Source: Sphingopyxis alaskensis RB2256
Lineage (GTDB): Bacteria > Pseudomonadota > Alphaproteobacteria > Sphingomonadales > Sphingomonadaceae
Direction of reading: 5' to 3'
Assembly: GCF_000013985.1 (NCBI RefSeq)
Contig: NC_008048.1
Coordinates: forward strand, 372,001-436,000
DNA length: 64,000 nucleotides
Under the pieces are notes generated by a model. That model did not search any database, was not told the DNA's origin, and saw only the letters and a list, made by a program, of their open reading frames with translations. Of the stretch, positions 1 to 64,000 are shown piece after piece; position 1 is the stretch's first letter; each line of letters begins with the position of its first letter. A program made the translations under genes and the position numbers.

Positions 1-1
1 C

Positions 2-1411
2 GTGACGCCTGCCTGGACGCTGGCCGACGTCATGCCGTGGCTAGTCGTGCCGTGGGCCGCGGGCATGATCGCGGTGATCGGTGCTGCGATGCTGGCGCAC
101 CGGCGCTTTCGCGCCGCGGTGCTGACGGACGCGGTCGAGCTGGAACCCATCGGGTCGATCCGGCTGGTGATGACCGACGCCGTCGACGGGCCGGTGGCGT
201 TCGGCCTGTTGCACCGCGTCGTCGCGGTGCCGCAGGATTTCTTTGCCCGCTATGCTGCCGAAGAGCGCGCGCTCGCGGTCGATCACGAGCTGTCGCATCA
301 CCGCCACGGCGACCTGTGGGCCAATGCGGCCGCGCTGGTGCTGCTCGCGTCGCAATGGTTCAATCCCTTTGCCTGGCGCGCGATCCGCGCCTTTCAGTTC
401 GACCAGGAGGCGGCGTGCGACGCGCGCGTGCTGACGATGGCCGATGACGCGGCGCGGCACGACCGCGCGGCCAATTATGCCACCGCGATCGTCAAGGCCG
501 CGGTCGGCCCCCGGCTGGCGCTCACCGCGCCGATGGCGGTCCACGATAATCTGCAGGAGAGGCTGACGATGTTGACGAAGCGTGATATTTCGAAGCGGCG
601 CGGCCTGGCCGGCCGGTTGCTGATCGGTGGCGCGGCGCTCGCGGTGCTCGGCGCGACCGCGACGCTGGTTCCGTCGGGGATGGCCGCAGCGACGACGCAA
701 CCCGGCGATATTCCGGCACCGCCCGCGCCGCCGCCTGCGCCCGATGCGCCGCCGCCGCCCGAAGCCCCCGATGCGCCCGAGGTGATGGTCTTTACCGGCA
801 GCGACGAAGCGGTGAGCGAAACGGTTACGACCTCCGACGACGGCAAGACACGCGAAGTGCGCCGCATCGTGATCCGCCATGACCATGACAAGGATGGCAA
901 GACGGCCGATGCGTCCGCCGATCACCAGAAAAAGGCGCAGCGTTTCGAGTTTCACATTCCGGGCGGCCTGTCGCGCGAGGATGTGCTCGCGACGCTGAAG
1001 GAACAGGGCATCACCGGCGCGCGCGCCGATGTGATCGCCGACAGGCTGGAGGCGAAACGCAAGGAACGGCTCCGCGTCGCGCTGGCGCCGATGCCGCCGA
1101 TGCCTGCGATCCCGCCGATGTCCTGGTCGGCCGACGGCAAGGCCATGGTGCTCGGCAAGTGCCGCGACGGCAGCAAGGCGGCGCCGATCGTCGACCGGAA
1201 GCATAGCGAAGGCGGCAAGCGCAGCCATGTCGTCATGTTCGGCTGCGGCGATTCGGGGGAAATCCGGGCGTTACGCCTGTCGGCGCTCGAAAAGACGCGC
1301 GAAGCCTTCGTCGAGGGCGAACGGGCGCGCGGACTGTCGGAAGAAATGCGCGCGAAGGTGATCGCCGACATCGACAAGGCCATCGCCGAAATCAAGAAAT
1401 CGGACGAATAG
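2..1411 (+). CDS. BlaR1/MecR1-type M56 membrane metallopeptidase (5' partial)
   Basis: The gene is cut by the window start, so the true N-terminus (probably several more membrane helices) is missing. The visible part has membrane helices near residues 10-30 and about 105-120, and between them the zincin motif HELSHHRHGD (residues 95-104), which is the M56 active site. A further helix near residues 205-222 is followed by a Pro/Ala-rich linker (about 235-260) and a charged, probably periplasmic, C-terminal region of about 200 residues. In the M56 family such proteins sense cell-wall stress or beta-lactams and cleave a partner repressor of the BlaI type. The repressor would normally lie just upstream, outside the window. 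The family call is firm; the inducing signal is unknown. Confidence 0.8.
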   Translation: MTPAWTLADVMPWLVVPWAAGMIAVIGAAMLAHRRFRAAVLTDAVELEPIGSIRLVMTDAVDGPVAFGLLHRVVAVPQDFFARYAAEERALAVDHELSHHRHGDLWANAAALVLLASQWFNPFAWRAIRAFQFDQEAACDARVLTMADDAARHDRAANYATAIVKAAVGPRLALTAPMAVHDNLQERLTMLTKRDISKRRGLAGRLLIGGAALAVLGATATLVPSGMAAATTQPGDIPAPPAPPPAPDAPPPPEAPDAPEVMVFTGSDEAVSETVTTSDDGKTREVRRIVIRHDHDKDGKTADASADHQKKAQRFEFHIPGGLSREDVLATLKEQGITGARADVIADRLEAKRKERLRVALAPMPPMPAIPPMSWSADGKAMVLGKCRDGSKAAPIVDRKHSEGGKRSHVVMFGCGDSGEIRALRLSALEKTREAFVEGERARGLSEEMRAKVIADIDKAIAEIKKSDE

Positions 1412-1474
1412 CGCCGCACGGGCTTCGATGCCGGTCCTTGCTCCCCGGTGGGGCCGGCGACAGGGGCGGGGAAA

Positions 1475-1499
1475 GGGAGCGGGCAACCGCTCCCTTTTT
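1475..1499 (+). terminator. Rho-independent terminator after the M56 gene
   Basis: A perfect 8-bp stem (GGGAGCGG pairing with CCGCTCCC) with a 4-base loop is followed directly by five T residues. It lies 64 bases past the stop codon of the M56 peptidase gene, so it should end that transcript. Confidence 0.8.
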
Positions 1500-1556
1500 C
1501 ACGCTGATGACACCGGCGGGACGGCGGCATGGGGCGGGGAGCGGAGATCCCCAACT

Positions 1557-1583
1557 CGTCATCCCGGCCTTCGCGGGAATGAC
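1557..1583. repeat. Short palindromic intergenic repeat (single unit)
   Basis: GTCATCCCGGCC and GCGGGAATGAC form an imperfect hairpin of the 'GTCATTCC ... GGAATGAC' type. Similar units recur at 10,718-10,794, and related designs at 7,078-7,168 and 18,506-18,587. Such elements are common between genes in sphingomonads. Confidence 0.5.
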
Positions 1584-1690
1584 CAAGGTTCAAGTGTGCG
1601 GAACGGTCGCCATCGGTCGCGAGGAGCCTTTGTGCGAAATGATCGCCCCTGCCCCTTTCGTTCCGTCCGCCGTGATGCCACATTGAGCGC

Positions 1691-2611
1691 ATGAGCGACG
1701 AGAAGCCTTGGCCCGACAGCATCCGCGCCGGCGAGTGCGAGCAGCACGAACCGCTGGTGCGCCGCGTGCTCGCGCCCAACCCGTCGCCCTATACCTTCAC
1801 CGGCACGCAGACGTGGATTGTCGGTGCGGGGCGTGACGTGGCGGTGATCGATCCCGGTCCGACGGGCAGCGGGATGAGCGTGGGCGATCCGCCCGACGCC
1901 AACGGGCGGGGGCATGTCGAGGCGATCCTGCGTGCCGTGGAGGGGCAGCGCGTCGCGGCGATCCTTTGCACGCACACGCACCGGGACCATTCGCCCGCCG
2001 CCGCGCCGCTGAAAGCCGCGACGGGCGCGCCGATCATTGGCTGCGCGCCGCTCGCGCTGTCCGACGACGGGCCGCGCGCCGATTCGGCGTTCGATCCCGA
2101 TTATGCGCCCGACCGCGTGCTGATGGACGGCGAGCGGATCGCGGGTGACGGCTGGACGATCGAGGCCGTGGCGACGCCGGGGCACACGTCGAACCATCTC
2201 TGCTTCGCGCTGGTCGAGACAGGTGCGTTGTTCACCGGCGATCATGTCATGGCCTGGTCGACCAGCGTGGTGAGCCCGCCCGACGGCGACATGGCGGCCT
2301 ATATGGCCAGCCTGTCCAAGCTCCATGACCGCGAGGATCGCGTCTATTATCCCGCGCACGGCCCGGCGGTGACCAAGCCGCGCCAGCTGGTGCGCGGGAT
2401 GCTGGGGCACCGCAAGCAGCGCGAACGGCAGATCTTGCGGGAACTCGAAAGGGGCACACGCGTGATCCCCGACATGGTGAAACATATGTACAAGGGCCTC
2501 GACCCGCGTCTGACCGGCGCCGCCGGTCGTTCGGTGCTCGCCCATCTTCTCGACCTCGAGGCGCGCGGCCGCGTCGCGCGTGAGGACGAGTGCTGGAGGC
2601 TGGTCGCATGA
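1691..2611 (+). CDS. Metallo-beta-lactamase-fold hydrolase (LACTB2-like)
   Basis: A 306-residue soluble hydrolase. The metal-binding signature HTHRDH sits at residues 95-100; further ligands appear in the GHTSNH segment, in FTGDH, and in the late PAHGPA segment. The C-terminal part (about 225-306) reads as the winged-helix extension typical of LACTB2-type proteins. Family members hydrolyse diverse thioester, nucleic-acid or ester substrates, and the sequence does not say which. The stop codon overlaps the start of the next gene (ATGA), so the two are probably translated together. The start was chosen at the first ATG; no strong Shine-Dalgarno is visible before it. Confidence 0.85.
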   Translation: MSDEKPWPDSIRAGECEQHEPLVRRVLAPNPSPYTFTGTQTWIVGAGRDVAVIDPGPTGSGMSVGDPPDANGRGHVEAILRAVEGQRVAAILCTHTHRDHSPAAAPLKAATGAPIIGCAPLALSDDGPRADSAFDPDYAPDRVLMDGERIAGDGWTIEAVATPGHTSNHLCFALVETGALFTGDHVMAWSTSVVSPPDGDMAAYMASLSKLHDREDRVYYPAHGPAVTKPRQLVRGMLGHRKQRERQILRELERGTRVIPDMVKHMYKGLDPRLTGAAGRSVLAHLLDLEARGRVAREDECWRLVA

Positions 2612-3207
2612 ACCGGGGATTGTTCCGCGTCGCGGTCGTCGCGGTGCTCGCGCTCGCACTCTTCTTCGGTTGGCGCGCGTGGAGCGACTGGCAGCGCGGC
2701 TATGATCCCCAGACCGTCGTTGCCGCGAGCCTTGAGGGGCTGAAGGAGCAGAATGTTCTGGTCCCCTTCACCGCGCGTTACGTCGCGGTGGTGACCTCGA
2801 CGCAGAGTCGGCTGGGGCTGAGCGCCAAAAAGACGCTGATCATGCCGGGGACGGTGCGTTACGAACTCGATCTTGGCCGTCTGAAACAGTCGGATCTCGA
2901 TTGGGACGGCGCGACCAATGCGCTGACGGTCACGCTGCCGCCGCTGCGGCTCGCGGGCCCCGAAATCGACATCGACGCGATCAGCGAGTTTCGCGACGGC
3001 GAAATCCTGCTGACCCTGACCGATGCCGAAGCGTCGCTCGACGCGGCGAATCGCAAGGCGGCGCAAGAGGAACTCATCAGGCAGGCGCGCGGCGCGACGC
3101 CGATGCGCCTCGCCGAAGGCGCTGCACGCGCCGCGATCGAGCAAAGCTTTGCGATGCCGTTGAAGGCCGTCGGCATCGACGCCACGGTGACTGCGCGTTT
3201 CGAGTAA
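2608..3207 (+). CDS. DUF4230 domain protein, membrane-anchored
   Basis: A 199-residue protein with one N-terminal membrane helix (about residues 5-22) that serves as an uncleaved anchor or signal; the rest is predicted outside the cytoplasm. The body matches the DUF4230 pattern (an alternating hydrophobic domain followed by a helical C-terminus). It overlaps the preceding hydrolase gene by 4 bases. No enzymatic motif is visible and the function is unknown. Confidence 0.7.
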   Translation: MNRGLFRVAVVAVLALALFFGWRAWSDWQRGYDPQTVVAASLEGLKEQNVLVPFTARYVAVVTSTQSRLGLSAKKTLIMPGTVRYELDLGRLKQSDLDWDGATNALTVTLPPLRLAGPEIDIDAISEFRDGEILLTLTDAEASLDAANRKAAQEELIRQARGATPMRLAEGAARAAIEQSFAMPLKAVGIDATVTARFE

Positions 3208-3223
3208 GGACCGGGGGGCTGCT

Positions 3224-3421
3224 CTAGCTTTTGCGGAACAGCGCTTCGGCCGCGGCTTTCTGGCTTGTCGCCGCACGGCGGTGGGCGCGGACGCGCTCGA
3301 TTTCGGCCTCGAGCGCCGCGAGGCGCGCGTCGAGTTCGTCGACCGACAGGGGATCGAGCGGCTGGCGGACGAGGGCGCTCAGCACATCGTCGCGGCGGCG
3401 CGGCAGCTCGTCATCGTCCAT
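3224..3421 (-). CDS. DUF1192 small protein
   Basis: A 65-residue acidic protein beginning MDDDELPRRRDD, with a coiled-coil-like segment rich in leucine, alanine and glutamate (LAALEAEIERVRAH). This arrangement is typical of DUF1192, a short alphaproteobacterial family of unknown function often found next to a quinone oxidoreductase gene, as here. The start at 3421 was chosen because AGGAGG lies 6 bases upstream; an ATG two codons earlier would sit directly on the ribosome-binding site. Confidence 0.7.
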   Translation of the reverse strand: MDDDELPRRRDDVLSALVRQPLDPLSVDELDARLAALEAEIERVRAHRRAATSQKAAAEALFRKS

Positions 3422-3522
3422 GGCCATCCTCCTGAAATGACGCGCGACTGTTGACCCGTGTCGCCGCACTGTCAATAAGGCGCGGCAGGGCGTAGGAAAC
3501 CGGACCAGTGGGGGAATAAAGC

Positions 3523-4521
3523 GTGACCAGCCTGCCAGCAGACATGACTGCCGTCGCCATCGGCGCGCCGGGGGGACCGGAGATGTTGCAGTCCGTGACG
3601 CGGCCGGTGCCGCAGCCCGGTGCCGAAGAGGTGCTGATCCGCGTCGCCGCGGCAGGGGTCAACCGCCCCGACGTGCTGCAGCGCATGGGCCTGTATCCGC
3701 CGCCGCCGGGCGCGTCGGACCTGCCGGGGCTTGAGGTCGCGGGCACAGTCGTGGCGGTCGGACCGGGGGGCGATCCCGAAATGCTGGGACAGGAGGTGTG
3801 CGCGCTCGTCGCCGGCGGCGGCTATGCCGAATATTGCACGGCGCCGGTAGGAAGCTGTTTGCCCGTGCCGAAGGGCTTTTCGATGGCCGAGGCCGCGGCG
3901 CTGCCCGAAACCGTCTTTACCGTGTGGCACAATCTGTTCGAGCGCGGCTATGTGCAGGAGGGTGAGACGGTGCTGGTCCACGGTGGCACGAGCGGTATCG
4001 GCACGACCGCGATCGGCCTTTGCAAGCTGTTCGGCATCAGGGTGATCGTGACCTGTGGCAGCGCCGACAAATGCGACGCGGCGCGCGCCCTGGGCGCCGA
4101 CCTCGCCGTCGATTATTCGAACGAGGATTATGTCGCGGCGGTGAAGGATTTTACCGGCGGGGCGGGGGTCCATGTCGTGCTCGACATGGTCGGCGGCGAT
4201 TATGTGCCGCGCAATCTCGACTGCCTCGCCGACGACGGCCGCCACGTGTCCATCGCCTTCCAGCGCGGTGCCAAGGTCGAGATCGACGTTTCGCAGGTGA
4301 TGCGCCGCCGCCTGACGCTGACCGGATCGACGTTGCGCGCCCGCAGCGCAGCCTTCAAGGCGCTGCTCGCCGACGAGATCCACCGCACGCTTTGGCCGCG
4401 CCTAGCCGAAGGTGCGTGGAAGCCGGCGATGGATCAGGCCTTTGCCCTGACCGACGCCGCCGCCGCCCACGCGCGGATGCAGGCGGGCGCGCACGTCGGC
4501 AAGATCGTGCTGACCGTTTAA
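3523..4521 (+). CDS. NAD(P)H:quinone oxidoreductase, zinc-independent MDR family (PIG3-like)
   Basis: A 332-residue medium-chain dehydrogenase/reductase. The N-terminal GroES-like domain contains the NRPDVLQRMG segment typical of PIG3/quinone reductases. A Rossmann domain follows, with the nucleotide-binding stretch VHGGTSGIGTTAIGL (about residues 151-165). The catalytic and structural zinc cysteines of alcohol dehydrogenases are absent, which supports a quinone reductase rather than a dehydrogenase. The GTG start has a GGGGGA ribosome-binding site; an in-frame ATG seven codons later is an alternative. It is divergent from the DUF1192 gene. Confidence 0.85.
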   Translation: MTSLPADMTAVAIGAPGGPEMLQSVTRPVPQPGAEEVLIRVAAAGVNRPDVLQRMGLYPPPPGASDLPGLEVAGTVVAVGPGGDPEMLGQEVCALVAGGGYAEYCTAPVGSCLPVPKGFSMAEAAALPETVFTVWHNLFERGYVQEGETVLVHGGTSGIGTTAIGLCKLFGIRVIVTCGSADKCDAARALGADLAVDYSNEDYVAAVKDFTGGAGVHVVLDMVGGDYVPRNLDCLADDGRHVSIAFQRGAKVEIDVSQVMRRRLTLTGSTLRARSAAFKALLADEIHRTLWPRLAEGAWKPAMDQAFALTDAAAAHARMQAGAHVGKIVLTV

Positions 4522-4581
4522 CCCGGCGCGTCGGCGAGCGCGGGCGGGGCTGACGTGGCTGTCGGTAGTCGGCCGACGCCC

Positions 4582-5292
4582 TCAGGCGGGTTCGAGAGTC
4601 CGTGGTTCGAGGATCAGGCGGTCGACCAGCGCATCGACTGCCTGTTCGGCGGCTGCGATCGAGTCGGCCAGTCGTTGATCGCCGAACTCGTCATATTCGA
4701 TCGCGATCATGTGATTGTCGTGCAGGCCGATATAGGCGAGCGGCGCAGCGAGCCCCGATTCGACGAAATTATTGTGCGCCTGCCGCCCGCCCGGATCGTA
4801 ACCATAGTCGCCGCGCGCCGAGAGCGTCACCAGCGTTTTGCCCGCGGGCAGCATCGGCCAATAGGGGTCGCCGTCGCGGGCGCGGTCGAAGCCGAAGGTG
4901 ACGCCGACGCGCACGATATTGTCGAGCCACGCCTTGAGCGTCGCGGGCATTCCGAAATTATACATCGGCGCGCCAACGATCACGATGTCCGCCGCGATCA
5001 GTTCGGCGATGAGCCGGTCGCTTTCGGCGAGCCGGGCCTTTTGCGCCGCGTCGCGCTTTTCAGGCCGCGTGAAGGCCGCGGCCACCCAGTCGGCATCGAC
5101 CGGCGCGGGCGGATGCTGGCCGACGTCGCGATAGGTCACCGCGTCGGTCGGGCGCAGCGCGGTCCAGCGTTCGACAAAGCGCGCGCCGAGGCGGCGGGTG
5201 TGCGACCCGTGCGGATCGCGGCCCGACACGCCGGGGCGGGCGCTGGAATCGATGTGCAGCAGGCGGAGGGCGGCGGGATTCAATTCAAACAT
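4582..5292 (-). CDS. azoR: FMN-dependent NADH-azoreductase (AzoR family flavodoxin-like)
   Basis: A 236-residue protein with the flavodoxin-like fold: an N-terminal LLHIDSSARP strand-loop that binds FMN phosphate, the MYNFGMPATLKAWLD segment that contacts the isoalloxazine ring, and TLSARGDYGYD. This matches AzoR, which reduces quinones and azo compounds with NADH. The start at 5292 was chosen because AAGGA lies 7 bases upstream; an ATG seven codons earlier lacks a site. It is divergently transcribed from a LysR-type regulator, a common arrangement for regulated quinone or azo reductases. Confidence 0.85.
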   Translation of the reverse strand: MFELNPAALRLLHIDSSARPGVSGRDPHGSHTRRLGARFVERWTALRPTDAVTYRDVGQHPPAPVDADWVAAAFTRPEKRDAAQKARLAESDRLIAELIAADIVIVGAPMYNFGMPATLKAWLDNIVRVGVTFGFDRARDGDPYWPMLPAGKTLVTLSARGDYGYDPGGRQAHNNFVESGLAAPLAYIGLHDNHMIAIEYDEFGDQRLADSIAAAEQAVDALVDRLILEPRTLEPA

Positions 5293-5331
5293 GGTGAAAT
5301 CCTTTTCATCCATAGGAGAGGTGCTATCATG

Positions 5332-5347
5332 AATAATATGGATTATT
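5332..5347. promoter_or_regulatory. Candidate LysR-type operator between azoR and lysR
   Basis: A perfect dyad, AATAAT-4-ATTATT, lies in the 85-bp divergent intergenic region, a stretch clearly richer in A+T than its surroundings. Placement between a LysR gene and its divergent neighbour fits the usual LysR target arrangement. Binding is inferred. Confidence 0.45.
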
Positions 5348-5377
5348 TCAGTAGGTCGAACACGAATCCGTCATCTT

Positions 5378-6283
5378 ATGACTCAACCTGATTCATCTAT
5401 AGCGCAGCTGCGCCGCCTGCCGCCGCTCGCCGCCCTGCGCGCGTTCGAAGCCGCCGCGCGCCATGTCAGCTTTCGGCAGGCGGCGGAGGAGCTGGGGGTG
5501 ACGCCGACGGCGATCAGCCACCAGGTCCGGCTGCTGGAGGACAGCCTGGGATTCGCGCTGTTCGTGCGGCGCGCGCGCGGCGTCGTGCTGACCGACGCGG
5601 GGCGGCGGCTGTTCCCGACCCTGCGCGACGGCTTCGATGCGTTCGAGCGCGCGATCTGGGAATTGTCGCCGCGCCCGCGCCGCGTCGCGGTGACGTTGAG
5701 CGCGACGACGCTGTTCACCGTGCGCCGCATCCTGCCCGCGATCGGCCGGTTCCGCGAACGTTTCCCGGACTATGACCTGCGCCTCCATGCCTCCGACGAT
5801 CCGGTCGACCTGATCGCCGGGGAGGCCGATGTCGCGGTCCGTTATGGATCGGGCGCCTTCCGCGGGTTGGTCGCCACGCCCCTGCTGGCCGAGCGCTTCG
5901 GCGTCCTATGCAGCCCCAAGATGGCGATTGCGCGGCCGAACGATCTGCGCGGCGCCACCTTGCTGCACATCGAATGGCGGCGCGCGGGCAAGGCGCCCGA
6001 CTGGCGCCGGTGGGCGCGGCTTGCGGGGATCGAGGGGCTGGCGGTCGATCGGGGACCGCGCTTCACCGAGGATGATCATGCGCTGCAAGCCGCGGCGGCG
6101 GGCAGCGGCGTGGTCTTGTCGGGGCTGGCGCTCGCGCAGCCGACGATCGACGCCGGGCTGCTCGTCCACCCGTTCGGCCCGGTGATCGAGGGCGAAGCCT
6201 ATCATGTCGTCACGACACCCGACAACCGCGACGCGCCGGCGGTGTGTGCGGTCTGCGACTGGCTGCGCGAGGACGTCGTTTAG
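5378..6283 (+). CDS. LysR family transcriptional regulator (GcvA-like)
   Basis: A 301-residue regulator. The N-terminal winged HTH reads LRAFEAAARHVSFRQAAEEL then GVTPTAISHQVRLLE (about residues 19-54), typical of the GcvA/AmpR branch. The remaining 200 residues form a periplasmic-binding-like effector domain. It is divergent from the azoreductase gene, with an A+T-rich dyad between them, so it probably controls that gene and itself. The effector is unknown but may be a quinone or aromatic electrophile. Confidence 0.85.
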   Translation: MTQPDSSIAQLRRLPPLAALRAFEAAARHVSFRQAAEELGVTPTAISHQVRLLEDSLGFALFVRRARGVVLTDAGRRLFPTLRDGFDAFERAIWELSPRPRRVAVTLSATTLFTVRRILPAIGRFRERFPDYDLRLHASDDPVDLIAGEADVAVRYGSGAFRGLVATPLLAERFGVLCSPKMAIARPNDLRGATLLHIEWRRAGKAPDWRRWARLAGIEGLAVDRGPRFTEDDHALQAAAAGSGVVLSGLALAQPTIDAGLLVHPFGPVIEGEAYHVVTTPDNRDAPAVCAVCDWLREDVV

Positions 6284-6340
6284 CGCGCAATCGGCCTGCG
6301 CTTGCGCGGAACGCTATTAAGGTCTAAACCGCCGCCGGAT

Positions 6341-6369
6341 GGCCGCCCCGCGAGGGGCGGCCCTTATTA
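6341..6369 (+). terminator. Hairpin after lysR, weak T tract
   Basis: A perfect 9-bp GC stem (GGCCGCCCC with GGGGCGGCC) with loop gcga is followed by CTTATTATTT. It lies between the lysR stop and the trcR start and probably terminates the lysR transcript. The T tract is interrupted. Confidence 0.6.
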
Positions 6370-6391
6370 TTTCCGCTTTTGGAGTGCAGTC

Positions 6392-7054
6392 ATGGCCAAT
6401 GCCAATCCGACCCCGCTGATGCCGCATGCGACCGCCGCCTGGCTGGTCGACAACACCGGCCTGACTTTTGGCCAGATCGCCGAATTTTGCGGCATCCACA
6501 TCCTCGAGGTGCAGGCGATCGCCGACGAGACGGCGGCGACCAAATATACCGGCCGCGACCCGGTGCGCGCGCACGAGTTGTCGATGGAGGAAATCGAAAA
6601 GGGGCAGAAGGACCCCAATTACAAGCTCAAGATGACCGTGCAGGCGCAGGACGTGATTCGCCGCACCCGCGGGCCGCGCTACACCCCGGTCAGCAAGCGG
6701 CAGGACAAGCCCGACGGCATCGCATGGATCCTGAAGAACCACCCCGAAGTGTCCGACGGCGCGATCAGCAAGCTGATTGGCACGACGCGCAACACGATCG
6801 GCGCGATCCGCGACCGCAGCCACTGGAACAGCGCGAACATCGTCCCGAAAGACCCGGTGACGCTGGGCCTCTGTTCGCAGCGCGAACTCGACGCGCTGGT
6901 CGCCAAGGCGGCGAAGAAGGCGGGGATCAAGGCGCCCGAGGACAGCCGGTTGGAGGGCGACCGCGAGGCGCTGCTCGAAGAACTGCGCGCCGAACGCACC
7001 GCGGCAAACGAAGCGCGCGCGGCCGAAGAGGCACAGGCCGACGGCGAAGACTGA
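6392..7054 (+). CDS. trcR: TrcR-like cell-cycle transcriptional regulator (DUF1013)
   Basis: A 220-residue protein matching DUF1013/TrcR, a conserved alphaproteobacterial family. Two HTH-like segments are visible: TFGQIAEFCGIHILEVQAI near residues 23-41, and a second near DGAISKLIGTTRNTIGAI around residues 122-139. The C-terminal 50 residues are charged and probably disordered. In Caulobacter the homologue is a transcriptional regulator linked to the cell cycle. The start at 6392 has GGAG upstream (ttttggagtgcagtc); the open frame extends upstream but without homology. Followed by an intergenic palindrome, so probably a single-gene transcript. Confidence 0.8.
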   Translation: MANANPTPLMPHATAAWLVDNTGLTFGQIAEFCGIHILEVQAIADETAATKYTGRDPVRAHELSMEEIEKGQKDPNYKLKMTVQAQDVIRRTRGPRYTPVSKRQDKPDGIAWILKNHPEVSDGAISKLIGTTRNTIGAIRDRSHWNSANIVPKDPVTLGLCSQRELDALVAKAAKKAGIKAPEDSRLEGDREALLEELRAERTAANEARAAEEAQADGED

Positions 7055-7077
7055 AGCCTGTAATGGCGGCGCTTGCC

Positions 7078-7168
7078 GTCATTGCGAGGAGCGAAGCGAC
7101 GAAGCAATCTCCTGCAATCGCCCTTTTGCAACGATGGCTGGAGATTGCTTCGCTTCGCTCGCAATGAC
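7078..7168. repeat. Long palindromic intergenic repeat
   Basis: GTCATTGCGAGGAGCGAAGCG...AAGCAATCTCC is mirrored 35 bases later by GGAGATTGCTTCGCTTCGCTCGCAATGAC, forming a long imperfect hairpin that fills the space between trcR and the next gene. The GTCATTGCGAGCGAAGCGAAGCAATC type is a familiar dispersed repeat of sphingomonads and relatives. It may act as a transcript-stabilising or terminating element. Confidence 0.7.
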
Positions 7169-7181
7169 AGGGGAGCAAGGC

Positions 7182-8306
7182 ATGACGATCGGCGACGAGG
7201 AAAATATCCCGGCGGCCAGCGGTTCGCCGGACGCCTCGCTGACCCAGGACGACAGCTTTACCGCGACGAGCCATGCGGGCCTCACCTATCCGTGGGGAGA
7301 GGCCGCGCCCGGCGCGGGCGAGACGATCCGCATCGCGGGCGGGATCAGCTGGGCGCGCATCCCGATGCCGGGTTCGCTCGGCCATATCAACAGTTGGCTG
7401 CTCGACGACGATGACGGTGTGGCGGTGGTCGATACCGGCGTCTGCCTGACCATGTGCTCTGATGCCTGGAAGGCGCTCTATGCGGGCGCGCTCAAGGACC
7501 GGCGGATCACGCGCGTGATCGGCACGCACCTCCACCCCGACCATATCGGTCTCGCCGGCTGGATCGCGAAAAAGCAGGGTGTGAAGCTGTGGATGACGCG
7601 CGGCGAAATGCTCACCGCACGCGCGATCGTCGCCGATTCGTCCGACAGCGCGCCCGAAGAGGCGCTGGCGCAGTCGCGCGCCGCGGGCTGGGATGCGGAG
7701 GCGATCGAAGCGCAGCGCGGGCGCGGCTGGAACATGTTCCAGCGCATGATCTTCACCCTGCCGCGCTCCTATGTGCGGATCGCCGACGGCGATGTCCTCG
7801 ACATGGGGGCGCATCGCTGGCGCGTCGTTGTGGGATCGGGGCACAGCCCCGAACATGCGTGCCTGTGGAACGAGGCCGAAGGCGTGCTCATTTCGGGCGA
7901 CCAGGTGCTGCCGCGGATCAGTTCGAACGTGTCGGTGAACATCACCGAACCCGATGCCGACCCGCTGGGCGAATGGCTGGCGTCGATCGACAAGCTGCTG
8001 CGCACCGTTCCCGCCGACGTCATCGTCTGCCCCGCGCATGGCGAGCCGTTCAGGGGGCTGCACGTCCGGATGACGGCGCTGCGCGACGAGCATCGGATGC
8101 GGCTGTACAACCTCGCCGAAGCGGTCGCCAGGGCGCCGATGCGCGCGGTCGATGCCTTTCCGCTGCTCTTCAATCGCCCGATCGGCGAGCATAACCGCGG
8201 GCTGGCAACGGGCGAAGCGCTCGCGCATCTGAAGCGGCTGGAGGTCGAGGGGCGGGTGAGGCGCGAGGATCGCGACGGCGTGTGGTGGTATCACGGGGTG
8301 GCGTGA
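7182..8306 (+). CDS. Metallo-beta-lactamase-fold hydrolase
   Basis: A 374-residue hydrolase with the metal site GTHLHPDHIG at about residues 124-133. Other probable metal ligands are in SGHSPEH and SGDQVLP, and a late CPAHGEPF supplies the final histidine. The C-terminal 90 residues look like a helical/winged extension. The start at 7182 follows GGGGAGCAAGGC. It is not the same subgroup as the LACTB2-like protein at 1,691. The substrate cannot be read from the sequence. Confidence 0.8.
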   Translation: MTIGDEENIPAASGSPDASLTQDDSFTATSHAGLTYPWGEAAPGAGETIRIAGGISWARIPMPGSLGHINSWLLDDDDGVAVVDTGVCLTMCSDAWKALYAGALKDRRITRVIGTHLHPDHIGLAGWIAKKQGVKLWMTRGEMLTARAIVADSSDSAPEEALAQSRAAGWDAEAIEAQRGRGWNMFQRMIFTLPRSYVRIADGDVLDMGAHRWRVVVGSGHSPEHACLWNEAEGVLISGDQVLPRISSNVSVNITEPDADPLGEWLASIDKLLRTVPADVIVCPAHGEPFRGLHVRMTALRDEHRMRLYNLAEAVARAPMRAVDAFPLLFNRPIGEHNRGLATGEALAHLKRLEVEGRVRREDRDGVWWYHGVA

Positions 8307-8312
8307 GGCCGC

Positions 8313-9038
8313 TCAGGCGGCGTCGTGGAAAATCACCCCCAGCGTGTGCCGCCGCCCCGAACGGATTTCGCTGACGCCGTGACGCATCGCAACGCGGTAA
8401 TCGCCGCGCGACCCGCGCACCGGACGGACATTGACCGCGAAGATCACGGCATCGCCCTTCGCCAGCGGCACGACCGCGGCGCGCGACTGCATCCGCGGCC
8501 GCTGTTCGGTGAGAATGAACTCGCCGCCGGTGAACGCTTCCCCCGGCGCCGACAGCAGCACCGCCGCCTGCACCGGAAAGACATGCTCGCCGTATAGATC
8601 CTGATGCAGACAGTTGTAGTCGCCCGGTCCATATTGCAGCAGCAGCGGTGTCGGCCGCCGCTGCCCGGCGGCATCGCAGCGCGCGAGGAAATCGGCGTGG
8701 TCGGAGGGAAAGCGCGCGGGCAGCCCCATGCGTTCGTGCCAGCGGTTCGCGAGTGGCGCGAGGCGCGGATAGAGGCGGCTGCGCAGCGCTGCGACGAGCG
8801 GCGGCAGCGGATAGGCGAAATAGCGATATTCGCCGCGCCCGAAGCCGTGGCGCGCCATCTGGATATGGCTGCGGAACAGCGGCGGCATGTCGTAGGCGGC
8901 GGCAAGCGCGTCGCATTCGGCATCGCCGAGCAGCCCCGGCAGCACCGCCCATCCCGCGCCGTCGAGCGCGGTGGCCGCAGCGTCCCAGTCGGTCGCCGCG
9001 AGGCGGGCCGCGATATCGGTGTCGATTGCTGTCGTCAT
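8313..9038 (-). CDS. 2-oxoglutarate/Fe(II)-dependent oxygenase
   Basis: A 241-residue protein with the HxD iron motif in LHQDLYGEHVFP (about residues 143-154), a distal histidine in MRHGVSEI and an arginine in SGRRHTLGVIF for 2-oxoglutarate binding. This is the jelly-roll 2OG-Fe(II) oxygenase fold, of the PKHD-hydroxylase-like type. The substrate is unknown. The start at 9038 was selected because the in-frame region upstream has no similarity to the family. Confidence 0.75.
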   Translation of the reverse strand: MTTAIDTDIAARLAATDWDAAATALDGAGWAVLPGLLGDAECDALAAAYDMPPLFRSHIQMARHGFGRGEYRYFAYPLPPLVAALRSRLYPRLAPLANRWHERMGLPARFPSDHADFLARCDAAGQRRPTPLLLQYGPGDYNCLHQDLYGEHVFPVQAAVLLSAPGEAFTGGEFILTEQRPRMQSRAAVVPLAKGDAVIFAVNVRPVRGSRGDYRVAMRHGVSEIRSGRRHTLGVIFHDAA

Positions 9039-9100
9039 GGACTGCTCATGGCGTGGGCATCGGCGATACGCGCCCCGTTTCTTGCGGCCAAAACAAAGGT

Positions 9101-9376
9101 TCAATCGCCGCGCTGCATGATCCAGCTGAACGCCATCGCGTTGAACAGAGTGTAGAGGCCATAGAGGGTCGCGGCGGTGACGGCGCTGCGCGTCGCGATC
9201 GCCATCGCGCCGACGAGGAGCAGAAACTCGAAGATATAGGTCGCGTGCGGCCCGACCTTGTCGGCGAGCGGGCGCACCATCTGTTGCACCAGCGGGTCGT
9301 CGCACTCCATGAAGGCGCGGTGCATCGCGAAATTGCCGACCCCGGCGCAGAAAATGGCAATGATGGCAATCAGCAT
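9101..9376 (-). CDS. Small integral membrane protein, unknown function
   Basis: A 91-residue hydrophobic protein with three probable membrane helices (about residues 2-20, 47-62 and 65-85). Conserved-looking polar residues lie in the first loop (HRAFMECDDPLVQQM). No family is recognised with confidence. It is on the same strand as the oxygenase gene and 62 bases upstream of it, so the two may be cotranscribed. Confidence 0.6.
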   Translation of the reverse strand: MLIAIIAIFCAGVGNFAMHRAFMECDDPLVQQMVRPLADKVGPHATYIFEFLLLVGAMAIATRSAVTAATLYGLYTLFNAMAFSWIMQRGD

Positions 9377-9507
9377 AGGATTGCAGATGGGGCGTTGGGG
9401 GTGGAAATACCAGCGGATTTCGGCCTATGACCGGCGCGGTGCAGGTGCCGCCGCGCGGTGCGCCGCTCGGAATGCCTCCTCTCTCTCCCCGGCGAAGGGC
9501 CCGTTCG

Positions 9508-10677
9508 ATGACCTTTTTTCTGCGCCGCGCCGCCATTGCCCTGCTCGTCGCGGCGGGCGCCGCGCCCGCCCACGCCATCCCGGTCGCGCCGACCATTTCG
9601 CCGCTGATCGTTCCGGCGATGGTGCCGTCGCTGCTTCCCGAAACCACCCCGCTGCCGCTGCCCGACCCGGTGCGCGCGATGATCGCTGCGGCGATCGACA
9701 GCGGCGAAAAGCGCGACATCGACACGGTCGTGTCGCTGGCGAAGGCGACCAATCCGCGCTCGATCGGCGACATCGAGGCGATGCTGGCGGCGGCCAAAGC
9801 TATTCGCGAGGGCGGCGAACAGCCCGATCCGGTGCGGCAGATGCTCGCCGCGGCGATGGCGAGCCAGAAGGACGGCGATGTCGAGGCGGTGGGCAAGCTC
9901 GCCAAGGCGACGCTGCCCGATCAGGCGGCTAAGATCGAGGCGCTGCTCGCCCAATATCGCGCCGACCGCGCCAGGGAGAAAGCGGCCGAGGCCGCAGTGG
10001 CGCGCGCAAAGCTCGCGCAGGCTAAATTATGGCAGAACTGGAAGGGCGAGGGCCAGATTGGCGCCTCCATCAGCACGGGTAACACCAAATCGTCGGGGCT
10101 TAGCGTGGGGGTCGCGCTCGCGCGCAAGGGGCTCGACTGGGATCAGCGGTTTCGCGCGCAGGCCGATTATCAGCGGACGAACGGGCGCACCTCGGTCGAA
10201 CGCTATCTGGTCGAATATGAACCGCAGATCGAGGTCAGCGAGCGCGCCTTTGCCTATGGTCTCGGCCGCTGGGAACGTGACCGCATCCTGGGGTTCGGCG
10301 AACGCTGGAACGCCTCGGCGGGGCTCGGCTACAAGCTGATCGCCGACAAGAAGATGGCGCTCAGCGTCAAGGCGGGACCGGCGTGGCGCGACACCGATTA
10401 TATCCCCGGCCGCGGCATCGACGACAGCGAAGTCACCGGGCTCGCGGGGCTCGATTTCGGGTGGCAATTGTCGCCGACCTTGCGGCTGACGCAGGTGGCA
10501 TCGACGATCGTCGGCGGGCGCAACACCTCGACGAGCGCGTTGACCGCGCTCAACGCCAAGCTGACCGGCGCCTTGTCGGCGCGCTTTTCCTATTCGGCCG
10601 AAATCGACACCGACCCGCCGCCGGGGGTCGAAACGGTCGACACGATGACGCGCTTCACGCTGGTTTACGGCTTTTAG
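9508..10677 (+). CDS. DUF481 outer-membrane beta-barrel protein
   Basis: A 389-residue protein with a cleavable signal peptide (MTFFLRRAAIALLVAAGAAPAHA). A helical, alanine-rich region containing imperfect repeats (DPVRAMIAAAI and DPVRQMLAAAM; VSLAKATNP and GKLAKATLP) precedes the C-terminal DUF481 domain from about residue 175. That domain has alternating beta-strand character (GQIGASISTGNTKSSG) and ends with a terminal aromatic residue (LVYGF), as outer-membrane barrels do. The helical duplication may be a periplasmic coiled domain. Function is unknown. Confidence 0.75.
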   Translation: MTFFLRRAAIALLVAAGAAPAHAIPVAPTISPLIVPAMVPSLLPETTPLPLPDPVRAMIAAAIDSGEKRDIDTVVSLAKATNPRSIGDIEAMLAAAKAIREGGEQPDPVRQMLAAAMASQKDGDVEAVGKLAKATLPDQAAKIEALLAQYRADRAREKAAEAAVARAKLAQAKLWQNWKGEGQIGASISTGNTKSSGLSVGVALARKGLDWDQRFRAQADYQRTNGRTSVERYLVEYEPQIEVSERAFAYGLGRWERDRILGFGERWNASAGLGYKLIADKKMALSVKAGPAWRDTDYIPGRGIDDSEVTGLAGLDFGWQLSPTLRLTQVASTIVGGRNTSTSALTALNAKLTGALSARFSYSAEIDTDPPPGVETVDTMTRFTLVYGF

Positions 10678-10717
10678 CGAGAAAACGCAGCGGGTCATAA
10701 CCCGTCCCAAAGTTTTC

Positions 10718-10794
10718 GTCATTCCGGCGGAGGCCGGAATCTCGCCCTCACGTTCGACCGCAACGGCGAGATCCCGGCCTTCGCCGGGATGACG
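10718..10794. repeat. Palindromic intergenic repeat
   Basis: CGTCATTCCGGCGGAGGCCGGAATCTCG is mirrored by CGAGATCCCGGCCTTCGCCGGGATGACG about 20 bases later. It fills the convergent gap between the DUF481 and VOC genes and belongs to the same general family as the unit at 1,557. Confidence 0.65.
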
Positions 10795-10829
10795 ATGACG
10801 ATGGGGATGAGGCTGTTACGACATCGTGG

Positions 10830-11288
10830 TCAGTCGAAGGCCTCGGCGCCACCGATCGCCTCGCCCTCGGCGAGCAGTCCGGCGCCGGGGACATGGTTGA
10901 ATTCGATGCGGATGCCGTCGGGATCCTCGAACAGCAGCGAATAATAGCCGGGCGCCCATGGCTCCTCCTGTGGACCGTGAACGAAGCGGATATCGTCGCG
11001 GTCTTTCAAAAAGGCATAGAGGCGGTCGACCGCAGCGCGGTCGCGCATCCGGAAGCAGGCATGGTGCAGCCCCGGCGCGCCCTGATCGAAGCGCTTGCCC
11101 ACATTTTCGGGGCTGGGCGTGCGGATGCCGATCGCGGTGCGCCCGCCGACGCCGTAAAACATCGCGTCGCTGTCGAGCACGATCTTGAGGCCGAGATAGC
11201 CGATGAGGTCGCGCCAGAACGCGGTCGAGCGCGCGAAGTCGCCCGCGGTCAGGATGACGTGGGCGACGCCGTTGAGGTCGCCGCTCAT
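10830..11288 (-). CDS. VOC superfamily protein (glyoxalase/dioxygenase-like)
   Basis: A 152-residue protein with two beta-alpha-beta-beta-beta modules of the vicinal oxygen chelate fold. Candidate metal ligands are the histidine in GVAHVIL, the histidines in GLHHACF and the glutamate in GIRIEFNH. Its start codon overlaps the stop codon of the M20 peptidase gene by 4 bases (ATGA), so the two are translationally coupled. No specific substrate can be assigned. Confidence 0.8.
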   Translation of the reverse strand: MSGDLNGVAHVILTAGDFARSTAFWRDLIGYLGLKIVLDSDAMFYGVGGRTAIGIRTPSPENVGKRFDQGAPGLHHACFRMRDRAAVDRLYAFLKDRDDIRFVHGPQEEPWAPGYYSLLFEDPDGIRIEFNHVPGAGLLAEGEAIGGAEAFD

Positions 11289-12829
11289 CGGATCGCGGCG
11301 AGCGTGTAGAGAAATTCGGCGAAGCCCATCGTCGCATCGACCAGGCCTGCGACCCTGGGGTTGGTCGAATCGATCAGATAATATTCGTCGGGGGCGTGCG
11401 CGCCCGATCCGTGGCCGATGCCGAAATGCGCCGCGGGAATCGACACCGGCGGCGCGGTGAAGGTCGCGCCCGGCCAGCTGCCCGCCATGCGCGGGTTGAG
11501 GCTCGTCGCGACGCCGAGCCTTTTATAGGTCGCGAGTTCGGAACGGACGAGGCGGCTGTCCTCGGCGACCTCGGTGGGGTCGTAGCCGCCCGACACATTC
11601 ATCTCGACATCGGTGAAACCATGTTTGTCGAGGTGAGCGCGGAGCTTCTTCTCGGCCTCGGCGCGCGTCTGGTTGGGAACGAGGCGGAGGTCGAGCTTGG
11701 CGACCGCGCGGCCGGGCAGGATCGTCTTGCCGCCGGGGCCGGTATAGCCCGCAACCAGCCCCTCGATATTGACCGTCGGCTCCTGCGCCAGCCGGATCAG
11801 CGCGTCGTCGTAGGCGAGATTATCGATCCAGTGGGTAATGCCGAGCGCCTGTTTCTGCGCGGCTTCGTCGCCTGCCCTGGCGGCCGCGCGGATCAGTTCC
11901 TTTTCGCGCTCCGTAAGCGGGCGGACATTTTCGAACCAGCCTTCGATCGCGGGGGTGTTGCCATCCTTCGTCACCAGCGTCTGCAGCGCCTGCACCAGCC
12001 GCCACGCGGGCGAGTCGACCATCGCCTTGAGGCTGGAATGCACGTCTTTTTTGGGGCCGCGGCCCCATTTCTCGCCGCTGGCGATCAGTTCGAGTTCGAT
12101 GATGCCTTTAGACCCCAGATTGACCGTGACATTGCCGGTCTTGCCCTGCGAGGCGAAGGGGATGAAGATGCCCTCGCATTTCCTGAGCGCGGCAAGGATG
12201 TTGGGCTTGGTCGCGATCTGGCGGAAATGCGGCGAGCCGATCTCCTCCTCGCCTTCGCAGACGAGGACGATGTTGACCGGCAGCTTCGCCCTGGCGGCGC
12301 GGATCGCGTGGAGCGCGGCGAGGAAGGCGGCTTCCGGCCCCTTCTGGTTCACCGCGCCGCGGCCCATGATTGCCCGGCCGAAACCGGGGCGCTCGACCAT
12401 CCGCCCTTCGAGCGGCGGCGACGACCATTCGGCGGGATCGAACTGTTTGACGTCATACATGAAATAGATGCCGAGCGTGCGGGGGGCGCCGACGTCGATC
12501 GTGCCGAACACGCCGGGGTGGCCGTCGGTGGGGACGATCTCCACATTGGTGAACCCGGCGTCGCGCGCGAGTTCGGCCATAAAGGCTGCGCCTTCGGCCA
12601 TGTTCAGATTTTCGGCGGCGATCGAGGGGAGGGCAATCCAGTCGCGGATGCGCTGGATCGAGGCGGCCTTGCCCGCCTCGGCGGCCTTGCGGATCGCGGC
12701 CGACTGGCTGCTCGCGGCCAGGACCGGGAGCGGGTGCATCATCGTTGCACCTGCGCCCAGCATGGCTGCCCCGCGCAGCACCCCGCGCCGTTCGAGTAGC
12801 GTGCGGAGAGACTGTTCCTTCATGTCCAT
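11285..12829 (-). CDS. M20 family metallopeptidase, exported (Tat-type signal)
   Basis: A 514-residue dipeptidase-like M20/M28 enzyme. The N-terminus has a twin-arginine-like signal (ERRGVLRGAAMLGAG) ending near ALAASS. Metal-site segments follow the family order: YFMYDVKQFDP (first Asp), MGRGAVNQKGP (bridging region), VCEGEEEIGS (catalytic Glu) and the C-terminal GHGSGAHAPDEYYLI (His). It should be a di-zinc carboxypeptidase or dipeptidase acting in the periplasm. It is first in a two-gene unit with the VOC gene. Confidence 0.85.
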   Translation of the reverse strand: MDMKEQSLRTLLERRGVLRGAAMLGAGATMMHPLPVLAASSQSAAIRKAAEAGKAASIQRIRDWIALPSIAAENLNMAEGAAFMAELARDAGFTNVEIVPTDGHPGVFGTIDVGAPRTLGIYFMYDVKQFDPAEWSSPPLEGRMVERPGFGRAIMGRGAVNQKGPEAAFLAALHAIRAARAKLPVNIVLVCEGEEEIGSPHFRQIATKPNILAALRKCEGIFIPFASQGKTGNVTVNLGSKGIIELELIASGEKWGRGPKKDVHSSLKAMVDSPAWRLVQALQTLVTKDGNTPAIEGWFENVRPLTEREKELIRAAARAGDEAAQKQALGITHWIDNLAYDDALIRLAQEPTVNIEGLVAGYTGPGGKTILPGRAVAKLDLRLVPNQTRAEAEKKLRAHLDKHGFTDVEMNVSGGYDPTEVAEDSRLVRSELATYKRLGVATSLNPRMAGSWPGATFTAPPVSIPAAHFGIGHGSGAHAPDEYYLIDSTNPRVAGLVDATMGFAEFLYTLAAIR

Positions 12830-12885
12830 CGCGAACCCCTTTTGCGTTAAGGATTTATCCAGTAATCCTGCCTCAATTCATGCGA

Positions 12886-13205
12886 TCAGCCGGGCTGTCG
12901 CACGGCGCCACGCGGTTGAAACTCCACCATCACGGACTTGATGTCGAGTACCGGCGTGCCGTCGATCGCATCGCGCCCTTCGACCTCCGCCGCCGCAGCC
13001 GTGTGCCGGTCTCGATCTTTTCGTCCGGGACCTTGTCGAAAAGGAAGATCACCTCGGCATGGCTGAAGTCGGCGAGGCCCGCGAGCGCGCCGGGACTGAA
13101 GCGGTCGGCGTCGCGCCCGATCCGCGCGCGATTCCTGCCCCGATTATCTTCGATTGCCTCGGTCCGGCCGTCCCGGACATGGGCGAGGGAGCGAGAGTCA
13201 AGGGC
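12886..13205 (-). pseudogene. Decayed TrmO/TsaA-like (UPF0066) tRNA methyltransferase gene
   Basis: There is no long open frame here, but minus-strand reading finds two blocks of one protein in different frames. The first contains GLADFSHAEVIFLFDKVPDE followed by KIETGTR. The second contains EVEGRDAIDGTPVLDIKSVM followed by EFQPRGAVRQPG and a stop at 12,886-12,888. In intact TrmO/TsaA-like proteins about 45-50 residues separate these blocks; here they are adjacent and out of frame. The gene thus carries an internal deletion. The call rests on motif recognition, not on alignment. Confidence 0.6.
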
Positions 13206-13275
13206 ATCGGTGATCCCCTGCTGCGTTGACGCTGATGGCGCAGCGCGCCTAGCCTTGCAAGAAAGGAGAGAAGCG

Positions 13276-14121
13276 ATGGACTTTCAGGGCAAGAGCGTCG
13301 TGATCACCGGTGGTGCGACAGGCATCGGTTTTGCGCTGGCGAAGCGGATCGGGACGGCAGGCGCGCGGATCATCCTGTTTGAACCGCGTGAGGAAAGACT
13401 TGCCGCGGCCGTCGAGGCGCTGGCGCCGTTCGGGGTCAATGCGTGCGCGTTCGCGGGTGATGTCACCGATGCCGCTGCGGTAGAGGCGCTCGCCGATTTC
13501 GCCTGGGCAACGCATGGCCGCGCCGACGCAATCATCGCCAACGCCGGGGTCGGCGGGGTTCGGACCGAGATACTCGATACCGACGATGCCGCGGCGCGCG
13601 CGCTGATCGAGGTCAACTTCTGGGGCGTATGGAATTGCGTCCGCACCTTCGGCCGGCGCTTTCAGGGCGATGGCCTCCCGTCGGCGATCTACGCGACAGC
13701 GTCGGAGAATGGCCTGTTCAACGCGGTGCGCCGGAACGGCGGCATCTATGTCGCCAGCAAGCATGCCGTGATTGGCCTGATGGACACGCTGCGCAACGAG
13801 GCGCCGGACACGATCGAGGTCGGCGTGATCATTCCCGGCTGGGTGAAGTCCGACATGACGCGCCACGCCGATGCGGCGATGGACGCCGACGTCTTTGCGA
13901 ATCGCATCGTGCCGCAGATGGAGGCAGGCCAATTCTACCTCGTCAGCCATCCGTACAACGTCGTGCGGATGGAAGAGCGCTGGGCCGAGGCCTATGCCGC
14001 CTTTGCCAAATACGCCCCGCGCGAGCCCGGCGATGACGCGATGGACGTCGCGCTATTCATGGAACGCATGCGCGCCGAGCGCGAAGGCCTTACACCCCCG
14101 CCAGCAACCCCTCATCCTTGA
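13276..14121 (+). CDS. Short-chain dehydrogenase/reductase (SDR)
   Basis: A 281-residue classical SDR. The cofactor-binding TGGATGIG is at residues 11-18, NAG appears in ANAGVGG, and the catalytic tyrosine-lysine pair appears in YVASK, with an upstream serine in TASENG. The start has AGGAGA seven bases upstream. The substrate is unknown. Its 3' end overlaps the fumarase gene convergently by 32 bases. Confidence 0.85.
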   Translation: MDFQGKSVVITGGATGIGFALAKRIGTAGARIILFEPREERLAAAVEALAPFGVNACAFAGDVTDAAAVEALADFAWATHGRADAIIANAGVGGVRTEILDTDDAAARALIEVNFWGVWNCVRTFGRRFQGDGLPSAIYATASENGLFNAVRRNGGIYVASKHAVIGLMDTLRNEAPDTIEVGVIIPGWVKSDMTRHADAAMDADVFANRIVPQMEAGQFYLVSHPYNVVRMEERWAEAYAAFAKYAPREPGDDAMDVALFMERMRAEREGLTPPPATPHP

Positions 14122-15613
14122 TCCGCTTTTGCCACAGCTTCGGCGCGTTGACGTGGACGTTCTGGCCTTCGCTGTCGACCGCGACGGTGACGGGGAAGTC
14201 CTGCACCTCGAACTCGTAGATCGCCTCCATGCCGAGGTCGGCGAAGCCCACCACCTTGCTGCCCTTGATCGCGCGCGCGACAAGGTAGGCGGCACCGCCG
14301 ACCGCCATAAGGTACGCGCTCTTGTGCTTCGCGATCGATTGCGTCGCGGCGGGGCCGCGTTCGGCCTTGCCGACGCAGGCGAGCAGGCCCTGACCCAGCA
14401 TCATGTCCATGAACTTGTCCATGCGCGTCGCGGTCGTCGGGCCGGCGGGGCCGACGATTTCCTCGCCGACGGGGTCGACCGGGCCGACATAATAGATGAC
14501 GCGGCCCCTGAACTCGACGGGCAATTGCTCGCCCTTCGCGAGCATGTCGGCGATGCGCTTGTGCGCGGCGTCGCGGCCGGTGAGCATCTTGCCGCTCAAG
14601 AGCAGGCGGTCGCCCTGTTTCCAGCTCGCGACGATCTCGGGGGTGAGATGGTCGAGATCGACGCGCTTCGCCGTGGTGTCGGGCTTCCAGTCGATCTGCG
14701 GGTAATCGGCGAGTTTCGGCGGTTCGAGATAGGCCGGGCCGCTGCCGTCGAGGGTGATGTGCGCGTGGCGGGTCGCGGCGCAGTTCGGAATCATCGCGAC
14801 CGGCTTCGAGGCGGCATGGGTCGGCCAGTCGGCGATCTTGACGTCGAGCACGGTCGAAAGCCCGCCCAGCCCCTGCGCGCCGATGCCGAGCGCATTGACC
14901 TTTTCATACAGTTCGATCCGCAGTTCCTCGGTCGGATTGCTCGGGCCGCGCGCGAGCAGCTCGGTCATGTCGATCGGGTCCATCAGCGACTGTTTGGCGA
15001 GCAGCATCGCCTTTTCGGCGGTTCCGCCGATACCGATGCCGAGCATCCCCGGCGGGCACCAGCCGGCGCCCATCTGCGGCACCATTTCGAGCACCCAGTC
15101 GACGATCGAATCCGACGGGTTCATCATCTTGAACTTCGACTTGTTTTCGCTGCCGCCGCCCTTTGCGGCGACGTCGATCACGACCTTGTTGCCGGGGACC
15201 ATCTCGACATTGAGCACCGACGGCGTATTGTCCTTCGTATTGACGCGGCTGAACGCCGGGTCGGCGAGGATCGAGGCGCGCAGCTTGTTTTCGGGATGGA
15301 GATAGGCGCGGCGCACGCCTTCGTCGACGACCTGTTGCAGGCTGCGGGGCGAATCGAGGCGGCAGTCCATGCCCCATTTGATGAAGACGGTGACGATGCC
15401 GGTGTCCTGACAGATCGGTCGGTGCCCCTCGGCGCACATGCGGCTGTTCGACAATATCTGCGCCATCGCGTCCTTGGCGGCGGGCGACACTTCGCGCTCA
15501 TAGGCGGCGGCAAGCGCGCGAATATAGTCCATCGGATGAAAATAGCTGATGTACTGAAGCGCGTCGGCGATGGTTTCGATCAGATCGTCTTCGCGAATGA
15601 TGACGGTGTTCAT
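14090..15613 (-). CDS. fumA: Class I fumarate hydratase (4Fe-4S)
   Basis: A 507-residue single-chain class I fumarase that interconverts fumarate and malate in the TCA cycle. The N-terminal alpha part carries the iron-sulfur cysteines in RMCAEGHRPICQDTG and in GAGWCPPGMLGIGIGG. The C-terminal beta part begins near residue 345 and includes GPTTATRMDKFMD. The length matches the family. Oxygen-sensitive class I fumarase is the usual form in many sphingomonads. It is a single-gene transcript convergent with the SDR gene. Confidence 0.92.
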   Translation of the reverse strand: MNTVIIREDDLIETIADALQYISYFHPMDYIRALAAAYEREVSPAAKDAMAQILSNSRMCAEGHRPICQDTGIVTVFIKWGMDCRLDSPRSLQQVVDEGVRRAYLHPENKLRASILADPAFSRVNTKDNTPSVLNVEMVPGNKVVIDVAAKGGGSENKSKFKMMNPSDSIVDWVLEMVPQMGAGWCPPGMLGIGIGGTAEKAMLLAKQSLMDPIDMTELLARGPSNPTEELRIELYEKVNALGIGAQGLGGLSTVLDVKIADWPTHAASKPVAMIPNCAATRHAHITLDGSGPAYLEPPKLADYPQIDWKPDTTAKRVDLDHLTPEIVASWKQGDRLLLSGKMLTGRDAAHKRIADMLAKGEQLPVEFRGRVIYYVGPVDPVGEEIVGPAGPTTATRMDKFMDMMLGQGLLACVGKAERGPAATQSIAKHKSAYLMAVGGAAYLVARAIKGSKVVGFADLGMEAIYEFEVQDFPVTVAVDSEGQNVHVNAPKLWQKRIKDEGLLAGV

Positions 15614-15719
15614 GTGCAGCCTTTCGCCCTTTTAATGGGATTCGGCGCTTCCCTAGCCCCGGCGGGGCGGGGTGGGAAGCCATTTGCCGCGACAGGGAAA
15701 ACCCAAAATCAGGACAATG

Positions 15720-15733
15720 TGATGTTGTAACCT
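15720..15733. promoter_or_regulatory. Possible Zur operator upstream of merC-zur
   Basis: GATGTTGTAACCT resembles the ATGTTATAACAT-type palindrome bound by alphaproteobacterial Zur, with mismatches at the right end. It lies about 50 bases before the MerC gene, which precedes a Fur-family gene. The match is partial. Confidence 0.3.
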
Positions 15734-15784
15734 TGGTCATGTTATGCCATATCCTGCTCGATCATCGCCGCAACGGAGAATCGG

Positions 15785-16240
15785 GTGACCGAAGTTGCCA
15801 GCCCTGCCCCTGTCCTAATGCGCCCCGCCGCTTTCCTGAGCCGGGGGAGGGCGCTTGTTCGGGCTGCGCGCGGTTCGCGGCCGCTGACGTCGCTGTCGGG
15901 CGATCAGCTGGCGATGGGATTGTCGGGGCTCTGCCTTGTCCATTGCCTTGCGACGACGATCTTTTTCGCCTCGATCGCCTCGGTCGGCGGCGTGTTTCTC
16001 GACAATCATCTGTTCCACGAGATCGGGCTGATCGTCGCGATCGGCTTTGCGCTCATCACGCTCGTCGCGGGCGTGCTCAGCCACGGCTATATGATGCCGT
16101 TCGCGGTCGGCAGCTTCGGGCTCGGCATGATGGCGGGCGCGCTGGCGCGGCCGCACGACGGCAGCGAAGTGATCGCGACGATGATTGGCGTCGCGGTAGT
16201 TGCGCTCGGCCACGACCTCAACCGCCGCGCGCGCGGCTGA
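15785..16240 (+). CDS. MerC-domain membrane protein
   Basis: A 151-residue protein with four membrane helices. The first carries the MerC hallmark GLCLVHCLA with its cysteine pair near residues 52-57. The start is GTG; an internal ATG at MRPAAF is possible. MerC was named for mercury uptake, but no mer operon is present here. The pairing with a Fur/Zur regulator 101 bases downstream, common in sphingomonads, suggests a role in zinc or other metal handling instead. Confidence 0.8.
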   Translation: MTEVASPAPVLMRPAAFLSRGRALVRAARGSRPLTSLSGDQLAMGLSGLCLVHCLATTIFFASIASVGGVFLDNHLFHEIGLIVAIGFALITLVAGVLSHGYMMPFAVGSFGLGMMAGALARPHDGSEVIATMIGVAVVALGHDLNRRARG

Positions 16241-16341
16241 CCCGGCGCCAAAGCGGATCGGTCCGCCGCTTGCGGGCACCCCGCAAAGAGCCTACATTGC
16301 GCCATAGTCAGCGCGCGATTTTCCGCGCCAGAGGAGCCGCC

Positions 16342-16806
16342 ATGGGCAAGCATGACCATCCGCACGTCGAAGCCAGCGGCGCCTCGCTCGCCAGGGCGGC
16401 GCAGGCCGCGCTCGAAGGCGCGGGCGAAGCGTGGACCGACATGCGCGCCGAGATTTTCGACGCAGTCGCCGCGATCGGCAAGCCCGCGAGCGCTTATGAG
16501 ATCGCCGACATCGTCTCGCAAAAGCGCGGGAAGCGCGTCGCGCCGAACAGCGTCTATCGCATTCTCGACCTGTTCGTCGCGAACAACCTCGTCCGCCGGG
16601 TCGAGAGCGCTAACGCCTTTGTCGCCAACAGCCATCCCGGCTGCCTGCACGACTGCATCTTTCTGATCTGCGATACGTGCGGCACCGCGGTGCATGTCGA
16701 TGACGACACGCTGTCGACCGGGGTGCGCGCCGCCGCCGAAAAGACGGGTTTCGCCGCCGAACGCCCGGTGATCGAAGTGCGCGGTAAATGCGCCGAGTGC
16801 CAATAG
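16342..16806 (+). CDS. zur: Fur-family metalloregulator, Zur-like
   Basis: A 154-residue Fur-family repressor. The winged helix covers about residues 30-85 (SAYEIADIVS then APNSVYRILDLF). Metal ligands appear in HDCIFLICDTCG (Cys-x2-Cys) and in the C-terminal GKCAECQ (Cys-x2-Cys), the structural zinc site of Zur/Fur proteins. It lacks the histidine-rich sensory loop of iron Fur, and Zur is the best reading. It has a good ribosome-binding site (AGAGGAG) and follows merC on the same strand. Confidence 0.8.
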   Translation: MGKHDHPHVEASGASLARAAQAALEGAGEAWTDMRAEIFDAVAAIGKPASAYEIADIVSQKRGKRVAPNSVYRILDLFVANNLVRRVESANAFVANSHPGCLHDCIFLICDTCGTAVHVDDDTLSTGVRAAAEKTGFAAERPVIEVRGKCAECQ

Positions 16807-16837
16807 GGTGAAGCGCGCCGTGTCGCCGGACGGTTGA

Positions 16838-17599
16838 ATGCCGCTCGGGGGGGTTCAGCAATGGATCGAGGCCGAGCGTGCGCGTCCGCCCGCGCCGACG
16901 CGCGCCTGGTACTGGACGCTGGCGCTCGGCATCGCGGTGCTGGTGTTCGGGGCGTGGCTGACGCAGATTTTCCCGCAGCAGGGCCATGCGATCGCGCCGG
17001 GCTATGGGGCGCCGGTGCTCGCCTTGGAGTTCGCCGGCGGGCAGGACGATCTCGAGGCGATTTTCGGGGTCGAAAGCGATCCGCAGCAGGTCGCGCGCCT
17101 CGCGGCGATGCGCACGGGGAACGAGCGCGACTATCTTTACATGTTGCTTTACGCGGGCTTCCTTGCCTGCGGCTGTTTTGCGCTGTGGCGCGAGCTTCGC
17201 GCGCGCGCTTTGCTGGCCGCGACGATGCTTCCCGCAGCTGCGGCGCTCTGCGATGCCTATGAAAACTGGCTGCTTTTCGATATCCAGGCGGCCTTTACCG
17301 CGGGCGATTATTCGCCCGCGATGGCCAGCCTGCCCTATCCGGTCGCGGCGAAGTTCCTGCTGCTCGCGCTGACCAATGTCGTCATCGGCGCCGCGGCGAC
17401 GCAGTTCGGGCGCTGGTGGGCGCTGTTCGGGACGCTCGCGATCCTGGCCGCGATCCCGACGGTAATGGCGATCATCACTCCCGCCGCCTTTGCGTGGATG
17501 CTGATCCCGTCGGCGGCGGGCGGATGGCTGTTGTTGCTCGCGCTCGCGGCGGCGGGAAGCTGGCGGGCGATCGCGCGCGGGCAGCCGCTGGCCGGCTGA
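16838..17599 (+). CDS. Multi-pass membrane protein, unknown function
   Basis: A 253-residue protein with about six hydrophobic helices: near residues 23-42, 100-117, 123-143, 165-185, 190-212 and 218-245. The first extracytoplasmic loop contains an acidic stretch (GQDDLEAIFGVE). No family is recognised. It begins 31 bases after the zur stop codon and may share its transcript. An alternative start cannot be excluded, as no strong ribosome-binding site precedes the chosen ATG. Confidence 0.6.
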   Translation: MPLGGVQQWIEAERARPPAPTRAWYWTLALGIAVLVFGAWLTQIFPQQGHAIAPGYGAPVLALEFAGGQDDLEAIFGVESDPQQVARLAAMRTGNERDYLYMLLYAGFLACGCFALWRELRARALLAATMLPAAAALCDAYENWLLFDIQAAFTAGDYSPAMASLPYPVAAKFLLLALTNVVIGAAATQFGRWWALFGTLAILAAIPTVMAIITPAAFAWMLIPSAAGGWLLLLALAAAGSWRAIARGQPLAG

Positions 17600-17644
17600 C
17601 GGTCGTGCTCGCAATCCGGTGCGACATCGCCTATATCGGTGATC

Positions 17645-18484
17645 ATGTATGATTATGTCACCATAACCGCCGACGATGCGACCGCCCCGGCGCGCGTGCG
17701 CGACGGCACGATCAAGCTGCACGACGAGGCGGGCTTTGCGGGCATGCGCAAGGCGGGGCGGCTGTCGGCCGAGATCCTCGACGCGCTCGTCCCCTTTGTC
17801 CAGCCGGGGGTGACGACTGCGGCGATCGACGACCTCGTCCGCACAATGATGCTGGAGGGCGGGGGCATTCCCGCGACCTTGGGCTATCGCGGCTTCACGC
17901 ACAGCTGCTGCACCAGCATCAACCATGTCGTGTGTCACGGCATTCCCGACGACAAGCCGCTGCGCGAGGGCGACATCGTCAATGTCGATGTCACCAGCAT
18001 CGTCGATGGCTGGCACGGCGACACCAGCCGCATGTATCTGGTCGGCGAAGTGCCGATCAAGGCGCGGCGGCTGGTGGAAGTCACCTATGAATGCCTGATG
18101 CTCGGCATCGAGCAGGCGAAGCCGGGCAACCGCATGGGCGACGTCGCGCATGCGATCCAGACCCACGCCGAACGCCACCGTTATTCGGTCGTCCGCGATT
18201 TCTGCGGTCACGGGCTGGGCCAGATGTTCCACGACGCGCCCGAGGTCGTCCACGCCGGGCGCCCCGGCACCGGGCCGGAGCTGCGCCCCGGCATGTTCTT
18301 TACGATCGAGCCGATGATCAACACCGGCAAATATGCGGTAAAGATGCTCGCCGACGGCTGGACCGCGGTGACGCGCGACCGCTCGCTGTCGGCGCAGTTC
18401 GAGCACAGCATCGGGATCACCGAGACGGGTTGCGAGATTTTCACCGCGAGCCCGAAGGGTTTGAACGCGCCGCCGTGGGGCTGA
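17645..18484 (+). CDS. map: Methionine aminopeptidase, type I
   Basis: A 279-residue pita-bread-fold enzyme that removes initiator methionine from nascent proteins. The five metal ligands are visible in order: the aspartates in NVDVTSIVDGWHGDTSRMY, the histidine in GHGLG, and glutamates in TIEPM and QFEHS. The length is about 20 residues more than E. coli MAP because of a longer N-terminus. The ATG at 17,645 was preferred to a GTG two codons earlier. The two are hard to separate from the sequence. Confidence 0.92.
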   Translation: MYDYVTITADDATAPARVRDGTIKLHDEAGFAGMRKAGRLSAEILDALVPFVQPGVTTAAIDDLVRTMMLEGGGIPATLGYRGFTHSCCTSINHVVCHGIPDDKPLREGDIVNVDVTSIVDGWHGDTSRMYLVGEVPIKARRLVEVTYECLMLGIEQAKPGNRMGDVAHAIQTHAERHRYSVVRDFCGHGLGQMFHDAPEVVHAGRPGTGPELRPGMFFTIEPMINTGKYAVKMLADGWTAVTRDRSLSAQFEHSIGITETGCEIFTASPKGLNAPPWG

Positions 18485-18505
18485 CCGGCACGACGATTCC
18501 CATTT

Positions 18506-18587
18506 CGTCACCCCGGACTTGATCGGGGTCCAGGAAGGCTGGCGCTGCGTTGGAAGTCATGGATCCCGGATCAAGTCCGGGATGACG
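18506..18587. repeat. Palindromic intergenic repeat, 'rigorous GATC' type
   Basis: CGTCACCCCGGACTTGATCGGGGTCC is mirrored by GGATCCCGGATCAAGTCCGGGATGACG 30 bases later. It sits between map and the PQQ dehydrogenase gene and can fold into a long hairpin. The form GTCACCCCGGACTTGATCCGGGGTCC is widespread in alphaproteobacterial intergenic DNA. Confidence 0.65.
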
Positions 18588-18685
18588 ACGAGACGCTTCG
18601 GCCCCCCAATTTCCTGCTTGCACCCTCGCCGCTTCGCGCGCAGTCTTGACGTTAACGTCAACGATAGGCGTACAGGGAGAGCGAT

Positions 18686-20869
18686 ATGGCGAAACGGGTC
18701 TTTTCGGCTGCGCTGCTGGGCGGCGCGGCGCTGGCATTGGCAGCGTGCAACGCATCGAAGAATGAAGCCATCGCGGCCGGATCGCTCGACGATGCCGAAA
18801 GGGCCAGCGAGGCGCTGCTCAAGACCGGCGGCAACGGCGACGACTGGGGCGCAATCGGCTTCAGCTATGACGAGCAGCGCTTCAGCCCGCTGACCGACAT
18901 CAACGACCGGAATGTCGGCGATCTCGGCATCGCCTGGTTCGCCGACCTGGAGGATGCACGCGGGCAGGAAGCGACGCCGGTGGTGGTCGACGGGGTGATG
19001 TATGTCAGCCATGCCTGGTCGAAGGTCAGCGCGTGGGACGCAGCGACCGGCAAGCCCTTGTGGAAATATGACCCCAAAGTGCCGGGCGAGCGCGCGGTCC
19101 ACGCCTGCTGCGACGTCGTCAACCGCGGCGTTGCGGTGTGGGGCGACAAAGTCTTTGTCGGCGCGCTCGACGGGCGACTGATCGCCCTCGACCGGACGAG
19201 CGGCAAGGAACTGTGGGCGACGCAGACCTTCGATGCCGACCGGCCCTATACGATCACCGGCGCGCCGCGCGTGGTGAAGGACATGGTGCTGATCGGCAAT
19301 GGCGGCGCCGAGTTTGGCGTGCGCGGCTATGTGACCGCCTATGATGCCGACACGGGCAGGCAGCGCTGGCGTTTCTACACCGCGCCCAACCCGAAGAAGG
19401 CTAAGGACGGCGCGGCGTCGGACGCCATTTTCGCGTCGAAGGGCAACGCCACCTGGTCCGACACGGGCGAATGGCAGACGTCGGGTGGCGGCGGCACGGT
19501 GTGGGACGCGATCGTCTATGACAAGGATCTCGACCAGATCTACCTCGGCGTCGGCAACGGCAATCCGTGGAACCACGGCACGCGCTCGAACGGCGAGGGC
19601 GACAACTGGTTTCTCTCCTCGATCGTCGCGCTCGACGCGACGACGGGCGCCTATAAATGGCATTATCAGGAAACCCCCGCCGAGACGTGGGATTATACCG
19701 CGACCCAGCCGATCATCCTCGCCGAGCAGGCGGTGAACGGAACGCCCACCAAGGTGCTGTACCATGCGCCCAAGAACGGCTTCTTCTTCACCATCGACCG
19801 CGCGACCGGCAAACTGCTCGACGCCAAGCCCTTCGTCGACGGGATCAACTGGGCGAGCGGCTACGACCTTGCGACCGGCCGCCCGATCGAGAATCCCGAG
19901 GCGCGCTTCTACAGGACGGGCAAGCCCTTCATCGCGATCCCCGGCGCATTGGGCGCGCACAACTGGCACCCGATGAGCTATAATCCCGCGACGGGGCTCG
20001 TCTATATCCCGGCGCAGCAGATCCCGCAGGCCTATGTCGCCGACATGAACGAACTCGACCGGCGCAAGGTCGTCGGCTTCAACGTCGGCACCTCGCTCAC
20101 CGGCACGATGCTGCCCGACGACAAGGCGGCCTATCGCGCCGCGGTCGCGGCGACGACCGGGCGCCTCGTCGCCTTCGACCCGCGCACGGGCAAGGTGGCG
20201 TGGGGGGTCGACCATCCCGCGGCGTGGAACGGCGGAACGATGACCACCGCGGGCAATCTCGTCTTCCAGGGCACGAGCACCGGGCGTTTCCGCGCCTATG
20301 CCGCCGACACCGGCAAGCAGCTCCTCGACCTCGACATGCAGTCGGGGATCGTCGGCGCGCCCTCGACCTTCCGCGTGAACGGCGTCCAATATGTCGCTTT
20401 CCAGACGAGCAAGGGCGGTGCCTTCCCGCTCGTCGCCGGCGTCGCGGGCGGCGCGACGCGCAAGGTTCCCAATATCCCGCGCCTCGTCGTATTGAAGCTC
20501 GGCGGCCGGGCGCAGCTTCCCGCGCTGCCGCGGGCAACGACGCTCGCGTGGAACCCGCCGCCGCAGTTCGGCACAGCGGCACAGGTCGCCACAGGCAAGG
20601 CCTTGTTCGGTCGCTATTGCATCGTCTGCCACGGCGACAGCGCGATCGGCAACGGCTTCACCCCCGACCTGCGCGTCTCGGGCACCCTTGCCAACCCGGA
20701 GGCGTGGAAGGCCGTGCTCCTCGACGGCGCGCTCAAGGACCGCGGCATGGTCGGCTTCGCCAAGGTACTGACCCCGGCCGATGCCGCGGCGATCCGCGCC
20801 TATGTCATCGATCGCTCAATCTGGACCAGGGAAAATCTGCCGAACGCATCGGCGCCGGTGGGGCGCTGA
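18686..20869 (+). CDS. PQQ-dependent quinohemoprotein alcohol dehydrogenase (type II)
   Basis: A 727-residue periplasmic enzyme. It starts with a lipoprotein-like signal (ALALAACNAS). An eight-bladed PQQ propeller follows, with repeated W-docking segments (GKPLWKYDP, GKELWAT, GAYKWHY). The vicinal cysteines that clamp PQQ are in VHACCDVV, and calcium/PQQ contacts are in GNGNPWNHGTRS. From about residue 620 there is a cytochrome c domain with CIVCH. This architecture oxidises alcohols and passes electrons to a cytochrome or azurin. It is the last chromosomal gene before the island scar. Confidence 0.9.
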   Translation: MAKRVFSAALLGGAALALAACNASKNEAIAAGSLDDAERASEALLKTGGNGDDWGAIGFSYDEQRFSPLTDINDRNVGDLGIAWFADLEDARGQEATPVVVDGVMYVSHAWSKVSAWDAATGKPLWKYDPKVPGERAVHACCDVVNRGVAVWGDKVFVGALDGRLIALDRTSGKELWATQTFDADRPYTITGAPRVVKDMVLIGNGGAEFGVRGYVTAYDADTGRQRWRFYTAPNPKKAKDGAASDAIFASKGNATWSDTGEWQTSGGGGTVWDAIVYDKDLDQIYLGVGNGNPWNHGTRSNGEGDNWFLSSIVALDATTGAYKWHYQETPAETWDYTATQPIILAEQAVNGTPTKVLYHAPKNGFFFTIDRATGKLLDAKPFVDGINWASGYDLATGRPIENPEARFYRTGKPFIAIPGALGAHNWHPMSYNPATGLVYIPAQQIPQAYVADMNELDRRKVVGFNVGTSLTGTMLPDDKAAYRAAVAATTGRLVAFDPRTGKVAWGVDHPAAWNGGTMTTAGNLVFQGTSTGRFRAYAADTGKQLLDLDMQSGIVGAPSTFRVNGVQYVAFQTSKGGAFPLVAGVAGGATRKVPNIPRLVVLKLGGRAQLPALPRATTLAWNPPPQFGTAAQVATGKALFGRYCIVCHGDSAIGNGFTPDLRVSGTLANPEAWKAVLLDGALKDRGMVGFAKVLTPADAAAIRAYVIDRSIWTRENLPNASAPVGR

Positions 20870-21009
20870 GCGCCGGTTTTCCAGAGAAGTGGTTTCTCAT
20901 TCCGGCGTCGCGGGCAGGGGCGGCAACCGCTTGACGGGTGATGCGTGACGGCATCTCGCAAGCCATCGGACTGAGGGTCTATAAGCGTTTTCGCTGCGGC
21001 TCCGGGGTC

Positions 21010-21027
21010 TGGTAGCGGAGGAGGGAT
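21010..21027 (-). other. tRNA 3'-end-like sequence with CCA; candidate attachment site
   Basis: Read on the minus strand the sequence is ATCCCTCCTCCGCTACCA, which looks like the last part of a T-arm, a 7-base acceptor strand, a discriminator A and CCA. No other part of a tRNA is present on either side. This is what remains at the far end of an element that integrated into the 3' end of a tRNA gene. It marks the switch from chromosomal genes to gene fragments. The partner tRNA would lie beyond the window. Confidence 0.4.
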
Positions 21028-21085
21028 CTTTTGCCAGCTCATAACTATCTGCTGTGCATCGATTTCCTTGCAATAATCGCGCAGA

Positions 21086-21106
21086 ATACCCCCATCGATA
21101 CCCCCA
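21086..21106. repeat. Two ATACCCCCA direct repeats beside the candidate att site
   Basis: ATACCCCCA occurs at 21,086-21,094 and again at 21,098-21,106. Short repeats like this beside a tRNA-type att site resemble arm-type binding sites of tyrosine recombinases. No integrase gene is in the window. Confidence 0.4.
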
Positions 21107-21185
21107 AAAAGGGATCTTTGCGGCGGGCTGCCCTGACTGTGCGACGGGACCATTTCGTTTGGTCCATCTGCAATCTGCGGGCTTT

Positions 21186-21380
21186 TCAGGATGGGGTGTC
21201 GTAGGAGCATTCTTCGTGGGTAGCCGGACGGGCATCTTGTCGGCTTGGCTCATCTGACGTTGGCGCCTCTGGCAGCAGGTTCTCGGTGTAGATGAAACGG
21301 CGACACGCTTGTCGGAAGCTCTCGGGAGTTTTCTGCTCTCCGAAGCCGTAGACATCGATCCCTTGCTCACGGATAGGCAC
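21186..21380 (-). pseudogene. C-terminal fragment of an NYN-domain (LabA/PIN-like) protein
   Basis: The segment REQGIDVYGFGEQKTPESFR followed by QACRRFIYTENL is typical of the end of NYN ribonuclease-fold domains. The catalytic aspartates of the N-terminal half are absent. An in-frame stop (TAG) lies just upstream of the first codon, so the gene is cut there. The tail after TENL is short and ends early. It is one of several truncated genes piled up at the island edge. Confidence 0.55.
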
Positions 21381-21432
21381 CCTCCTGCCCTATGCCGCAC
21401 AATCCTGAATGGAAGTCTGGAGTCCTGCCGAG

Positions 21433-21579
21433 ATGAGCCAAAGGTTCACCCGCGAAGAGTTCTACGACCTGGTCTGGACGAAACCTCTGACGCACTTAGC
21501 GAAGGACTTCCGACTGTCAGACGTTGCGCTTCACAAGATCTGCAGGAAGCATGATATCCCTAACCCGCCGCTCGGCTGG
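21433..21579 (+). pseudogene. N-terminal fragment of a small conserved HTH-like protein
   Basis: MSQRFTREEFYDLVW begins a fragment that continues through LAKDFRLSDVALHKICRKHD to NPPLGW. It resembles the start of a conserved family seen in many sphingomonads, and an HTH lies in the middle. After codon 49 the similarity stops where another fragment on the opposite strand begins. The rest of the gene is missing. Confidence 0.5.
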
Positions 21580-21582
21580 GCG

Positions 21583-21700
21583 ATTGCGGTATCGGCACCT
21601 GTTATGCCGAGCTCGATGAGCAGCCTCGCTGCCACAGTGCCGGCTCGGCCCAGCCCTCCTCGGCAATGTATAAAGACGCTTTCTGCTCCAAGAGATCCAG
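21583..21700 (-). pseudogene. Internal fragment of a protein tyrosine / dual-specificity phosphatase
   Basis: In a minus-strand frame that lacks a start codon the sequence reads [20 protein letters not shown] then LLIELGI. This contains the HC-x5-R phosphatase P-loop (HCRGGLGR). The fragment is cut on both sides: at 21,700 by IS3 sequence and at 21,583 by the preceding fragment. It cannot be expressed as an enzyme. Confidence 0.6.
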
Positions 21701-22336
21701 ATACTCAGGCGACGACGAAGCCGCAAGCGTGCTGTCGGCACAAGAGCGCCTGCTCCGGTTCTGGCGTTGCCGAACCAGCGCTGGAGCCTGGACTTCGTGC
21801 ACGACCAGATGGCATCCGGCAGGCGGTTCCGGGTGCTCAACGTGGTCGATGACGTGACGAGGGAGTGCCTGGCAGCGGTGCCGGACACGTCGATCTCTGG
21901 GCGCCGTGTCGTGCGCGAGCTGACCGCGCTGATCGAACGGCGTGGCAAGCCCGGCATGATCGTCAGCGACAATGGGACGGAACTCACCAGCAACGCCGTA
22001 CTGGCATGGTGCGGCGAGATCGGCGTCGAGTGGCATTACATCGCGCCCGGAAGGCCGATGCAGAATGGCTATGTCGAGAGCTTCAATGGCCGGATGCGGG
22101 ACGAGCTTCTCAACGAGACGTTGTTCCTGAGCATGGCTCACGCCCGGGTCGAGATCGCTGCTTGGGTGGATGACTACAACCGGGAGAGACCGCACTCATC
22201 GCTTGGCTACGCAACACCGGCGGCGTTCGCCGCCGAACTGGATAAGCAATGGCCTGCTTCGCTACGCCCTACGGGCTCCGCTACGCAGCCCATTGCTTCA
22301 ACCGCGCTGATGCGCAAAACAACCGCCCGGCTCTAA
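21701..22336 (+). mobile_element. IS3-family transposase (OrfB) fragment, 5' truncated
   Basis: The frame reads [10 protein letters not shown], then [11 protein letters not shown] and continues to the end of an IS3-group integrase domain. The DDE residues are in [15 protein letters not shown] and [10 protein letters not shown]. The N-terminal HTH_21 part and all of OrfA are missing because the 5' side joins the phosphatase fragment at 21,700. The right end of the IS is probably near 22,350. The fragment is unlikely to transpose. Confidence 0.8.
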
Positions 22337-22544
22337 TCCCAGCTGGGGGAAGGCTGGGGGTCACGACACCTTGCAACGCTCGCGCAGTTGGGGATGGTGG
22401 ACCGGCGCTGAGATCCAAGACGGGATAAACTCGCGCTTGTCGTGAGCGCTGTATAAGAAGGGTTTGGCAAAAAATACATCATCACGAGCGACCCTGGCCT
22501 CACTCGACGGTTGATTTGGGCTGCCGCGCCCGTAAGTTTCCTCC
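22337..22544. other. Intergenic region upstream of degP; no supported gene
   Basis: This 208-bp stretch probably contains the IS3 right end and the degP promoter. A 68-codon minus-strand frame (22,361-22,567) overlaps the degP start and has no recognisable homology, so it is not called. No convincing heat-shock promoter could be identified. Confidence 0.4.
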
Positions 22545-23678
22545 ATGGATAGATCCCCTAACCTCAAGGTATCGAAGTCAAAAACCTACTTCGAACTCCT
22601 TATCATCATGAACGTCCTTCTTCTTGCCGCTTCAGCAGCCCTCTTGATCAACCAGTCCGCTCCGGTCGCCGAACCACGCGTCGTCACTGCGCGAGGCGAT
22701 CTTGGCGCAGATGAACGTGCGACAATCGACCTGTTCCGGAACGCACGCGAGTCCGTCGTCTTCATATCGACACGGCAGCGGGTGGCCGATTTCTGGACAC
22801 GCAATGTCTATAGCGTGCCGCGCGGTTCCGGCTCGGGTCTCGTATGGGACGAGGCCGGCCATATTGTCACAAATTTCCATGTCATCGAGGGCGCCTCCGA
22901 AGCGCAAATCCAGCTTGCTGACGGTCGCCAGTTTTCCGCCACGCTGGTCGGTGTTAGCCCACAACACGATCTTGCTGTCCTGAAAATAGGCGGTGCGGGC
23001 TTCACTGCGCCCGCGCGGGTGCCAATCGGCACGAGCATCGATCTGCAGGTGGGGCAGAATGTCTTCGCAATTGGAAACCCGTTCGGCCTAGACTGGACCC
23101 TGACCAAGGGGATTGTTTCGGCGCTGGATCGTTCGCTGCCGAATGAAAATGGCCCCGACATTCGGCACCTCATCCAGACCGATGCCGCCATCAATCCAGG
23201 CAATTCGGGTGGTCCGCTGCTCGATTCCGCAGGCAGACTGATCGGGATCAATACCGCAATCTATAGTCCCTCCGGGGCATCGGCAGGAATCGGCTTTGCC
23301 GTGCCGGTTGATACGGTCATGCGGGTCGTGCCGCAGCTCATTTCGGAAGGGCGCTATACGCGGCCCAGCCTTGGCTTTGAAAGCGATGACGATATAAACG
23401 ATCGGCTCAAACGCGCTTCGGGGATCGAAGGGGTTTTCGTCCTGCGGGTGGATCCCGGGTCCTCGGCGGATCGCGCCGGTCTGGTTGCTGCGCAGCGTAC
23501 GAGGCGCGGTGTCGCTCCTGGAGACATCGTTACCGCTCTGAACGGCAAACCCGTTTCCAGAGTCGGCGATCTGCTCGCCCGACTAGACGATTTTCGGGTC
23601 GGACAAAGCGTCGAACTTACGCTGATGCGCGGCGGCGAAGAGCGAATGGTCAGGCTCGAACTCGAACCGGGAAGCTGA
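22545..23678 (+). CDS. degP: HtrA/DegP-family periplasmic serine protease
   Basis: A 377-residue membrane-anchored S1C protease. One N-terminal helix (about 17-37) anchors it. The catalytic triad is His112 (TNFHVIEG), Asp142 (QHDLAVLKI) and Ser221 (GNSGGPLL). One PDZ domain follows at about 270-375, so the layout is closer to DegS than to two-PDZ DegP. It degrades misfolded envelope proteins. In known LHR/tLST loci a degP gene is the terminal member, and here too it is the outermost island gene. It is convergent with the Hsp20 genes across a shared terminator. Confidence 0.88.
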   Translation: MDRSPNLKVSKSKTYFELLIIMNVLLLAASAALLINQSAPVAEPRVVTARGDLGADERATIDLFRNARESVVFISTRQRVADFWTRNVYSVPRGSGSGLVWDEAGHIVTNFHVIEGASEAQIQLADGRQFSATLVGVSPQHDLAVLKIGGAGFTAPARVPIGTSIDLQVGQNVFAIGNPFGLDWTLTKGIVSALDRSLPNENGPDIRHLIQTDAAINPGNSGGPLLDSAGRLIGINTAIYSPSGASAGIGFAVPVDTVMRVVPQLISEGRYTRPSLGFESDDDINDRLKRASGIEGVFVLRVDPGSSADRAGLVAAQRTRRGVAPGDIVTALNGKPVSRVGDLLARLDDFRVGQSVELTLMRGGEERMVRLELEPGS

Positions 23679-23689
23679 TGCACGAAGAA

Positions 23690-23717
23690 GGGCCGGTCCC
23701 ATCGGTGAGACCAGCCC
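23690..23717. terminator. Shared hairpin between convergent degP and hsp20
   Basis: GGGCCGGTC pairs with GACCAGCCC (one mismatch) around a 10-base loop. It lies in the 51-bp gap between convergent genes and could end both transcripts. There is no long T tract, so confidence is moderate. Confidence 0.5.
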
Positions 23718-23729
23718 TCCTGTCTGCCA

Positions 23730-24230
23730 TTAACCGGCGTTGATCGGGATCGTCTTGCGTCCATGTGCCGCTTCTGCGGTACGCGGAACCGTAACGGTCA
23801 GAACACCATTGCGGAAGGCCGCCTCGACCTTGTCCTCATCGATCTGCGAAGGCAGGCCGATGCGACGCTCGAAGCGGCCATAGCTACGTTCGGAATAGCC
23901 GCGTTCCTCGTCGCTGGTTTCGGACTTCTTTTCGCCCCGGATCACCAGCTGGTGATTGTCCAGGCTGATTTCGATGTCCTTTTCCTCCATGCCCGGCAAC
24001 TCGGCCGTGACACGGATTTCCTTGTCGTTCTCCGACAGCTCGACCCGCGGCAAGCCAAGGCTGCGCCCGATGGACGGCAGCGAGGGCATTGAAAACCCGC
24101 GAAACATGTCGTCGAACAAGCGATTGATATCTCGATGAAGCGACATCACCGGATGATCGACCCGCTCCTCCTGCCGGGGAGCGATGTCCTGGCCCTGGCT
24201 TTTCCAGGGAATGAGATCGCGAATAGCCAT
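23730..24230 (-). CDS. hsp20: Small heat-shock protein, Hsp20/alpha-crystallin family
   Basis: A 166-residue holdase chaperone beginning MAIRDLIPW. The alpha-crystallin domain spans about residues 60-155, with the ELPGMEEKDIEI strand region, RSYGRFERRIGLP and the GVLTVTVPR motif near its end. It ends with a KTIPINAG tail carrying an IxI-like anchor. The start at 24,230 has AGGAGG 9 bases upstream. It follows a second Hsp20 gene 103 bases upstream on the same strand and is probably cotranscribed. Its N-terminal region resembles that of the Hsp20 at 30,315. Confidence 0.9.
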   Translation of the reverse strand: MAIRDLIPWKSQGQDIAPRQEERVDHPVMSLHRDINRLFDDMFRGFSMPSLPSIGRSLGLPRVELSENDKEIRVTAELPGMEEKDIEISLDNHQLVIRGEKKSETSDEERGYSERSYGRFERRIGLPSQIDEDKVEAAFRNGVLTVTVPRTAEAAHGRKTIPINAG

Positions 24231-24333
24231 CTCGACATTCCTCCTATTTTCCGACTGGTTCAGGCAAAGCTTCGTCAAGCGGGGCAGGTGCGGTGGCACC
24301 CACCCCGCCGAGGATTTGCCCGATGATTTGGAC

Positions 24334-24810
24334 TTAGCCCGCCTTGTCTTCGGGCAGCTGCGGCGTGTCGTCATTGACATGCTCGCGGCTTCCGATGGCG
24401 ATTTTGCGCCGCTTGAGCGATTCCGGGACGATCCGCTGGAGCGAAATCGTCAACATGCCGTGCTCGTAATCCGCATCGCGCACTTCGACATAATCGGCCA
24501 GCTGGAACCGGCGCTCGAACGCGCGGGCAGCGATACCGCGGTGAACGAATTCAACACCGTCTTCGTCCTTCTCGATCTTCTGACCGGAGATGACGAGCTG
24601 GTTCTGATGTGAAGTGATGTCGATTTCGTCCGGACGGAAGCCGGCAACCGCCAGAGTGATCCGGTAGCTGTCCTCGCCGGTGCGAACGATGTCGAAGGGT
24701 GGGTAGCCATCCTGCGTCTCGGCGCGGAAGCTGTTCTCGAGCGCATCGAAGAGCCGATCGAAACCGACCGTCGAGCGGCGATAGGGGGTCAAATCAAATG
24801 CAGTCCTCAT
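24334..24810 (-). CDS. ibpA: Small heat-shock protein, Hsp20/IbpA-type
   Basis: A 158-residue IbpA/IbpB-type Hsp20, beginning MRTAFDLTPYRRSTVGFDRL as enterobacterial IbpA does. The alpha-crystallin domain covers about residues 40-135 (SYRITLAVAGFRPDEI; GMLTISLQR). IbpA-type proteins bind aggregates and hand them to ClpB and DnaK. The start at 24,810 has AAGGAGG 9 bases upstream. First gene of a two-gene Hsp20 unit; the 425-bp gap upstream must carry its promoter. Confidence 0.9.
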   Translation of the reverse strand: MRTAFDLTPYRRSTVGFDRLFDALENSFRAETQDGYPPFDIVRTGEDSYRITLAVAGFRPDEIDITSHQNQLVISGQKIEKDEDGVEFVHRGIAARAFERRFQLADYVEVRDADYEHGMLTISLQRIVPESLKRRKIAIGSREHVNDDTPQLPEDKAG

Positions 24811-25235
24811 TTCCAAATCCTCCTTGTTGAGCAATCTGGGCATGAGAGGCGCCGGGAACCAAGAGCCGACGCCCTCTGTCCAACCGGCATACCAATGAAT
24901 TTCGTCGTAGGGGCTGCAACATGTCTTGCCATCTGGTGGTCCTACCTTTGAAAAGTGTCAGGAGAATTCTTGAGGTCCCCGCTGACGTGGAATGTACACA
25001 TAATCAGAGCGCATTGAGCGGTAGCTTGAGGTAGCGTATTCCTTTTGACGTGATGGCGTGGACGCGTGAAGCGATCTGCAGTACCCATTTTTGCGTACAT
25101 TGATTCGCAAAACACGATTGGGGAATGCTCTTCATGCAAGCAAGAGCCCTGGAAGCATTCCCCCGCCGGTTGCTCCTTGCAGGCGATCGCGCCAGACAAC
25201 AGCGTGCACAACACCTCATCGCAGGATAAGAGCGC
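24811..25235. other. Divergent promoter region between ibpA and the HPF/sigma-like gene
   Basis: No gene is supported in this 425-bp stretch. CTTGAG occurs twice on the plus strand (near 24,969 and 25,025) but without a matching -10 element at proper spacing. The region is expected to hold promoters in both directions. I could not define them. Confidence 0.4.
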
Positions 25236-26333
25236 ATGGCAATCTTCATCAGCCTGTCAGTCACAGACAAAACTACATCGAAACAGGATGCGGCAACCGT
25301 GCGCACGGCGTTGCTGGAGGAAGCTGTCGGGGCCCTTCAACCAATTTTCGGTGCACGCGGAGCATCTGCTACCCGTATTCAGGCTGTTCTTGGTCGCTCG
25401 CCGGACAAAGATGCGACATTCAGCCTGTCGGTGCATTTGCATTTGCCGGGCCAGAGGATCGTGGCCGTTCACAGTAAGGGAGACGATCTGCGTTCATTGG
25501 CCAGGGACGTCATCGACAAGCTAACATCTGCTACTCGCAGGCATTTGGAAAGACTGGCCCATGGTTCCGAATTCGCCCGCAAAAGGCGGCGCGAGCGTCT
25601 CTACGAGATCACGACCGGGGCCGATCAGCGTCCTGAAAGGGAGCGCAGCCTGGTAGAGGCGAGACTGGCCGAAATCCGGCCCAAGTTGGAAACAGCTGCC
25701 AGGCGTGAATTGGCCTATCTGCGTGCCGTGAGCAAACTTCCAACCGGCTATCCTGAAGCCGCCGATATCGTTGACGAAGCCATCATGCGCGTCATTGCGA
25801 GCGATCATGGGGTCGTGGATGCCGGGGAATTAAAGATTGCCGCCTTGCGCGAACTCTTCGCGGTGATCGACGCGGAAATCGCCGCTCAGCAGATTTCGAT
25901 GTCGGCTATACCGCTAGACAGCGAAGTGCCTCAAGATGCAGAAGATGAAGCGGAGGCTATGGTCGAAGAGGAATTTTACGAATTCTATCAGCCCGACGAC
26001 CATGTCACTTTGGCCGATGTCCTGCCAGTTGAGCTCTCGCAGACCAAAGTCGCGCTCGATGAGATGCACGTTGCAGGCGTGGTCGCGGCTCTGCGCGACC
26101 TGCCGAATCTCTGGCGCAGGGTGTTCGTCTTGCGCCAGCAAGATCTCTTCGCACCGAAGCAGGTTTCGGAAGTGGTCGACCGCGCGCTCGATGAGATTGA
26201 AGATATTTTCGAAAAGGTATCCGCCTTTCTGGATGCGCGCCTCGCCGAGTGGGGTGCCGACTCGTGGGAAGAAATTTTCCGAAGCAAAGGTTGCCGCTGC
26301 TGCCGTCAGGCACCGATGCGTACCGGGGTATGA
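25236..26333 (+). CDS. Fusion of a HPF/RaiA-like domain with a sigma-factor-like region
   Basis: A 365-residue protein I do not recognise as a named family. Residues 1-110 have the alternating pattern and length of a ribosome hibernation-promoting factor (an alpha helix, then beta strands such as FSLSVHLHLPGQRIVAV, then a long helix RDVIDKLTSATRRHLERL). Residues about 150-190 resemble sigma region 2 (helix, then YPEAADIVDEAIMRVIA). Residues about 285-345 resemble region 4 (VVAALRDLPNLWRRVFVLRQ then a second helix pair). Two short acidic stretches separate them. The stop codon overlaps the cardiolipin synthase start by 4 bases, so the genes are coupled. The domain reading is inference from pattern; fold prediction would test it. 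Confidence 0.55.
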   Translation: MAIFISLSVTDKTTSKQDAATVRTALLEEAVGALQPIFGARGASATRIQAVLGRSPDKDATFSLSVHLHLPGQRIVAVHSKGDDLRSLARDVIDKLTSATRRHLERLAHGSEFARKRRRERLYEITTGADQRPERERSLVEARLAEIRPKLETAARRELAYLRAVSKLPTGYPEAADIVDEAIMRVIASDHGVVDAGELKIAALRELFAVIDAEIAAQQISMSAIPLDSEVPQDAEDEAEAMVEEEFYEFYQPDDHVTLADVLPVELSQTKVALDEMHVAGVVAALRDLPNLWRRVFVLRQQDLFAPKQVSEVVDRALDEIEDIFEKVSAFLDARLAEWGADSWEEIFRSKGCRCCRQAPMRTGV

Positions 26334-27766
26334 ACATTCCTGAAACTACGTCGTTTAGCTGGATGATATTTTCAATCGCGGTGATCGCTGCGATTGCCAC
26401 GGCCAGCCACGCGATCATCCACAAGCGCGACCCGCGATCGGCGACCATCTGGCTGCTAGTGGTTGCTCTTGTCCCTCTAGGCGGCTCACTTTGCTACCTT
26501 TTATTTGGGATAAATCGGGTTAACCGCAAAGCAATGCGGCTACGCGCGGCGCGCCCAGCGAAAAGCGAACTTTCCAATCTAGGTTCGGCGGGCATGGATT
26601 TGCCGCCTCATCTGGCCAGTCTTGCGCGTCTCGGGCGAGACGTGTCAGGCAAAGAACTGTTGCCCGGAAATCGCTGCACCCCCCTTTTTGGGGGCACAGA
26701 GGCCTACCCGCAAATGCTTCAGGCGATTTGCGAAGCGAAGCATTCTATCGCCCTTGCCTCGTACATTTTCGAGGGCAAGGGGATCGGGGCGCTTTTCGTC
26801 GATACCCTCGCGCAAGCGCGGTCGCGCGGAGTGAGCGTCAAGGTCCTGATCGATGATGCCTATGCCAGGTTATCCAACTCGGACGCCTACGGAGCATTGC
26901 GGCTTCACGGTATTGATGTCGCCCTGTTCAATCCCCCTGTGATACCGGCACGCCTGCACGGGTTGCATCTGCGCAACCATCGCAAACTGCTCATCGTTGA
27001 CGGGTACCGGGGCTTTACCGGCGGCATGAACATCCATAGGCCCTATTGGTGTCCCAAGGCCCCGGAAAGCGCTTTCCGCGATCTGCACCTTGAGGTTTCG
27101 GGTCCGGTCGTCGGGCAAATGCGGGAAACCTTCGAGCGGGACTGGTACGATAGCAAGGAAGAAGAGCTGGACGAAAGCTTCTGGACTGGCAAATCGGGCG
27201 GTCCGATCACCGACGGATTTAGCCTTGCGCGCGGGATCGAATCCGGACCTGACGAAACGCTGGACCGGATGCGGTGGATTTTCATAGGCGCAATCAATGC
27301 CGCTCAGAAAAAGATTTCCATCCGCACACCTTATTTCCTGCCTGACCAGCCTACTATTGCCGCGCTGGGCGCAGCCGCTTTGCGAGGGGTTCGGGTCGAG
27401 ATCGTGGTCCCGCGAAACAGCGACCATCTGTTCGTGCAATGGGCATCTAAGGCGCATTACTGGCAGATAATCGAACACGGTGTCTGCATTTATGAGCGCC
27501 CCGGCCCGTTCGATCATGGCAAGCTGATGATAATTGACGATGCCTGGGTGTGTGTCGGCTCCGCCAACTGGGATGCGCGTAGCCTGCGCCTGAACTTCGA
27601 ATTCAACCTGGAAATTTACGATCGCAGGCTGGCGCTGGAGCTTGGTGACGATTTCGCCCGAATCAGGTCTGCGTCGAAGAAAGTGAGGCCGACCGACCTG
27701 TCTGACATGCCGTATTTCGTGAAACTGCGAAATGGCTTTGCGCGGCTGTTTTCGCCGATCCTTTGA
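26330..27766 (+). CDS. cls: Cardiolipin synthase (phospholipase D family)
   Basis: A 478-residue membrane enzyme that joins two phosphatidylglycerols into cardiolipin. Two N-terminal helices (about 12-30 and 40-58) precede two PLD domains with HxK motifs: LRNHRKLLIVDG in the first and FDHGKLMIIDD in the second. The start at 26,330 overlaps the previous stop codon (ATGA). A cardiolipin-modifying gene in a stress island fits adaptation of the membrane to heat or solvents. The adjoining kefB gene starts 18 bases after its stop codon. Confidence 0.9.
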   Translation: MNIPETTSFSWMIFSIAVIAAIATASHAIIHKRDPRSATIWLLVVALVPLGGSLCYLLFGINRVNRKAMRLRAARPAKSELSNLGSAGMDLPPHLASLARLGRDVSGKELLPGNRCTPLFGGTEAYPQMLQAICEAKHSIALASYIFEGKGIGALFVDTLAQARSRGVSVKVLIDDAYARLSNSDAYGALRLHGIDVALFNPPVIPARLHGLHLRNHRKLLIVDGYRGFTGGMNIHRPYWCPKAPESAFRDLHLEVSGPVVGQMRETFERDWYDSKEEELDESFWTGKSGGPITDGFSLARGIESGPDETLDRMRWIFIGAINAAQKKISIRTPYFLPDQPTIAALGAAALRGVRVEIVVPRNSDHLFVQWASKAHYWQIIEHGVCIYERPGPFDHGKLMIIDDAWVCVGSANWDARSLRLNFEFNLEIYDRRLALELGDDFARIRSASKKVRPTDLSDMPYFVKLRNGFARLFSPIL

Positions 27767-27784
27767 AACTGGCGGAAAGCGATA

Positions 27785-29482
27785 ATGGAAGAACTCTTTT
27801 TCTCTGTGTTCATTCTCTTTGCTTCCATCCTGGTGGCCGGCTTGCTGTTTCATCTCATGAAGGCTCCAACGATCCTGGGCTATATTGCTGTCGGTATTCT
27901 TCTGGGGTCCTCAGTCACCGGATTGTTTCCCGATGGTCCGGCGCTGGACTTCATGGCCGAGGCAGGCATTATCCTCCTGCTGTTCATGGTAGGCTTGGAA
28001 TTTTCGCTTACCGAATTCTGGAGCGACAAGGGCAAAATACTGAAGGCTGGCGCGCTGCAGGGGTTTCTTGTCGGGCTGCCCGTGGGAAGCCTCGTTTGGT
28101 GCCTGGGGTGGGGAATCGCGCCCGCGATCTTGCTGGGCGCATCGGTCGCAATGTCCTCGACCGCATTGTCGGCAAAGCAGTTGGCAGACCACGGGGAATT
28201 GACCACCCGGCACGGGCGTGTGGCCATTTCGGTGCTGGTCTTTCAAGACTTGGCGGCCATTCCACTACTTGCCATGCTCGCGATCTGGCAATCTGGCGGA
28301 CAGCCCGGTCCGGTCGAGATATCGCTCGAAATCCTCAAGGTCCTGGCAATCTTCGCAGTCGCGCTGGTTTTGGCGAGGCCTGTACTCCGCAGCCTGCTGA
28401 TGGCAATCTATCGGCGCGGCAATTCCGAGCTGCTGGTCCTTGCCGCTCTCGCGATTATTGCCATGGCAGCGCAATCCGCCCATCTCGCCGGAGCTTCCGC
28501 TGCTCTGGGTGCATTTCTGGCGGGACTTATTTTGGGTGAAAGCGATGTCCGGCACCGGATCGAGGAAGACTTGCGGCCTTTTCGGGACGTTTTCGCCAGT
28601 ATTTTCTTCGTCTCGATCGGCTTGCAGCTGGACCTGAGCCAGCTTGGGAGCAGTCCGCTTGCGGTCCTTGCCTGGCTATTGGTTCTCCTTCCTGCAAAAG
28701 CATTGCTGAATTTTATCGCACTGAAGATATCCGGATCCTCTGCGCGTGATGCGCTGCAGACGGCTGTAATTCTGGCTCATGGTGGGGAATTCGGACTTTT
28801 GCTCCTTTCCGGAGCTCTTACCGCTTCGCTGATATCGACCGAAATGGGCCAGCCACTGCTGCTGGCGCTTGTCGTTTCGATGGGTCTTGGGCCAATTCTT
28901 TTCCGATCTTCGGAAACCATCGCGCGGAACCTCTGCGGCGGGAAATCCGGAATGACCAATCTACCGCAAAGGGAGGAGGTGGAAGTCGCTCGCGAAGTCA
29001 GGGCTTGCATCAATCACATCGTTTTCTGCGGCGCGGACAACCTTGCGCGATCAGCGGCGAGAGCGGTGAGACTGGCAGAACTCGACTTTGTGATGATCGA
29101 ACCAGATTTGAGACTTTATTTGACCGCGCGCGAAGAAGGGCTGCCAGTCATTCTCGGCGACCCGGGTCGCACCGCTACGCTCGAGGCGGCGCGCGCAAAC
29201 GTCGCGGCGGCAATCGTGATAACGAAACCGTTTTCGCAAAGGCAAAACCGGATTGTGGACTGGTTTCTCGAAGGCAACGCTCACGGGAAAATCGTCTTGC
29301 TCGGCACATCTCAGGATAGGGATGAGACGATGCACACCGACCAACGGATCCTGCAGTTAGACCCGGAGCTATATCTGGGAATGGATTTGGCACGTCTGGT
29401 ACTGTCGGCTGTCGATCTTCCTAAAAATGAGATCGAGAAAATTTCCTGCACCTTGACTTCCGATGCTGCAGACCATGCTTGA
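27785..29482 (+). CDS. kefB: Glutathione-regulated-type K+/H+ antiporter (KefB/CPA2 family)
   Basis: A 565-residue antiporter. Residues 1-380 form about 12 membrane helices of the Na+/H+ exchanger CPA2 fold (LLLFMVGLEFSL, FQDLAAIPLL, GAFLAGLILGES). Residues 410-530 are a cytoplasmic RCK/TrkA-N domain (HIVFCGADNLARSAARAVR). KefB/KefC acidify the cytoplasm by potassium efflux during electrophile stress. A kef gene is a constant member of LHR/tLST loci. Third gene in the HPF-like/cls/kefB operon. Confidence 0.9.
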   Translation: MEELFFSVFILFASILVAGLLFHLMKAPTILGYIAVGILLGSSVTGLFPDGPALDFMAEAGIILLLFMVGLEFSLTEFWSDKGKILKAGALQGFLVGLPVGSLVWCLGWGIAPAILLGASVAMSSTALSAKQLADHGELTTRHGRVAISVLVFQDLAAIPLLAMLAIWQSGGQPGPVEISLEILKVLAIFAVALVLARPVLRSLLMAIYRRGNSELLVLAALAIIAMAAQSAHLAGASAALGAFLAGLILGESDVRHRIEEDLRPFRDVFASIFFVSIGLQLDLSQLGSSPLAVLAWLLVLLPAKALLNFIALKISGSSARDALQTAVILAHGGEFGLLLLSGALTASLISTEMGQPLLLALVVSMGLGPILFRSSETIARNLCGGKSGMTNLPQREEVEVAREVRACINHIVFCGADNLARSAARAVRLAELDFVMIEPDLRLYLTAREEGLPVILGDPGRTATLEAARANVAAAIVITKPFSQRQNRIVDWFLEGNAHGKIVLLGTSQDRDETMHTDQRILQLDPELYLGMDLARLVLSAVDLPKNEIEKISCTLTSDAADHA

Positions 29483-29534
29483 TGTCTGCCCTGCGCACGA
29501 ATTTACAATGAGCGGCAAGGCCTTATCTGTCGTG

Positions 29535-30176
29535 TCAGTCGTCGGCTAGCCATGGATCGGGCTGTACGTTTGCAAGCGGGAGGTCGCTCAATTCCTTGCG
29601 TAATGTGATGGTATGAGCGTGGACATTATGCGCACCATTGCGCCTCATGATGTCGATTGCGCGTTGCTCCTCATCCGCATTATCCACCCTGACAAAAACT
29701 GCAATGCCGCCGCGATTTATATCATGCTCGATTGCATCGGCATCATCCCGCGTCAGCAAATTCTTGCGAACAAGTTTGGCCAACATCGCTCCTATTCCGC
29801 CGCCAGCAGTACATGCCGCAAGTGCAAGCGGAATTGCACCTCCTGAAGCTATGATGGGTACTCCGGCTGCTAAGGCACCGGTCGCAATCAAGGTTCCAAA
29901 AACGGTTCCGGTGACCGTGGCATGTTCATCCCTGGTCGTTAGGCGCCGCCTCGGAGTCTCGGGGTTATCGACGACCGCGCCCGGATCGGGATAGGTCAGG
30001 CCGAGTTTTTCGATGACCGTATTCCAATCGGCCATGAGGGATATGTCATTGCGGTCCACCCCTGCGGCAACCAGTTGTGTTGCCATTTCTTCAAGAGCGT
30101 TATGATTGTAAACAATTCCAACCACTTCCCGGATTTCAACCGTGTCGACTGTTTGATCATCCTCCCGATCGGACAT
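29535..30176 (-). CDS. Stress-island membrane-associated protein with glycine-rich hairpin
   Basis: A 213-residue protein. The N-terminal 60 residues (EIREVVGIVYNHNALEEMA ... LMAD) resemble the general-stress-protein 17M/YflT-type small domain. The centre (about 90-140) is a glycine/alanine-rich double membrane segment. The C-terminus (AVFVRVDNADEEQRAIDIMR then NGAHNVHAH) resembles the last part of similar alphaproteobacterial hypothetical proteins. It is convergent with kefB. Function unknown; probably envelope stress related. Confidence 0.65.
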   Translation of the reverse strand: MSDREDDQTVDTVEIREVVGIVYNHNALEEMATQLVAAGVDRNDISLMADWNTVIEKLGLTYPDPGAVVDNPETPRRRLTTRDEHATVTGTVFGTLIATGALAAGVPIIASGGAIPLALAACTAGGGIGAMLAKLVRKNLLTRDDADAIEHDINRGGIAVFVRVDNADEEQRAIDIMRRNGAHNVHAHTITLRKELSDLPLANVQPDPWLADD

Positions 30177-30314
30177 ATTCTGCGTGCTTTCTCATCGTTG
30201 GAAGCGCAAAAGCAAGTCTTTCACGCAAATCATATTACGAGACCAGATTTGAAGCGCTTGTGCTTAGCCGGTGGTCGGTAGTTCCGGGCGGTCTGGGCCC
30301 GCCCCGACAAGGGG

Positions 30315-30815
30315 TTATGCCTTGTTGACCGAAATCTTCTTCATCGAGGATCGCGCTTCGGCCGACTGCGGTATTGAAATGGTCAATACGCCGTTTTTCA
30401 GATCGGCCTTGGCGGCATCGGTGTCGAGACCCGGGGGCAGGGGAATGGCGCGACAGATTTGCCCGTAGGCCCGCTCGGAGAGGAAGTATCCTTGCTTTTC
30501 CTCCTGCCGCTCGACCTTCTTTTCTCCTTTCACCACCAGCATGTCGCCCGAAATTGAAAGATCAATGTCAGCCAAATCCATGCCGGGCAACTCGATCGAA
30601 ATTTCGACTGCATCGCCTGCCTGGACTACATCCGATTTGGCTTCATTATCCTGCCACGGCAAATCGAGGTTGCCGATCTTCTCGACAAACTTATCGACAA
30701 GCGCGTTGATGTCACGTTTGAGAGAGTGATGCGCTTCTTCCTGCTCAGCATTCGATACGGGCTGGCGCGGGTTCTCCGAGCGCGTCCATGGCACAAGATC
30801 CTTGATCTTCATCAT
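30315..30815 (-). CDS. hsp20: Small heat-shock protein, Hsp20 family
   Basis: A 166-residue Hsp20 beginning MMKIKDLVPWTRSEN, similar in start to the MAIRDLIPW protein at 23,730. The alpha-crystallin domain covers about residues 60-155 (AVEISIELPGMDLADIDLSI; SERAYGQICRAIPLP; GVLTISIPQ). Three Hsp20 genes run in the same direction here (31,655 to 30,315) with gaps of only 9 to 12 bases, so they form one operon. AGGAGG precedes the double ATG; either could be used. Confidence 0.9.
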   Translation of the reverse strand: MMKIKDLVPWTRSENPRQPVSNAEQEEAHHSLKRDINALVDKFVEKIGNLDLPWQDNEAKSDVVQAGDAVEISIELPGMDLADIDLSISGDMLVVKGEKKVERQEEKQGYFLSERAYGQICRAIPLPPGLDTDAAKADLKNGVLTISIPQSAEARSSMKKISVNKA

Positions 30816-30827
30816 CGTTCCTCCTTC

Positions 30828-31220
30828 TTATCCTGCCTTCACCGAAATCTTCCGGGGCGCCAGTTTCTCAGAGCGATGAAGGCGTAAGGTAAGTACGCCG
30901 TCGCGCATCGACGCATCGGTTTTATCGGGATCGAAATCTTTCGAGACCTGGAAAGAGCGCTCATAAGCCGTTGAAACAAATTCGATGTGCTGCAATTCCT
31001 CCTCTTGGGGCATCGAAACCGAAGGCCTTGCCGCGACTGTCAATACGCCGTTCGCAAGCTCGATGTCCAGATCGTCTGAGCTGCATCCGGGCAGTTCGAT
31101 GAGGAGAATTGCTCCGTCAGAGGTTTCGACGATGTCGGTCAAGGGCATCTGGACTGGCTGTGCTTGCTCCGCCTGCTGCGCCAATTTCTCATTGGTCGTC
31201 GTTTCCATGTCGTTACTCAT
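30828..31220 (-). CDS. hsp20: Short Hsp20-family protein
   Basis: A 130-residue Hsp20 with a short N-terminal arm of about 25 residues, rich in glutamine and glutamate. The alpha-crystallin core runs from about 30 to 125 (GAILLIELPGCSSDDLDIEL, TAYERSFQV, GVLTLRLHR). Unusually a cysteine lies in the usual ELPG loop (ELPGCSS). It is the middle of three Hsp20 genes and is probably a co-chaperone forming mixed oligomers. The start has AGGAA at 6 bases. Confidence 0.85.
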   Translation of the reverse strand: MSNDMETTTNEKLAQQAEQAQPVQMPLTDIVETSDGAILLIELPGCSSDDLDIELANGVLTVAARPSVSMPQEEELQHIEFVSTAYERSFQVSKDFDPDKTDASMRDGVLTLRLHRSEKLAPRKISVKAG

Positions 31221-31229
31221 GTTCAGTTC

Positions 31230-31655
31230 CTAACCTGCCTTGATCGCGATCTTGCGCGGCTTGTCGGCGTCGGACAGGCCAGCAGCGATAAAAAGGATGC
31301 CGTTCGAATAGCGCGCTTCGACGTTTTCCGGATCGATCCGGAAAGGCAGCGTCACGGCTCGAGTGAACTGGCCGTAACTCCTTTCACGCCTCATCCAACG
31401 CGCATCATTGCCGCAATCGGGCTGTGCGCGTTCGCCTGAAATCGAAAGCAAATTCTCCTTGACGGTGATGTCGACCTTTTGGGGATTAATGCCAGGCATT
31501 TCGGCGACGATTGCCGCACCTTGCCCGGTCCGCCAGATGTTCAGCTTGGGAAAGGCGGCGGCACTACTTACCCTTGCGGTTGGCAATCCCGACAACCCCT
31601 TTCTCAATATTTCGAAAGGATCGGCCCTGTAAATTCTTGCTGGATAAACCATCAT
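31230..31655 (-). CDS. hsp20: Hsp20-family protein, divergent
   Basis: A 141-residue Hsp20. The alpha-crystallin core (about 35-130) has AAIVAEMPGINPQKVDITV, RRERSYGQFTRAVTLPF and GILFIAAGL, the last being a degenerate form of the usual GVLxVxVP motif. The start at 31,655 follows AGGAGAAGA; the frame remains open upstream without homology. It heads the three-gene Hsp20 operon. A yfdX remnant lies upstream on the same strand, suggesting the original order yfdX-hsp20-hsp20-hsp20. Confidence 0.85.
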   Translation of the reverse strand: MMVYPARIYRADPFEILRKGLSGLPTARVSSAAAFPKLNIWRTGQGAAIVAEMPGINPQKVDITVKENLLSISGERAQPDCGNDARWMRRERSYGQFTRAVTLPFRIDPENVEARYSNGILFIAAGLSDADKPRKIAIKAG

Positions 31656-31819
31656 TCTTCTCCTCTTGGACAACGACTGCCAGCGCGAACGTGTCTGTCT
31701 GGTAGATGCTCCGCGTACCTGGCGGAGGAGTTCTGCAAATTCGCGTTCTGCTTTGCCGCCAGCAATGGTTGCCAATTCGATCGTGCGAATCTGGTTTCAA
31801 AACTGCGCCCCATGGCGGG

Positions 31820-32249
31820 CGACAGTACCCTAAAACCGCCGCGCGCTGAAGAGACATGCGAGATGCCTTCAGTGCGATAGCCAGAGCGGCGCGACCCTCG
31901 TCGGACTTGCGCGCTTTCGCTGCCAGTTCTTCCGCAGCGCGAGTGAGACCACGGCATTGATCACCGGATACGGAAAGACCGTCTCGGTGACAACGACAGT
32001 ACTCAAGGTTTGCTCTAGATCGGTCTTTGCTTCATCGAGCTGACCCGCTTCGATCAGCGCGGCTGCCCGCCTGATCGCGGTCGGATAAGTCGCCATAGGC
32101 AGATTTCCCATCCGGACTGCGGTCTGGTCAGCGAAATTGGAGAGCAGAGTGCGGGCAGTCTGCGTGTCTCCGTCAATCAAGGCCAGCGTCGCACTTCGCT
32201 GTGCTGCACGCAGGCTGTCAACATCCGCGATCAGGGCAATCTCGTTCAC
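31820..32249 (-). pseudogene. yfdX: yfdX remnant, truncated and frameshifted
   Basis: Minus-strand reading from 32,249 gives VNEIALIADVDSL, then ATYPTAIRRAAALIEAGQLD, then TLSTVVVTETVFPYPVINA. This closely parallels the intact YfdX at 47,189 (TYPDAIKRAAALL; LSTIVVTETVIPLPIV). Near 31,940 the frame breaks; the other frame continues LTRAAEELAAKARKSDEGRA and ends near AVLGY. The N-terminal half is missing where an IS5 fragment abuts. It was probably a second yfdX copy, as in enterobacterial LHR loci. Confidence 0.8.
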
Positions 32250-32634
32250 GCCGTGATCCATGCCGCCGACATCCAGGACCGCGATGGCGCGCCGTTGGTA
32301 CTCGCCGAAATCATCAAACGCTTCCCCTGGCTGCGCCATGTGTTCGCCGATGGCGGCTATGCCGGGGACAAGTTCAAGCAAGCCCTGCGCCGCTTCGGCA
32401 AGTGGACCATCGAAATCATCAAGAGGTCCGATGCGGTGAAAGGCTTCGAGGTGCTCCCGCGGCGCTAGGTGGTTGAGCGAACGCTCGCATGGCTGAACAG
32501 GAACCGACGCCTCGCCAAGGACTTCGAGCAGACCATCGCCCCTGCAACCGCATGGCTCTTCATCGCCTCGATCCAGATCTTTACCCGCCGCAGCGCAAGA
32601 TCATGAAATCTCAACCGATAATTTCGAATCAGAC
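32247..32634 (+). mobile_element. IS5-family transposase 3' fragment
   Basis: The plus strand reads HAADIQDRDGAPLVLAEIIK, then FADGGYAGDKF and, after an in-frame TAG at 32,466-32,468, VVERTLAWLNRNRRLAKDF. The stop replaces a tryptophan codon expected before VVERT. The N-terminal half of the transposase is missing. The right end (…TTTCGAATCAGACAC) joins a Crp-family gene. Loss of material on the left suggests a deletion that started within the IS. Confidence 0.75.
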
Positions 32635-33199
32635 ACTGAGTGGATGGGCACTCCGGTATCGCCTGACAACCTGCGGCGAGCGACAGATTGTCGAAGTCCT
32701 GCTTCCTGGGAGCATAATCGGATTGCAAAGCTTACTGCTCGGACTGCAAAACGAAGGCGTTTCCAGCCTGACCCGCGTTTCGCTGTGTGTTCTTGGCAGT
32801 GTCGCAGTCGGCGAACTCTTCGCCCACCAGCCAAGTCTCGCACGAGGACTGGTCAATTCCCTTTTGCAGGATCAAAATCGCGCCGATCGCCAGATGACGC
32901 TCGATGCGAAGACCTCCTCGGCAAGCAGCCTTGGTCATTTTTTGCTGGAAATATTTGATCGGGCTGGCCCACTGGGTGGGCAGAACCAGCGGTGGTGTCA
33001 CTTCCCTCTTCAACGCGGCGACCTCTCCGGCAATCTCGGGATTTCGCCTACGCATGTCAGTAGGTCGACAAGTGAACTGAGCAAACTCGGCTTGGCAACA
33101 ATACCGGGAAACACGCTGAAGATCATAGACCGGCAAGCCTTGGTGCGGTTTTCCGGCTACCAGAGAAAGCACGCGGAGGTTGAGCGACTGCTTCTGTGA
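32635..33199 (+). pseudogene. Crp/Fnr-family regulator lacking its N-terminus
   Basis: After the IS5 end the frame reads LSGWALRYRLTTCGERQIV then LLPGSIIGLQSLLLG, the second half of a cyclic-nucleotide-binding-like domain. Then comes a winged HTH (GDLSGNLGISPTHVSRSTSE). The first 50 or so residues of the sensor domain are replaced by IS5 sequence. It may have been the regulator of this part of the island. As it is, expression would need a start within the IS or a fusion product. Confidence 0.75.
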
Positions 33200-33474
33200 C
33201 TGCGAAAGCATCGGACCTCCTCATCCATCGCGAATCTGAAATCGGCGAGTCGGCTTGCTGGAGGAGAAATAATATTGCCATCATGCCCGCCGTCCCTAAT
33301 ATCTCAGTGCGGCTTGCATATGAGTGAGGCTAACAGGAAAACCAGACCCGAATCTTGAGCAGCGGTCGGCCAGGGTCGTCAAGTGGGTGATGTGCCGGTC
33401 GGGACAACCGAGGCTCAAGGTCTTTGGAACGGCCATTCGGGCGCTCGTCCAAACGTTCTGGTGAGGGTGAAGTA

Positions 33475-33960
33475 ATGTCAATGAGGTATGTTATGGATTC
33501 CAATCTCGATGATCCCAAAAGGATTGTGGTCGTTGATGGCCTGAAAAAATTTCTGGCAGATACTTACACGCTATATCTTACAACCCACAATTTTCACTGG
33601 AACGTGACGGGTCCACACTTTAATAGTTTGCATCAAATGTTTATGGTGCAGTATAATGAACTTTGGCTTGCAGTGGATTTGATTGCCGAGAGGCTCCTTA
33701 CTCTCGGTTCTTTCGCCCCCGGTTCGTATAAACAGTTTGCGCAACTGACATCATTGCCGGATGTGCCCGATTCACCACCTGAAGCGATGGAAATGGTGTC
33801 CCTGCTAATGAAAGGCAATCAGTTGGCGGCCCGCACTGCGAGATGCGTTGTTCCTGATGCCGAGGAAATCGGGGATCAGGCGACTTCAGATCTGCTGGTC
33901 TCACGAATTGCGGTCCATGAAAAGGTTGCATGGATGCTGCGAGCAACTTTGGCGGGTTGA
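33475..33960 (+). CDS. dps: Dps-family ferritin-like DNA-protection protein
   Basis: A 161-residue protein with the Dps four-helix bundle. The ferroxidase residues are in the typical stretch THNFHWNVTGPHF and in DLIAERLLTLG. A C-terminal helix follows in the usual place (VHEKVAWMLRATLAG). It oxidises and stores iron and protects DNA from oxidative damage. Its base composition is strikingly AT-richer than its neighbours (for example many TAT, TTT, AAT and ATG-rich codons). That suggests a different donor from the surrounding genes. GAGGG precedes the start. Confidence 0.88.
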   Translation: MSMRYVMDSNLDDPKRIVVVDGLKKFLADTYTLYLTTHNFHWNVTGPHFNSLHQMFMVQYNELWLAVDLIAERLLTLGSFAPGSYKQFAQLTSLPDVPDSPPEAMEMVSLLMKGNQLAARTARCVVPDAEEIGDQATSDLLVSRIAVHEKVAWMLRATLAG

Positions 33961-34048
33961 TCTGGGCAATTACATCTGCGCTCACCGGGCTTGCCGGCTG
34001 CGCCACGATAAGGCCGAAGAGACTCAGGCAATTCGATCGGGCTGTTTC

Positions 34049-34222
34049 TTAGGTCGAGTAGATCTGCGCAGCAAGCATTTCGAGTTTGTCGAGTTCTAAG
34101 AAAGTAATTTGCTTTCCATCGACCAAAATCATGCCTTCGCCCTGCAGGAACGTCAGCGTACGGGTAACCGTTTCACTCGTGAGGCCAAGATGGGCACCTC
34201 CAAAGACCCCTCGCAAATCCAG
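34049..34222 (-). pseudogene. C-terminal fragment of a second Crp/Fnr-family regulator
   Basis: Minus-strand reading gives HLGLTSETVTRTLTFLQGEG, then MILVDGKQITFLELDKLEML, ending with a stop at 34,049-34,051. The LGLTSETVTRTLT pattern is the recognition helix of FixK/Fnr-type winged HTH domains. The sensor domain is gone; the fragment is cut by the IS5-type sequence that begins near 34,225. This is the second broken Crp/Fnr regulator within 2 kb. Confidence 0.7.
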
Positions 34223-34260
34223 ACCTAATCTGATTTACTCTTGCCTGAAGGGATCGGGCG

Positions 34261-35373
34261 ATGCCGCAGGCGGGATTGTTCGGGTTATCGGAGCATCTGA
34301 AGCGGCTTTCGGCGCATGGCGATCCGCTTGAAGTGCTGGCGAGGGTTGTCGATTTCGAGGCGTTCCGGCCGGTGCTGGACGTGTCGCTGGCCTATTCGGA
34401 CGGGGCGAAGGGCGGGTGGCCACCCTACGATCCGGTGACGATGCTCAAGGTGCTGGTGCTGGCGGCGCAAAACAACGTGGCCGACGGGCGTATGGAGTAT
34501 CTGATCCGCGACCGGCTGAGCTGGCTGCGCTTTTTGGGCTTCGACCTCGGCGCGCCGACGCCCGACGCCAACACCATGCGGCTGTGCCGCGAACGGCTGA
34601 CCCAGGCCGGTGCCTTGGACATGCTGTTCGCCGACTTTGACCCGTGGATCGCGCTGGGCTTGCGCGAGTTGGGCGTTGCCATCGCCTGCATCGACGCGCG
34701 TCAGGCGCATCAGAGCTTGAAGGCGATGAAGGCCAACAAGACCGATCTGCACGATGCGGCCGCGCTTGCCCAGCTGGCGCGTACCGGCTTCTACAAGGAC
34801 ATGCATGTCAAGTCGCCGGCCGCGCACGGAGTGCGTTCGGTCATCACCGCCCGCGGCCATCTGGTCGAAGCACGCGTCCGGCTCGACAACACGATCCGCG
34901 GCCTCTGCGCCACCTTCGGGATCAGGCTCGGCGCGGGCCAGGGCGAGCGGTTCCTCGCGCGAATGCGAGTGGCTGCTTCTGTCCCCGGCCTCTGCGAAGC
35001 GGTGGCGTCGCTCCTTCGGGCCCGCGAGCGCCTCGTGGAGGAGATCGGGCAGATGGATCGCCAGCTCAAAGCGATCAGCCTGGCTTCTCTGGCCAGCCAG
35101 GCCCTGATGAGCATCCCTGGCGTGGGTGTGCAGACCTCCGCTGCGTTCGCCGCCGCTGTTGATGATGCCAGCCGGTTCAAGCGATCGCGAACGGCTAGTG
35201 CGTACTTTGGCCTGGTTCCACGCCGACACCAATCGGGAGAGCTCGACTGGACAGGACGCATTACCAAACAAGGCGACGGGACGGTCCGCAAGCTCCTCTA
35301 CGAAGCGGCCAACTCGATCTTGACGCGCACACGCGGTACGCCTCCGATGACGGCCGCCTTGCCGGGCTCGTGA
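34261..35373 (+). CDS. Chimeric transposase ORF: IS5-type N-terminus fused to IS110-type body
   Basis: A 370-codon open frame made of two unrelated transposases. Residues 1 to about 126 (MPQAGLFGLSEHLKRLS ... RFLGFDLGAPTPDANTMRL) are the N-terminal domain of an IS5-family transposase. From about residue 130 (LGVAIACIDARQAHQ, NKTDLHDAAALAQLARTGFY, then MSIPGVGVQTSAAFAAAV) it is IS110-family: the end of the DEDD nuclease domain and the Transposase_20 domain. The first acidic residues of the DEDD site are missing. The frame ends within IS66, which has inserted at 35,335. The fusion is open and in frame but unlikely to be a working recombinase. Confidence 0.75.
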   Translation: MPQAGLFGLSEHLKRLSAHGDPLEVLARVVDFEAFRPVLDVSLAYSDGAKGGWPPYDPVTMLKVLVLAAQNNVADGRMEYLIRDRLSWLRFLGFDLGAPTPDANTMRLCRERLTQAGALDMLFADFDPWIALGLRELGVAIACIDARQAHQSLKAMKANKTDLHDAAALAQLARTGFYKDMHVKSPAAHGVRSVITARGHLVEARVRLDNTIRGLCATFGIRLGAGQGERFLARMRVAASVPGLCEAVASLLRARERLVEEIGQMDRQLKAISLASLASQALMSIPGVGVQTSAAFAAAVDDASRFKRSRTASAYFGLVPRRHQSGELDWTGRITKQGDGTVRKLLYEAANSILTRTRGTPPMTAALPGS

Positions 35374-35421
35374 TGGACCGGTCTTAAGGTCGCTCTTGAG
35401 AGCGAACTTAGGAGCGGTTTT

Positions 35422-35781
35422 GTGGGTGGGATCACGGTATTCGGCGGCCCTGAACGTCGGCGACGCTGGAGCGACGAGGAACGGCGACAAATTCTGGAAG
35501 ATGCGTTTGCGCCCGGCGCGTGTGTCGCGCAGGTCGCCCGGCACCATGATGTCTCGACGGCGCTGATCTACACCTGGCGCCGCAAGCTGTGCGCGGTGGC
35601 GGCGGAATTGCCGTGCGAAGAGGGCTTCGTCGAAGCGATAGTGATCGAGGATCAGGACACCGAGGCGAGCACGACGCAGCCGGCGATCGTTGTCGATCTT
35701 CCCCGCGGGGGTCGTGTCAGCGTGTTCAGTTCGGCACCGCCAGCGGTGGCCGCGGCGATCATGAAGGTGCTGATCCGGTGA
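35422..35781 (+). CDS. tnpA: IS66 accessory protein TnpA
   Basis: A 119-residue protein with an HTH of the transposase_8/IS66 OrfA type (RRWSDEERRQILEDAFAPGA ... STALIYTWRRKL). Its stop codon overlaps the GTG start of tnpB (GTGA). IS66 elements need TnpA and TnpB together with the TnpC transposase. Confidence 0.85.
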   Translation: MGGITVFGGPERRRRWSDEERRQILEDAFAPGACVAQVARHHDVSTALIYTWRRKLCAVAAELPCEEGFVEAIVIEDQDTEASTTQPAIVVDLPRGGRVSVFSSAPPAVAAAIMKVLIR

Positions 35782-36224
35782 TCCCGATGCCTACGGGCGG
35801 CAAGGTCTGGCTCGCACTGGGGCACACGGACATGCGCAGAGGGATGCGTTCGCTGGCTTTGCAGGTCCAGCAATCGCTGAAGAAGGACGTCCACGCTGGC
35901 GACCTGTATGTCTTCCGCGGCAAGAACGGATCGCTGTGCAAGATCCTGTGGCATGACGGCATCGGCATGTCTCTTTACGCCAAGCGCCTCGAAAAGGGGC
36001 GCTTTGTCTGGCCTGCGGCAAAGGACGGGACAGTCGCCATCTCGGCCTCGGCGATGGCCAGTCTTCTGGAAGGAATAGACTGGCGCAACCCGCAAGGAAA
36101 CCTGGCGACCAACCCAGGTCGGTTGATCGCCTGGGCGGCGGCAAAGTCGAGGAAATCGTGGGGTTTATGCCGGTCCTGTGCTATGAAACGGCATGGCTAC
36201 CGGCGAGGCATCCAACGAGCTTGA
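35778..36224 (+). pseudogene. tnpB: IS66 TnpB with a C-terminal frameshift
   Basis: The first 105 codons match IS66 Orf2/TnpB (ALGHTDMRRGMRSLALQVQQ; YVFRGKNGSLCKILWHDGIG; GRFVWPAAKDGT). After GIDWRNPQ an extra A near 36,094 shifts the frame. Without it the end would read ETWRPTQVG and stop at 36,123-36,125, the normal family ending. As it is, the frame runs on to 36,224 with an unrelated tail. Confidence 0.8.
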
Positions 36225-37858
36225 ACAGCTTCGTGCTGAACTCGCCGCCGTTCGCGAACAGGCCAGAAAAGCTCAGGATCATGCCCTTGAGGCTGAGCTG
36301 AAGTGGCCAAGGTTCGGGCGATCAATGCCGACCTGTTGGCGCGCAACGCCTATCTCGAGTTGATGAATGAGAAGATGCGCCGTGACAAATTTGGCGCGAG
36401 CTCCGAGCGTAGCCGCCGCCTGCGCGACCAATTGGAGCTGACCTTCGAGGAACTCGAGGCGAATGCCAGCGAAGCCGAACTCCTCGGGCAGATTGCAGCC
36501 GCAAAGACCACGGCGGTCACTGCCTTCACCCGCAAGCGGACCACGCGCCGGGACTTGCCCGCTGACCTGCCGCGCGAGAAGGTCGTGATCCCGGCCCCCC
36601 AGGCTTGCCCGTGCTGCGGCTCTCACGATCTGGGCCATCTGCCCGCCGACATCACCGAAACGCTCGAGCGGGTACCCGCCCGTCACAAGGTCATCCAGAC
36701 GGTGCGGGAAAAAGTCTCGTGCCGTCAGTGCGAGAAGATCAGCCAGCCTCCGGCACCCTTCCACGTTACTCCGCGCGGGATGTTCGGGCCACACTTCCTG
36801 GCCAACCTCGCCTTCCAGAAATACGGTCTGCACCAGCCCCTCAACAGCCAGCGCGATCGTCTCGAGCGCGAAGGCATTCCCTTGAGCCTCTCGACGCTGG
36901 CCGATCAGATCGGCGCGATCTGCGTGGCCGTGAAGCCCCTGTTCCTGCTTCTCGAAGCCCACGCCCTGTCCGCCGATCGGCTTCATGCCGACGACACCAC
37001 GGTCCCACTTCTGGCCAAGCTCAAGACCGAGGTGGCCAGGATCTGGGACTATGTGCGGGATGATCGGCCCTTCGGCGGCCCCGCGCCACCGGTTGCGCTC
37101 TGCTACTACTCACGCAACCGCAAGGGAGAGCATCCGCGAGCGCACCTGGCCGGCTACAGCGGCATCCTGCAGGTCGACAAGTTTGCCGGCTTCAATGACC
37201 TGTTCCGCGAGGGGCGGGGCGAAAAGCCGATGACGCGTGCGAACTGCTGGGCGCATAGCCGACGCGAGTTCTTCAAGCTCGTCGACATCAGGCAGCAGAT
37301 GAAGCGCAGGAATGCCGTCGCCCCGCTCATCTCGCCCTTGGCTAGCGAGGCGTTGGAACGGATTGACCGGCTCTTCGCCATCGAGCGTGACATCAACGGA
37401 AAGCGCGCTGCCGAGCGCCTGGCCGTCCGTCAGGAGCAGTCGGCACCGATCGTCGTCGACCTGGAAAGCTGGATGCGCGAAACCCGCGCCAGCCTCTCGC
37501 GTCATGATGCCGTGACCAAGGCGATCAACTACTTCCTCAACGACTGGGAGGGCTTCACCACATTCCTCGCCGATGGTCGGATCTGCTTGACCAACAACTC
37601 CGCCGAGCGCGAGCTTCGCGCCGTGGCGCGAGGCAGGAAGGCATGGCTCTTCGTGGGTTCGGATCGGGCGGTGAGCGCGCGGCGATGATGTTCAGCCTCT
37701 TCGGCACGGCACGCCTCAATGGCGTCGATCCGCTTGCCTGGTTCACCGACGTTCTCACCCGGATCGCCGACATCCCCCAGAGCCGCCTACACGAACTCCT
37801 CCCATGGAGCTGGAAGGCTGCTCAGCAACCAAAGGACCACGCAGAGCTCGCCGCCTGA
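36193..37858 (+). pseudogene. tnpC: IS66 transposase TnpC with two frameshifts
   Basis: The gene should begin at 36,193 (MATGEASNELEQLRAELAAV). A missing A near 36,302 breaks the frame just before VAKVRAINADLLAR. The main frame then contains the IS66 zinc-finger region (CPCCGSHD ... CRQC), the DDE domain (RLHADDTTVPLL; YSGILQVDKFAGF; TNNSAERELRAVARGRK). A missing G near 37,670 breaks it again; the C-terminal IS66_C part (GGERAAMMFSLFGTARLNGV ... LLPWSW) follows in the next frame to 37,858. Both breaks are single-base losses in runs. Confidence 0.85.
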
Positions 37859-37918
37859 AACAACCTCACGGCCAGTCACCCCTCAGCCCGCGGCCGCTAT
37901 CGGATGCGTTCCACACGC

Positions 37919-38056
37919 CAGAGCTTTGCGCTGAAAAGCTGGGCGCTCAAGATCGCAAAGCGGCGCGGGCTGCGAAAGGCCCGAGTTGCGCTAGCCCGCC
38001 GCCTCGCTGTCATCATGCACGACATGCTGCGTGACGGGACCTTGTTCGAGGCCTGA
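37919..38056 (+). pseudogene. C-terminal end of the IS110-family transposase
   Basis: The frame reads QSFALKSWALKIAKRRGLRK, then ARVALARRLAVIMHDML and stops at 38,054-38,056. This is the typical IS110 C-terminus. It continues the IS110 frame that is interrupted at 35,334 by IS66. Confidence 0.85.
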
Positions 38057-38460
38057 GTTGAGGTAGTATCCCGATGCCAGTGGTGATGCTCTCGAGCTGA
38101 CCCGATGGCGGTGTCCCGCGAGGGAACGCAGGGACGGACGATCTGCGAAGGTCGACAGATGGGCCACCAAGCCCGCTTCGAGTCAATGCAACGTCCGGCC
38201 TTGTGAGACCCGATAAAGCACCACCGATCCTCGCATCGGCGAGTGCGGACAGATCCTTGAAACCCTCAAGGGACAACCGCCAAGCGACCGCAAATTACAG
38301 ATATGGACCCTAGTGTGCGATATGTCACTTTCAATCTTAGTGCAGGAGATTCTGGTATCGACCATGTCTTCGCTATCAGCTCGCCGTTATAGCGCGGTCT
38401 GTCTCCAGGCCTCTTCGCTTGGCCACTGGTTCCGCGCCGAAAGAGGCTGGTCATGTCACG
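38057..38460. other. Gene-free stretch between IS110 and grpE
   Basis: This 404-bp stretch probably contains the IS110 downstream end (up to roughly 38,280) and then leftover island DNA. Short minus-strand frames here (for example 38,266-38,454) have no recognisable homology and are not called. No clear promoter or terminator was found. Confidence 0.4.
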
Positions 38461-38997
38461 TCAGGAAGCATCCACTTCTCGTGAAACAATGACTCTCGCG
38501 GCGCGAACCAGTCTGGGCCCAATCATGTAACCTGACTGCGCGACGCTCACGATCTGGCCCGCATTGGATCCCGTACTCGGCACGGTCCCGATAATTTCAT
38601 GCACGTTGGGATCAGGATCTTCGCCAATCGAAGGACGCAGTATTTTTACCCCGGCCTTGAGCAAGGCATCGTTGATTGCTCGCCGCGTCGCCTCCAGCCC
38701 CTTGATCAACGATGGCTCGATCTCGTGTGAACCCGCCAAGGCCTCCAAGGCAAGGTCGAGATTGTCGAGCGCTGGTGCGAGTTCGGATAGCAGTTGCGCC
38801 ATCCCGGCCTGTCGACCTTCGGTTCCCGCTTTTTCTGCGCGCTTTCGCGCATTCTCAGCTTCCGCCAGTGCACGAAGCAATCGATCCTGTAACGCGTCCC
38901 CTTCTTCCGGTTCCGGCAGGACCTCCGACTCCACGCTTTTACCAACTGCCGAGGGCGATCCGTCCTCGTTCTCGCCATTCTTTGCATTGTCCGACAC
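38461..38997 (-). CDS. grpE: GrpE nucleotide-exchange factor
   Basis: A 178-residue GrpE. An acidic N-terminus is followed by a long coiled-coil (about 40-95; DRLLRALAEAENARKRAEK) and the beta-domain (about 125-175; NVHEIIGTVPSTGSNAGQIV then GYMIGPRLVRAARVIVS). GrpE releases ADP from DnaK. It lies 17 bases after dnaK and closes a six-gene operon. It is shorter at the N-terminus than many housekeeping alphaproteobacterial GrpE proteins. Whether a chromosomal copy also exists cannot be seen here. Confidence 0.92.
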   Translation of the reverse strand: MSDNAKNGENEDGSPSAVGKSVESEVLPEPEEGDALQDRLLRALAEAENARKRAEKAGTEGRQAGMAQLLSELAPALDNLDLALEALAGSHEIEPSLIKGLEATRRAINDALLKAGVKILRPSIGEDPDPNVHEIIGTVPSTGSNAGQIVSVAQSGYMIGPRLVRAARVIVSREVDAS

Positions 38998-39014
38998 GGC
39001 CTGTACCCCCCTAC

Positions 39015-40946
39015 TTAGTCTTTCTTGTCATCATCGACCTCGGAGAATTCGGCGTCGACGACTTCTTCATCATCCGAAGCTTCCGAACCGGCAGCTCTAC
39101 CGGCATCGGCAGAGCCGGCGGCAGAGGCCTGCTCCTTCTCGTAGATCTGCTGACCCATCTTCATGGCAGCGTCGGTGAGGGCCTGAGCCTTCGCGTTGAT
39201 CGCATCGTGATCGTCGCCTTCAAGCGCCGTCTTGGTTTCGGCGATCGCAGCTTCGACGGCTGCCTTGGTGTCGGCATCAATCTTGTCGCCATGCTCTTCG
39301 AGCTGCTTTTCGGTCGCATGGACCAGGCTGTCGGCCTGGTTGCGAGCCTCGGCGGCTTCACGCCGCTTCTTGTCTTCCTCGGCGAACTTCTCGGCATCAC
39401 GCACCATCTGGTCAATGTCGGCTTCGCTGAGACCGCCCGATGCCTGGATACGGATCTGCTGTTCCTTGCCGGTGCCCTTGTCCTTGGCCGAAACGTTGAC
39501 GATGCCGTTGGCGTCAATGTCGAAAGTGACTTCGATCTGCGGCACGCCGCGCGGCGCTGGCGGGATGCCGACGAGATCGAACTGGCCGAGCAGCTTGTTG
39601 TCCGCCGCCATTTCACGCTCACCCTGGAACACGCGGATGGTCACCGCTTGCTGGTTGTCATCCGCAGTGGAGTAGGTCTGGGTTTTCTTGGTCGGGATCG
39701 TGGTGTTGCGATCGATCATGCGGGTGAATACGCCGCCCAGCGTCTCGATACCGAGCGACAGCGGGGTCACGTCGAGCAGGAGAACATCCTCGACGTCGCC
39801 CTGCAAGACACCCGCCTGGATGGCGGCACCCATGGCGACAACCTCGTCGGGGTTAACGCCAGTGTGCGGCTTCTTGCCAAAGAAATCCTCGACCACTTCG
39901 CGTACCTTGGGCATTCTCGTCATGCCGCCCACCAGTATCACTTCGTCTATCGCCCCTTTGTCGATCCCAGCATCAGCCATAGCTTTTTTGCAGGGTTCGA
40001 GCGTGCGCTTGATCAGACCGTCAACCAGTTTTTCGAGTTCGGAGCGGGTGACTGTCTGGACCAAATGCAGCGGCGTCGTGGTGCCGCCTTCCATGCGCGC
40101 AGTAATAAAGGGAAGGTTGATTTCGGTCTGTGCTGCGCTTGACAGCTCTATCTTGGCCTTTTCCGCCGCTTCCTTGAGGCGCTGCAGGGCGAGCTTGTCG
40201 GTTCTGAGGTCCATATTTTCCTTCTTCTTGAAGGAATCGGCGAGATATTCCACCACCGCGCTGTCGAAGTCTTCGCCGCCGAGGAAGGTGTCGCCATTGG
40301 TCGATTTCACCTCGAATACGCCATCACCGATTTCGAGGATCGATACGTCAAACGTACCGCCGCCGAGGTCGTAAACGGCAATAGTCTTGCCTTCATCCTT
40401 GTCGAGACCATAAGCGAGCGCCGCCGCAGTCGGTTCGTTGATGATGCGCTCGACCTCGAGACCAGCGATTCTACCGGCATCCTTGGTCGCCTGGCGCTGG
40501 GCATCATTGAAGTAGGCCGGGACTGTTATTACCGCTTTCTCGACCTTCTCGCCTAGGTACTCTTCGGCGGTTTCCTTCATCTTTTGCAGGATGAAGGCGG
40601 AAACCTGGGAAGGACTGTACTTCTCGCCGGCCGCTTCAACCCAAGCATCGCCGTTGGGCCCCTCGACAATCTTGTATGGAACAAGTTCCATGTCTTTCTT
40701 GGTGGTCGGATCGTCAAACCGCCGACCGATCAGGCGCTTGATCGCGAACAAGGTGTTATCCGGGTTGGTAACGGCCTGGCGCTTGGCGGGCTGGCCGATC
40801 AGGCGTTCGCCATCCTTGGTGAAGGCGACGATCGATGGCGTGGTGCGCGCACCCTCCGAATTCTCGATCACCTTGGGCTTGCCGCCTTCCATAACGGCAA
40901 CGCAGCTGTTGGTTGTTCCGAGATCGATACCGATAACTTTAGCCAT
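39015..40946 (-). CDS. dnaK: DnaK (Hsp70) chaperone
   Basis: A 643-residue full-length Hsp70. The ATPase domain begins [16 protein letters not shown] and includes [13 protein letters not shown] and the [11 protein letters not shown] segment. The substrate-binding domain begins near 395 ([17 protein letters not shown]), and the lid ends in [17 protein letters not shown], the usual alphaproteobacterial tail. It works with the DnaJ, GrpE and ClpB encoded in the same operon. Finding dnaK away from the usual dnaK-dnaJ or grpE context and inside an IS-rich island marks it as an extra, probably transferred, copy. Confidence 0.95.
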
Positions 40947-41006
40947 GGTTTGCAGCTCCAGAAAACAGTAGACTAAGATAGTTGCAGGCGAGGGTTCGCC
41001 GCTCCC

Positions 41007-41768
41007 CTAACGCAGAAGGATCACGTCAGCGATCTGGCTGGATCGGCTGGCGGAATGGTCGTATGCGCGCGGCAGCCACAAGACTGCGCGGACCCCACTG
41101 GGTGATCGAGGCACCAAGCTTATGCTGCCTCCCGACTTCTGTGCGAAGCGCTGCGCATGAGTAAGTCCGAGCCCAAGGCGTTGATCAGCGCCCCAATTCG
41201 AATAGAACGGCTCGAAAGCCAGCGCGATCGCATCGCGTCTGAGCCCAGGGCCATTGTCGGCAACTTCAATTTCAATCCGCTCGGGGAGAGCGTCAATCGC
41301 CGGGCGGTTCCTCAAGCGCAAAGATACTTTCCCACCATTTCCTCCGGCAGCCAGAAATGCATTTTCAAGCAGGGCCGATAAGGCGCTGGCGAAAGAGGCA
41401 GGGGCAACCCGAACCGGCCACAAACCTGTTTCAAGAGTCTTTTCAAACTCCGCCTCCACTGGAATTCCTGACTGGATCTGGTCCATCAAATGCTCGATCA
41501 ACTCTGGCACATCGACCAATTCTTGAAGCGGCGAATGAGCAGCTGGAACAGACCAATTGCTTACTAATCTGGCCGAATTGAGTAGCGCCAAACGCATCTT
41601 GCGACGAAGCTTGATCGCCTCCTGCTCATCGGCGAATTCCAACGTTTCAAGGCCCGCAGCCAGCACGGCAAGCATGCTTGTCAGGTCTTCCGTCGATGGC
41701 AGAGGGGTCACTGACGACGTTCCTGCTGGCATCATGTCCCGAAAGCTACTCTGGAATTGACGCTTCAT
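41007..41768 (-). CDS. Histidine-kinase-like ATPase without phospho-acceptor histidine
   Basis: A 253-residue soluble protein. The C-terminal HATPase_c domain is intact: N box ALLENAFLAAGG, G1 DNGPGL, F box FEPFYSNWG and G2 RLGLGLTHAQRFAQ. The N-terminal helical part (about 25-70) sits where a DHp domain should be (DLTSMLAVLAAGLETLEFAD), but the usual histidine is absent. No sensor or membrane segment is present. AGGAGG precedes the start at 41,768. Located between dnaJ and dnaK in a chaperone operon; it may be an ATP-dependent regulator rather than a kinase. Function unknown. Confidence 0.7.
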   Translation of the reverse strand: MKRQFQSSFRDMMPAGTSSVTPLPSTEDLTSMLAVLAAGLETLEFADEQEAIKLRRKMRLALLNSARLVSNWSVPAAHSPLQELVDVPELIEHLMDQIQSGIPVEAEFEKTLETGLWPVRVAPASFASALSALLENAFLAAGGNGGKVSLRLRNRPAIDALPERIEIEVADNGPGLRRDAIALAFEPFYSNWGADQRLGLGLTHAQRFAQKSGGSISLVPRSPSGVRAVLWLPRAYDHSASRSSQIADVILLR

Positions 41769-41874
41769 GACCGGCCTCCTGTGCCAAAATGTACCTGATA
41801 GTCGCTTCTCAGGCAAATCCACTGATCCAGATCAGGCGTTTCGGATCAGCCTTGCCTGTCCCAATGTGATCGCA

Positions 41875-42807
41875 TTAGACACCCAGCTTCGAGCGGGGAT
41901 TGTATTCATTCTTTTCTCGCCATTCCTTGGCCCACGCTTCCAGGCTTTTATCGTTCTGCGGAAGGTCGACCATCAACCGCACCAGTTGATTGCCGCGCCC
42001 ACCTTGGCGACGGGCCATTCCTTTACCCTTGATGCGCAGAACTCTGCCCGAGGTGGATCCCTTCGGCACTGTTAGCATGATCGGACCATCGATCGTGGGT
42101 ACGCGCACCTTTGCGCCGAGTACGGCCTCGTCCCACCGGATTGGCAGGTCGAGGCGAATGTCGTCCCCATCCTGTCGGAAGAAAGGGTGGAGCGTGACGG
42201 TCAGTTCAAGAATCGCGTCACCGCGCCCTCCCGGTCCGGGCCGCCCTTTGCCCGCAACGCGCAGGCGATCTCCACTCTGGGTTCCCGGAGGGATCTTGAC
42301 CTCGAGTTGCTCGCCGCCATCGAGGTTGATTGCGAATGGTTTTGCAGTGGCGATATTTTCGAACGGGACATTTACCGCATAGAGCACATCGCTTCCTCGC
42401 GGGCGATATTCGCGCCCGCCAGCCCCGCGACCCCGCCCAAAGAGATCGGCGAAGATGTCCCCCAATTCCTCCGAATCGCCAGAGAAATGAAAGGATGTCG
42501 CTCCATCCTGCGCCGATCGAAACGGTCCCCCGCCCGAGAACGGCCCATGGCCCTGGAAATCTTCGAAACCGTAAGGTGCGCGCGGGTTGCCGTGCTCGTC
42601 GATCTCGCCGCGGTCGTATCGCGCGCGTTGCTCGGCATCGCTCAAAAGATCGTATGCTTGGGTGACTTCCGCGAACCGGGCCGCCGCGTCGGGCTTGTCC
42701 TTGTTGCGATCGGGATGAAGCTCTTTGGCGAGTTTGCGATAGGCTTTCTTGATCGCAGACTGATCTGCGGTGCGCGATACGCCGAGTATCGTATAAGGAT
42801 CTGCCAT
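41875..42807 (-). CDS. cbpA: DnaJ-family co-chaperone, class B (CbpA-like)
   Basis: A 310-residue J-protein. The J domain is residues 1-70 with HPD at 31-33, followed by a glycine/phenylalanine-rich region (about 75-125). The two C-terminal beta-barrel domains follow (LEVKIPPGTQSGDRLRVAGK; LDLPIRWDEAVLGAKVRVPT). The four zinc-finger CxxCxGxG repeats of DnaJ are absent, so this is a class B, CbpA-like protein. J-proteins stimulate DnaK ATP hydrolysis and pick substrates. Part of the clpB-trx-dnaJ-HATPase-dnaK-grpE operon. Confidence 0.92.
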   Translation of the reverse strand: MADPYTILGVSRTADQSAIKKAYRKLAKELHPDRNKDKPDAAARFAEVTQAYDLLSDAEQRARYDRGEIDEHGNPRAPYGFEDFQGHGPFSGGGPFRSAQDGATSFHFSGDSEELGDIFADLFGRGRGAGGREYRPRGSDVLYAVNVPFENIATAKPFAINLDGGEQLEVKIPPGTQSGDRLRVAGKGRPGPGGRGDAILELTVTLHPFFRQDGDDIRLDLPIRWDEAVLGAKVRVPTIDGPIMLTVPKGSTSGRVLRIKGKGMARRQGGRGNQLVRLMVDLPQNDKSLEAWAKEWREKNEYNPRSKLGV

Positions 42808-42850
42808 TAACTAAATCACCTGAAATTGGGATGCAGGGCGGAAATGCGGG

Positions 42851-43291
42851 TCAGCCAATATGTGCCTCCACCCATTGGCGAAGCGCGGAGGGGGGTAAGG
42901 CACCGGATCGTTGATCGACCAGCCGTCCATTCTTGAATATTAACAAGGCAGGGACGCCCTGCACGCCGTACCGGGCGGCAAGTTCGGGAGCCTTGTCGAT
43001 ATCGACCTTTGCGAACCTGGCGCGCGGTTCGATTGCAATCGTGACCTGGGCAAATGATGGAGCCATGGCGCGGCAGGGACCGCACCACGTCGCCCAGAAA
43101 TCCACAACGACAGGTATGTCGGATCGTGTGATATGGCGATCGAACCTCTGGCCCAGCAGGTCGACGGGCGAACCATTGAACAGCGCCTTGTGGCATTTGC
43201 CGCATTTTGCGGCCTGGGCTGGCCGATCAGGCGGGATAGCGTTGACCGCATCACAATGTGGGCAAACTACCTTGATCTTGTCGGCTTCCAT
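42851..43291 (-). CDS. trxC: Thioredoxin 2-type protein (TrxC-like)
   Basis: A 146-residue protein with an N-terminal zinc ribbon (Cys10, Cys13, Cys30, Cys33) followed by a thioredoxin domain with WCGPC (active cysteines 70 and 73). The cis-proline is in GVPALLI. This is the TrxC layout, where zinc confers redox-dependent holdase activity. A thioredoxin is a standard member of LHR/tLST loci. Located between clpB and dnaJ with gaps of about 40 bases. Confidence 0.92.
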   Translation of the reverse strand: MEADKIKVVCPHCDAVNAIPPDRPAQAAKCGKCHKALFNGSPVDLLGQRFDRHITRSDIPVVVDFWATWCGPCRAMAPSFAQVTIAIEPRARFAKVDIDKAPELAARYGVQGVPALLIFKNGRLVDQRSGALPPSALRQWVEAHIG

Positions 43292-43329
43292 TCGCCGCCC
43301 TTCCCTTGCTTGTCGTGCGCTCGCGCTGC

Positions 43330-45918
<2,589 letters not shown>

Positions 45919-46032
45919 CGCAAAGGGTCTCCAAGCGTAATTACAATTTCAAATGGGACTTTGAGTAGGTACTAGCAGGACATCGAACTCCCGTCTGCTC
46001 AAATATCAACCCGCAACGACGCCAGCCTCTAG

Positions 46033-46598
46033 GCTCAGGACTCATTGCGGCAGCCAGAAGATGACGGTTGCAGCGATACATATGGCGGACATGAAGGTGT
46101 GGGCGCATCGGTCGTAGCGGGTGTGGATGCGTCGCCAGTCCTTGAGCCTGCCGAACATGTTCTCGACCTTGTGGCGCTGGCGGTAGAGGGCTGTGTCGTG
46201 CGGAATGGGGACTTTGCGGTTGTTCTTTGACGGGATGCAGGCGGCTATGCCACGCTCGGCCAGCGCGGCGCGGAACCAGTCGGCATCGTAGCCCCGATCG
46301 GCGAGCAAAGCCCTGACCTTGGGGAAGGCATCTATCATCAGCGCAGCGCCCTTGTATTCGCTCATCTGCCCTTCGCTGAGCAGCATGATCAACGGGCGGC
46401 CCTTGCCGTCGCAGACAGCCGCTCACGATACGGCGATCAGCGACCCGCGGAATGCCGTGCGACAGGGGAAATAGGGCTCGATCCGGCGCATCTGCGCCTC
46501 GCTCAACAACCACAGATCTGACAACAGCACCACCTCCTTGATGCTGCCATTGAATCAACCGATTGCCTCCCGCGCAAGCGATTTAATGGGTCCTGAAC
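46033..46598 (-). mobile_element. Internally deleted IS5-family element (IS427-type), MITE-like
   Basis: The 14-bp ends (GCTCAGGACTCATT and the complement of AATGGGTCCTGAAC) are inverted repeats with two mismatches, flanked by CTAG duplications at 46,029-46,032 and 46,599-46,602. Inside, the minus strand reads WLLSEAQMRRIEPYF, breaks frame near 46,470 (one C missing in a CCCC run), and continues to RIVSG. The sequence then jumps directly to the region before RPLIMLLSEGQMS; about 90 expected codons are missing. The final 116 codons (46,042-46,392) end IAATVIFWLPQ. Non-autonomous, only 566 bp long. Confidence 0.8.
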
Positions 46599-46621
46599 CT
46601 AGATAGAAAAGCCATTTTCTC

Positions 46622-46651
46622 CTTGACATAAATAAATAGGCGGGCCGATCT
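46622..46651 (+). promoter_or_regulatory. Candidate heat-shock sigma (RpoH) promoter
   Basis: CTTGAC (46,622-46,627), a 17-base spacer and CCGATCT (46,645-46,651) closely match the alphaproteobacterial RpoH consensus CTTGAC-N17-CYTATNT, with one mismatch in the -10. It lies 145 bases before the DUF5335 gene, which starts the plus-strand operon. It overlaps an A+T-rich patch. The alternative is a vegetative TTGACA-type promoter. Confidence 0.45.
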
Positions 46652-46795
46652 GCTTCCTATGGTACGCTCGTATCGCCAGATGACTGTCGAGTCGGCGAGG
46701 ATAGCGGAAACGGCATTGAAATGCGGCTCTCGCGAGTTTACGAACGGAGGCGCAGTCAGCGATTTCACCCGTTCGAAACTTTGATGGAGGTGGTG

Positions 46796-47134
46796 ATGGA
46801 GCAAATTGCCAAAAACGAGTGGGCAGAATTGTGCGATCGCATTAGCAAGCGGTTGCTTGGCCTGCGCGCCGAAATCGAGGTCCAATCGCTGGATTTGGGC
46901 GATCAGATCGAGGCCGAATTTCTTCCAATCCTAGGTATCACCTATGATCACAAAGACGATGTCGTGGTCATCGCCCTTGAGGGGCTTGCTCACCTGATCC
47001 CGCACCCGGTCGATATCCAGACCAAAGGCTACGACGATAATATCGAGGCAGTCCTTATTGTGGACAAGGAAGGTGTGCGGCATCTCACATCATTCCGGGA
47101 GCCGCTTAAGTTGCCACCCCCGCCTGCTGAGTAA
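46796..47134 (+). CDS. DUF5335 family protein
   Basis: A 112-residue soluble protein matching the DUF5335 pattern: NEWAELCDRISKRLLGLRAE, then LDLGDQIEAEFLPILGITYD and DVVVIALEGLAHLIPHP. Function is unknown. The start at 46,796 has GGAGG 5 to 6 bases upstream; the open frame before it is not conserved. First gene of the right-hand stress operon and directly upstream of yfdX. Confidence 0.8.
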   Translation: MEQIAKNEWAELCDRISKRLLGLRAEIEVQSLDLGDQIEAEFLPILGITYDHKDDVVVIALEGLAHLIPHPVDIQTKGYDDNIEAVLIVDKEGVRHLTSFREPLKLPPPPAE

Positions 47135-47188
47135 GCTTCACTTCTATAAGCCAACTTGTAGGCCAACCATCAAAGAGAGAGTTCAGCC

Positions 47189-48106
47189 ATGACATTCAGA
47201 AATCTTGCCCATGGCGTTGCCGCCATCGCATTGCTTGCGGCTACGGCCTGTTCCGATAATGCCGAGAAGGCGGCGGACGGACAGGAAGCTTCGGCTAGCG
47301 CAACCGATACGGATCAGGCTGCGGGCGGCGCCACGGCCGAGGATCAGGTGCAACTCGGAACTCTGCTGAAGGAAGCGGTTTCCGCTCTCGATGAAACGCA
47401 GGCGGCTATCAGCGCCATTGACGCGGGCAATAATAAAGGGGCGATCGACGCTCTGGCCAGGGCCACGGGCAAACTTGAGATCATCCTGACGCGCGAACCC
47501 AACCTGGCACTTGCTCCGGTGGCCAATTCGGTCATCGAACATGATGTTCTTGCAACGCCAGGCGATGTCAAGGCGCTCTCCGACCGGATCGAGGATCTGA
47601 CTGATGAGGGACGTTTGCAGGAAGCGAGGCGGCTTATGGAAGGCCTCGCAAGCGAGATGGTTATCAGGACCAGCAACCTTCCGCTGGGTACCTATCCTGA
47701 TGCCATCAAACGCGCGGCCGCACTGCTGGACGAACAGAAGCCTCAGGAGGCCAAGCTCGTCTTGCTAAACGCCCTGAGCACCATTGTCGTGACCGAAACC
47801 GTAATTCCCTTGCCGATCGTTCGTGCAGAGGCAAGCGTCGAGGCTGCGCGGGTCGTTGCGGCAAAGGAGAACCGCACGGAACAAGACAACCAGGCAATCG
47901 CTGCGGAACTGCAGAAGGCCCGCGAGCAAATCGAGATGGCGCAAGCGCTCGGTTATGCAACCAAGAAGGATCTTGACGATCTGCAGGACGCGATCAAAGA
48001 ACTTGAGCGAGAGACTGGCGGGGGCAATGCTGCAACTCGCTTATTCGAACGCATCAAGGGGCTTTTCGGCAAGGCCCGCGAAGCAGTACAGCCGACAAAG
48101 AATTGA
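47189..48106 (+). CDS. yfdX: YfdX-family periplasmic stress protein (lipoprotein)
   Basis: A 305-residue exported protein. The signal MTFRNLAHGVAAIALLAATAC has a lipobox ending at Cys21. The YfdX domain (about 60-290) includes TYPDAIKRAAALLDEQKPQE and LSTIVVTETVIPLPIV, then helical segments with many lysine and glutamate residues. YfdX proteins are periplasmic holdase-like factors found in LHR/tLST loci, often in pairs with hdeD. Here too hdeD follows. The remnant at 31,820 is a second member. Confidence 0.9.
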   Translation: MTFRNLAHGVAAIALLAATACSDNAEKAADGQEASASATDTDQAAGGATAEDQVQLGTLLKEAVSALDETQAAISAIDAGNNKGAIDALARATGKLEIILTREPNLALAPVANSVIEHDVLATPGDVKALSDRIEDLTDEGRLQEARRLMEGLASEMVIRTSNLPLGTYPDAIKRAAALLDEQKPQEAKLVLLNALSTIVVTETVIPLPIVRAEASVEAARVVAAKENRTEQDNQAIAAELQKAREQIEMAQALGYATKKDLDDLQDAIKELERETGGGNAATRLFERIKGLFGKAREAVQPTKN

Positions 48107-48203
48107 GAGCTATACCCTGGCGGTGCGTTATGCAATGAAGGCAGCGTGCCGTCAGAAATATTGTCTTCGTTGAATTCCAATCTCAACGTATGGGGCTATC
48201 GAT

Positions 48204-48824
48204 ATGGCAACACTGGCACATAAAATCCCATTCCCGGTCTGTAGTCTAGTAGGAAACTGGTGGACTTTCGTTTTGCGCGGTGTGCTTGCGCTGATCCTTG
48301 CGGTGCTCGCGGTGCTGATGCCTGCCAGCGCCTTGCTCGGGCTGACAATCATCTTCGGTGCCTTCTCGATGGTAGACGGAATATTCTCGCTTATCGCGGC
48401 TTTTCGCAACATCCGCGCGGGTGAGAAGTGGGGTTGGCTGGCATTCAACGGCGTGGTCGGCATCGGTACTGGTATTGTTGTGCTGATTACTCCGATGATG
48501 GCCAGTTTCGTGCTTTCGCTGTTCCTTTGGTGGATGATCGCATTCTGGTCGTCTGCCTCGGGCATCGCCCAGATCGTGACCGCCATTCGGCTGCGCAAGG
48601 AAATCAAAGGCGAGTTTTGGCTGGGGCTAGGGGGTCTGTTGTCCCTTGCGCTGGCCGGCTTCGTAATCTGGATGCTCTTGACTGCTCCCGTCGAGACATT
48701 CCTCGCCTTGGGCTGGGTCCTCGCGTTCTACGCCGCGATGTTCGGAACTGTCATGCTGCTCCTTGGCTTTCGCTTGCGGCGCGCGGCGAAGGCGGATGAT
48801 ACAGGCGTACAGCCGGCGAGCTAG
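48204..48824 (+). CDS. hdeD: HdeD-family membrane protein (DUF308)
   Basis: A 206-residue protein with six membrane helices arranged as three duplicated DUF308 pairs. The first begins NWWTFVLRGVLALILAVLAV and the repeat signature occurs again near GWLAFNGVVGIGTGIVVLI. HdeD is an acid-stress and envelope protein and a core LHR/tLST gene. It lies 97 bases after yfdX and is likely in the same transcript. Confidence 0.9.
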   Translation: MATLAHKIPFPVCSLVGNWWTFVLRGVLALILAVLAVLMPASALLGLTIIFGAFSMVDGIFSLIAAFRNIRAGEKWGWLAFNGVVGIGTGIVVLITPMMASFVLSLFLWWMIAFWSSASGIAQIVTAIRLRKEIKGEFWLGLGGLLSLALAGFVIWMLLTAPVETFLALGWVLAFYAAMFGTVMLLLGFRLRRAAKADDTGVQPAS

Positions 48825-48934
48825 GTAGCTTTTCCACATCGTGGATCGGTTGCTGCCACCGGGATAAATCACATGAGCCTATCCCGAAGTATCGCCACGG
48901 CACTGCACTGGCTTCAGAGCGGGTCGGCAAGCAT

Positions 48935-49555
48935 ATGACGGCAAAGGGGGCGATGGAGGGAAAAAGGCCGCGCATTCGTGAGATCGTATGGCTCGCTGGC
49001 ATCCTTGCCGCGTTGGTCTTGGGATATGCGCTCTACCACCAGCTCTATGTCGGCGCGTCCAGCTTTCCTTTCGTGCAGGAAACTATCCTTGTCTTCCTTG
49101 GCGCTCTCGCGACGATCTTTCTTACCGCGATGCTGCTCAACCGCCAGACCGAGCTCGAGCTCAGCAAGGAGGCCCGCGTCCATCTGTTCGACCAGAAGAA
49201 CTCGGTTTACATGTCGGCGATCGAAAAGGTCGCGGAAATCGCCGAACAACGCGATCCCGATCCGGCTCTCATCGATGAATTGCGGGTTATCGGACACAAA
49301 CTGGCAGTGATCGCCAGTCCCGAGGTGATCAAGTCCTTCCAGTCGGTGCTCGACAAGCTTATACGCGGATTACGGGACGGAAACCTGACCAATGCCGACG
49401 CAGAAGAGGTGATGCACGCCGTCGCCGAGCTGACCATCGGAATGCGATCCGACATGCTTGACGAGATCGGGAGCGCCAAGAATGACACCGCACAGGAACT
49501 GATCCGCCGCAACTCTCGGCAGATGGAACGGCTCGATGATCTGGACGAAGCGTAA
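48935..49555 (+). CDS. Membrane-anchored helical protein, unknown function
   Basis: A 206-residue protein with two membrane helices (about 16-34 and 48-66) and a long cytoplasmic helical C-terminal half (HLFDQKNSVYMSAIEKVAEI ...). The helical tail is charged and probably oligomerises. No known family is recognised. It lies between hdeD and the NDUFS4-like gene, in the same direction. Confidence 0.6.
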   Translation: MTAKGAMEGKRPRIREIVWLAGILAALVLGYALYHQLYVGASSFPFVQETILVFLGALATIFLTAMLLNRQTELELSKEARVHLFDQKNSVYMSAIEKVAEIAEQRDPDPALIDELRVIGHKLAVIASPEVIKSFQSVLDKLIRGLRDGNLTNADAEEVMHAVAELTIGMRSDMLDEIGSAKNDTAQELIRRNSRQMERLDDLDEA

Positions 49556-49589
49556 CGGCCAGCAACGATAAAGCGTAAAGGACCTGAAC

Positions 49590-50132
49590 ATGCACAGAGG
49601 CCATAATCGTCCGCCGCGCCTATCGAAGCAGCCCGGCACGAATACTATTTCGGCCGATGTTCCGATGGCAAAGATCTACCAGGAACCGCGCTCCACGCTT
49701 CAGGGCGGGCACCGCCCGCAACCGTGGTACCTCGAGTTCGAGGCGAGAAGACCTTTGGGCCGCGACGTCTTCACGGGCTGGATCACCAATGATGATCCAT
49801 ATCGCCATATCCGTGTTCAGTTTCCTGACCGGGACAGCGCTATCGCATTCGCCGAGCGACAGGGGTGGGAATACAGGGTCATCCACAATTCGGAGTCGCG
49901 GCATCTCAGTTCTAAGATCGACCAACTCTATCGTGGCTCTGATGCGCCCGGGAACTGGCCGATACGATGGTCAGGAGAAGGCAAACAGATTTCCCAAAAC
50001 CGGCTGTATCGAGGTGCGCAAGCCGGCGAGCGGGCTGAGCGCGAGAAGGAGTTCGACCCGGTGGATGAAGCGCTGCTCGAAAGCTTTCCAGCCTCCGATC
50101 CGCCGGCATTTACGGGCGCAACAATTGGCTAG
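49590..50132 (+). CDS. NDUFS4-like (ETC complex I subunit) protein with stress-type tail
   Basis: A 180-residue protein. Residues about 25-100 match the NADH dehydrogenase accessory subunit NDUFS4/AQDQ family (AKIYQEPRSTLQGG, WYLEFEARRP, DSAIAFAERQGWEYRV). That subunit normally belongs to respiratory complex I. Here the gene stands alone in a stress island with no nuo genes nearby. It has an extra C-terminal region ending DEALLESFPASDPPAF, a tail seen in other small sphingomonad proteins. Role in stress is unknown. Confidence 0.75.
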   Translation: MHRGHNRPPRLSKQPGTNTISADVPMAKIYQEPRSTLQGGHRPQPWYLEFEARRPLGRDVFTGWITNDDPYRHIRVQFPDRDSAIAFAERQGWEYRVIHNSESRHLSSKIDQLYRGSDAPGNWPIRWSGEGKQISQNRLYRGAQAGERAEREKEFDPVDEALLESFPASDPPAFTGATIG

Positions 50133-50144
50133 GCCAAAAGGTCG

Positions 50145-51096
50145 ATGCAGTCGAAAATAAGCGAGTATCAGGTGTCAAATGTAATCGACGAATTCGAATT
50201 GCAAGCTCTCTCCGTTTCCTCATCCCTGCTTGAAGACGCAGTGCGGATCGTGTTGGTGGTGTTTCTCGCTTCGTTGGCGGCAGCTCTGCTTTCGCGCCTG
50301 ATGCGGCGCATAGAACAGAAGATGACAAGCAAACGAAGTGATCCAGATTCTGTTGGGAGGGTTGCAACTGCATACAGGAATGGTCTGATATTCGGGCGCA
50401 TCGTGATATGGTCAGTTGCCGGGGTGACCTTGCTCTCGATCATGGGCCTATCCATAGCGCATTTGCTGACTGCTGCGGGAGTGGCCGGAATTGCAGCAGG
50501 TTTTGCCGCGCAGAGCCTGGTGAAAGATTACTTTTCCGGATTTATCATACTGCTTGAAGGGCAGCTGCGCGTCGATGACATAGTCGAGATCGGTGGCCAT
50601 ATTGGAGTGGTAGAAGAAATCACGCTGCGAAGCGTTCGTCTGCGCGATTACTATGGCAAGGTGATTTTCATGCCATGTGGGAACATTACCAATGTCGTTA
50701 ACAAGACCATGGAATATTCCAGGTCGGTAATCGATGTCGGTATCGCCTATCGCGAAAAAGACAGACGAGGCGTTGGGCATTATGCACAGCGTTGCCTTGC
50801 AGATGGCTAAGGATCGCGCCTTTGCAGACCGCATAATTGATGAGCCCGAAATTATCGGTGCGGAAGCGCTCGGTGACAGTGCCGTCATATTGCGACTGCG
50901 CCTGAAGGTGACGCCAGGAGCACAATGGGAAGTGCGCAGGGAGTTCTTCCGCAGGATCAAGCAGGCATTCGACGAGACTGGCATCGACATACCATTCCCG
51001 CAACTTACCCTGTATCCGGGGCTCCCGAAAGATGGCCCTGCCCCTCCGCTGAACATCCGGCTTGGACAAACCGAGGCTGCGGTGAAGAATGCTTGA
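50145..51096 (+). pseudogene. mscS: MscS-type mechanosensitive channel, frameshifted
   Basis: Frame 1 (50,145 to about 50,755) has membrane helices near residues 28-48, 80-100 and 107-130 and the MscS pore/beta region (AAGFAAQSLVKDYFSGFIIL; LRVDDIVEIGGHIGVVEEIT; IDVGIAYREK). A run of five A at about 50,756 then shifts the frame. The next frame continues TDEALGIMHSVALQMAKD to the end of the alpha/beta domain at 51,096. Removing one A restores a continuous protein of about 316 residues. This is either a recent mutation or a sequencing error. Confidence 0.8.
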
Positions 51097-51119
51097 AAGA
51101 CGACCGCAAGGATAAACCA

Positions 51120-51605
51120 ATGCTCGCGAATTTTCTGAGATTGCGCAAAATGACACGTGCAGAATGGTCTGCGATGTCCTTTTACGAGAAATTCGAGGAC
51201 GCGATTGTCATCGTTCTCAGCGGAATAATCGCAATCGTCGTGATTGCGGCGGTTTGGTCATTGCTGCGCGAAGTTGTCACAAGCCTTGTCTTGGGCGCTC
51301 TTGATCCGCTCGATTTTGCCACTTTCCAGACTGTCTTCGGAATGATTTTTACTGCTGTGATTGCGCTTGAGTTCAAGCGTTCATTGCTCGTAGCTGCCGA
51401 TAGGGGATTCGGTGTCCTGCAGGTGCGAACGATTATCCTGATTGCGCTGCTGGCAATTGTGCGCAAGTTCATCATTCTCAATCTGGCAGACACGAGCGCC
51501 GCGAAGGTCGCCGCGCTTTCGGGGGCTGTGCTGGCACTTGGTGCGGTATTCTGGCTCGTTCGCGATCAGGATCGGCAGGAGCGGCTTGAGCAAGCACAGG
51601 AATAG
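51120..51605 (+). CDS. psiE: PsiE family phosphate-starvation-inducible membrane protein
   Basis: A 161-residue protein with four membrane helices (about 28-48, 62-80, 95-115, 128-147) and the PsiE pattern FEDAIVIVLSGIIAIVVIA, ALEFKRSLLVAAD and VRTIILIALLAIVRKFIIL. psiE is a regular member of LHR/tLST loci, usually near kefB and degP. Last intact gene of the plus-strand stress operon. The start at 51,120 has AAGGAT upstream. Confidence 0.85.
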   Translation: MLANFLRLRKMTRAEWSAMSFYEKFEDAIVIVLSGIIAIVVIAAVWSLLREVVTSLVLGALDPLDFATFQTVFGMIFTAVIALEFKRSLLVAADRGFGVLQVRTIILIALLAIVRKFIILNLADTSAAKVAALSGAVLALGAVFWLVRDQDRQERLEQAQE

Positions 51606-51701
51606 GGCTGGTCTAAAGCCGTAGCAAGCGCGGTTACAGACAGAAAAAGACAGGTACACCCGTGCGAGCGCGCCTGTCCGGCTTCCAGGAGAAATGCTGT
51701 C

Positions 51702-52017
51702 TTAGAAGTTCATCGCCGGCACGGGAGCAGGAGATGCGTCTTCCTTCGGCAGTTCAGCGACCAGTGCCTCGGAGGTGATCAGCAACGAGGCAACCGAAGC
51801 CGCGTCCTGCAGCGCAGTGCGCACCACCTTCGCCGGGTCGATGACACCCGACTTCACCAGGTCTTCATATTCGCCGGTCGCGGCGTTGAAGCCGTGGTTA
51901 TAGTCGTCGCCTTCGAGCAGCTTGCCGACGATATAGGCACCGTCCTCACCCGCCTTCTCGGCAATCTGGCGAACCGGGGCACGCAGGGCGCGACGAACGA
52001 TATCGATACCGGACTGA
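51702..52017 (-). pseudogene. groEL: GroEL C-terminal fragment
   Basis: Minus-strand reading from 52,017 gives [20 protein letters not shown], then [20 protein letters not shown], then [20 protein letters not shown] and ends PVPAMNF with the stop at 51,702-51,704. This is the last 105 residues of GroEL. The other 440 residues are missing; an IS3 element begins exactly at the break. It shows that a chaperonin gene was once in or beside the island. Confidence 0.9.
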
Positions 52018-52332
52018 GGTGGTGCCGGTTTTCTGGACAGGATGCTAAGCTAATCCCGACCTGATGGATTGGTACGGGAATGAAGACGACGAGAAAGCGC
52101 TACAGCGCGGATTTCAAAGCCAAGGTGGCGCTGGAGGCGATCCGGGGCGACCTGACGCTGGCGGAGCTGGCAGCCAAGCATGGCGTGCATCACACGATGA
52201 TCGCATCGTGGAAACGCCAGGCCATCGATGGGATGGCAGGCACCTTCTCCGGGGCCGGCGATGCGGCTAAGGTTATCAGCGAGAGCGAGGTAGAGAAACT
52301 GCACGCCAAGATTGGGCAACTGGTGGTGGAGC
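52016..52332 (+). mobile_element. IS3-family remnant with OrfA, cut by IS21
   Basis: The left end begins TGAGGTGGTGCCGGTTTTCT next to the groEL break. OrfA starts at 52,080 (MKTTRKRYSADFKAKVALEA) with an HTH (GDLTLAELAAKHGVHHTMIA) and a leucine-zipper-like stretch. It is interrupted at 52,332 by IS21, so OrfB and the right end are absent from the window. Confidence 0.8.
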
Positions 52333-52433
52333 TGTTGATTTGCGCTGAGAACTGACCCGGGAGGGGCAGAAATTTTCACTGAGAATTGACCCATGTTTTC
52401 CTCGCCCCCGGCAGGCAGTCGGGAGGCATCGGA

Positions 52434-53963
52434 GTGATCGACATGGACCTACTCAGTGTGATCCGCCGGTGGCATTTCCGCCAAGGCATGGCCATTCGTG
52501 AGATCAAGCGGCGGACCGGCTTATCACGCAACACGATCCGCAAATATCTGCGAGCAGACGCGGTAGAGCCGGTGTTTAAGGTTCCCGACCGGCCGAGCAA
52601 GCTGGACCCGTTTTCCGAGAAGCTGACAGGTTGGCTGCGCGTGGAGTCGGGCAAATCGCGCAAACAGAAACGTACGGCCAAGCAGCTTTACGCTGATCTC
52701 GTCACTTTGGGCTATGACGGCTCGTATGCTCGCGTGGCGGCCTTTGCCCGCGATTGGAAGCGCGACCGCCAGTATGAGCAGCAAACCAGCGGACGCGGGA
52801 CCTTCGTGCCGCTGGTTTTCCAGCCTGGCGAAGCCTTCCAGTTCGATTGGAGCGAGGATTACGCCGTGCTGGGTGGCAAGCAGGTCAAGCTGCAGGTGGC
52901 CCATACCAAGCTATCACACAGCCGGGCCTACATCGTTCGGGCCTATCTGTTGCAGACGCATGAGATGCTGTTCGACGCCCTGACGCAGGCATTCCGAGTG
53001 CTGGGCGGCATTCCCCAACGCGGGATCTTTGATAATATGAAGACGGCGGTCGACAAGATCGGCCGTGGTAAGGCGCGCCAAGTCAACGCCCGGTTCGCCG
53101 CCCTGGCCAGCCATTATCTATTCGAAACAGACTTCTGCAATCCAGCATCGGGCTGGGAAAAGGGACAGGTCGAGAAGAACGTTCAGGATGCCCGTCACCG
53201 TCTGTGGCAGCCCATGCCCAGCTTCCCAGATCTTGCAGCTCTCAATGCCTGGCTTGAGGAACAATGTGTCGCGCAGTGGGCAGAAATCCAGCACGGCACA
53301 TTACCTGGCACCATCGCCGATGTGCACGCCGAAGAGGTAATCAGCTTGATGCCCATGGGGAGGCCCTTCGATGGCTTCGTCGAGCAGACCAAGCGCGTGT
53401 CGCCCACCTGCCTAATCGCCTTCGAGCGCAACCGTTACAGTGTGCCAGCCTCCTTTGCCAATCGGCCCGTCAGCCTGAGAGTTTACCCCGAGCGGCTTGT
53501 CATCGTCGCGGAAGGACAAGTCTTGTGCGAACACGAGCGGATCATTGACCGGTCCCATCAGAAGCCGGGACGCACGATCTATGACTGGCGCCACTATCTG
53601 GCTGTCGTTCAGCGCAAGCCCGGCGCCCTGCGCAATGGTGCGCCATTCCTTGAGATGCCCGAGGCATTCCGCCAGTTGCAGACCCAACTGCTCAAGCGGC
53701 TCGGCGGTGACAAGGAGATGGTTGAGATCCTATCTCTTGTTTTGCACCATGATGAGCAGTCCGTTTTATGCGCAGTCGAGTTGGCTCTTGAGGACGGTGT
53801 GCCAACTAAAACTCATGTGCTCAACGTGCTGCACCGCCTGATTGACGGCAAGGCGCCACCGGCACCAACGATCGATGCCCCGCAGGCCCTGCGCCTTAGC
53901 ACGGAGCCCAAAGCCGATGTAGGCCGCTACGACACGCTGAGGGAGCTGCGTCATGCGTCATGA
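52434..53963 (+). CDS. istA: IS21 transposase IstA
   Basis: A 509-residue DDE transposase. The N-terminal HTH ([20 protein letters not shown]) is followed by the catalytic core with aspartates in [12 protein letters not shown] and [12 protein letters not shown] and the glutamate in [11 protein letters not shown]. The GTG start at 52,434 has GGGAGG 8 to 9 bases upstream. The frame is intact and the gene overlaps istB by 11 bases. Confidence 0.9.
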
Positions 53964-54720
53964 CCCCGCCAGCGCCGCGGTCGTCGTGATGCTGCGCGGC
54001 CTCAAGATGTATGGTATGGCTCAGGCCGTCGGCGACATGATCGAGCAAGGCGCCCCTGCCTTCGAGGCGGCCGTGCCGGTACTGTCCCAGTTGCTCAAAG
54101 CTGAGATGGCCGAGCGCGAGGTCCGCTCAATCGCCTATCAGATCAAGGCTGCCCGCTTCCCTGCCTACAAGGATCTGGCCGGCTTCGACTTCGCCGCCAG
54201 CGAGATCAATGAGGCCTTGGTGCGTCAGCTCTACCGCGGTGACTTCATGGATAGCGCCGACAATGTGGTGCTGATCGGCGGGCCCGGCACCGGCAAAAGC
54301 CACATCGCCACCGCCCTTGGCGTCCAAGCGGTCGAGCACCACCGTAGAAAAGTTCGCTTCTTCGCCACCGTCGATCTGGTCAATGCGCTGGAACAGGAAA
54401 AGGCGGCTAACAAGGCAGGCCAACTGGCCGAGCGGCTGCTCAAGCTCGACCTCATAATATTGGACGAGTTGGGATATCTCCCGTTCAGCCCGTCAGGCGG
54501 TGCCCTGCTGTTCCATCTGCTCAGTAAGCTGTATGAACGCACCAGCGTGGTGATCACCACCAACCTGAGCTTCAGCGAGTGGGCCAGCATCTTCGGCGAT
54601 GCCAAGATGACGACCGCTTTACTGGATCGCCTGACCCACCATTGCCACATTCTCGAGACCGGCAATGACAGCTTCCGCTTCAGGGCCAGTTCCACCGCGC
54701 CCAAATCCAGAAAGGGGTAA
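53953..54720 (+). CDS. istB: IS21 helper ATPase IstB
   Basis: A 255-residue DnaC-like AAA+ ATPase. Walker A is [14 protein letters not shown] (about residues 112-125), Walker [14 protein letters not shown], and a sensor stretch [12 protein letters not shown] follows. IstB directs IstA to target DNA. Intact, so this IS21 copy should be able to transpose. Confidence 0.9.
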
Positions 54721-54822
54721 TGCCAACACTTGACGATGCCCGCTAAGGGCAACACTTAACCCATACCCACCCGGGTCAGTTCTCGATGAAAATCCCGGGT
54801 CAGTTCTCAGCGCAAATCAACA

Positions 54823-54990
54823 CAGGTAGACTTCATGATCGGTGAGGCCTGCCGAAATGGTCCACCAGGAGGTCCATGAGATCACGAGCGCGGCAATGAT
54901 CAGTGGGCCCTTGAGACCCGCCGCGAACATGAAGCTGAAGTGTCCGAGCAGCTGGCTGCCGCGGGTGAAATTGACAAGGTTACGCTTCAT
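54823..54990 (-). pseudogene. N-terminal fragment of a TraD-like conjugative coupling protein
   Basis: The 56 remaining codons read MKRNLVNFTRGSQLLGHFSF and then a membrane helix (PLIIAALVISWTSWWTI). This resembles the start of TraD-type coupling proteins of F-like conjugation systems. The gene is cut by the IS21 right end at 54,822. It overlaps the preceding ribbon-helix-helix gene by 11 bases. The family call is from the first helix and context, so only moderate. Confidence 0.5.
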
Positions 54991-55312
54991 CGGAACCTCC
55001 CTCACCGGTAGCGGCGGAAAGGCCGAGCTCCTTGCATTTGCGCGCGTAAGCCTGGTGCGCCCGACCGCGCAGCGCGTGGTCGGGGTGCCCTGCCAGCAGC
55101 GCATCTACACCCACCATGAGGAACACCGAGCGGCGGGAAATACGTTCAATGGATGCGTCGAGCCGAGAGGCAAGCTCGTCCTCGGTGCAGGCATTGGCGA
55201 GCAAGGCGCGAACCCACTCACTCATGCTGATCCCCTTGGCCTTGGCAGCCTTGCGGATCAGCGAGCTGAGCTCGCTGGAGATATAAACCTGGAGACAGAT
55301 TGGCCGTGTCAT
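54980..55312 (-). CDS. Ribbon-helix-helix protein, relaxosome/mobilisation type
   Basis: A 110-residue protein. The N-terminus has an RHH-type DNA-binding pattern (CLQVYISSELSSLIRKAAKA then GISMSEWVRALL). The C-terminal half (about 55-105) is helical. Being directly upstream of a TraD-like gene and beside a repeat-rich 440-bp intergenic region suggests an oriT-binding accessory protein (MobC/TraM role). Alternatively it is an ordinary plasmid CopG-like repressor. Confidence 0.6.
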   Translation of the reverse strand: MTRPICLQVYISSELSSLIRKAAKAKGISMSEWVRALLANACTEDELASRLDASIERISRRSVFLMVGVDALLAGHPDHALRGRAHQAYARKCKELGLSAATGEGGSDEA

Positions 55313-55752
55313 GCACGGACTCCTTGTGGTCAGGAGCCCGGTTCACACTGCGAAAGGCAAGATCGAAGCTAAGTCAGATTCAAGAACATGTCAAGAACAT
55401 CAAGAGATGCGGAATTCCGCCATTCCCGGCATGGCTTTGGTCAAATCCACGTAACTCCCCTCGCCTCCGTCACTTTTGACGGAGAAGCTGCCATTTCGCA
55501 GAATTCGATCCATGCATCTGTAATTTCGTGCTTTTCCGCTAACTATCCCAGCGATTTGTCGCGTACGGTGTGCTCAACCGTCCCTAACTGCGAGGACAGG
55601 AACCAGCTATTGAGCCTGTAACGGATGATGTGGTTTGCAAACCCCATTCTCTGGGACGCTTGGCAGTTTGCTGACCCTCGGATCGCGATAGGCACAGACG
55701 GGATCGATGCCTATGATGGGGGCATTTAATGAGGGCAGCAGGGAGGCGCGGC
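55313..55752. other. Candidate oriT / divergent control region
   Basis: No gene is supported in this 440-bp stretch. It holds two direct repeats TCAAGAACAT (55,380-55,389 and 55,391-55,400), a perfect palindrome GCGGAATTCCGC (55,409-55,420) and a hairpin CTCCGTC-6-GACGGAG (55,465-55,484). It lies between the RHH/TraD genes and the other backbone genes, where an origin of transfer would be expected. A nick site could not be identified. Confidence 0.4.
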
Positions 55753-55947
55753 ATGGGCCAGGTCACATTGAGTGCGACACCGAAGGGCAACGGCTTCCAG
55801 GCGACAGTCACTTACCCGAACGGGGTTTCGATCAGTTCTTCCGAGGCTTTCCCGACGCAGGCAGAGGCAATCGAGGCCGCGGCATTGAAGGTCCTGGATA
55901 TGCCGGAGCGGCTCACCGATCTCGACCGTTCCGATACCCCCGACTGA
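55753..55947 (+). CDS. Small conserved backbone protein, unknown function
   Basis: A 64-residue acidic protein beginning MGQVTLSATPKGNGFQATVT. A beta-rich start is followed by a helix (AEAIEAAALKVLDM). The start at 55,753 has GGGAGG 6 bases upstream; an earlier ATG at 55,729 has none. No named family is recognised. Confidence 0.55.
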   Translation: MGQVTLSATPKGNGFQATVTYPNGVSISSSEAFPTQAEAIEAAALKVLDMPERLTDLDRSDTPD

Positions 55948-56049
55948 CGCTTGCGACCCGCCTTCACGTTCCGGCTGAGTGATGCTGAAACGGTCTGCGA
56001 GCAAAAGGAAAGGAGGAAGCCCTGACGGACTTCCTCCCAAACCGGCGGA

Positions 56050-56286
56050 TCAGAATTCATCGCTGAGACGGCCCGCCACGGTGTCGATGACACGGTCCAG
56101 CATGGCCTTGGGCAAGGCACCGTAATCTCCTTCATCGACCGCGATGTATCCTGCCTCGTCATCGGTCAGGACGTACTGCGTGAAGTAGCTGTGAAAGGAC
56201 CGGGCATGGGCCTGATCCAGGGCTGCAACGAAGGCTGCCTGATCGGCGGCGGGACCAGCAGCGGCAATGTTCAGTGAAGCGTACAT
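56050..56286 (-). CDS. Small conserved backbone protein, unknown function
   Basis: A 78-residue acidic protein (MYASLNIAAAGPAADQAAFV ... FHSYFTQYVLTDDEAGYIAV). It has a strong AGGAGG site. Proteins of this type occur on sphingomonad plasmids, but no function is known to me. Confidence 0.55.
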   Translation of the reverse strand: MYASLNIAAAGPAADQAAFVAALDQAHARSFHSYFTQYVLTDDEAGYIAVDEGDYGALPKAMLDRVIDTVAGRLSDEF

Positions 56287-56397
56287 GATCTTTCCTCCTG
56301 ATGTTTGATGCGTCGCATCAGGAGCTGCGAAGGATGTGGGTGACGGGCTGGGTCAGGGACCGCGATAGCGGCCGCGAAGCGGCGATGGGGGCAACGA

Positions 56398-56423
56398 TTT
56401 TTGCCGGGCTTGCCCGGTAAAAA
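56398..56423. terminator. Bidirectional terminator hairpin
   Basis: TTTTT-g-CCGGG-cttg-CCCGG-t-AAAAA forms a GC stem flanked by five T on one strand and five A on the other, so it can terminate in both directions. It lies in the 323-bp gap between the genes at 56,050 and 56,610. The remainder of that gap (56,424-56,609) holds no supported gene. Confidence 0.65.
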
Positions 56424-56609
56424 TGGTGGGGCCCCGTCGTCCTTGACGCAGCCCCAAAGCCCGCATCAGACTTGGTCTTTCTGCGAGAGAGACCTCTCCA
56501 ACGCCTGCGCAGAAGCGCGACGCCTGCCCCACAAACCATTTTCCTACATGCCCCCGCAGTGCCAAGATCGGGAGCGGAGGGGACCAACGGCCAGCAAGAA
56601 GGAAACACT

Positions 56610-56840
56610 ATGGCCAGGTCCAAACCTACTGCACGCGATGCGCTGAGGAAGCTGCGTGAACAGCGTGCCCAACTCGAGAACGAGGAGGCTCGTCTCCGCG
56701 AAGAGGCAGCGACCGAACTCGGAAAGCTGCTGATCGAGTGCGGCGCGGAGACGATCGAACCAGCGCAGTTGCGCCAGATCGTTCGCGCATCGATGGCCCT
56801 CGGGATCGAGGAAACGCTGAAGCGGATTGCTCCCGCGTAA
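56610..56840 (+). CDS. Small helical plasmid protein (DUF6437-like)
   Basis: A 76-residue charged, coiled-coil-like protein beginning MARSKPTARDALRKLREQRA, ending LGIEETLKRIA. The pattern matches small helical proteins common on alphaproteobacterial plasmids, recorded as DUF6437 as far as I recall. AAGGAA precedes the start. Convergent with ssb. Confidence 0.6.
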   Translation: MARSKPTARDALRKLREQRAQLENEEARLREEAATELGKLLIECGAETIEPAQLRQIVRASMALGIEETLKRIAPA

Positions 56841-56899
56841 AGCCCAACCTGGCGGCGGCAAGGGGTTCGATGCCCCGCGCCGCCGCATCGCTGGCGTAC

Positions 56900-56939
56900 A
56901 AAAGAAAAGGCCCCAATGGCGTCAGCCACCGGGGCCTTG
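56900..56939 (-). terminator. Rho-independent terminator after ssb
   Basis: On the minus strand AAGGCCCC pairs with GGGGCCTT around a 16-base loop that can itself pair, followed by TTTTCTTTT. It lies 17 bases past the ssb stop codon. Confidence 0.85.
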
Positions 56940-56956
56940 TCGCGGAGTGAGGACAT

Positions 56957-57346
56957 TCAGTCCTCGTCGATATCGGGTGCTCCCTCGTTGCCGCCCGAAC
57001 GGCCCTTGGTGAGGAAGTCGACCTTGTCGGCGATGATCTCGCAGCCGTAGCGCTTGGCGCCGCTCTGATCCTCCCACTGCGTGTAGTGGATGCGGCCTTC
57101 GACCGTCACGAGCTGGCCCTTGGTGCAATACTTGGCGACGTTCTGGCTCAGGCCGTTGAAGCAGGTGATCCGGTGGAATTCGCTGTCCTTGGCGGTGTAG
57201 CCGTTTTTGTCCTTGTAGGTCTTGCCATCCTTGCGGGCGGGCCGATCGGTCACGACCGAGATCGAGGTGATGCTGGTTCCACCCTGGGTGGTGCGGGTTT
57301 CGGGGTCGCGAGCGATACGGCCAACGAGGATAACGAGATTGGTCAT
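56957..57346 (-). CDS. ssb: Single-stranded DNA-binding protein (plasmid/ICE type)
   Basis: A 129-residue SSB with the OB-fold pattern: MTNLVILVGRIARDPETRTT, SEFHRITCFNGLSQNVAKY and the GQLVTVEGRIHYTQWED segment. The C-terminal tail is short and acidic (APDIDED) and lacks the usual DDDIPF tip. That is common in element-borne SSB proteins. The start at 57,346 has AGGAG 8 bases upstream. It would protect single-stranded DNA during conjugative transfer. Confidence 0.88.
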   Translation of the reverse strand: MTNLVILVGRIARDPETRTTQGGTSITSISVVTDRPARKDGKTYKDKNGYTAKDSEFHRITCFNGLSQNVAKYCTKGQLVTVEGRIHYTQWEDQSGAKRYGCEIIADKVDFLTKGRSGGNEGAPDIDED

Positions 57347-57650
57347 GGGCTTTCTCCTGATCGAGCATTCCGGGTCCATCCCGGCTGCAAAACCCGAGCA
57401 GAAGCGCCCCATGGCGAAGCGCACCGAAGGGGAACCCGGAACTGGGCCGGGTGGTGCGGGCAGCCGGGCACAGCCCGGCAACTCGGCCGGACCTGATCCG
57501 GGTTGCGCGTCTCGACGGGGGGTGATTCAGGGACAGGTTTGCATCGAAGCCGGGTGGAGCTGGATGCCTTGAACAGGTTTGCCCTGCCTCGGTTCCCTCC
57601 GTTCTTGGCCGAATCATTCCCCCGCCAGCCCTCCACCGGAGAACCCCTTC
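57347..57650. repeat. GC-rich intergenic region with palindromic repeat, copy 1
   Basis: No gene is supported. The stretch GGGGAACCCGG ... GGTGCGGGCAG ... CCGGGTTGCGC (57,431-57,511) shares its ordered blocks with the region at 59,730-59,815. Inverted segments around CCGGGCACAGCCCGG can form hairpins. Confidence 0.45.
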
Positions 57651-58079
57651 CTAGATCACGGTACGGACCTCTCCTCCAGCAGGTGGCCTGGTCCTGGACG
57701 CAACTGCTTCGCCGGGGACAGGCATATCGATCGTCACCCCTTCAGCGCCGTCCAGAGGGTTGCCTCGCAGCATCCAGGCCTGCGGCGTGATCAAGCGCGC
57801 CCAGTCCGCAAAGGAGGGGATCGACCCCAGGTCTTCGCGTACGTGCTGTTCGCCGACCAGACGCACCGGAACGACCCGGCCATCAGCATTGACGAGGGTC
57901 TCGCCGAACAAGGTTTCGAGCATGAATATCCCCTCGGCATGGTGCCGCAGCGCGCGGTGCCGAGGGTCTGCCAGGATTGCCTTGGACTGGTCGAACCACT
58001 GGTGCAGCGGGAGATAGTCATCGACCCTGCCGCCCCATTTCCGGACCGACGAGAGGGCGTGGTAATAGCAATGGGCCAT
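57651..58079 (-). CDS. DUF6915-like conserved plasmid protein
   Basis: A 142-residue protein beginning MAHCYYHALSSVRKWGGRVD. It contains RHRALRHHAEGIFMLETLFG and VPVRLVGEQHVREDLGSIPS. This set of blocks is highly conserved in proteins found on sphingomonad and related plasmids, recorded as DUF6915 as far as I recall. The repeated histidines (RHRALRHHAEG) could bind metal. Function unknown. The start at 58,079 was chosen on conservation. Confidence 0.7.
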   Translation of the reverse strand: MAHCYYHALSSVRKWGGRVDDYLPLHQWFDQSKAILADPRHRALRHHAEGIFMLETLFGETLVNADGRVVPVRLVGEQHVREDLGSIPSFADWARLITPQAWMLRGNPLDGAEGVTIDMPVPGEAVASRTRPPAGGEVRTVI

Positions 58080-58089
58080 GCCAAGTCTC

Positions 58090-58551
58090 CTAGAGCTCGG
58101 TCGAGTGATCATCGGTAGCGATGAAGCGCAGGCTGCAGTCGAGCACGAAGGTCGCTTCAGCCACATCGATCACCAGTTCGCCGCAGGCACCGTCGTTGAT
58201 CTCCCAGCCAGGATGGTGACGTTCGAGCGCCAGATAGGTCAGCTGCTCGAGAGCTTGGCCGAGTGAGTGCAGCTCCGCGGAACCGTCACCATCCGAGTTG
58301 CCTGCTTCGTCTTCCAGAATGGTGACATCGGGGCACGCGATCGCGGCACCAGCGGCATCGAGGCACGCGCATTCCTCAACAGCACCGCTGTCGCCGCAGC
58401 CGTCAAAGCGGATCTCGACGCGGGCGATTCCGGCTTCCTGCAAGCGCGGGAGAATGACGGTCTTGAGCTGCTGAATCTCTTCGACTACCTGGGCCTGCCG
58501 CTGGGCCTGACGAACGGCAAAGTCGGCCATCACGGCCTCGATATCGATCAT
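58090..58551 (-). CDS. DUF6878-like conserved plasmid protein
   Basis: A 153-residue acidic protein beginning MIDIEAVMADFAVRQAQRQA. A coiled helix is followed by a beta-rich body with the DGCGDSGAVEE motif and a late HHPGWEINDGACGELVIDV. It is typically found beside the DUF6915-like gene, as here (gap 10 bases). Recorded as DUF6878 as far as I recall. AGGAGG precedes the start. Function unknown. Confidence 0.7.
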   Translation of the reverse strand: MIDIEAVMADFAVRQAQRQAQVVEEIQQLKTVILPRLQEAGIARVEIRFDGCGDSGAVEECACLDAAGAAIACPDVTILEDEAGNSDGDGSAELHSLGQALEQLTYLALERHHPGWEINDGACGELVIDVAEATFVLDCSLRFIATDDHSTEL

Positions 58552-58673
58552 GGAATACCTCCTGTAGAAAGGAGCCAACGACCATTCGCTGGCTCCAACC
58601 GACAGGCGCACGCCTTTCCTCTGATGGGCGACGCCAGCGCCGATCCGGCGCTGGCGCGAAGACCGACAGGGCC

Positions 58674-59627
58674 TTAGTCGGTCCTGGCCGAAGTGTTCTT
58701 CGGATTGGTACCGAGGGGCCCGCGGCGATCGACCACGGTGATCCGCCGGGCCTTGGCTTCGATGACCAGACGTTCGAGCACGCCATTGCCCGGAAAGGCG
58801 ATGACATAGCGCGGATCGAGGGAGAGCATCCGCTCGTTGCGCTTGAAGCCGGCACGGGCGCCCAGCCGCATGTCGAGCGAGAACGTGACCTGCGGGATGC
58901 CGCGACGTTCAGCCCAGCTCGAAGCCAGACGGTCGACGCCCTTGGTGTCGCCGCCATGGATCAAGACCATATCCGGCACGCGGTCGCGGACCTTGTCGAG
59001 CGTGGCCCAAACATTGTTGCCGAAGGTCAGCGCATCGTCTTCGGTAGCATGACGGGTGCGCCCTCCGGCGAACACGACCGGGGTTCCTTCGGGCACGGCC
59101 GCACGGCGTTTGGCCTCGGCGCGGGCGCGCAGGAAGTCGCGACCTTCGACGAGCGCCGAGGTCAGCATTGCACTGTGATTGAAGCGAGAACTGGAGACTG
59201 GCTTCCAGGAGGAACCGAACTCGTTGAGGTATAGGCCTGCTGCGACTTCACGCATCTCTTCGAGTGCCAGCATAGCGCTTTCTGCGCATTGCGCCCGCTC
59301 AACCTGGGTCTCAAGGTCATGGGTGTGGACCTCGGATCCATCGGCCGTAGCAATCAGCGCGCGGACCTCGTCGGTCGCCCGGTCAAGGGCAGTCGATTTG
59401 CGTTCCGCCGAGCGGTGAAAGATGTTGACGAAGGCCCAGCCAAGATCCTCGGCGTCGGCTTCAAGAGCGGTCCCGGACACCATGGCGAAAAGATCGGACC
59501 AGACCGCTTCGAGGGTTTGGACGACCGCCTCCCGGACTGGGAAATCGCTTGTCGATACGGGAGCCGGTCCAATCGAGAAACCGGCGAGATCGAGCCCGGC
59601 GAGTTGATCGGCGAATGACGTGTGCAT
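58674..59627 (-). CDS. DUF2493 (YspA/SLOG-like nucleotide-binding) protein
   Basis: A 317-residue protein. The N-terminal half is helical. The C-terminal half (about 180-300) is the DUF2493 domain: VVFAGGRTRHATEDD, DMVLIHGGDTKGVDRLASSW and RYVIAFPGNGVLERLVIEA. These match the Rossmann-like SLOG/YAcAr superfamily, which binds nucleotides or nucleotide-derived ligands. Such genes are frequent on alphaproteobacterial ICEs and plasmids, often near ardC. AGGAGG lies upstream. Function unknown. Confidence 0.8.
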   Translation of the reverse strand: MHTSFADQLAGLDLAGFSIGPAPVSTSDFPVREAVVQTLEAVWSDLFAMVSGTALEADAEDLGWAFVNIFHRSAERKSTALDRATDEVRALIATADGSEVHTHDLETQVERAQCAESAMLALEEMREVAAGLYLNEFGSSWKPVSSSRFNHSAMLTSALVEGRDFLRARAEAKRRAAVPEGTPVVFAGGRTRHATEDDALTFGNNVWATLDKVRDRVPDMVLIHGGDTKGVDRLASSWAERRGIPQVTFSLDMRLGARAGFKRNERMLSLDPRYVIAFPGNGVLERLVIEAKARRITVVDRRGPLGTNPKNTSARTD

Positions 59628-59929
59628 AGGGTATCCTCCTGACTGACGTAAGGCCGACGCACCCGTTCATGGCTGCGCCAGCGAGAGCCCGTCAGGGCCA
59701 GCATTCAGGCAGGATTGCGCACCCGCGAGGGGGAACCCGGCTTGGCGGGCTGGCGCGGGCAGGCCTTGGGCCCCAAGGGCCAAGGCCAACACGGGCCCGC
59801 CCAAGCCGGGTTGCGCAAGGCTGGCGGCTGGCCCAGGGCCTCTCTCGCATGGCGACAGACCATGACCGGCCGACAAAGCTCGGTCAGGGATGGCAACCCA
59901 AAGCTCCGGGCGTGACCAACTCGCGGAGC
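59628..59929. repeat. GC-rich intergenic region with palindromic repeat, copy 2
   Basis: No gene is supported. The blocks GGGGGAACCCGG, GGCGCGGGCAG, CTTGGGCCCCAAG and CCGGGTTGCGC occur between 59,730 and 59,820. They follow the same order as in 57,431-57,511. CTTGGGCCCCAAG is a near-perfect palindrome. Confidence 0.45.
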
Positions 59930-60352
59930 TCAAGCTGCGCGCTTGGTGTAGACCCCCTCGCCATTCGACATGTGCCCGAGGCAATCGAAGTCGCCGAACA
60001 AGGCATCGAAGCGGGATGCGATCTGGGACAGCCAGCGCCTTGCCCGCGGTGAACGAGCCGTGCGCCAATCGGCGTCCCAATAGGGCCCGTCATCGCGTTC
60101 GACGATCCAGACGGCCACCAGCCCGCCATAGACCGATACGCCGAAATCCGCATAGGCATTGCGCATGAGGATCCGGTCTTCCCGGCCGCGCCAGCCGTCA
60201 TGCGGGATCAGGGACGGGAAAGCATTGGCGGCCCGCTCGCGCAAGTCCTCGCGCAGCCATTCATACTCGAATTCCCAATCGTCGTCGCTTTCAACGTCGA
60301 GCACCGTAAAGGCGACAATTGCGCCGCTGGGATAGCTGACTGATCGGCCCAT
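59930..60352 (-). CDS. Conserved plasmid protein, unknown function
   Basis: A 140-residue acidic protein beginning MGRSVSYPSGAIVAFTVLDV. It contains DDDWEFEYEWLREDLRERAA and the central segment DGWRGREDRILMRNAYADFG, with many aromatic residues. AGGGAGG precedes the start. It lies between the DUF2493 and ardC genes and is common in that setting. Not recognised as a named family. Confidence 0.6.
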   Translation of the reverse strand: MGRSVSYPSGAIVAFTVLDVESDDDWEFEYEWLREDLRERAANAFPSLIPHDGWRGREDRILMRNAYADFGVSVYGGLVAVWIVERDDGPYWDADWRTARSPRARRWLSQIASRFDALFGDFDCLGHMSNGEGVYTKRAA

Positions 60353-60363
60353 GGCATCCTCCC

Positions 60364-61305
60364 TCAGGCCGCCAGCGCAGCGTCGTCGGACGCATCGTCA
60401 GACTGCTCGGGAATGATCTTCCCGCCGAGCTTCAGCAGCAGGCTCGCAGCTTCTTCGGCCTTGGCCGCAGCGGTCAGGATGGCGCGGTCGTCGTCCTTCA
60501 GAAGCTTGAGCCAGTGCTCGATATAGCTCGCGTGGCTGTCGAGATGCGTGACCGGCAGCCCCAGCTCAGCACCCAGCATGGCACTGGAGAGTTCGGCGAC
60601 CAGTTCTTCGGCGGCGTAGGCGGAAGTGCCGAAGCGGTTCTTGAGATCGCGGCCCAGGCGGCTGGCATGGCCGGTCCAGTGCGACAGCTCGTGGGCGAGC
60701 GTGGCATAGTAGTGATCGAACCCGCCAAACAGGCTGACCGGCGGCATCGTGACGCGATCCGCAGTCGGTTCATAATAGGCTTCGCAGCCCTGATGACGCA
60801 AATTGACTGGGATGGCAGCGAAGAAGGCGTCGAGCTCGGCCTCGCGCCCTTCAGGCTCGACCAGTTCGAGCGTTGCGGCCGGATGGAAGCGCTCGGGCAG
60901 ACCTTCGACCTGATCGGCATTGAAGACCGGATAGGCCTTCAGCACCCGGCGGGCTTCGTCGGTCTTTTCGCCGGTATCGGGGGCTTCCACCTCCTTGGTG
61001 TAGCTCTTGTAGAATATCGCGATGGTCGACTTCTCGCCCTTGCGGACCTGGGCTCCGAGCGATTGTGCCTGGTTGTAGGTCATCCAGAACGGCGAGGCGT
61101 AGCCGCACATGTCAGCGACCATCCACAGCCAGAACACGTTCATACCGCGGTACGGGATCCCGCAGGCCCGCAAGGGGCGGGAGACCGGGACACCGCGCCA
61201 CGGCTTGATCCACGGCTTCGTGCCTGCTTCCAGACGGGCGATGATTTCCTGGGTGATGCGGGTGGCGGGCGACAAGCCGCCGCTCTGTCCCTTGCGATAG
61301 GCCAT
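60364..61305 (-). CDS. ardC: ArdC-family antirestriction protein (ssDNA-binding + zincin)
   Basis: A 313-residue protein. The N-terminal ArdC domain (about 10-145) contains RLEAGTKPWIKPWRG and YRGMNVFWLWMV. The C-terminal metallopeptidase-like domain has HELSHWTGH (about 206-214) and the distal AAEELVAELSSAMLGAELGL. ArdC protects incoming single-stranded DNA from host restriction and is a marker of conjugative elements. AGGAG precedes the start at 61,305. It lies downstream of the ParB-like gene in the same direction. Confidence 0.88.
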   Translation of the reverse strand: MAYRKGQSGGLSPATRITQEIIARLEAGTKPWIKPWRGVPVSRPLRACGIPYRGMNVFWLWMVADMCGYASPFWMTYNQAQSLGAQVRKGEKSTIAIFYKSYTKEVEAPDTGEKTDEARRVLKAYPVFNADQVEGLPERFHPAATLELVEPEGREAELDAFFAAIPVNLRHQGCEAYYEPTADRVTMPPVSLFGGFDHYYATLAHELSHWTGHASRLGRDLKNRFGTSAYAAEELVAELSSAMLGAELGLPVTHLDSHASYIEHWLKLLKDDDRAILTAAAKAEEAASLLLKLGGKIIPEQSDDASDDAALAA

Positions 61306-61395
61306 GATGGGTCTCCTGATTGAGGCATCCGGACAGTCGGCGACGGGCTCGCCGGTCAGTGCCACAAGGTCTCGAGCCCCCTCCGCTCTCCTTCC

Positions 61396-61436
61396 AAAAA
61401 GGAAGCGGCCCTCCGGCGTAAGCCGAAGGACCGCTT
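61396..61436 (-). terminator. Rho-independent terminator after the ParB-like gene
   Basis: On the minus strand AAGCGGTCCTTCGGC pairs with GCCGGAGGGCCGCTT, loop ttac, followed by CCTTTTT. It separates the ParB-like gene from ardC, so ardC probably has its own promoter. Confidence 0.85.
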
Positions 61437-61472
61437 CTCGAGGTGCGAGTGACCGAGCCTGTCAGGAGGAGG

Positions 61473-63461
61473 TCAGGCGGCCAACTCGCGGGGGGACTGA
61501 TCTTCGGTATCGTCACCGGGGTCAGCGTCGGTCGCGTCGATCTCGGCTTCGCCAGCCTCCGGGGCAGCGGAGGCAAACCGCAGGACCTCAGGCACCCAGG
61601 CCAGGGCCTTCTCGCGTACTTCGACCTCGGTGATGTAAGTGCCGGCGAAGACGCGTTCGGCACTCATCGCGAGGTCACCCTTCTTGACCGAGGCAAAGCG
61701 GGAGGAGAGCTCGAGACCGCCGACGTCGGTCAGCGCGTCGAGGATCACCTGCTTCGATACCCGATCGAAGTAATTGGCCGCCGTCGGACGCCACCACTGC
61801 GCCATGTCGATGCCGATCAGGCTGCCGAGATGATCCTGGAATGGCAGCTGACGCTCACCTTCCATGTTGAGGCTGGCCTCGAGCGACCGGGCAACGACAT
61901 GGCCCAGCCACGCGGCGCGGCTGTCATCGGACAGCGCCCGAAACAGGTCGAAGCGGGACGTTGCATTGGCACCGGCGCGCCAGCTTTCGTCGAGACCGGA
62001 CCTGAGCTCGGCAAGCGCGCTGCTCGCTGGCGCATCCTTGGCTTCGAAGCCGATGATCGGGCCTGCCGGAACAGGCGCGCGCAGCGTGGTCGAAGGGCGC
62101 GCCCGCCAATCGTGGGTATCGGAATCGGCGAGGGTGAAGACCATGATGTCGAGCGCCAGCCCGGGATCGGACGCAACGTGAAGTGCCAGAATATCGCGAC
62201 GCTGCATCGCGAGTTCGTCGACCAGACGTTTCGACAAAGTCGTCCGGCGCCTGTCCGAACCTTCATCGCCGGCAACGACTTCGATCCCATCGTCAGCTTC
62301 CGCGGGATCAGCCTGACGCTCGCCGTAGAACACCGGTTGGAGAACCGGCGTCCCATCACGCGAGAGCACCAGGATCATCCCTGCCTCGGCCTTGAGCTCG
62401 GGCGCGATGACGGGCGGGCGGGCGCGAATGTCCTGACACTCGCGTTCGATCGCCTCGATTGCCGCTTCGGCCGCTGCCACAGCCTCCTCGGCGCTGTCCT
62501 CATCTTCGAGGATAGCCGCATGTTCGTCATAGGAGGCATCGAGTTCGTCGAGCCTTGCCAATTCGGCTTCGGTCATCGGCGCCGGGTCGGCAGGAAGCCG
62601 GACCAGCCCTTCGACCAGATCGTGGCTGGCGTAGGGATCAAGCGTTGGCTTCACCCAGGCAAGACCCTGCTCGGTGGCGAGGGCTTTGGCCTGCTCTTCC
62701 ATCTCTGCCGCCGCTAGGCTTTCGAGCAGCGCAACATCGACCCAGGATTCGCTGTCGTCGTTGTCGAACAGCTCACGCTCGATCCGGCCGCCCGCGGCAA
62801 TGTAGGCATCGCGGCCAACGAGACGGGCGCGCGGATCGCTGCCCCGGACTGTGCCGGAGAGGACCATGCGCCGGATGCTGTCGGGATTGGGTGCGTAGTA
62901 GGCCGAGGAAACCTGCTCGAACACCCGGGCCTGGATGTCCTGGTCCGAGGTCGCGCCGAAGGCCTTGGCGATATCGAGGGTGATTTCCCCGGAGGCCAGT
63001 GCCTCAAACACCACAGGCGCAAGGTTCGCGAGACGCAGCCGGCCATCAACGAAGCGAACGGTCAGACCGAAGCGGCGCGCGACGTCCTCGACGGTCGCAC
63101 CGCCTGCCACGAGCGCGGCAAAGGCCTGGGCTTCGTCGGCCGGGTTCATGGCGAGGCGGTGAAAGTTCTCCGCAAGGCTGGTCTCGACCGCGACCTCAGC
63201 GCTGTCTTCGAGCACGAGGCAGGTGACTTCGTGATCGCGGGCAAGGATCTTTTCGTCTGCAAGCGCGAGCATTGCGCGCCGACGCCTCTCACCGGCTTCG
63301 ACCTCGAACTTGGCCTTGGCGGTGGGCCTCACGATGAGGTTCTGTAGCAGGCCACAGGCTGCGATGCTTGCCTTGAGCTCGGCGTCTGATGCCGGGTCAC
63401 TGTGACGGCGAACATTGCGGGGAGACTGGACGAGCTTGTTCAGCGGGATCGACTTGATCAT
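61473..63461 (-). CDS. Large ParB/Spo0J-family protein (plasmid/ICE type)
   Basis: A 662-residue protein. Residues 1-90 are a ParB/sulfiredoxin-like domain (IPLNKLVQSPRNVRRHS; GLLQNLIVRPTAKAKFEVEA; GERRRRAML). Residues about 100-165 are the ParB HTH (MNPADEAQAFAALVAGGATV then EDVARRFGLTVRFVDGRLRL). The long C-terminal part is acidic and variable. Large ParB relatives with this layout occur on alphaproteobacterial plasmids and ICEs beside ardC. They may serve in maintenance or as a global regulator. No ParA gene is adjacent in the window. The ATG at 63,461 has AGGAG about 9 bases upstream. Confidence 0.85.
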   Translation of the reverse strand: MIKSIPLNKLVQSPRNVRRHSDPASDAELKASIAACGLLQNLIVRPTAKAKFEVEAGERRRRAMLALADEKILARDHEVTCLVLEDSAEVAVETSLAENFHRLAMNPADEAQAFAALVAGGATVEDVARRFGLTVRFVDGRLRLANLAPVVFEALASGEITLDIAKAFGATSDQDIQARVFEQVSSAYYAPNPDSIRRMVLSGTVRGSDPRARLVGRDAYIAAGGRIERELFDNDDSESWVDVALLESLAAAEMEEQAKALATEQGLAWVKPTLDPYASHDLVEGLVRLPADPAPMTEAELARLDELDASYDEHAAILEDEDSAEEAVAAAEAAIEAIERECQDIRARPPVIAPELKAEAGMILVLSRDGTPVLQPVFYGERQADPAEADDGIEVVAGDEGSDRRRTTLSKRLVDELAMQRRDILALHVASDPGLALDIMVFTLADSDTHDWRARPSTTLRAPVPAGPIIGFEAKDAPASSALAELRSGLDESWRAGANATSRFDLFRALSDDSRAAWLGHVVARSLEASLNMEGERQLPFQDHLGSLIGIDMAQWWRPTAANYFDRVSKQVILDALTDVGGLELSSRFASVKKGDLAMSAERVFAGTYITEVEVREKALAWVPEVLRFASAAPEAGEAEIDATDADPGDDTEDQSPRELAA

Positions 63462-64000
63462 GGGACACACTCCTGATTGTGAGCCCGGTGCATCGACCTT
63501 CGACGCCCAACTGGCTCAATCAAGGCAAAGCCCACTCCCCTCTCATGCGTTCGCAGCGAATATCCCGACAGGCACGGTAATGATCGATCACGATGGCTGG
63601 GACTAAGCGACCGTTCCGCAGCGAAATGTCGAATGGCAGGTCTACTCAAAGGCCGGTGTCCGACCGGGATCGCAGAGCGTCGGATATTGGGCCGATCAAG
63701 GACTGGCAGCCCCCAAGCAAACCTAGGCGTCATCGCGGCGACGATGGCGACACGACTATTCCCTGCAAGAAACGGGTCTTCTTCACATTTGAACGATTTG
63801 GGGTTTTCAATTGCATTCATGGGTTACATCATCTTCATCATGGTGACGGGCTGTCCGGGGTAGACAAGAACAGGGGCCTCTTGTGGTGTCTGAAGTATCT
63901 GGGGCGTCGGACCGGCAGAGTGCGGTAAGGTTGCTCGCATGTATTGATGCTGCGGGGGCTACGGCAGACGCAGACCAGTGGGGCGAGGATGTCGTTGCTA
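63462..64000. other. Right-end stretch with no supported gene
   Basis: This region carries the promoter of the ParB-like gene. Short overlapping frames on both strands (for example 63,593-63,928 and 63,633-63,863 plus; 63,458-63,820 minus) contradict each other and have no recognisable homology, so none is called. The window ends inside this region. Confidence 0.4.

What the first reader, a model, noticed from the sequence alone, without database searches (positions are those of the whole stretch)
22545..51605. Expanded stress-tolerance (LHR/tLST/TLPQC-like) island in a sphingomonad, with a full DnaK-DnaJ-GrpE-ClpB set
The gene set HtrA, Hsp20, Cls, KefB, YfdX, HdeD, Trx, MscS and PsiE matches the transmissible heat-resistance loci described in gammaproteobacteria. 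Here the ClpG/ClpK unfoldase is replaced by ClpB. A complete KJE-ClpB disaggregation machine is encoded in one operon, in order clpB-trxC-dnaJ-HATPase-dnaK-grpE. With five Hsp20 genes and a GroEL remnant, the locus looks like a portable, self-sufficient protein-quality-control system. I am not aware of this exact composition being described.
Basis: partly seen in the sequence, partly recalled or inferred. Interest (0 to 1): 0.9.

Follow-up and report, generated by a model that had tools for sequence, protein, structure and literature searches.

The report
Mobile chaperone and stress-tolerance gene island
This stretch of a sphingomonad chromosome is a horizontally moved cluster of stress genes that carries a second, complete protein-disaggregating machine (ClpB with DnaK, a J-protein and GrpE), a new variant of the heat-resistance islands known from gut and hospital bacteria.

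Summary
In detail: five Hsp20 genes, HtrA, Cls, KefB, YfdX, HdeD, PsiE and a collinear clpB-trxC-dnaJ-HATPase-dnaK-grpE block. The genome has second copies of dnaK and clpB. The island has moved between genera: Tsuneonella suprasediminis carries window 24142-52016 in blocks of 94.6-98.5% DNA identity, while the two genomes' other ClpB and DnaK copies are only 80% and 83% identical. A 17-bp repeat of a tRNA-Met end and a nearby integrase suggest a ~63-kb element; no empty site was shown. Gene content is hybrid: ORF25236, KefB, HdeD, PsiE and HtrA (68%) resemble the gammaproteobacterial tLST; grpE, dnaK, dnaJ, HATPase, Dps and DUF5335 resemble islands on six sphingomonad plasmids. The J-protein forms one clade with plasmid-island J-proteins; ClpB and DnaK do not and sit among presumed housekeeping genes of other genera. 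The HATPase is a histidine-kinase core with Glu for the acceptor His. Verdict: new variant of the tLST kind; protection is inferred, not tested.

The parts
21010..21026 (+). left attachment-like repeat, identical to the last 17 bases of tRNA-Met at contig C2:456132-456208
   Evidence: exact match; 0 in 100 shuffles even with 2 mismatches
21767..22336 (+). transposase-type ORF (rve integrase core) at the left end
   Evidence: Pfam rve_3/rve
22545..23678 (+). HtrA/Deg-type protease, tLST type
   Evidence: Trypsin_2 and PDZ; 68% to HtrA of the Klebsiella tLST
23730..24380 (-). Hsp20 (a)
   Evidence: PF00011 1.9e-25
24334..24843 (-). Hsp20 (b)
   Evidence: PF00011 5.6e-17
25236..26333 (+). ORF25236, homologue of the tLST protein between trx-GI and hdeD-GI (orf11 by recall)
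   Evidence: no Pfam hit; 36% to that protein; 277 plasmid records, all tallied as gammaproteobacterial genera
26249..27766 (+). cardiolipin synthase (Cls)
   Evidence: PLDc_2 x2, PLDc_N
27785..29482 (+). KefB/KefC-like antiporter
   Evidence: Na_H_Exchanger and TrkA_N; 49% to tLST KefB-GI
29535..30176 (-). ORF29535, unknown, conserved in sphingomonad plasmid stress islands
   Evidence: 52-53% in 6 of 6 plasmid islands
30315..30815 (-). Hsp20 (c)
   Evidence: PF00011 2.9e-19
30828..31220 (-). Hsp20 (d)
   Evidence: PF00011 6.4e-14
31230..31775 (-). Hsp20 (e)
   Evidence: PF00011 8.6e-19
32489..33199 (+). Crp/Fnr-type regulator
   Evidence: HTH_Crp_2 1.6e-09; homologue in 5 of 6 plasmid islands
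33424..33960 (+). Dps (ferritin-like)
   Evidence: PF00210 8.5e-25
34261..37688 (+). IS110-type transposase, then IS66 genes; the IS66 part is absent in Tsuneonella
   Evidence: Pfam; gap 35335-37911 in the alignment
38461..38997 (-). grpE
   Evidence: PF01025 3.1e-34
39015..40946 (-). dnaK, second copy in the genome
   Evidence: TIGR02350 973 bits, cut-off 823
41007..41768 (-). histidine-kinase core (DHp-CA) with Glu in place of the acceptor His
   Evidence: HATPase_c; alignment; fold match
41875..42807 (-). J-protein, DnaJ plus DnaJ_C, no zinc-finger hit
   Evidence: tree
42851..43291 (-). thioredoxin TrxC
   Evidence: NF008229 151 bits, cut-off 125
43330..45918 (-). clpB, second copy in the genome
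   Evidence: TIGR03346 1394 bits, cut-off 1232
46032..46598 (.). insert 113 bases upstream of clpB, absent in Tsuneonella; overlaps a transposase-like ORF (45941-46558)
   Evidence: alignment gap; no Pfam hit for the ORF, transposase label from recall
46721..47134 (+). DUF5335
   Evidence: PF17269 1e-43
47189..48106 (+). YfdX
   Evidence: PF10938 5.9e-43
48204..48824 (+). HdeD-like (DUF308)
   Evidence: PF03729; 54% to tLST HdeD-GI
48935..49555 (+). ORF48935, unknown
   Evidence: no Pfam hit; 93% in Tsuneonella
49590..50132 (+). NDUS4-domain protein
   Evidence: PF04800 7.5e-17
50145..51096 (+). MscS, split over two frames
   Evidence: Pfam MS_channel parts in two frames; single frame in L009
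50925..51605 (+). PsiE
   Evidence: PF06146 1.9e-26; 46% to tLST PsiE-GI
51720..52010 (-). GroEL C-terminal remnant
   Evidence: tblastn 63% over 97 aa
52386..54720 (+). IS21-type istA and istB
56957..63461 (-). element backbone: SSB, SLOG-family protein, ArdC-type anti-restriction protein, ParB

Best explanation
A horizontally acquired stress-tolerance island of the tLST kind, inside what looks like a ~63-kb tRNA-Met-associated integrative element. It adds a second protein-rescue line to the cell. Shown: gene content, extra copies, recent transfer between genera, hybrid make-up. Inferred: five small heat-shock proteins hold unfolding proteins; the island's own J-protein loads them on DnaK; DnaK passes them to ClpB, which threads them out; GrpE resets DnaK; TrxC keeps thiols reduced; HtrA, YfdX and HdeD serve the envelope; Cls, KefB and PsiE adjust the membrane; Dps guards DNA. 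In the known tLST one self-standing disaggregase (ClpG/ClpK) does the work; here the Hsp70-dependent machine is carried complete. The J-protein is the inherited, island-specific part, while ClpB and DnaK are housekeeping-type genes from another genus. The kinase-like protein between dnaJ and dnaK probably acts by ATP and protein binding and not by phosphotransfer.
For: Gene content. Second dnaK (C2:2167164) and clpB (C2:2523934, 78%) in the genome. Tsuneonella copy in blocks of 94.6-98.5% DNA identity against 80% and 83% between the other ClpB and DnaK copies of the two genomes. att repeat, integrase and tRNA-Met. Flanking element genes of the two only 63-77% alike, so the island moved between elements. 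Hybrid gene set. ClpB and DnaK nest in 17- and 15-row clades with presumed housekeeping genes of other genera, support 100/100 and 100/99, away from the own second copy. J-protein clade 99/97. Glu for His in the window, Tsuneonella and a third near-identical protein (P0002), His in the 8 other homologues aligned.
Against: No phenotype or expression data. No heat-shock sigma site by a strict pattern (pattern recalled, 0.19 expected by chance, so weak either way); four looser matches in the island, none directly before clpB; no more sigma-70-like sites than chance in 38000-47000. MscS is broken, GroEL is a remnant, an insert lies upstream of clpB, so the copy may be decaying or differently expressed. 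No empty site: in two relatives the gene left of the att repeat is far from tRNA-Met, and in 14 relatives no tRNA or exact repeat lies within the flank held beside that gene. The J-protein branch is long (1.07), so its grouping could be inflated by attraction. 'Housekeeping' in the trees is presumed; contexts were read only as far as 1.5-kb flanks, which held no other island gene.
Confidence: 0.72

Rival explanations
1. A decaying island: the genes arrived by transfer but are being dismantled by IS elements and no longer protect the cell.
For: IS110/IS66 in the middle, insert upstream of clpB, MscS frameshift, GroEL remnant, transposase-type ORF at the left end.
Against: All six operon genes and five Hsp20 genes are open; the Tsuneonella copy keeps 23 of the 26 query proteins at 91-100% identity, NDUS4 at 85%, and lacks HtrA and Hsp20(a) on that contig.
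Confidence: 0.15
2. Two independent captures: the KJE-ClpB set was recruited twice from housekeeping genes into unrelated mobile stress islands (window type and plasmid type), and the likeness of the islands is convergence.
For: ClpB and DnaK of the two island types are not one clade: AU p 2.9e-05 and 7e-56. An Azospirillum replicon has a third such cluster.
Against: The J-protein of both types is one clade, and TrxC, HATPase, ORF29535, Dps, GrpE, DUF5335 and YfdX have homologues in all six plasmid islands, which fits one old island with later replacement of ClpB and DnaK better.
Confidence: 0.25
3. An ordinary chromosomal stress region of this lineage.
For: It lies in the chromosome-sized contig.
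Against: Operon HATPase at high identity in 1 of 397 family genomes, the own one; GC 0.583 against 0.671; near-identical copy in another genus.
Confidence: 0.03

Closest known systems
[quoted passage not shown] LHR, TLPQC) of beta- and gammaproteobacteria
   Same: HtrA (68%), Hsp20, ORF25236 (36%), HdeD (54%), YfdX (42%), KefB (49%), PsiE (46%) and a thioredoxin (40%), mobile elements around, against Klebsiella oxytoca pKOX71_2
   Different: No ClpG/ClpK, and no FtsH among the proteins scanned; ClpB plus DnaK, J-protein, GrpE, Dps, Crp, DUF5335, NDUS4; gene order rearranged
Stress islands on large sphingomonad plasmids (pSCLO_2, pNXO2, S. paucimobilis CP065669 and CP065714, S. koreensis CP018821, Sphingobium WTD-1 CP119128)
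   Same: GrpE, DnaK, DnaJ, TrxC, ClpB, HATPase, ORF29535, Dps, DUF5335, YfdX, Hsp20 and NDUS4 homologues in 6 of 6
   Different: ClpB 79-80%, DnaK 72%, J-protein 59-61%, HATPase 32-34%; no HdeD, KefB, PsiE or ORF25236 homologue at E 1e-5 in the stretches fetched; the kinase core keeps its His in the four aligned
Azospirillum brasilense plasmid unnamed2 cluster (NZ_CP059451)
   Same: clpB-dnaK with grpE, Hsp20, NDUS4, HdeD, PsiE and a Deg protease nearby
   Different: ClpB 69%, DnaK 73%; no J-protein, YfdX or HATPase homologue found in the 21.6-kb stretch
Tsuneonella suprasediminis contig NZ_RAHJ01000007
   Same: The same island, three blocks of 94.6-98.5% DNA identity within window 24142-52016
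   Different: No HtrA or Hsp20(a) on that contig, no IS66, MscS in one frame, longer GroEL remnant (278 aa, 76% to the own GroEL)

Membership tests
tLST | core dna-hsp20-clpG set (PMC8290217, section 11 read) | tested here: not met
   ClpB passes the ClpB model (1394, cut-off 1232 bits) and fails ClpG and ClpK (813 and 784, cut-off 1900 bits)
tLST | envelope and oxidative-stress genes (YfdX, HdeD, orf11, Trx, KefB, PsiE, DegP) | tested here: met
   homologues at 36-68% identity of the Klebsiella tLST proteins; YfdX once, not twice
tLST | on a mobile element, xenologues of core genes | tested here: met
tLST | confers heat, pressure and chlorine tolerance | not testable with these tools
   needs strains
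ClpB-DnaK bichaperone | ClpB, DnaK, J-protein and GrpE all present and open | tested here: met
ClpB-DnaK bichaperone | ClpB middle domain that meets DnaK | tested here: inconclusive
   residues 406-525 (borders recalled): 90 of 120 positions identical to the own second ClpB; binding not tested
Sphingomonad plasmid stress island | shared gene set with common descent | tested here: inconclusive
   shared set in 6 of 6; J-protein one clade, ClpB and DnaK not
Histidine kinase | phospho-accepting His in the DHp helix | tested here: not met
   Glu in the window protein, P0002 and the Tsuneonella protein; His in the 8 other rows
Histidine kinase | ATP-binding domain motifs and DHp-CA fold | tested here: met
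   Asn, DxGxG and GLGL positions invariant in 10 of 10 rows; Foldseek E 6.9e-13 to HK853, 1.2e-12 to CckA, on a model of mean pLDDT only 67
Integrative element at tRNA | direct repeat of the tRNA end, integrase beside it | tested here: met
Integrative element at tRNA | empty site in relatives | tested here: inconclusive
   synteny broken at the left end in both relatives read; one of them has a related integrase region at the same tRNA

The most novel reading that the evidence does not exclude
Mobile stress islands of alphaproteobacteria are built around a dedicated, inherited J-protein with its kinase-like partner and small heat-shock proteins, while the costly motors DnaK and ClpB are exchangeable modules, repeatedly replaced by housekeeping copies from other genera. 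The Glu-bearing pseudo-kinase in the operon would then be a new kind of regulator of an Hsp70-Hsp100 machine.
Probability: 0.4. Interest if true: 0.72.

Novelty: new variant of a known kind. Interest (0 to 1): 0.55.

Why it matters
The known transmissible heat-resistance islands rely on a self-standing disaggregase that does not need DnaK. This island takes the other road: it carries the complete Hsp70-Hsp100 machine, cofactors included. If it works, it tests whether a foreign KJE-ClpB set acts in parallel with the host's, and which part (the J-protein?) sets its specificity. Related islands lie on plasmids, four of the six typed as conjugative by PLSDB, among them one of Sphingomonas koreensis and one from activated sludge, so this type of tolerance may travel among water bacteria; sphingomonads are not mentioned in the tLST review read here.

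Tried and rejected
The Rhizobium indigoferae plasmid dnaK: no other island homologue in the 21.6-kb stretch. HATPase homologues in L010-L025: none has the operon beside it; single weak TrxC or DnaJ matches occur in L010, L021 and L025. Sphingobium indicum and Klebsiella HATPase hits: parts of longer genes in unrelated surroundings. S. parapaucimobilis ClpB, DnaK and J-protein hits: housekeeping surroundings on replicons labelled plasmid. Sphingobium CFD-2 has the closest plasmid HtrA (78.5%), with no island annotated in the 37 kb around it; two Novosphingobium records in that tally were not looked at. Viral contigs scan with ClpB: not followed up. Heat-shock promoter patterns: nothing convincing. 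Empty-site test: failed because the left flank is rearranged. Rfam: no family at gathering score. A pure 'tLST with ClpB instead of ClpG' reading was dropped. One search's comparison script failed and was redone.

Rows dropped: the second ClpB tree used 12 of the 29 near loci L115-L143 plus 18 lower-ranked ones; the match list it drew on was cut off at 79% identity. The DnaK tree used 25 of 27 matching other family genomes, leaving out two partial matches (L237, L238). The J-protein tree used the 29 loci returned besides the own one, i.e. the best of the list. Stops in tree rows were read as X. The islands of CP065714 and CP119128 are in no tree.


Full report
1. What is there. The window lies at C2:372001-436000 of a genome of 3.37 Mb in two contigs. 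Between 45918 and 38461, all on the minus strand, stand clpB, trxC, dnaJ, a HATPase gene, dnaK and grpE, with gaps of 38, 43, 106, 60 and 17 bases (coordinates; the HATPase start at 41768 is chosen from the sequence and the 253-aa frame of the relative). ClpB passes the curated ClpB model and fails those of ClpG and ClpK; DnaK and TrxC pass theirs. The J-protein has no zinc-finger hit. MscS is frameshifted; a GroEL C-terminal remnant lies at 51720-52010.

2. Not the only copies. Of 29 family genomes searched at E 1e-150, only the own one has two DnaK genes; 27 have one and one has none.

3. It is mobile. Tsuneonella suprasediminis holds the island on a 40-kb contig: window 24142-35334 at 98.5%, 37912-46031 at 98.2% and 46599-52016 at 94.6% DNA identity, without the IS66 insertion and without the insert upstream of clpB. 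Between the same two genomes the other ClpB copies are 80% and the other DnaK copies 83% identical. To the right of the island both have related element genes, but only 63-77% alike, so the island has moved between elements. In the window's chromosome a 17-base repeat at 21010-21026 equals the 3' end of a tRNA-Met gene at C2:456132-456208, with a tyrosine integrase gene 177 bases from that tRNA: a ~63-kb element, inferred. An empty site could not be shown: in two relatives the gene left of the repeat lies far from tRNA-Met, and 14 relatives show neither tRNA nor exact repeat in the short flank beside that gene.

4. How rare. The operon's HATPase has a high-identity match in 1 of 397 family genomes, the own one; five more pass E 1e-20 at 30-35%. 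One of these, G057, has the position of the pNXO2 gene. J-proteins of this type are common (369 of 397 genomes at E 1e-60); two copies appear in five genomes by my reading of the table. The HATPase protein cluster P0002 (95% identical to the window's, 6 residues from the Tsuneonella protein) stands for 133 member sequences, so the island may be more common than two strains suggest; these may also be repeats of few strains. In a megablast of 72,556 plasmid records none holds 80% or more of window 38400-51700 in one place.

5. A hybrid. Twenty-six island proteins (MscS as two) were compared with six plasmid islands, one Klebsiella tLST and one Azospirillum cluster at E 1e-5. Only with the tLST: ORF25236 36%, KefB 49%. 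HdeD (54%) and PsiE (46%) match the tLST and, more weakly, Azospirillum (34%, 38%). HtrA is 68% to the tLST and 38-41% to the others. In all six plasmid islands but not in the tLST: GrpE, DnaK, HATPase, DnaJ, Dps, ORF29535, DUF5335, NDUS4. ORF48935 and MscS match none of the eight; Cls only two plasmids weakly, its gene there lying at the cut edge of the stretch. ORF25236 on plasmids is found in 277 records, all tallied as Klebsiella, Enterobacter, Acinetobacter, Escherichia and other gammaproteobacteria. The six plasmids are 311-450 kb; PLSDB types pSCLO_2, pNXO2, the S. koreensis and the WTD-1 plasmid as conjugative and the two S. paucimobilis plasmids as non-mobilizable.

6. Different histories of the parts. 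ClpB of the window and Tsuneonella islands falls in a 17-row clade (100/100) with 15 presumed housekeeping rows of other genera, among them the second Tsuneonella copy, while the own second ClpB pairs with a same-genus genome (100/100); holding window-type and plasmid-type island ClpB together is rejected, AU p 2.9e-05. DnaK gives the same picture, 15-row clade 100/99, AU p 7e-56. The J-protein does the opposite: window type and plasmid type are one side of a branch against 29 other rows, 99/97, though on a long branch. The simplest reading is one old island skeleton in which ClpB and DnaK were replaced. Independent captures remain possible. Sampling leaned towards rows like the island query, so the exact donor is not fixed.

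7. The kinase-like protein. It aligns with histidine-kinase cores; ATP-binding positions are invariant in 10 of 10 rows, but where the 8 other homologues have His, the window protein and P0002 have Glu, as has the Tsuneonella protein. The model (mean pLDDT 67) matches DHp-CA structures such as HK853 and CckA, and lower down DivL, which from recall is a kinase-like regulator without the His. A phosphotransfer role is unlikely; a binding or sensing role is inferred.

8. Literature. The tLST review PMC8290217 (outline, sections 3, 7 part 1 and 11, and passages read) gives the core as dna-hsp20-clpG and names alphaproteobacterial cases with ClpG-type genes; 'sphingo' does not occur in it, and in the passages found ClpB-DnaK is the core-genome system. 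PMC8129007 (passages) describes mobile ClpG clusters. PMC10434288 (passages) shows that ClpB, DnaK and an Hsp20 of Sphingomonas melonis TY respond to heat; the word 'horizontal' does not occur in it. Searches (listings only, capped at 20 in 66, 76 and 91) showed no paper on a mobile KJE-ClpB island; most subscription papers and all bioRxiv preprints are outside the library.

9. Verdict. Real, mobile, and a new variant of a known kind. What is surprising is the complete bichaperone as cargo, the hybrid descent and the altered kinase. Protection of the cell is inferred from the families and from the tested tLST, not shown.

Noticed in passing
L031:10991-14282 (C2:446991-450282): Three tandem tyrosine recombinase genes inside the element, near strawberry-notch-type helicase and toprim/DUF7146 genes; no conjugation domain among the proteins scanned.
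   Followed up: partly
window 46032-46598: Insert overlapping a transposase-like ORF 113 bases upstream of clpB, absent in Tsuneonella; it may change expression of the operon.
   Followed up: partly
window 49590-50132; L027, L028, L030, L170, L262, L263, L180: A small NDUS4-domain protein recurs in sphingomonad and Azospirillum stress clusters; role unknown.
   Followed up: partly
L170 (Sphingomonas koreensis ABOJV plasmid), L263 (Sphingobium WTD-1): These two plasmid stress islands sit beside pentose-phosphate and sugar genes (zwf, gnd, transaldolase), perhaps NADPH supply for the redoxin and thioredoxin genes.
   Followed up: no
L180 (Azospirillum brasilense NZ_CP059451): Another clpB-dnaK-grpE stress cluster with Hsp20, NDUS4, HdeD, PsiE and Deg protease on an 863-kb replicon.
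   Followed up: partly
G415:C1:3526000-3538000 (L176): A same-genus relative has a related integrase region next to the same tRNA-Met (73% over 2.9 kb), so this tRNA looks like a used integration site.
   Followed up: partly
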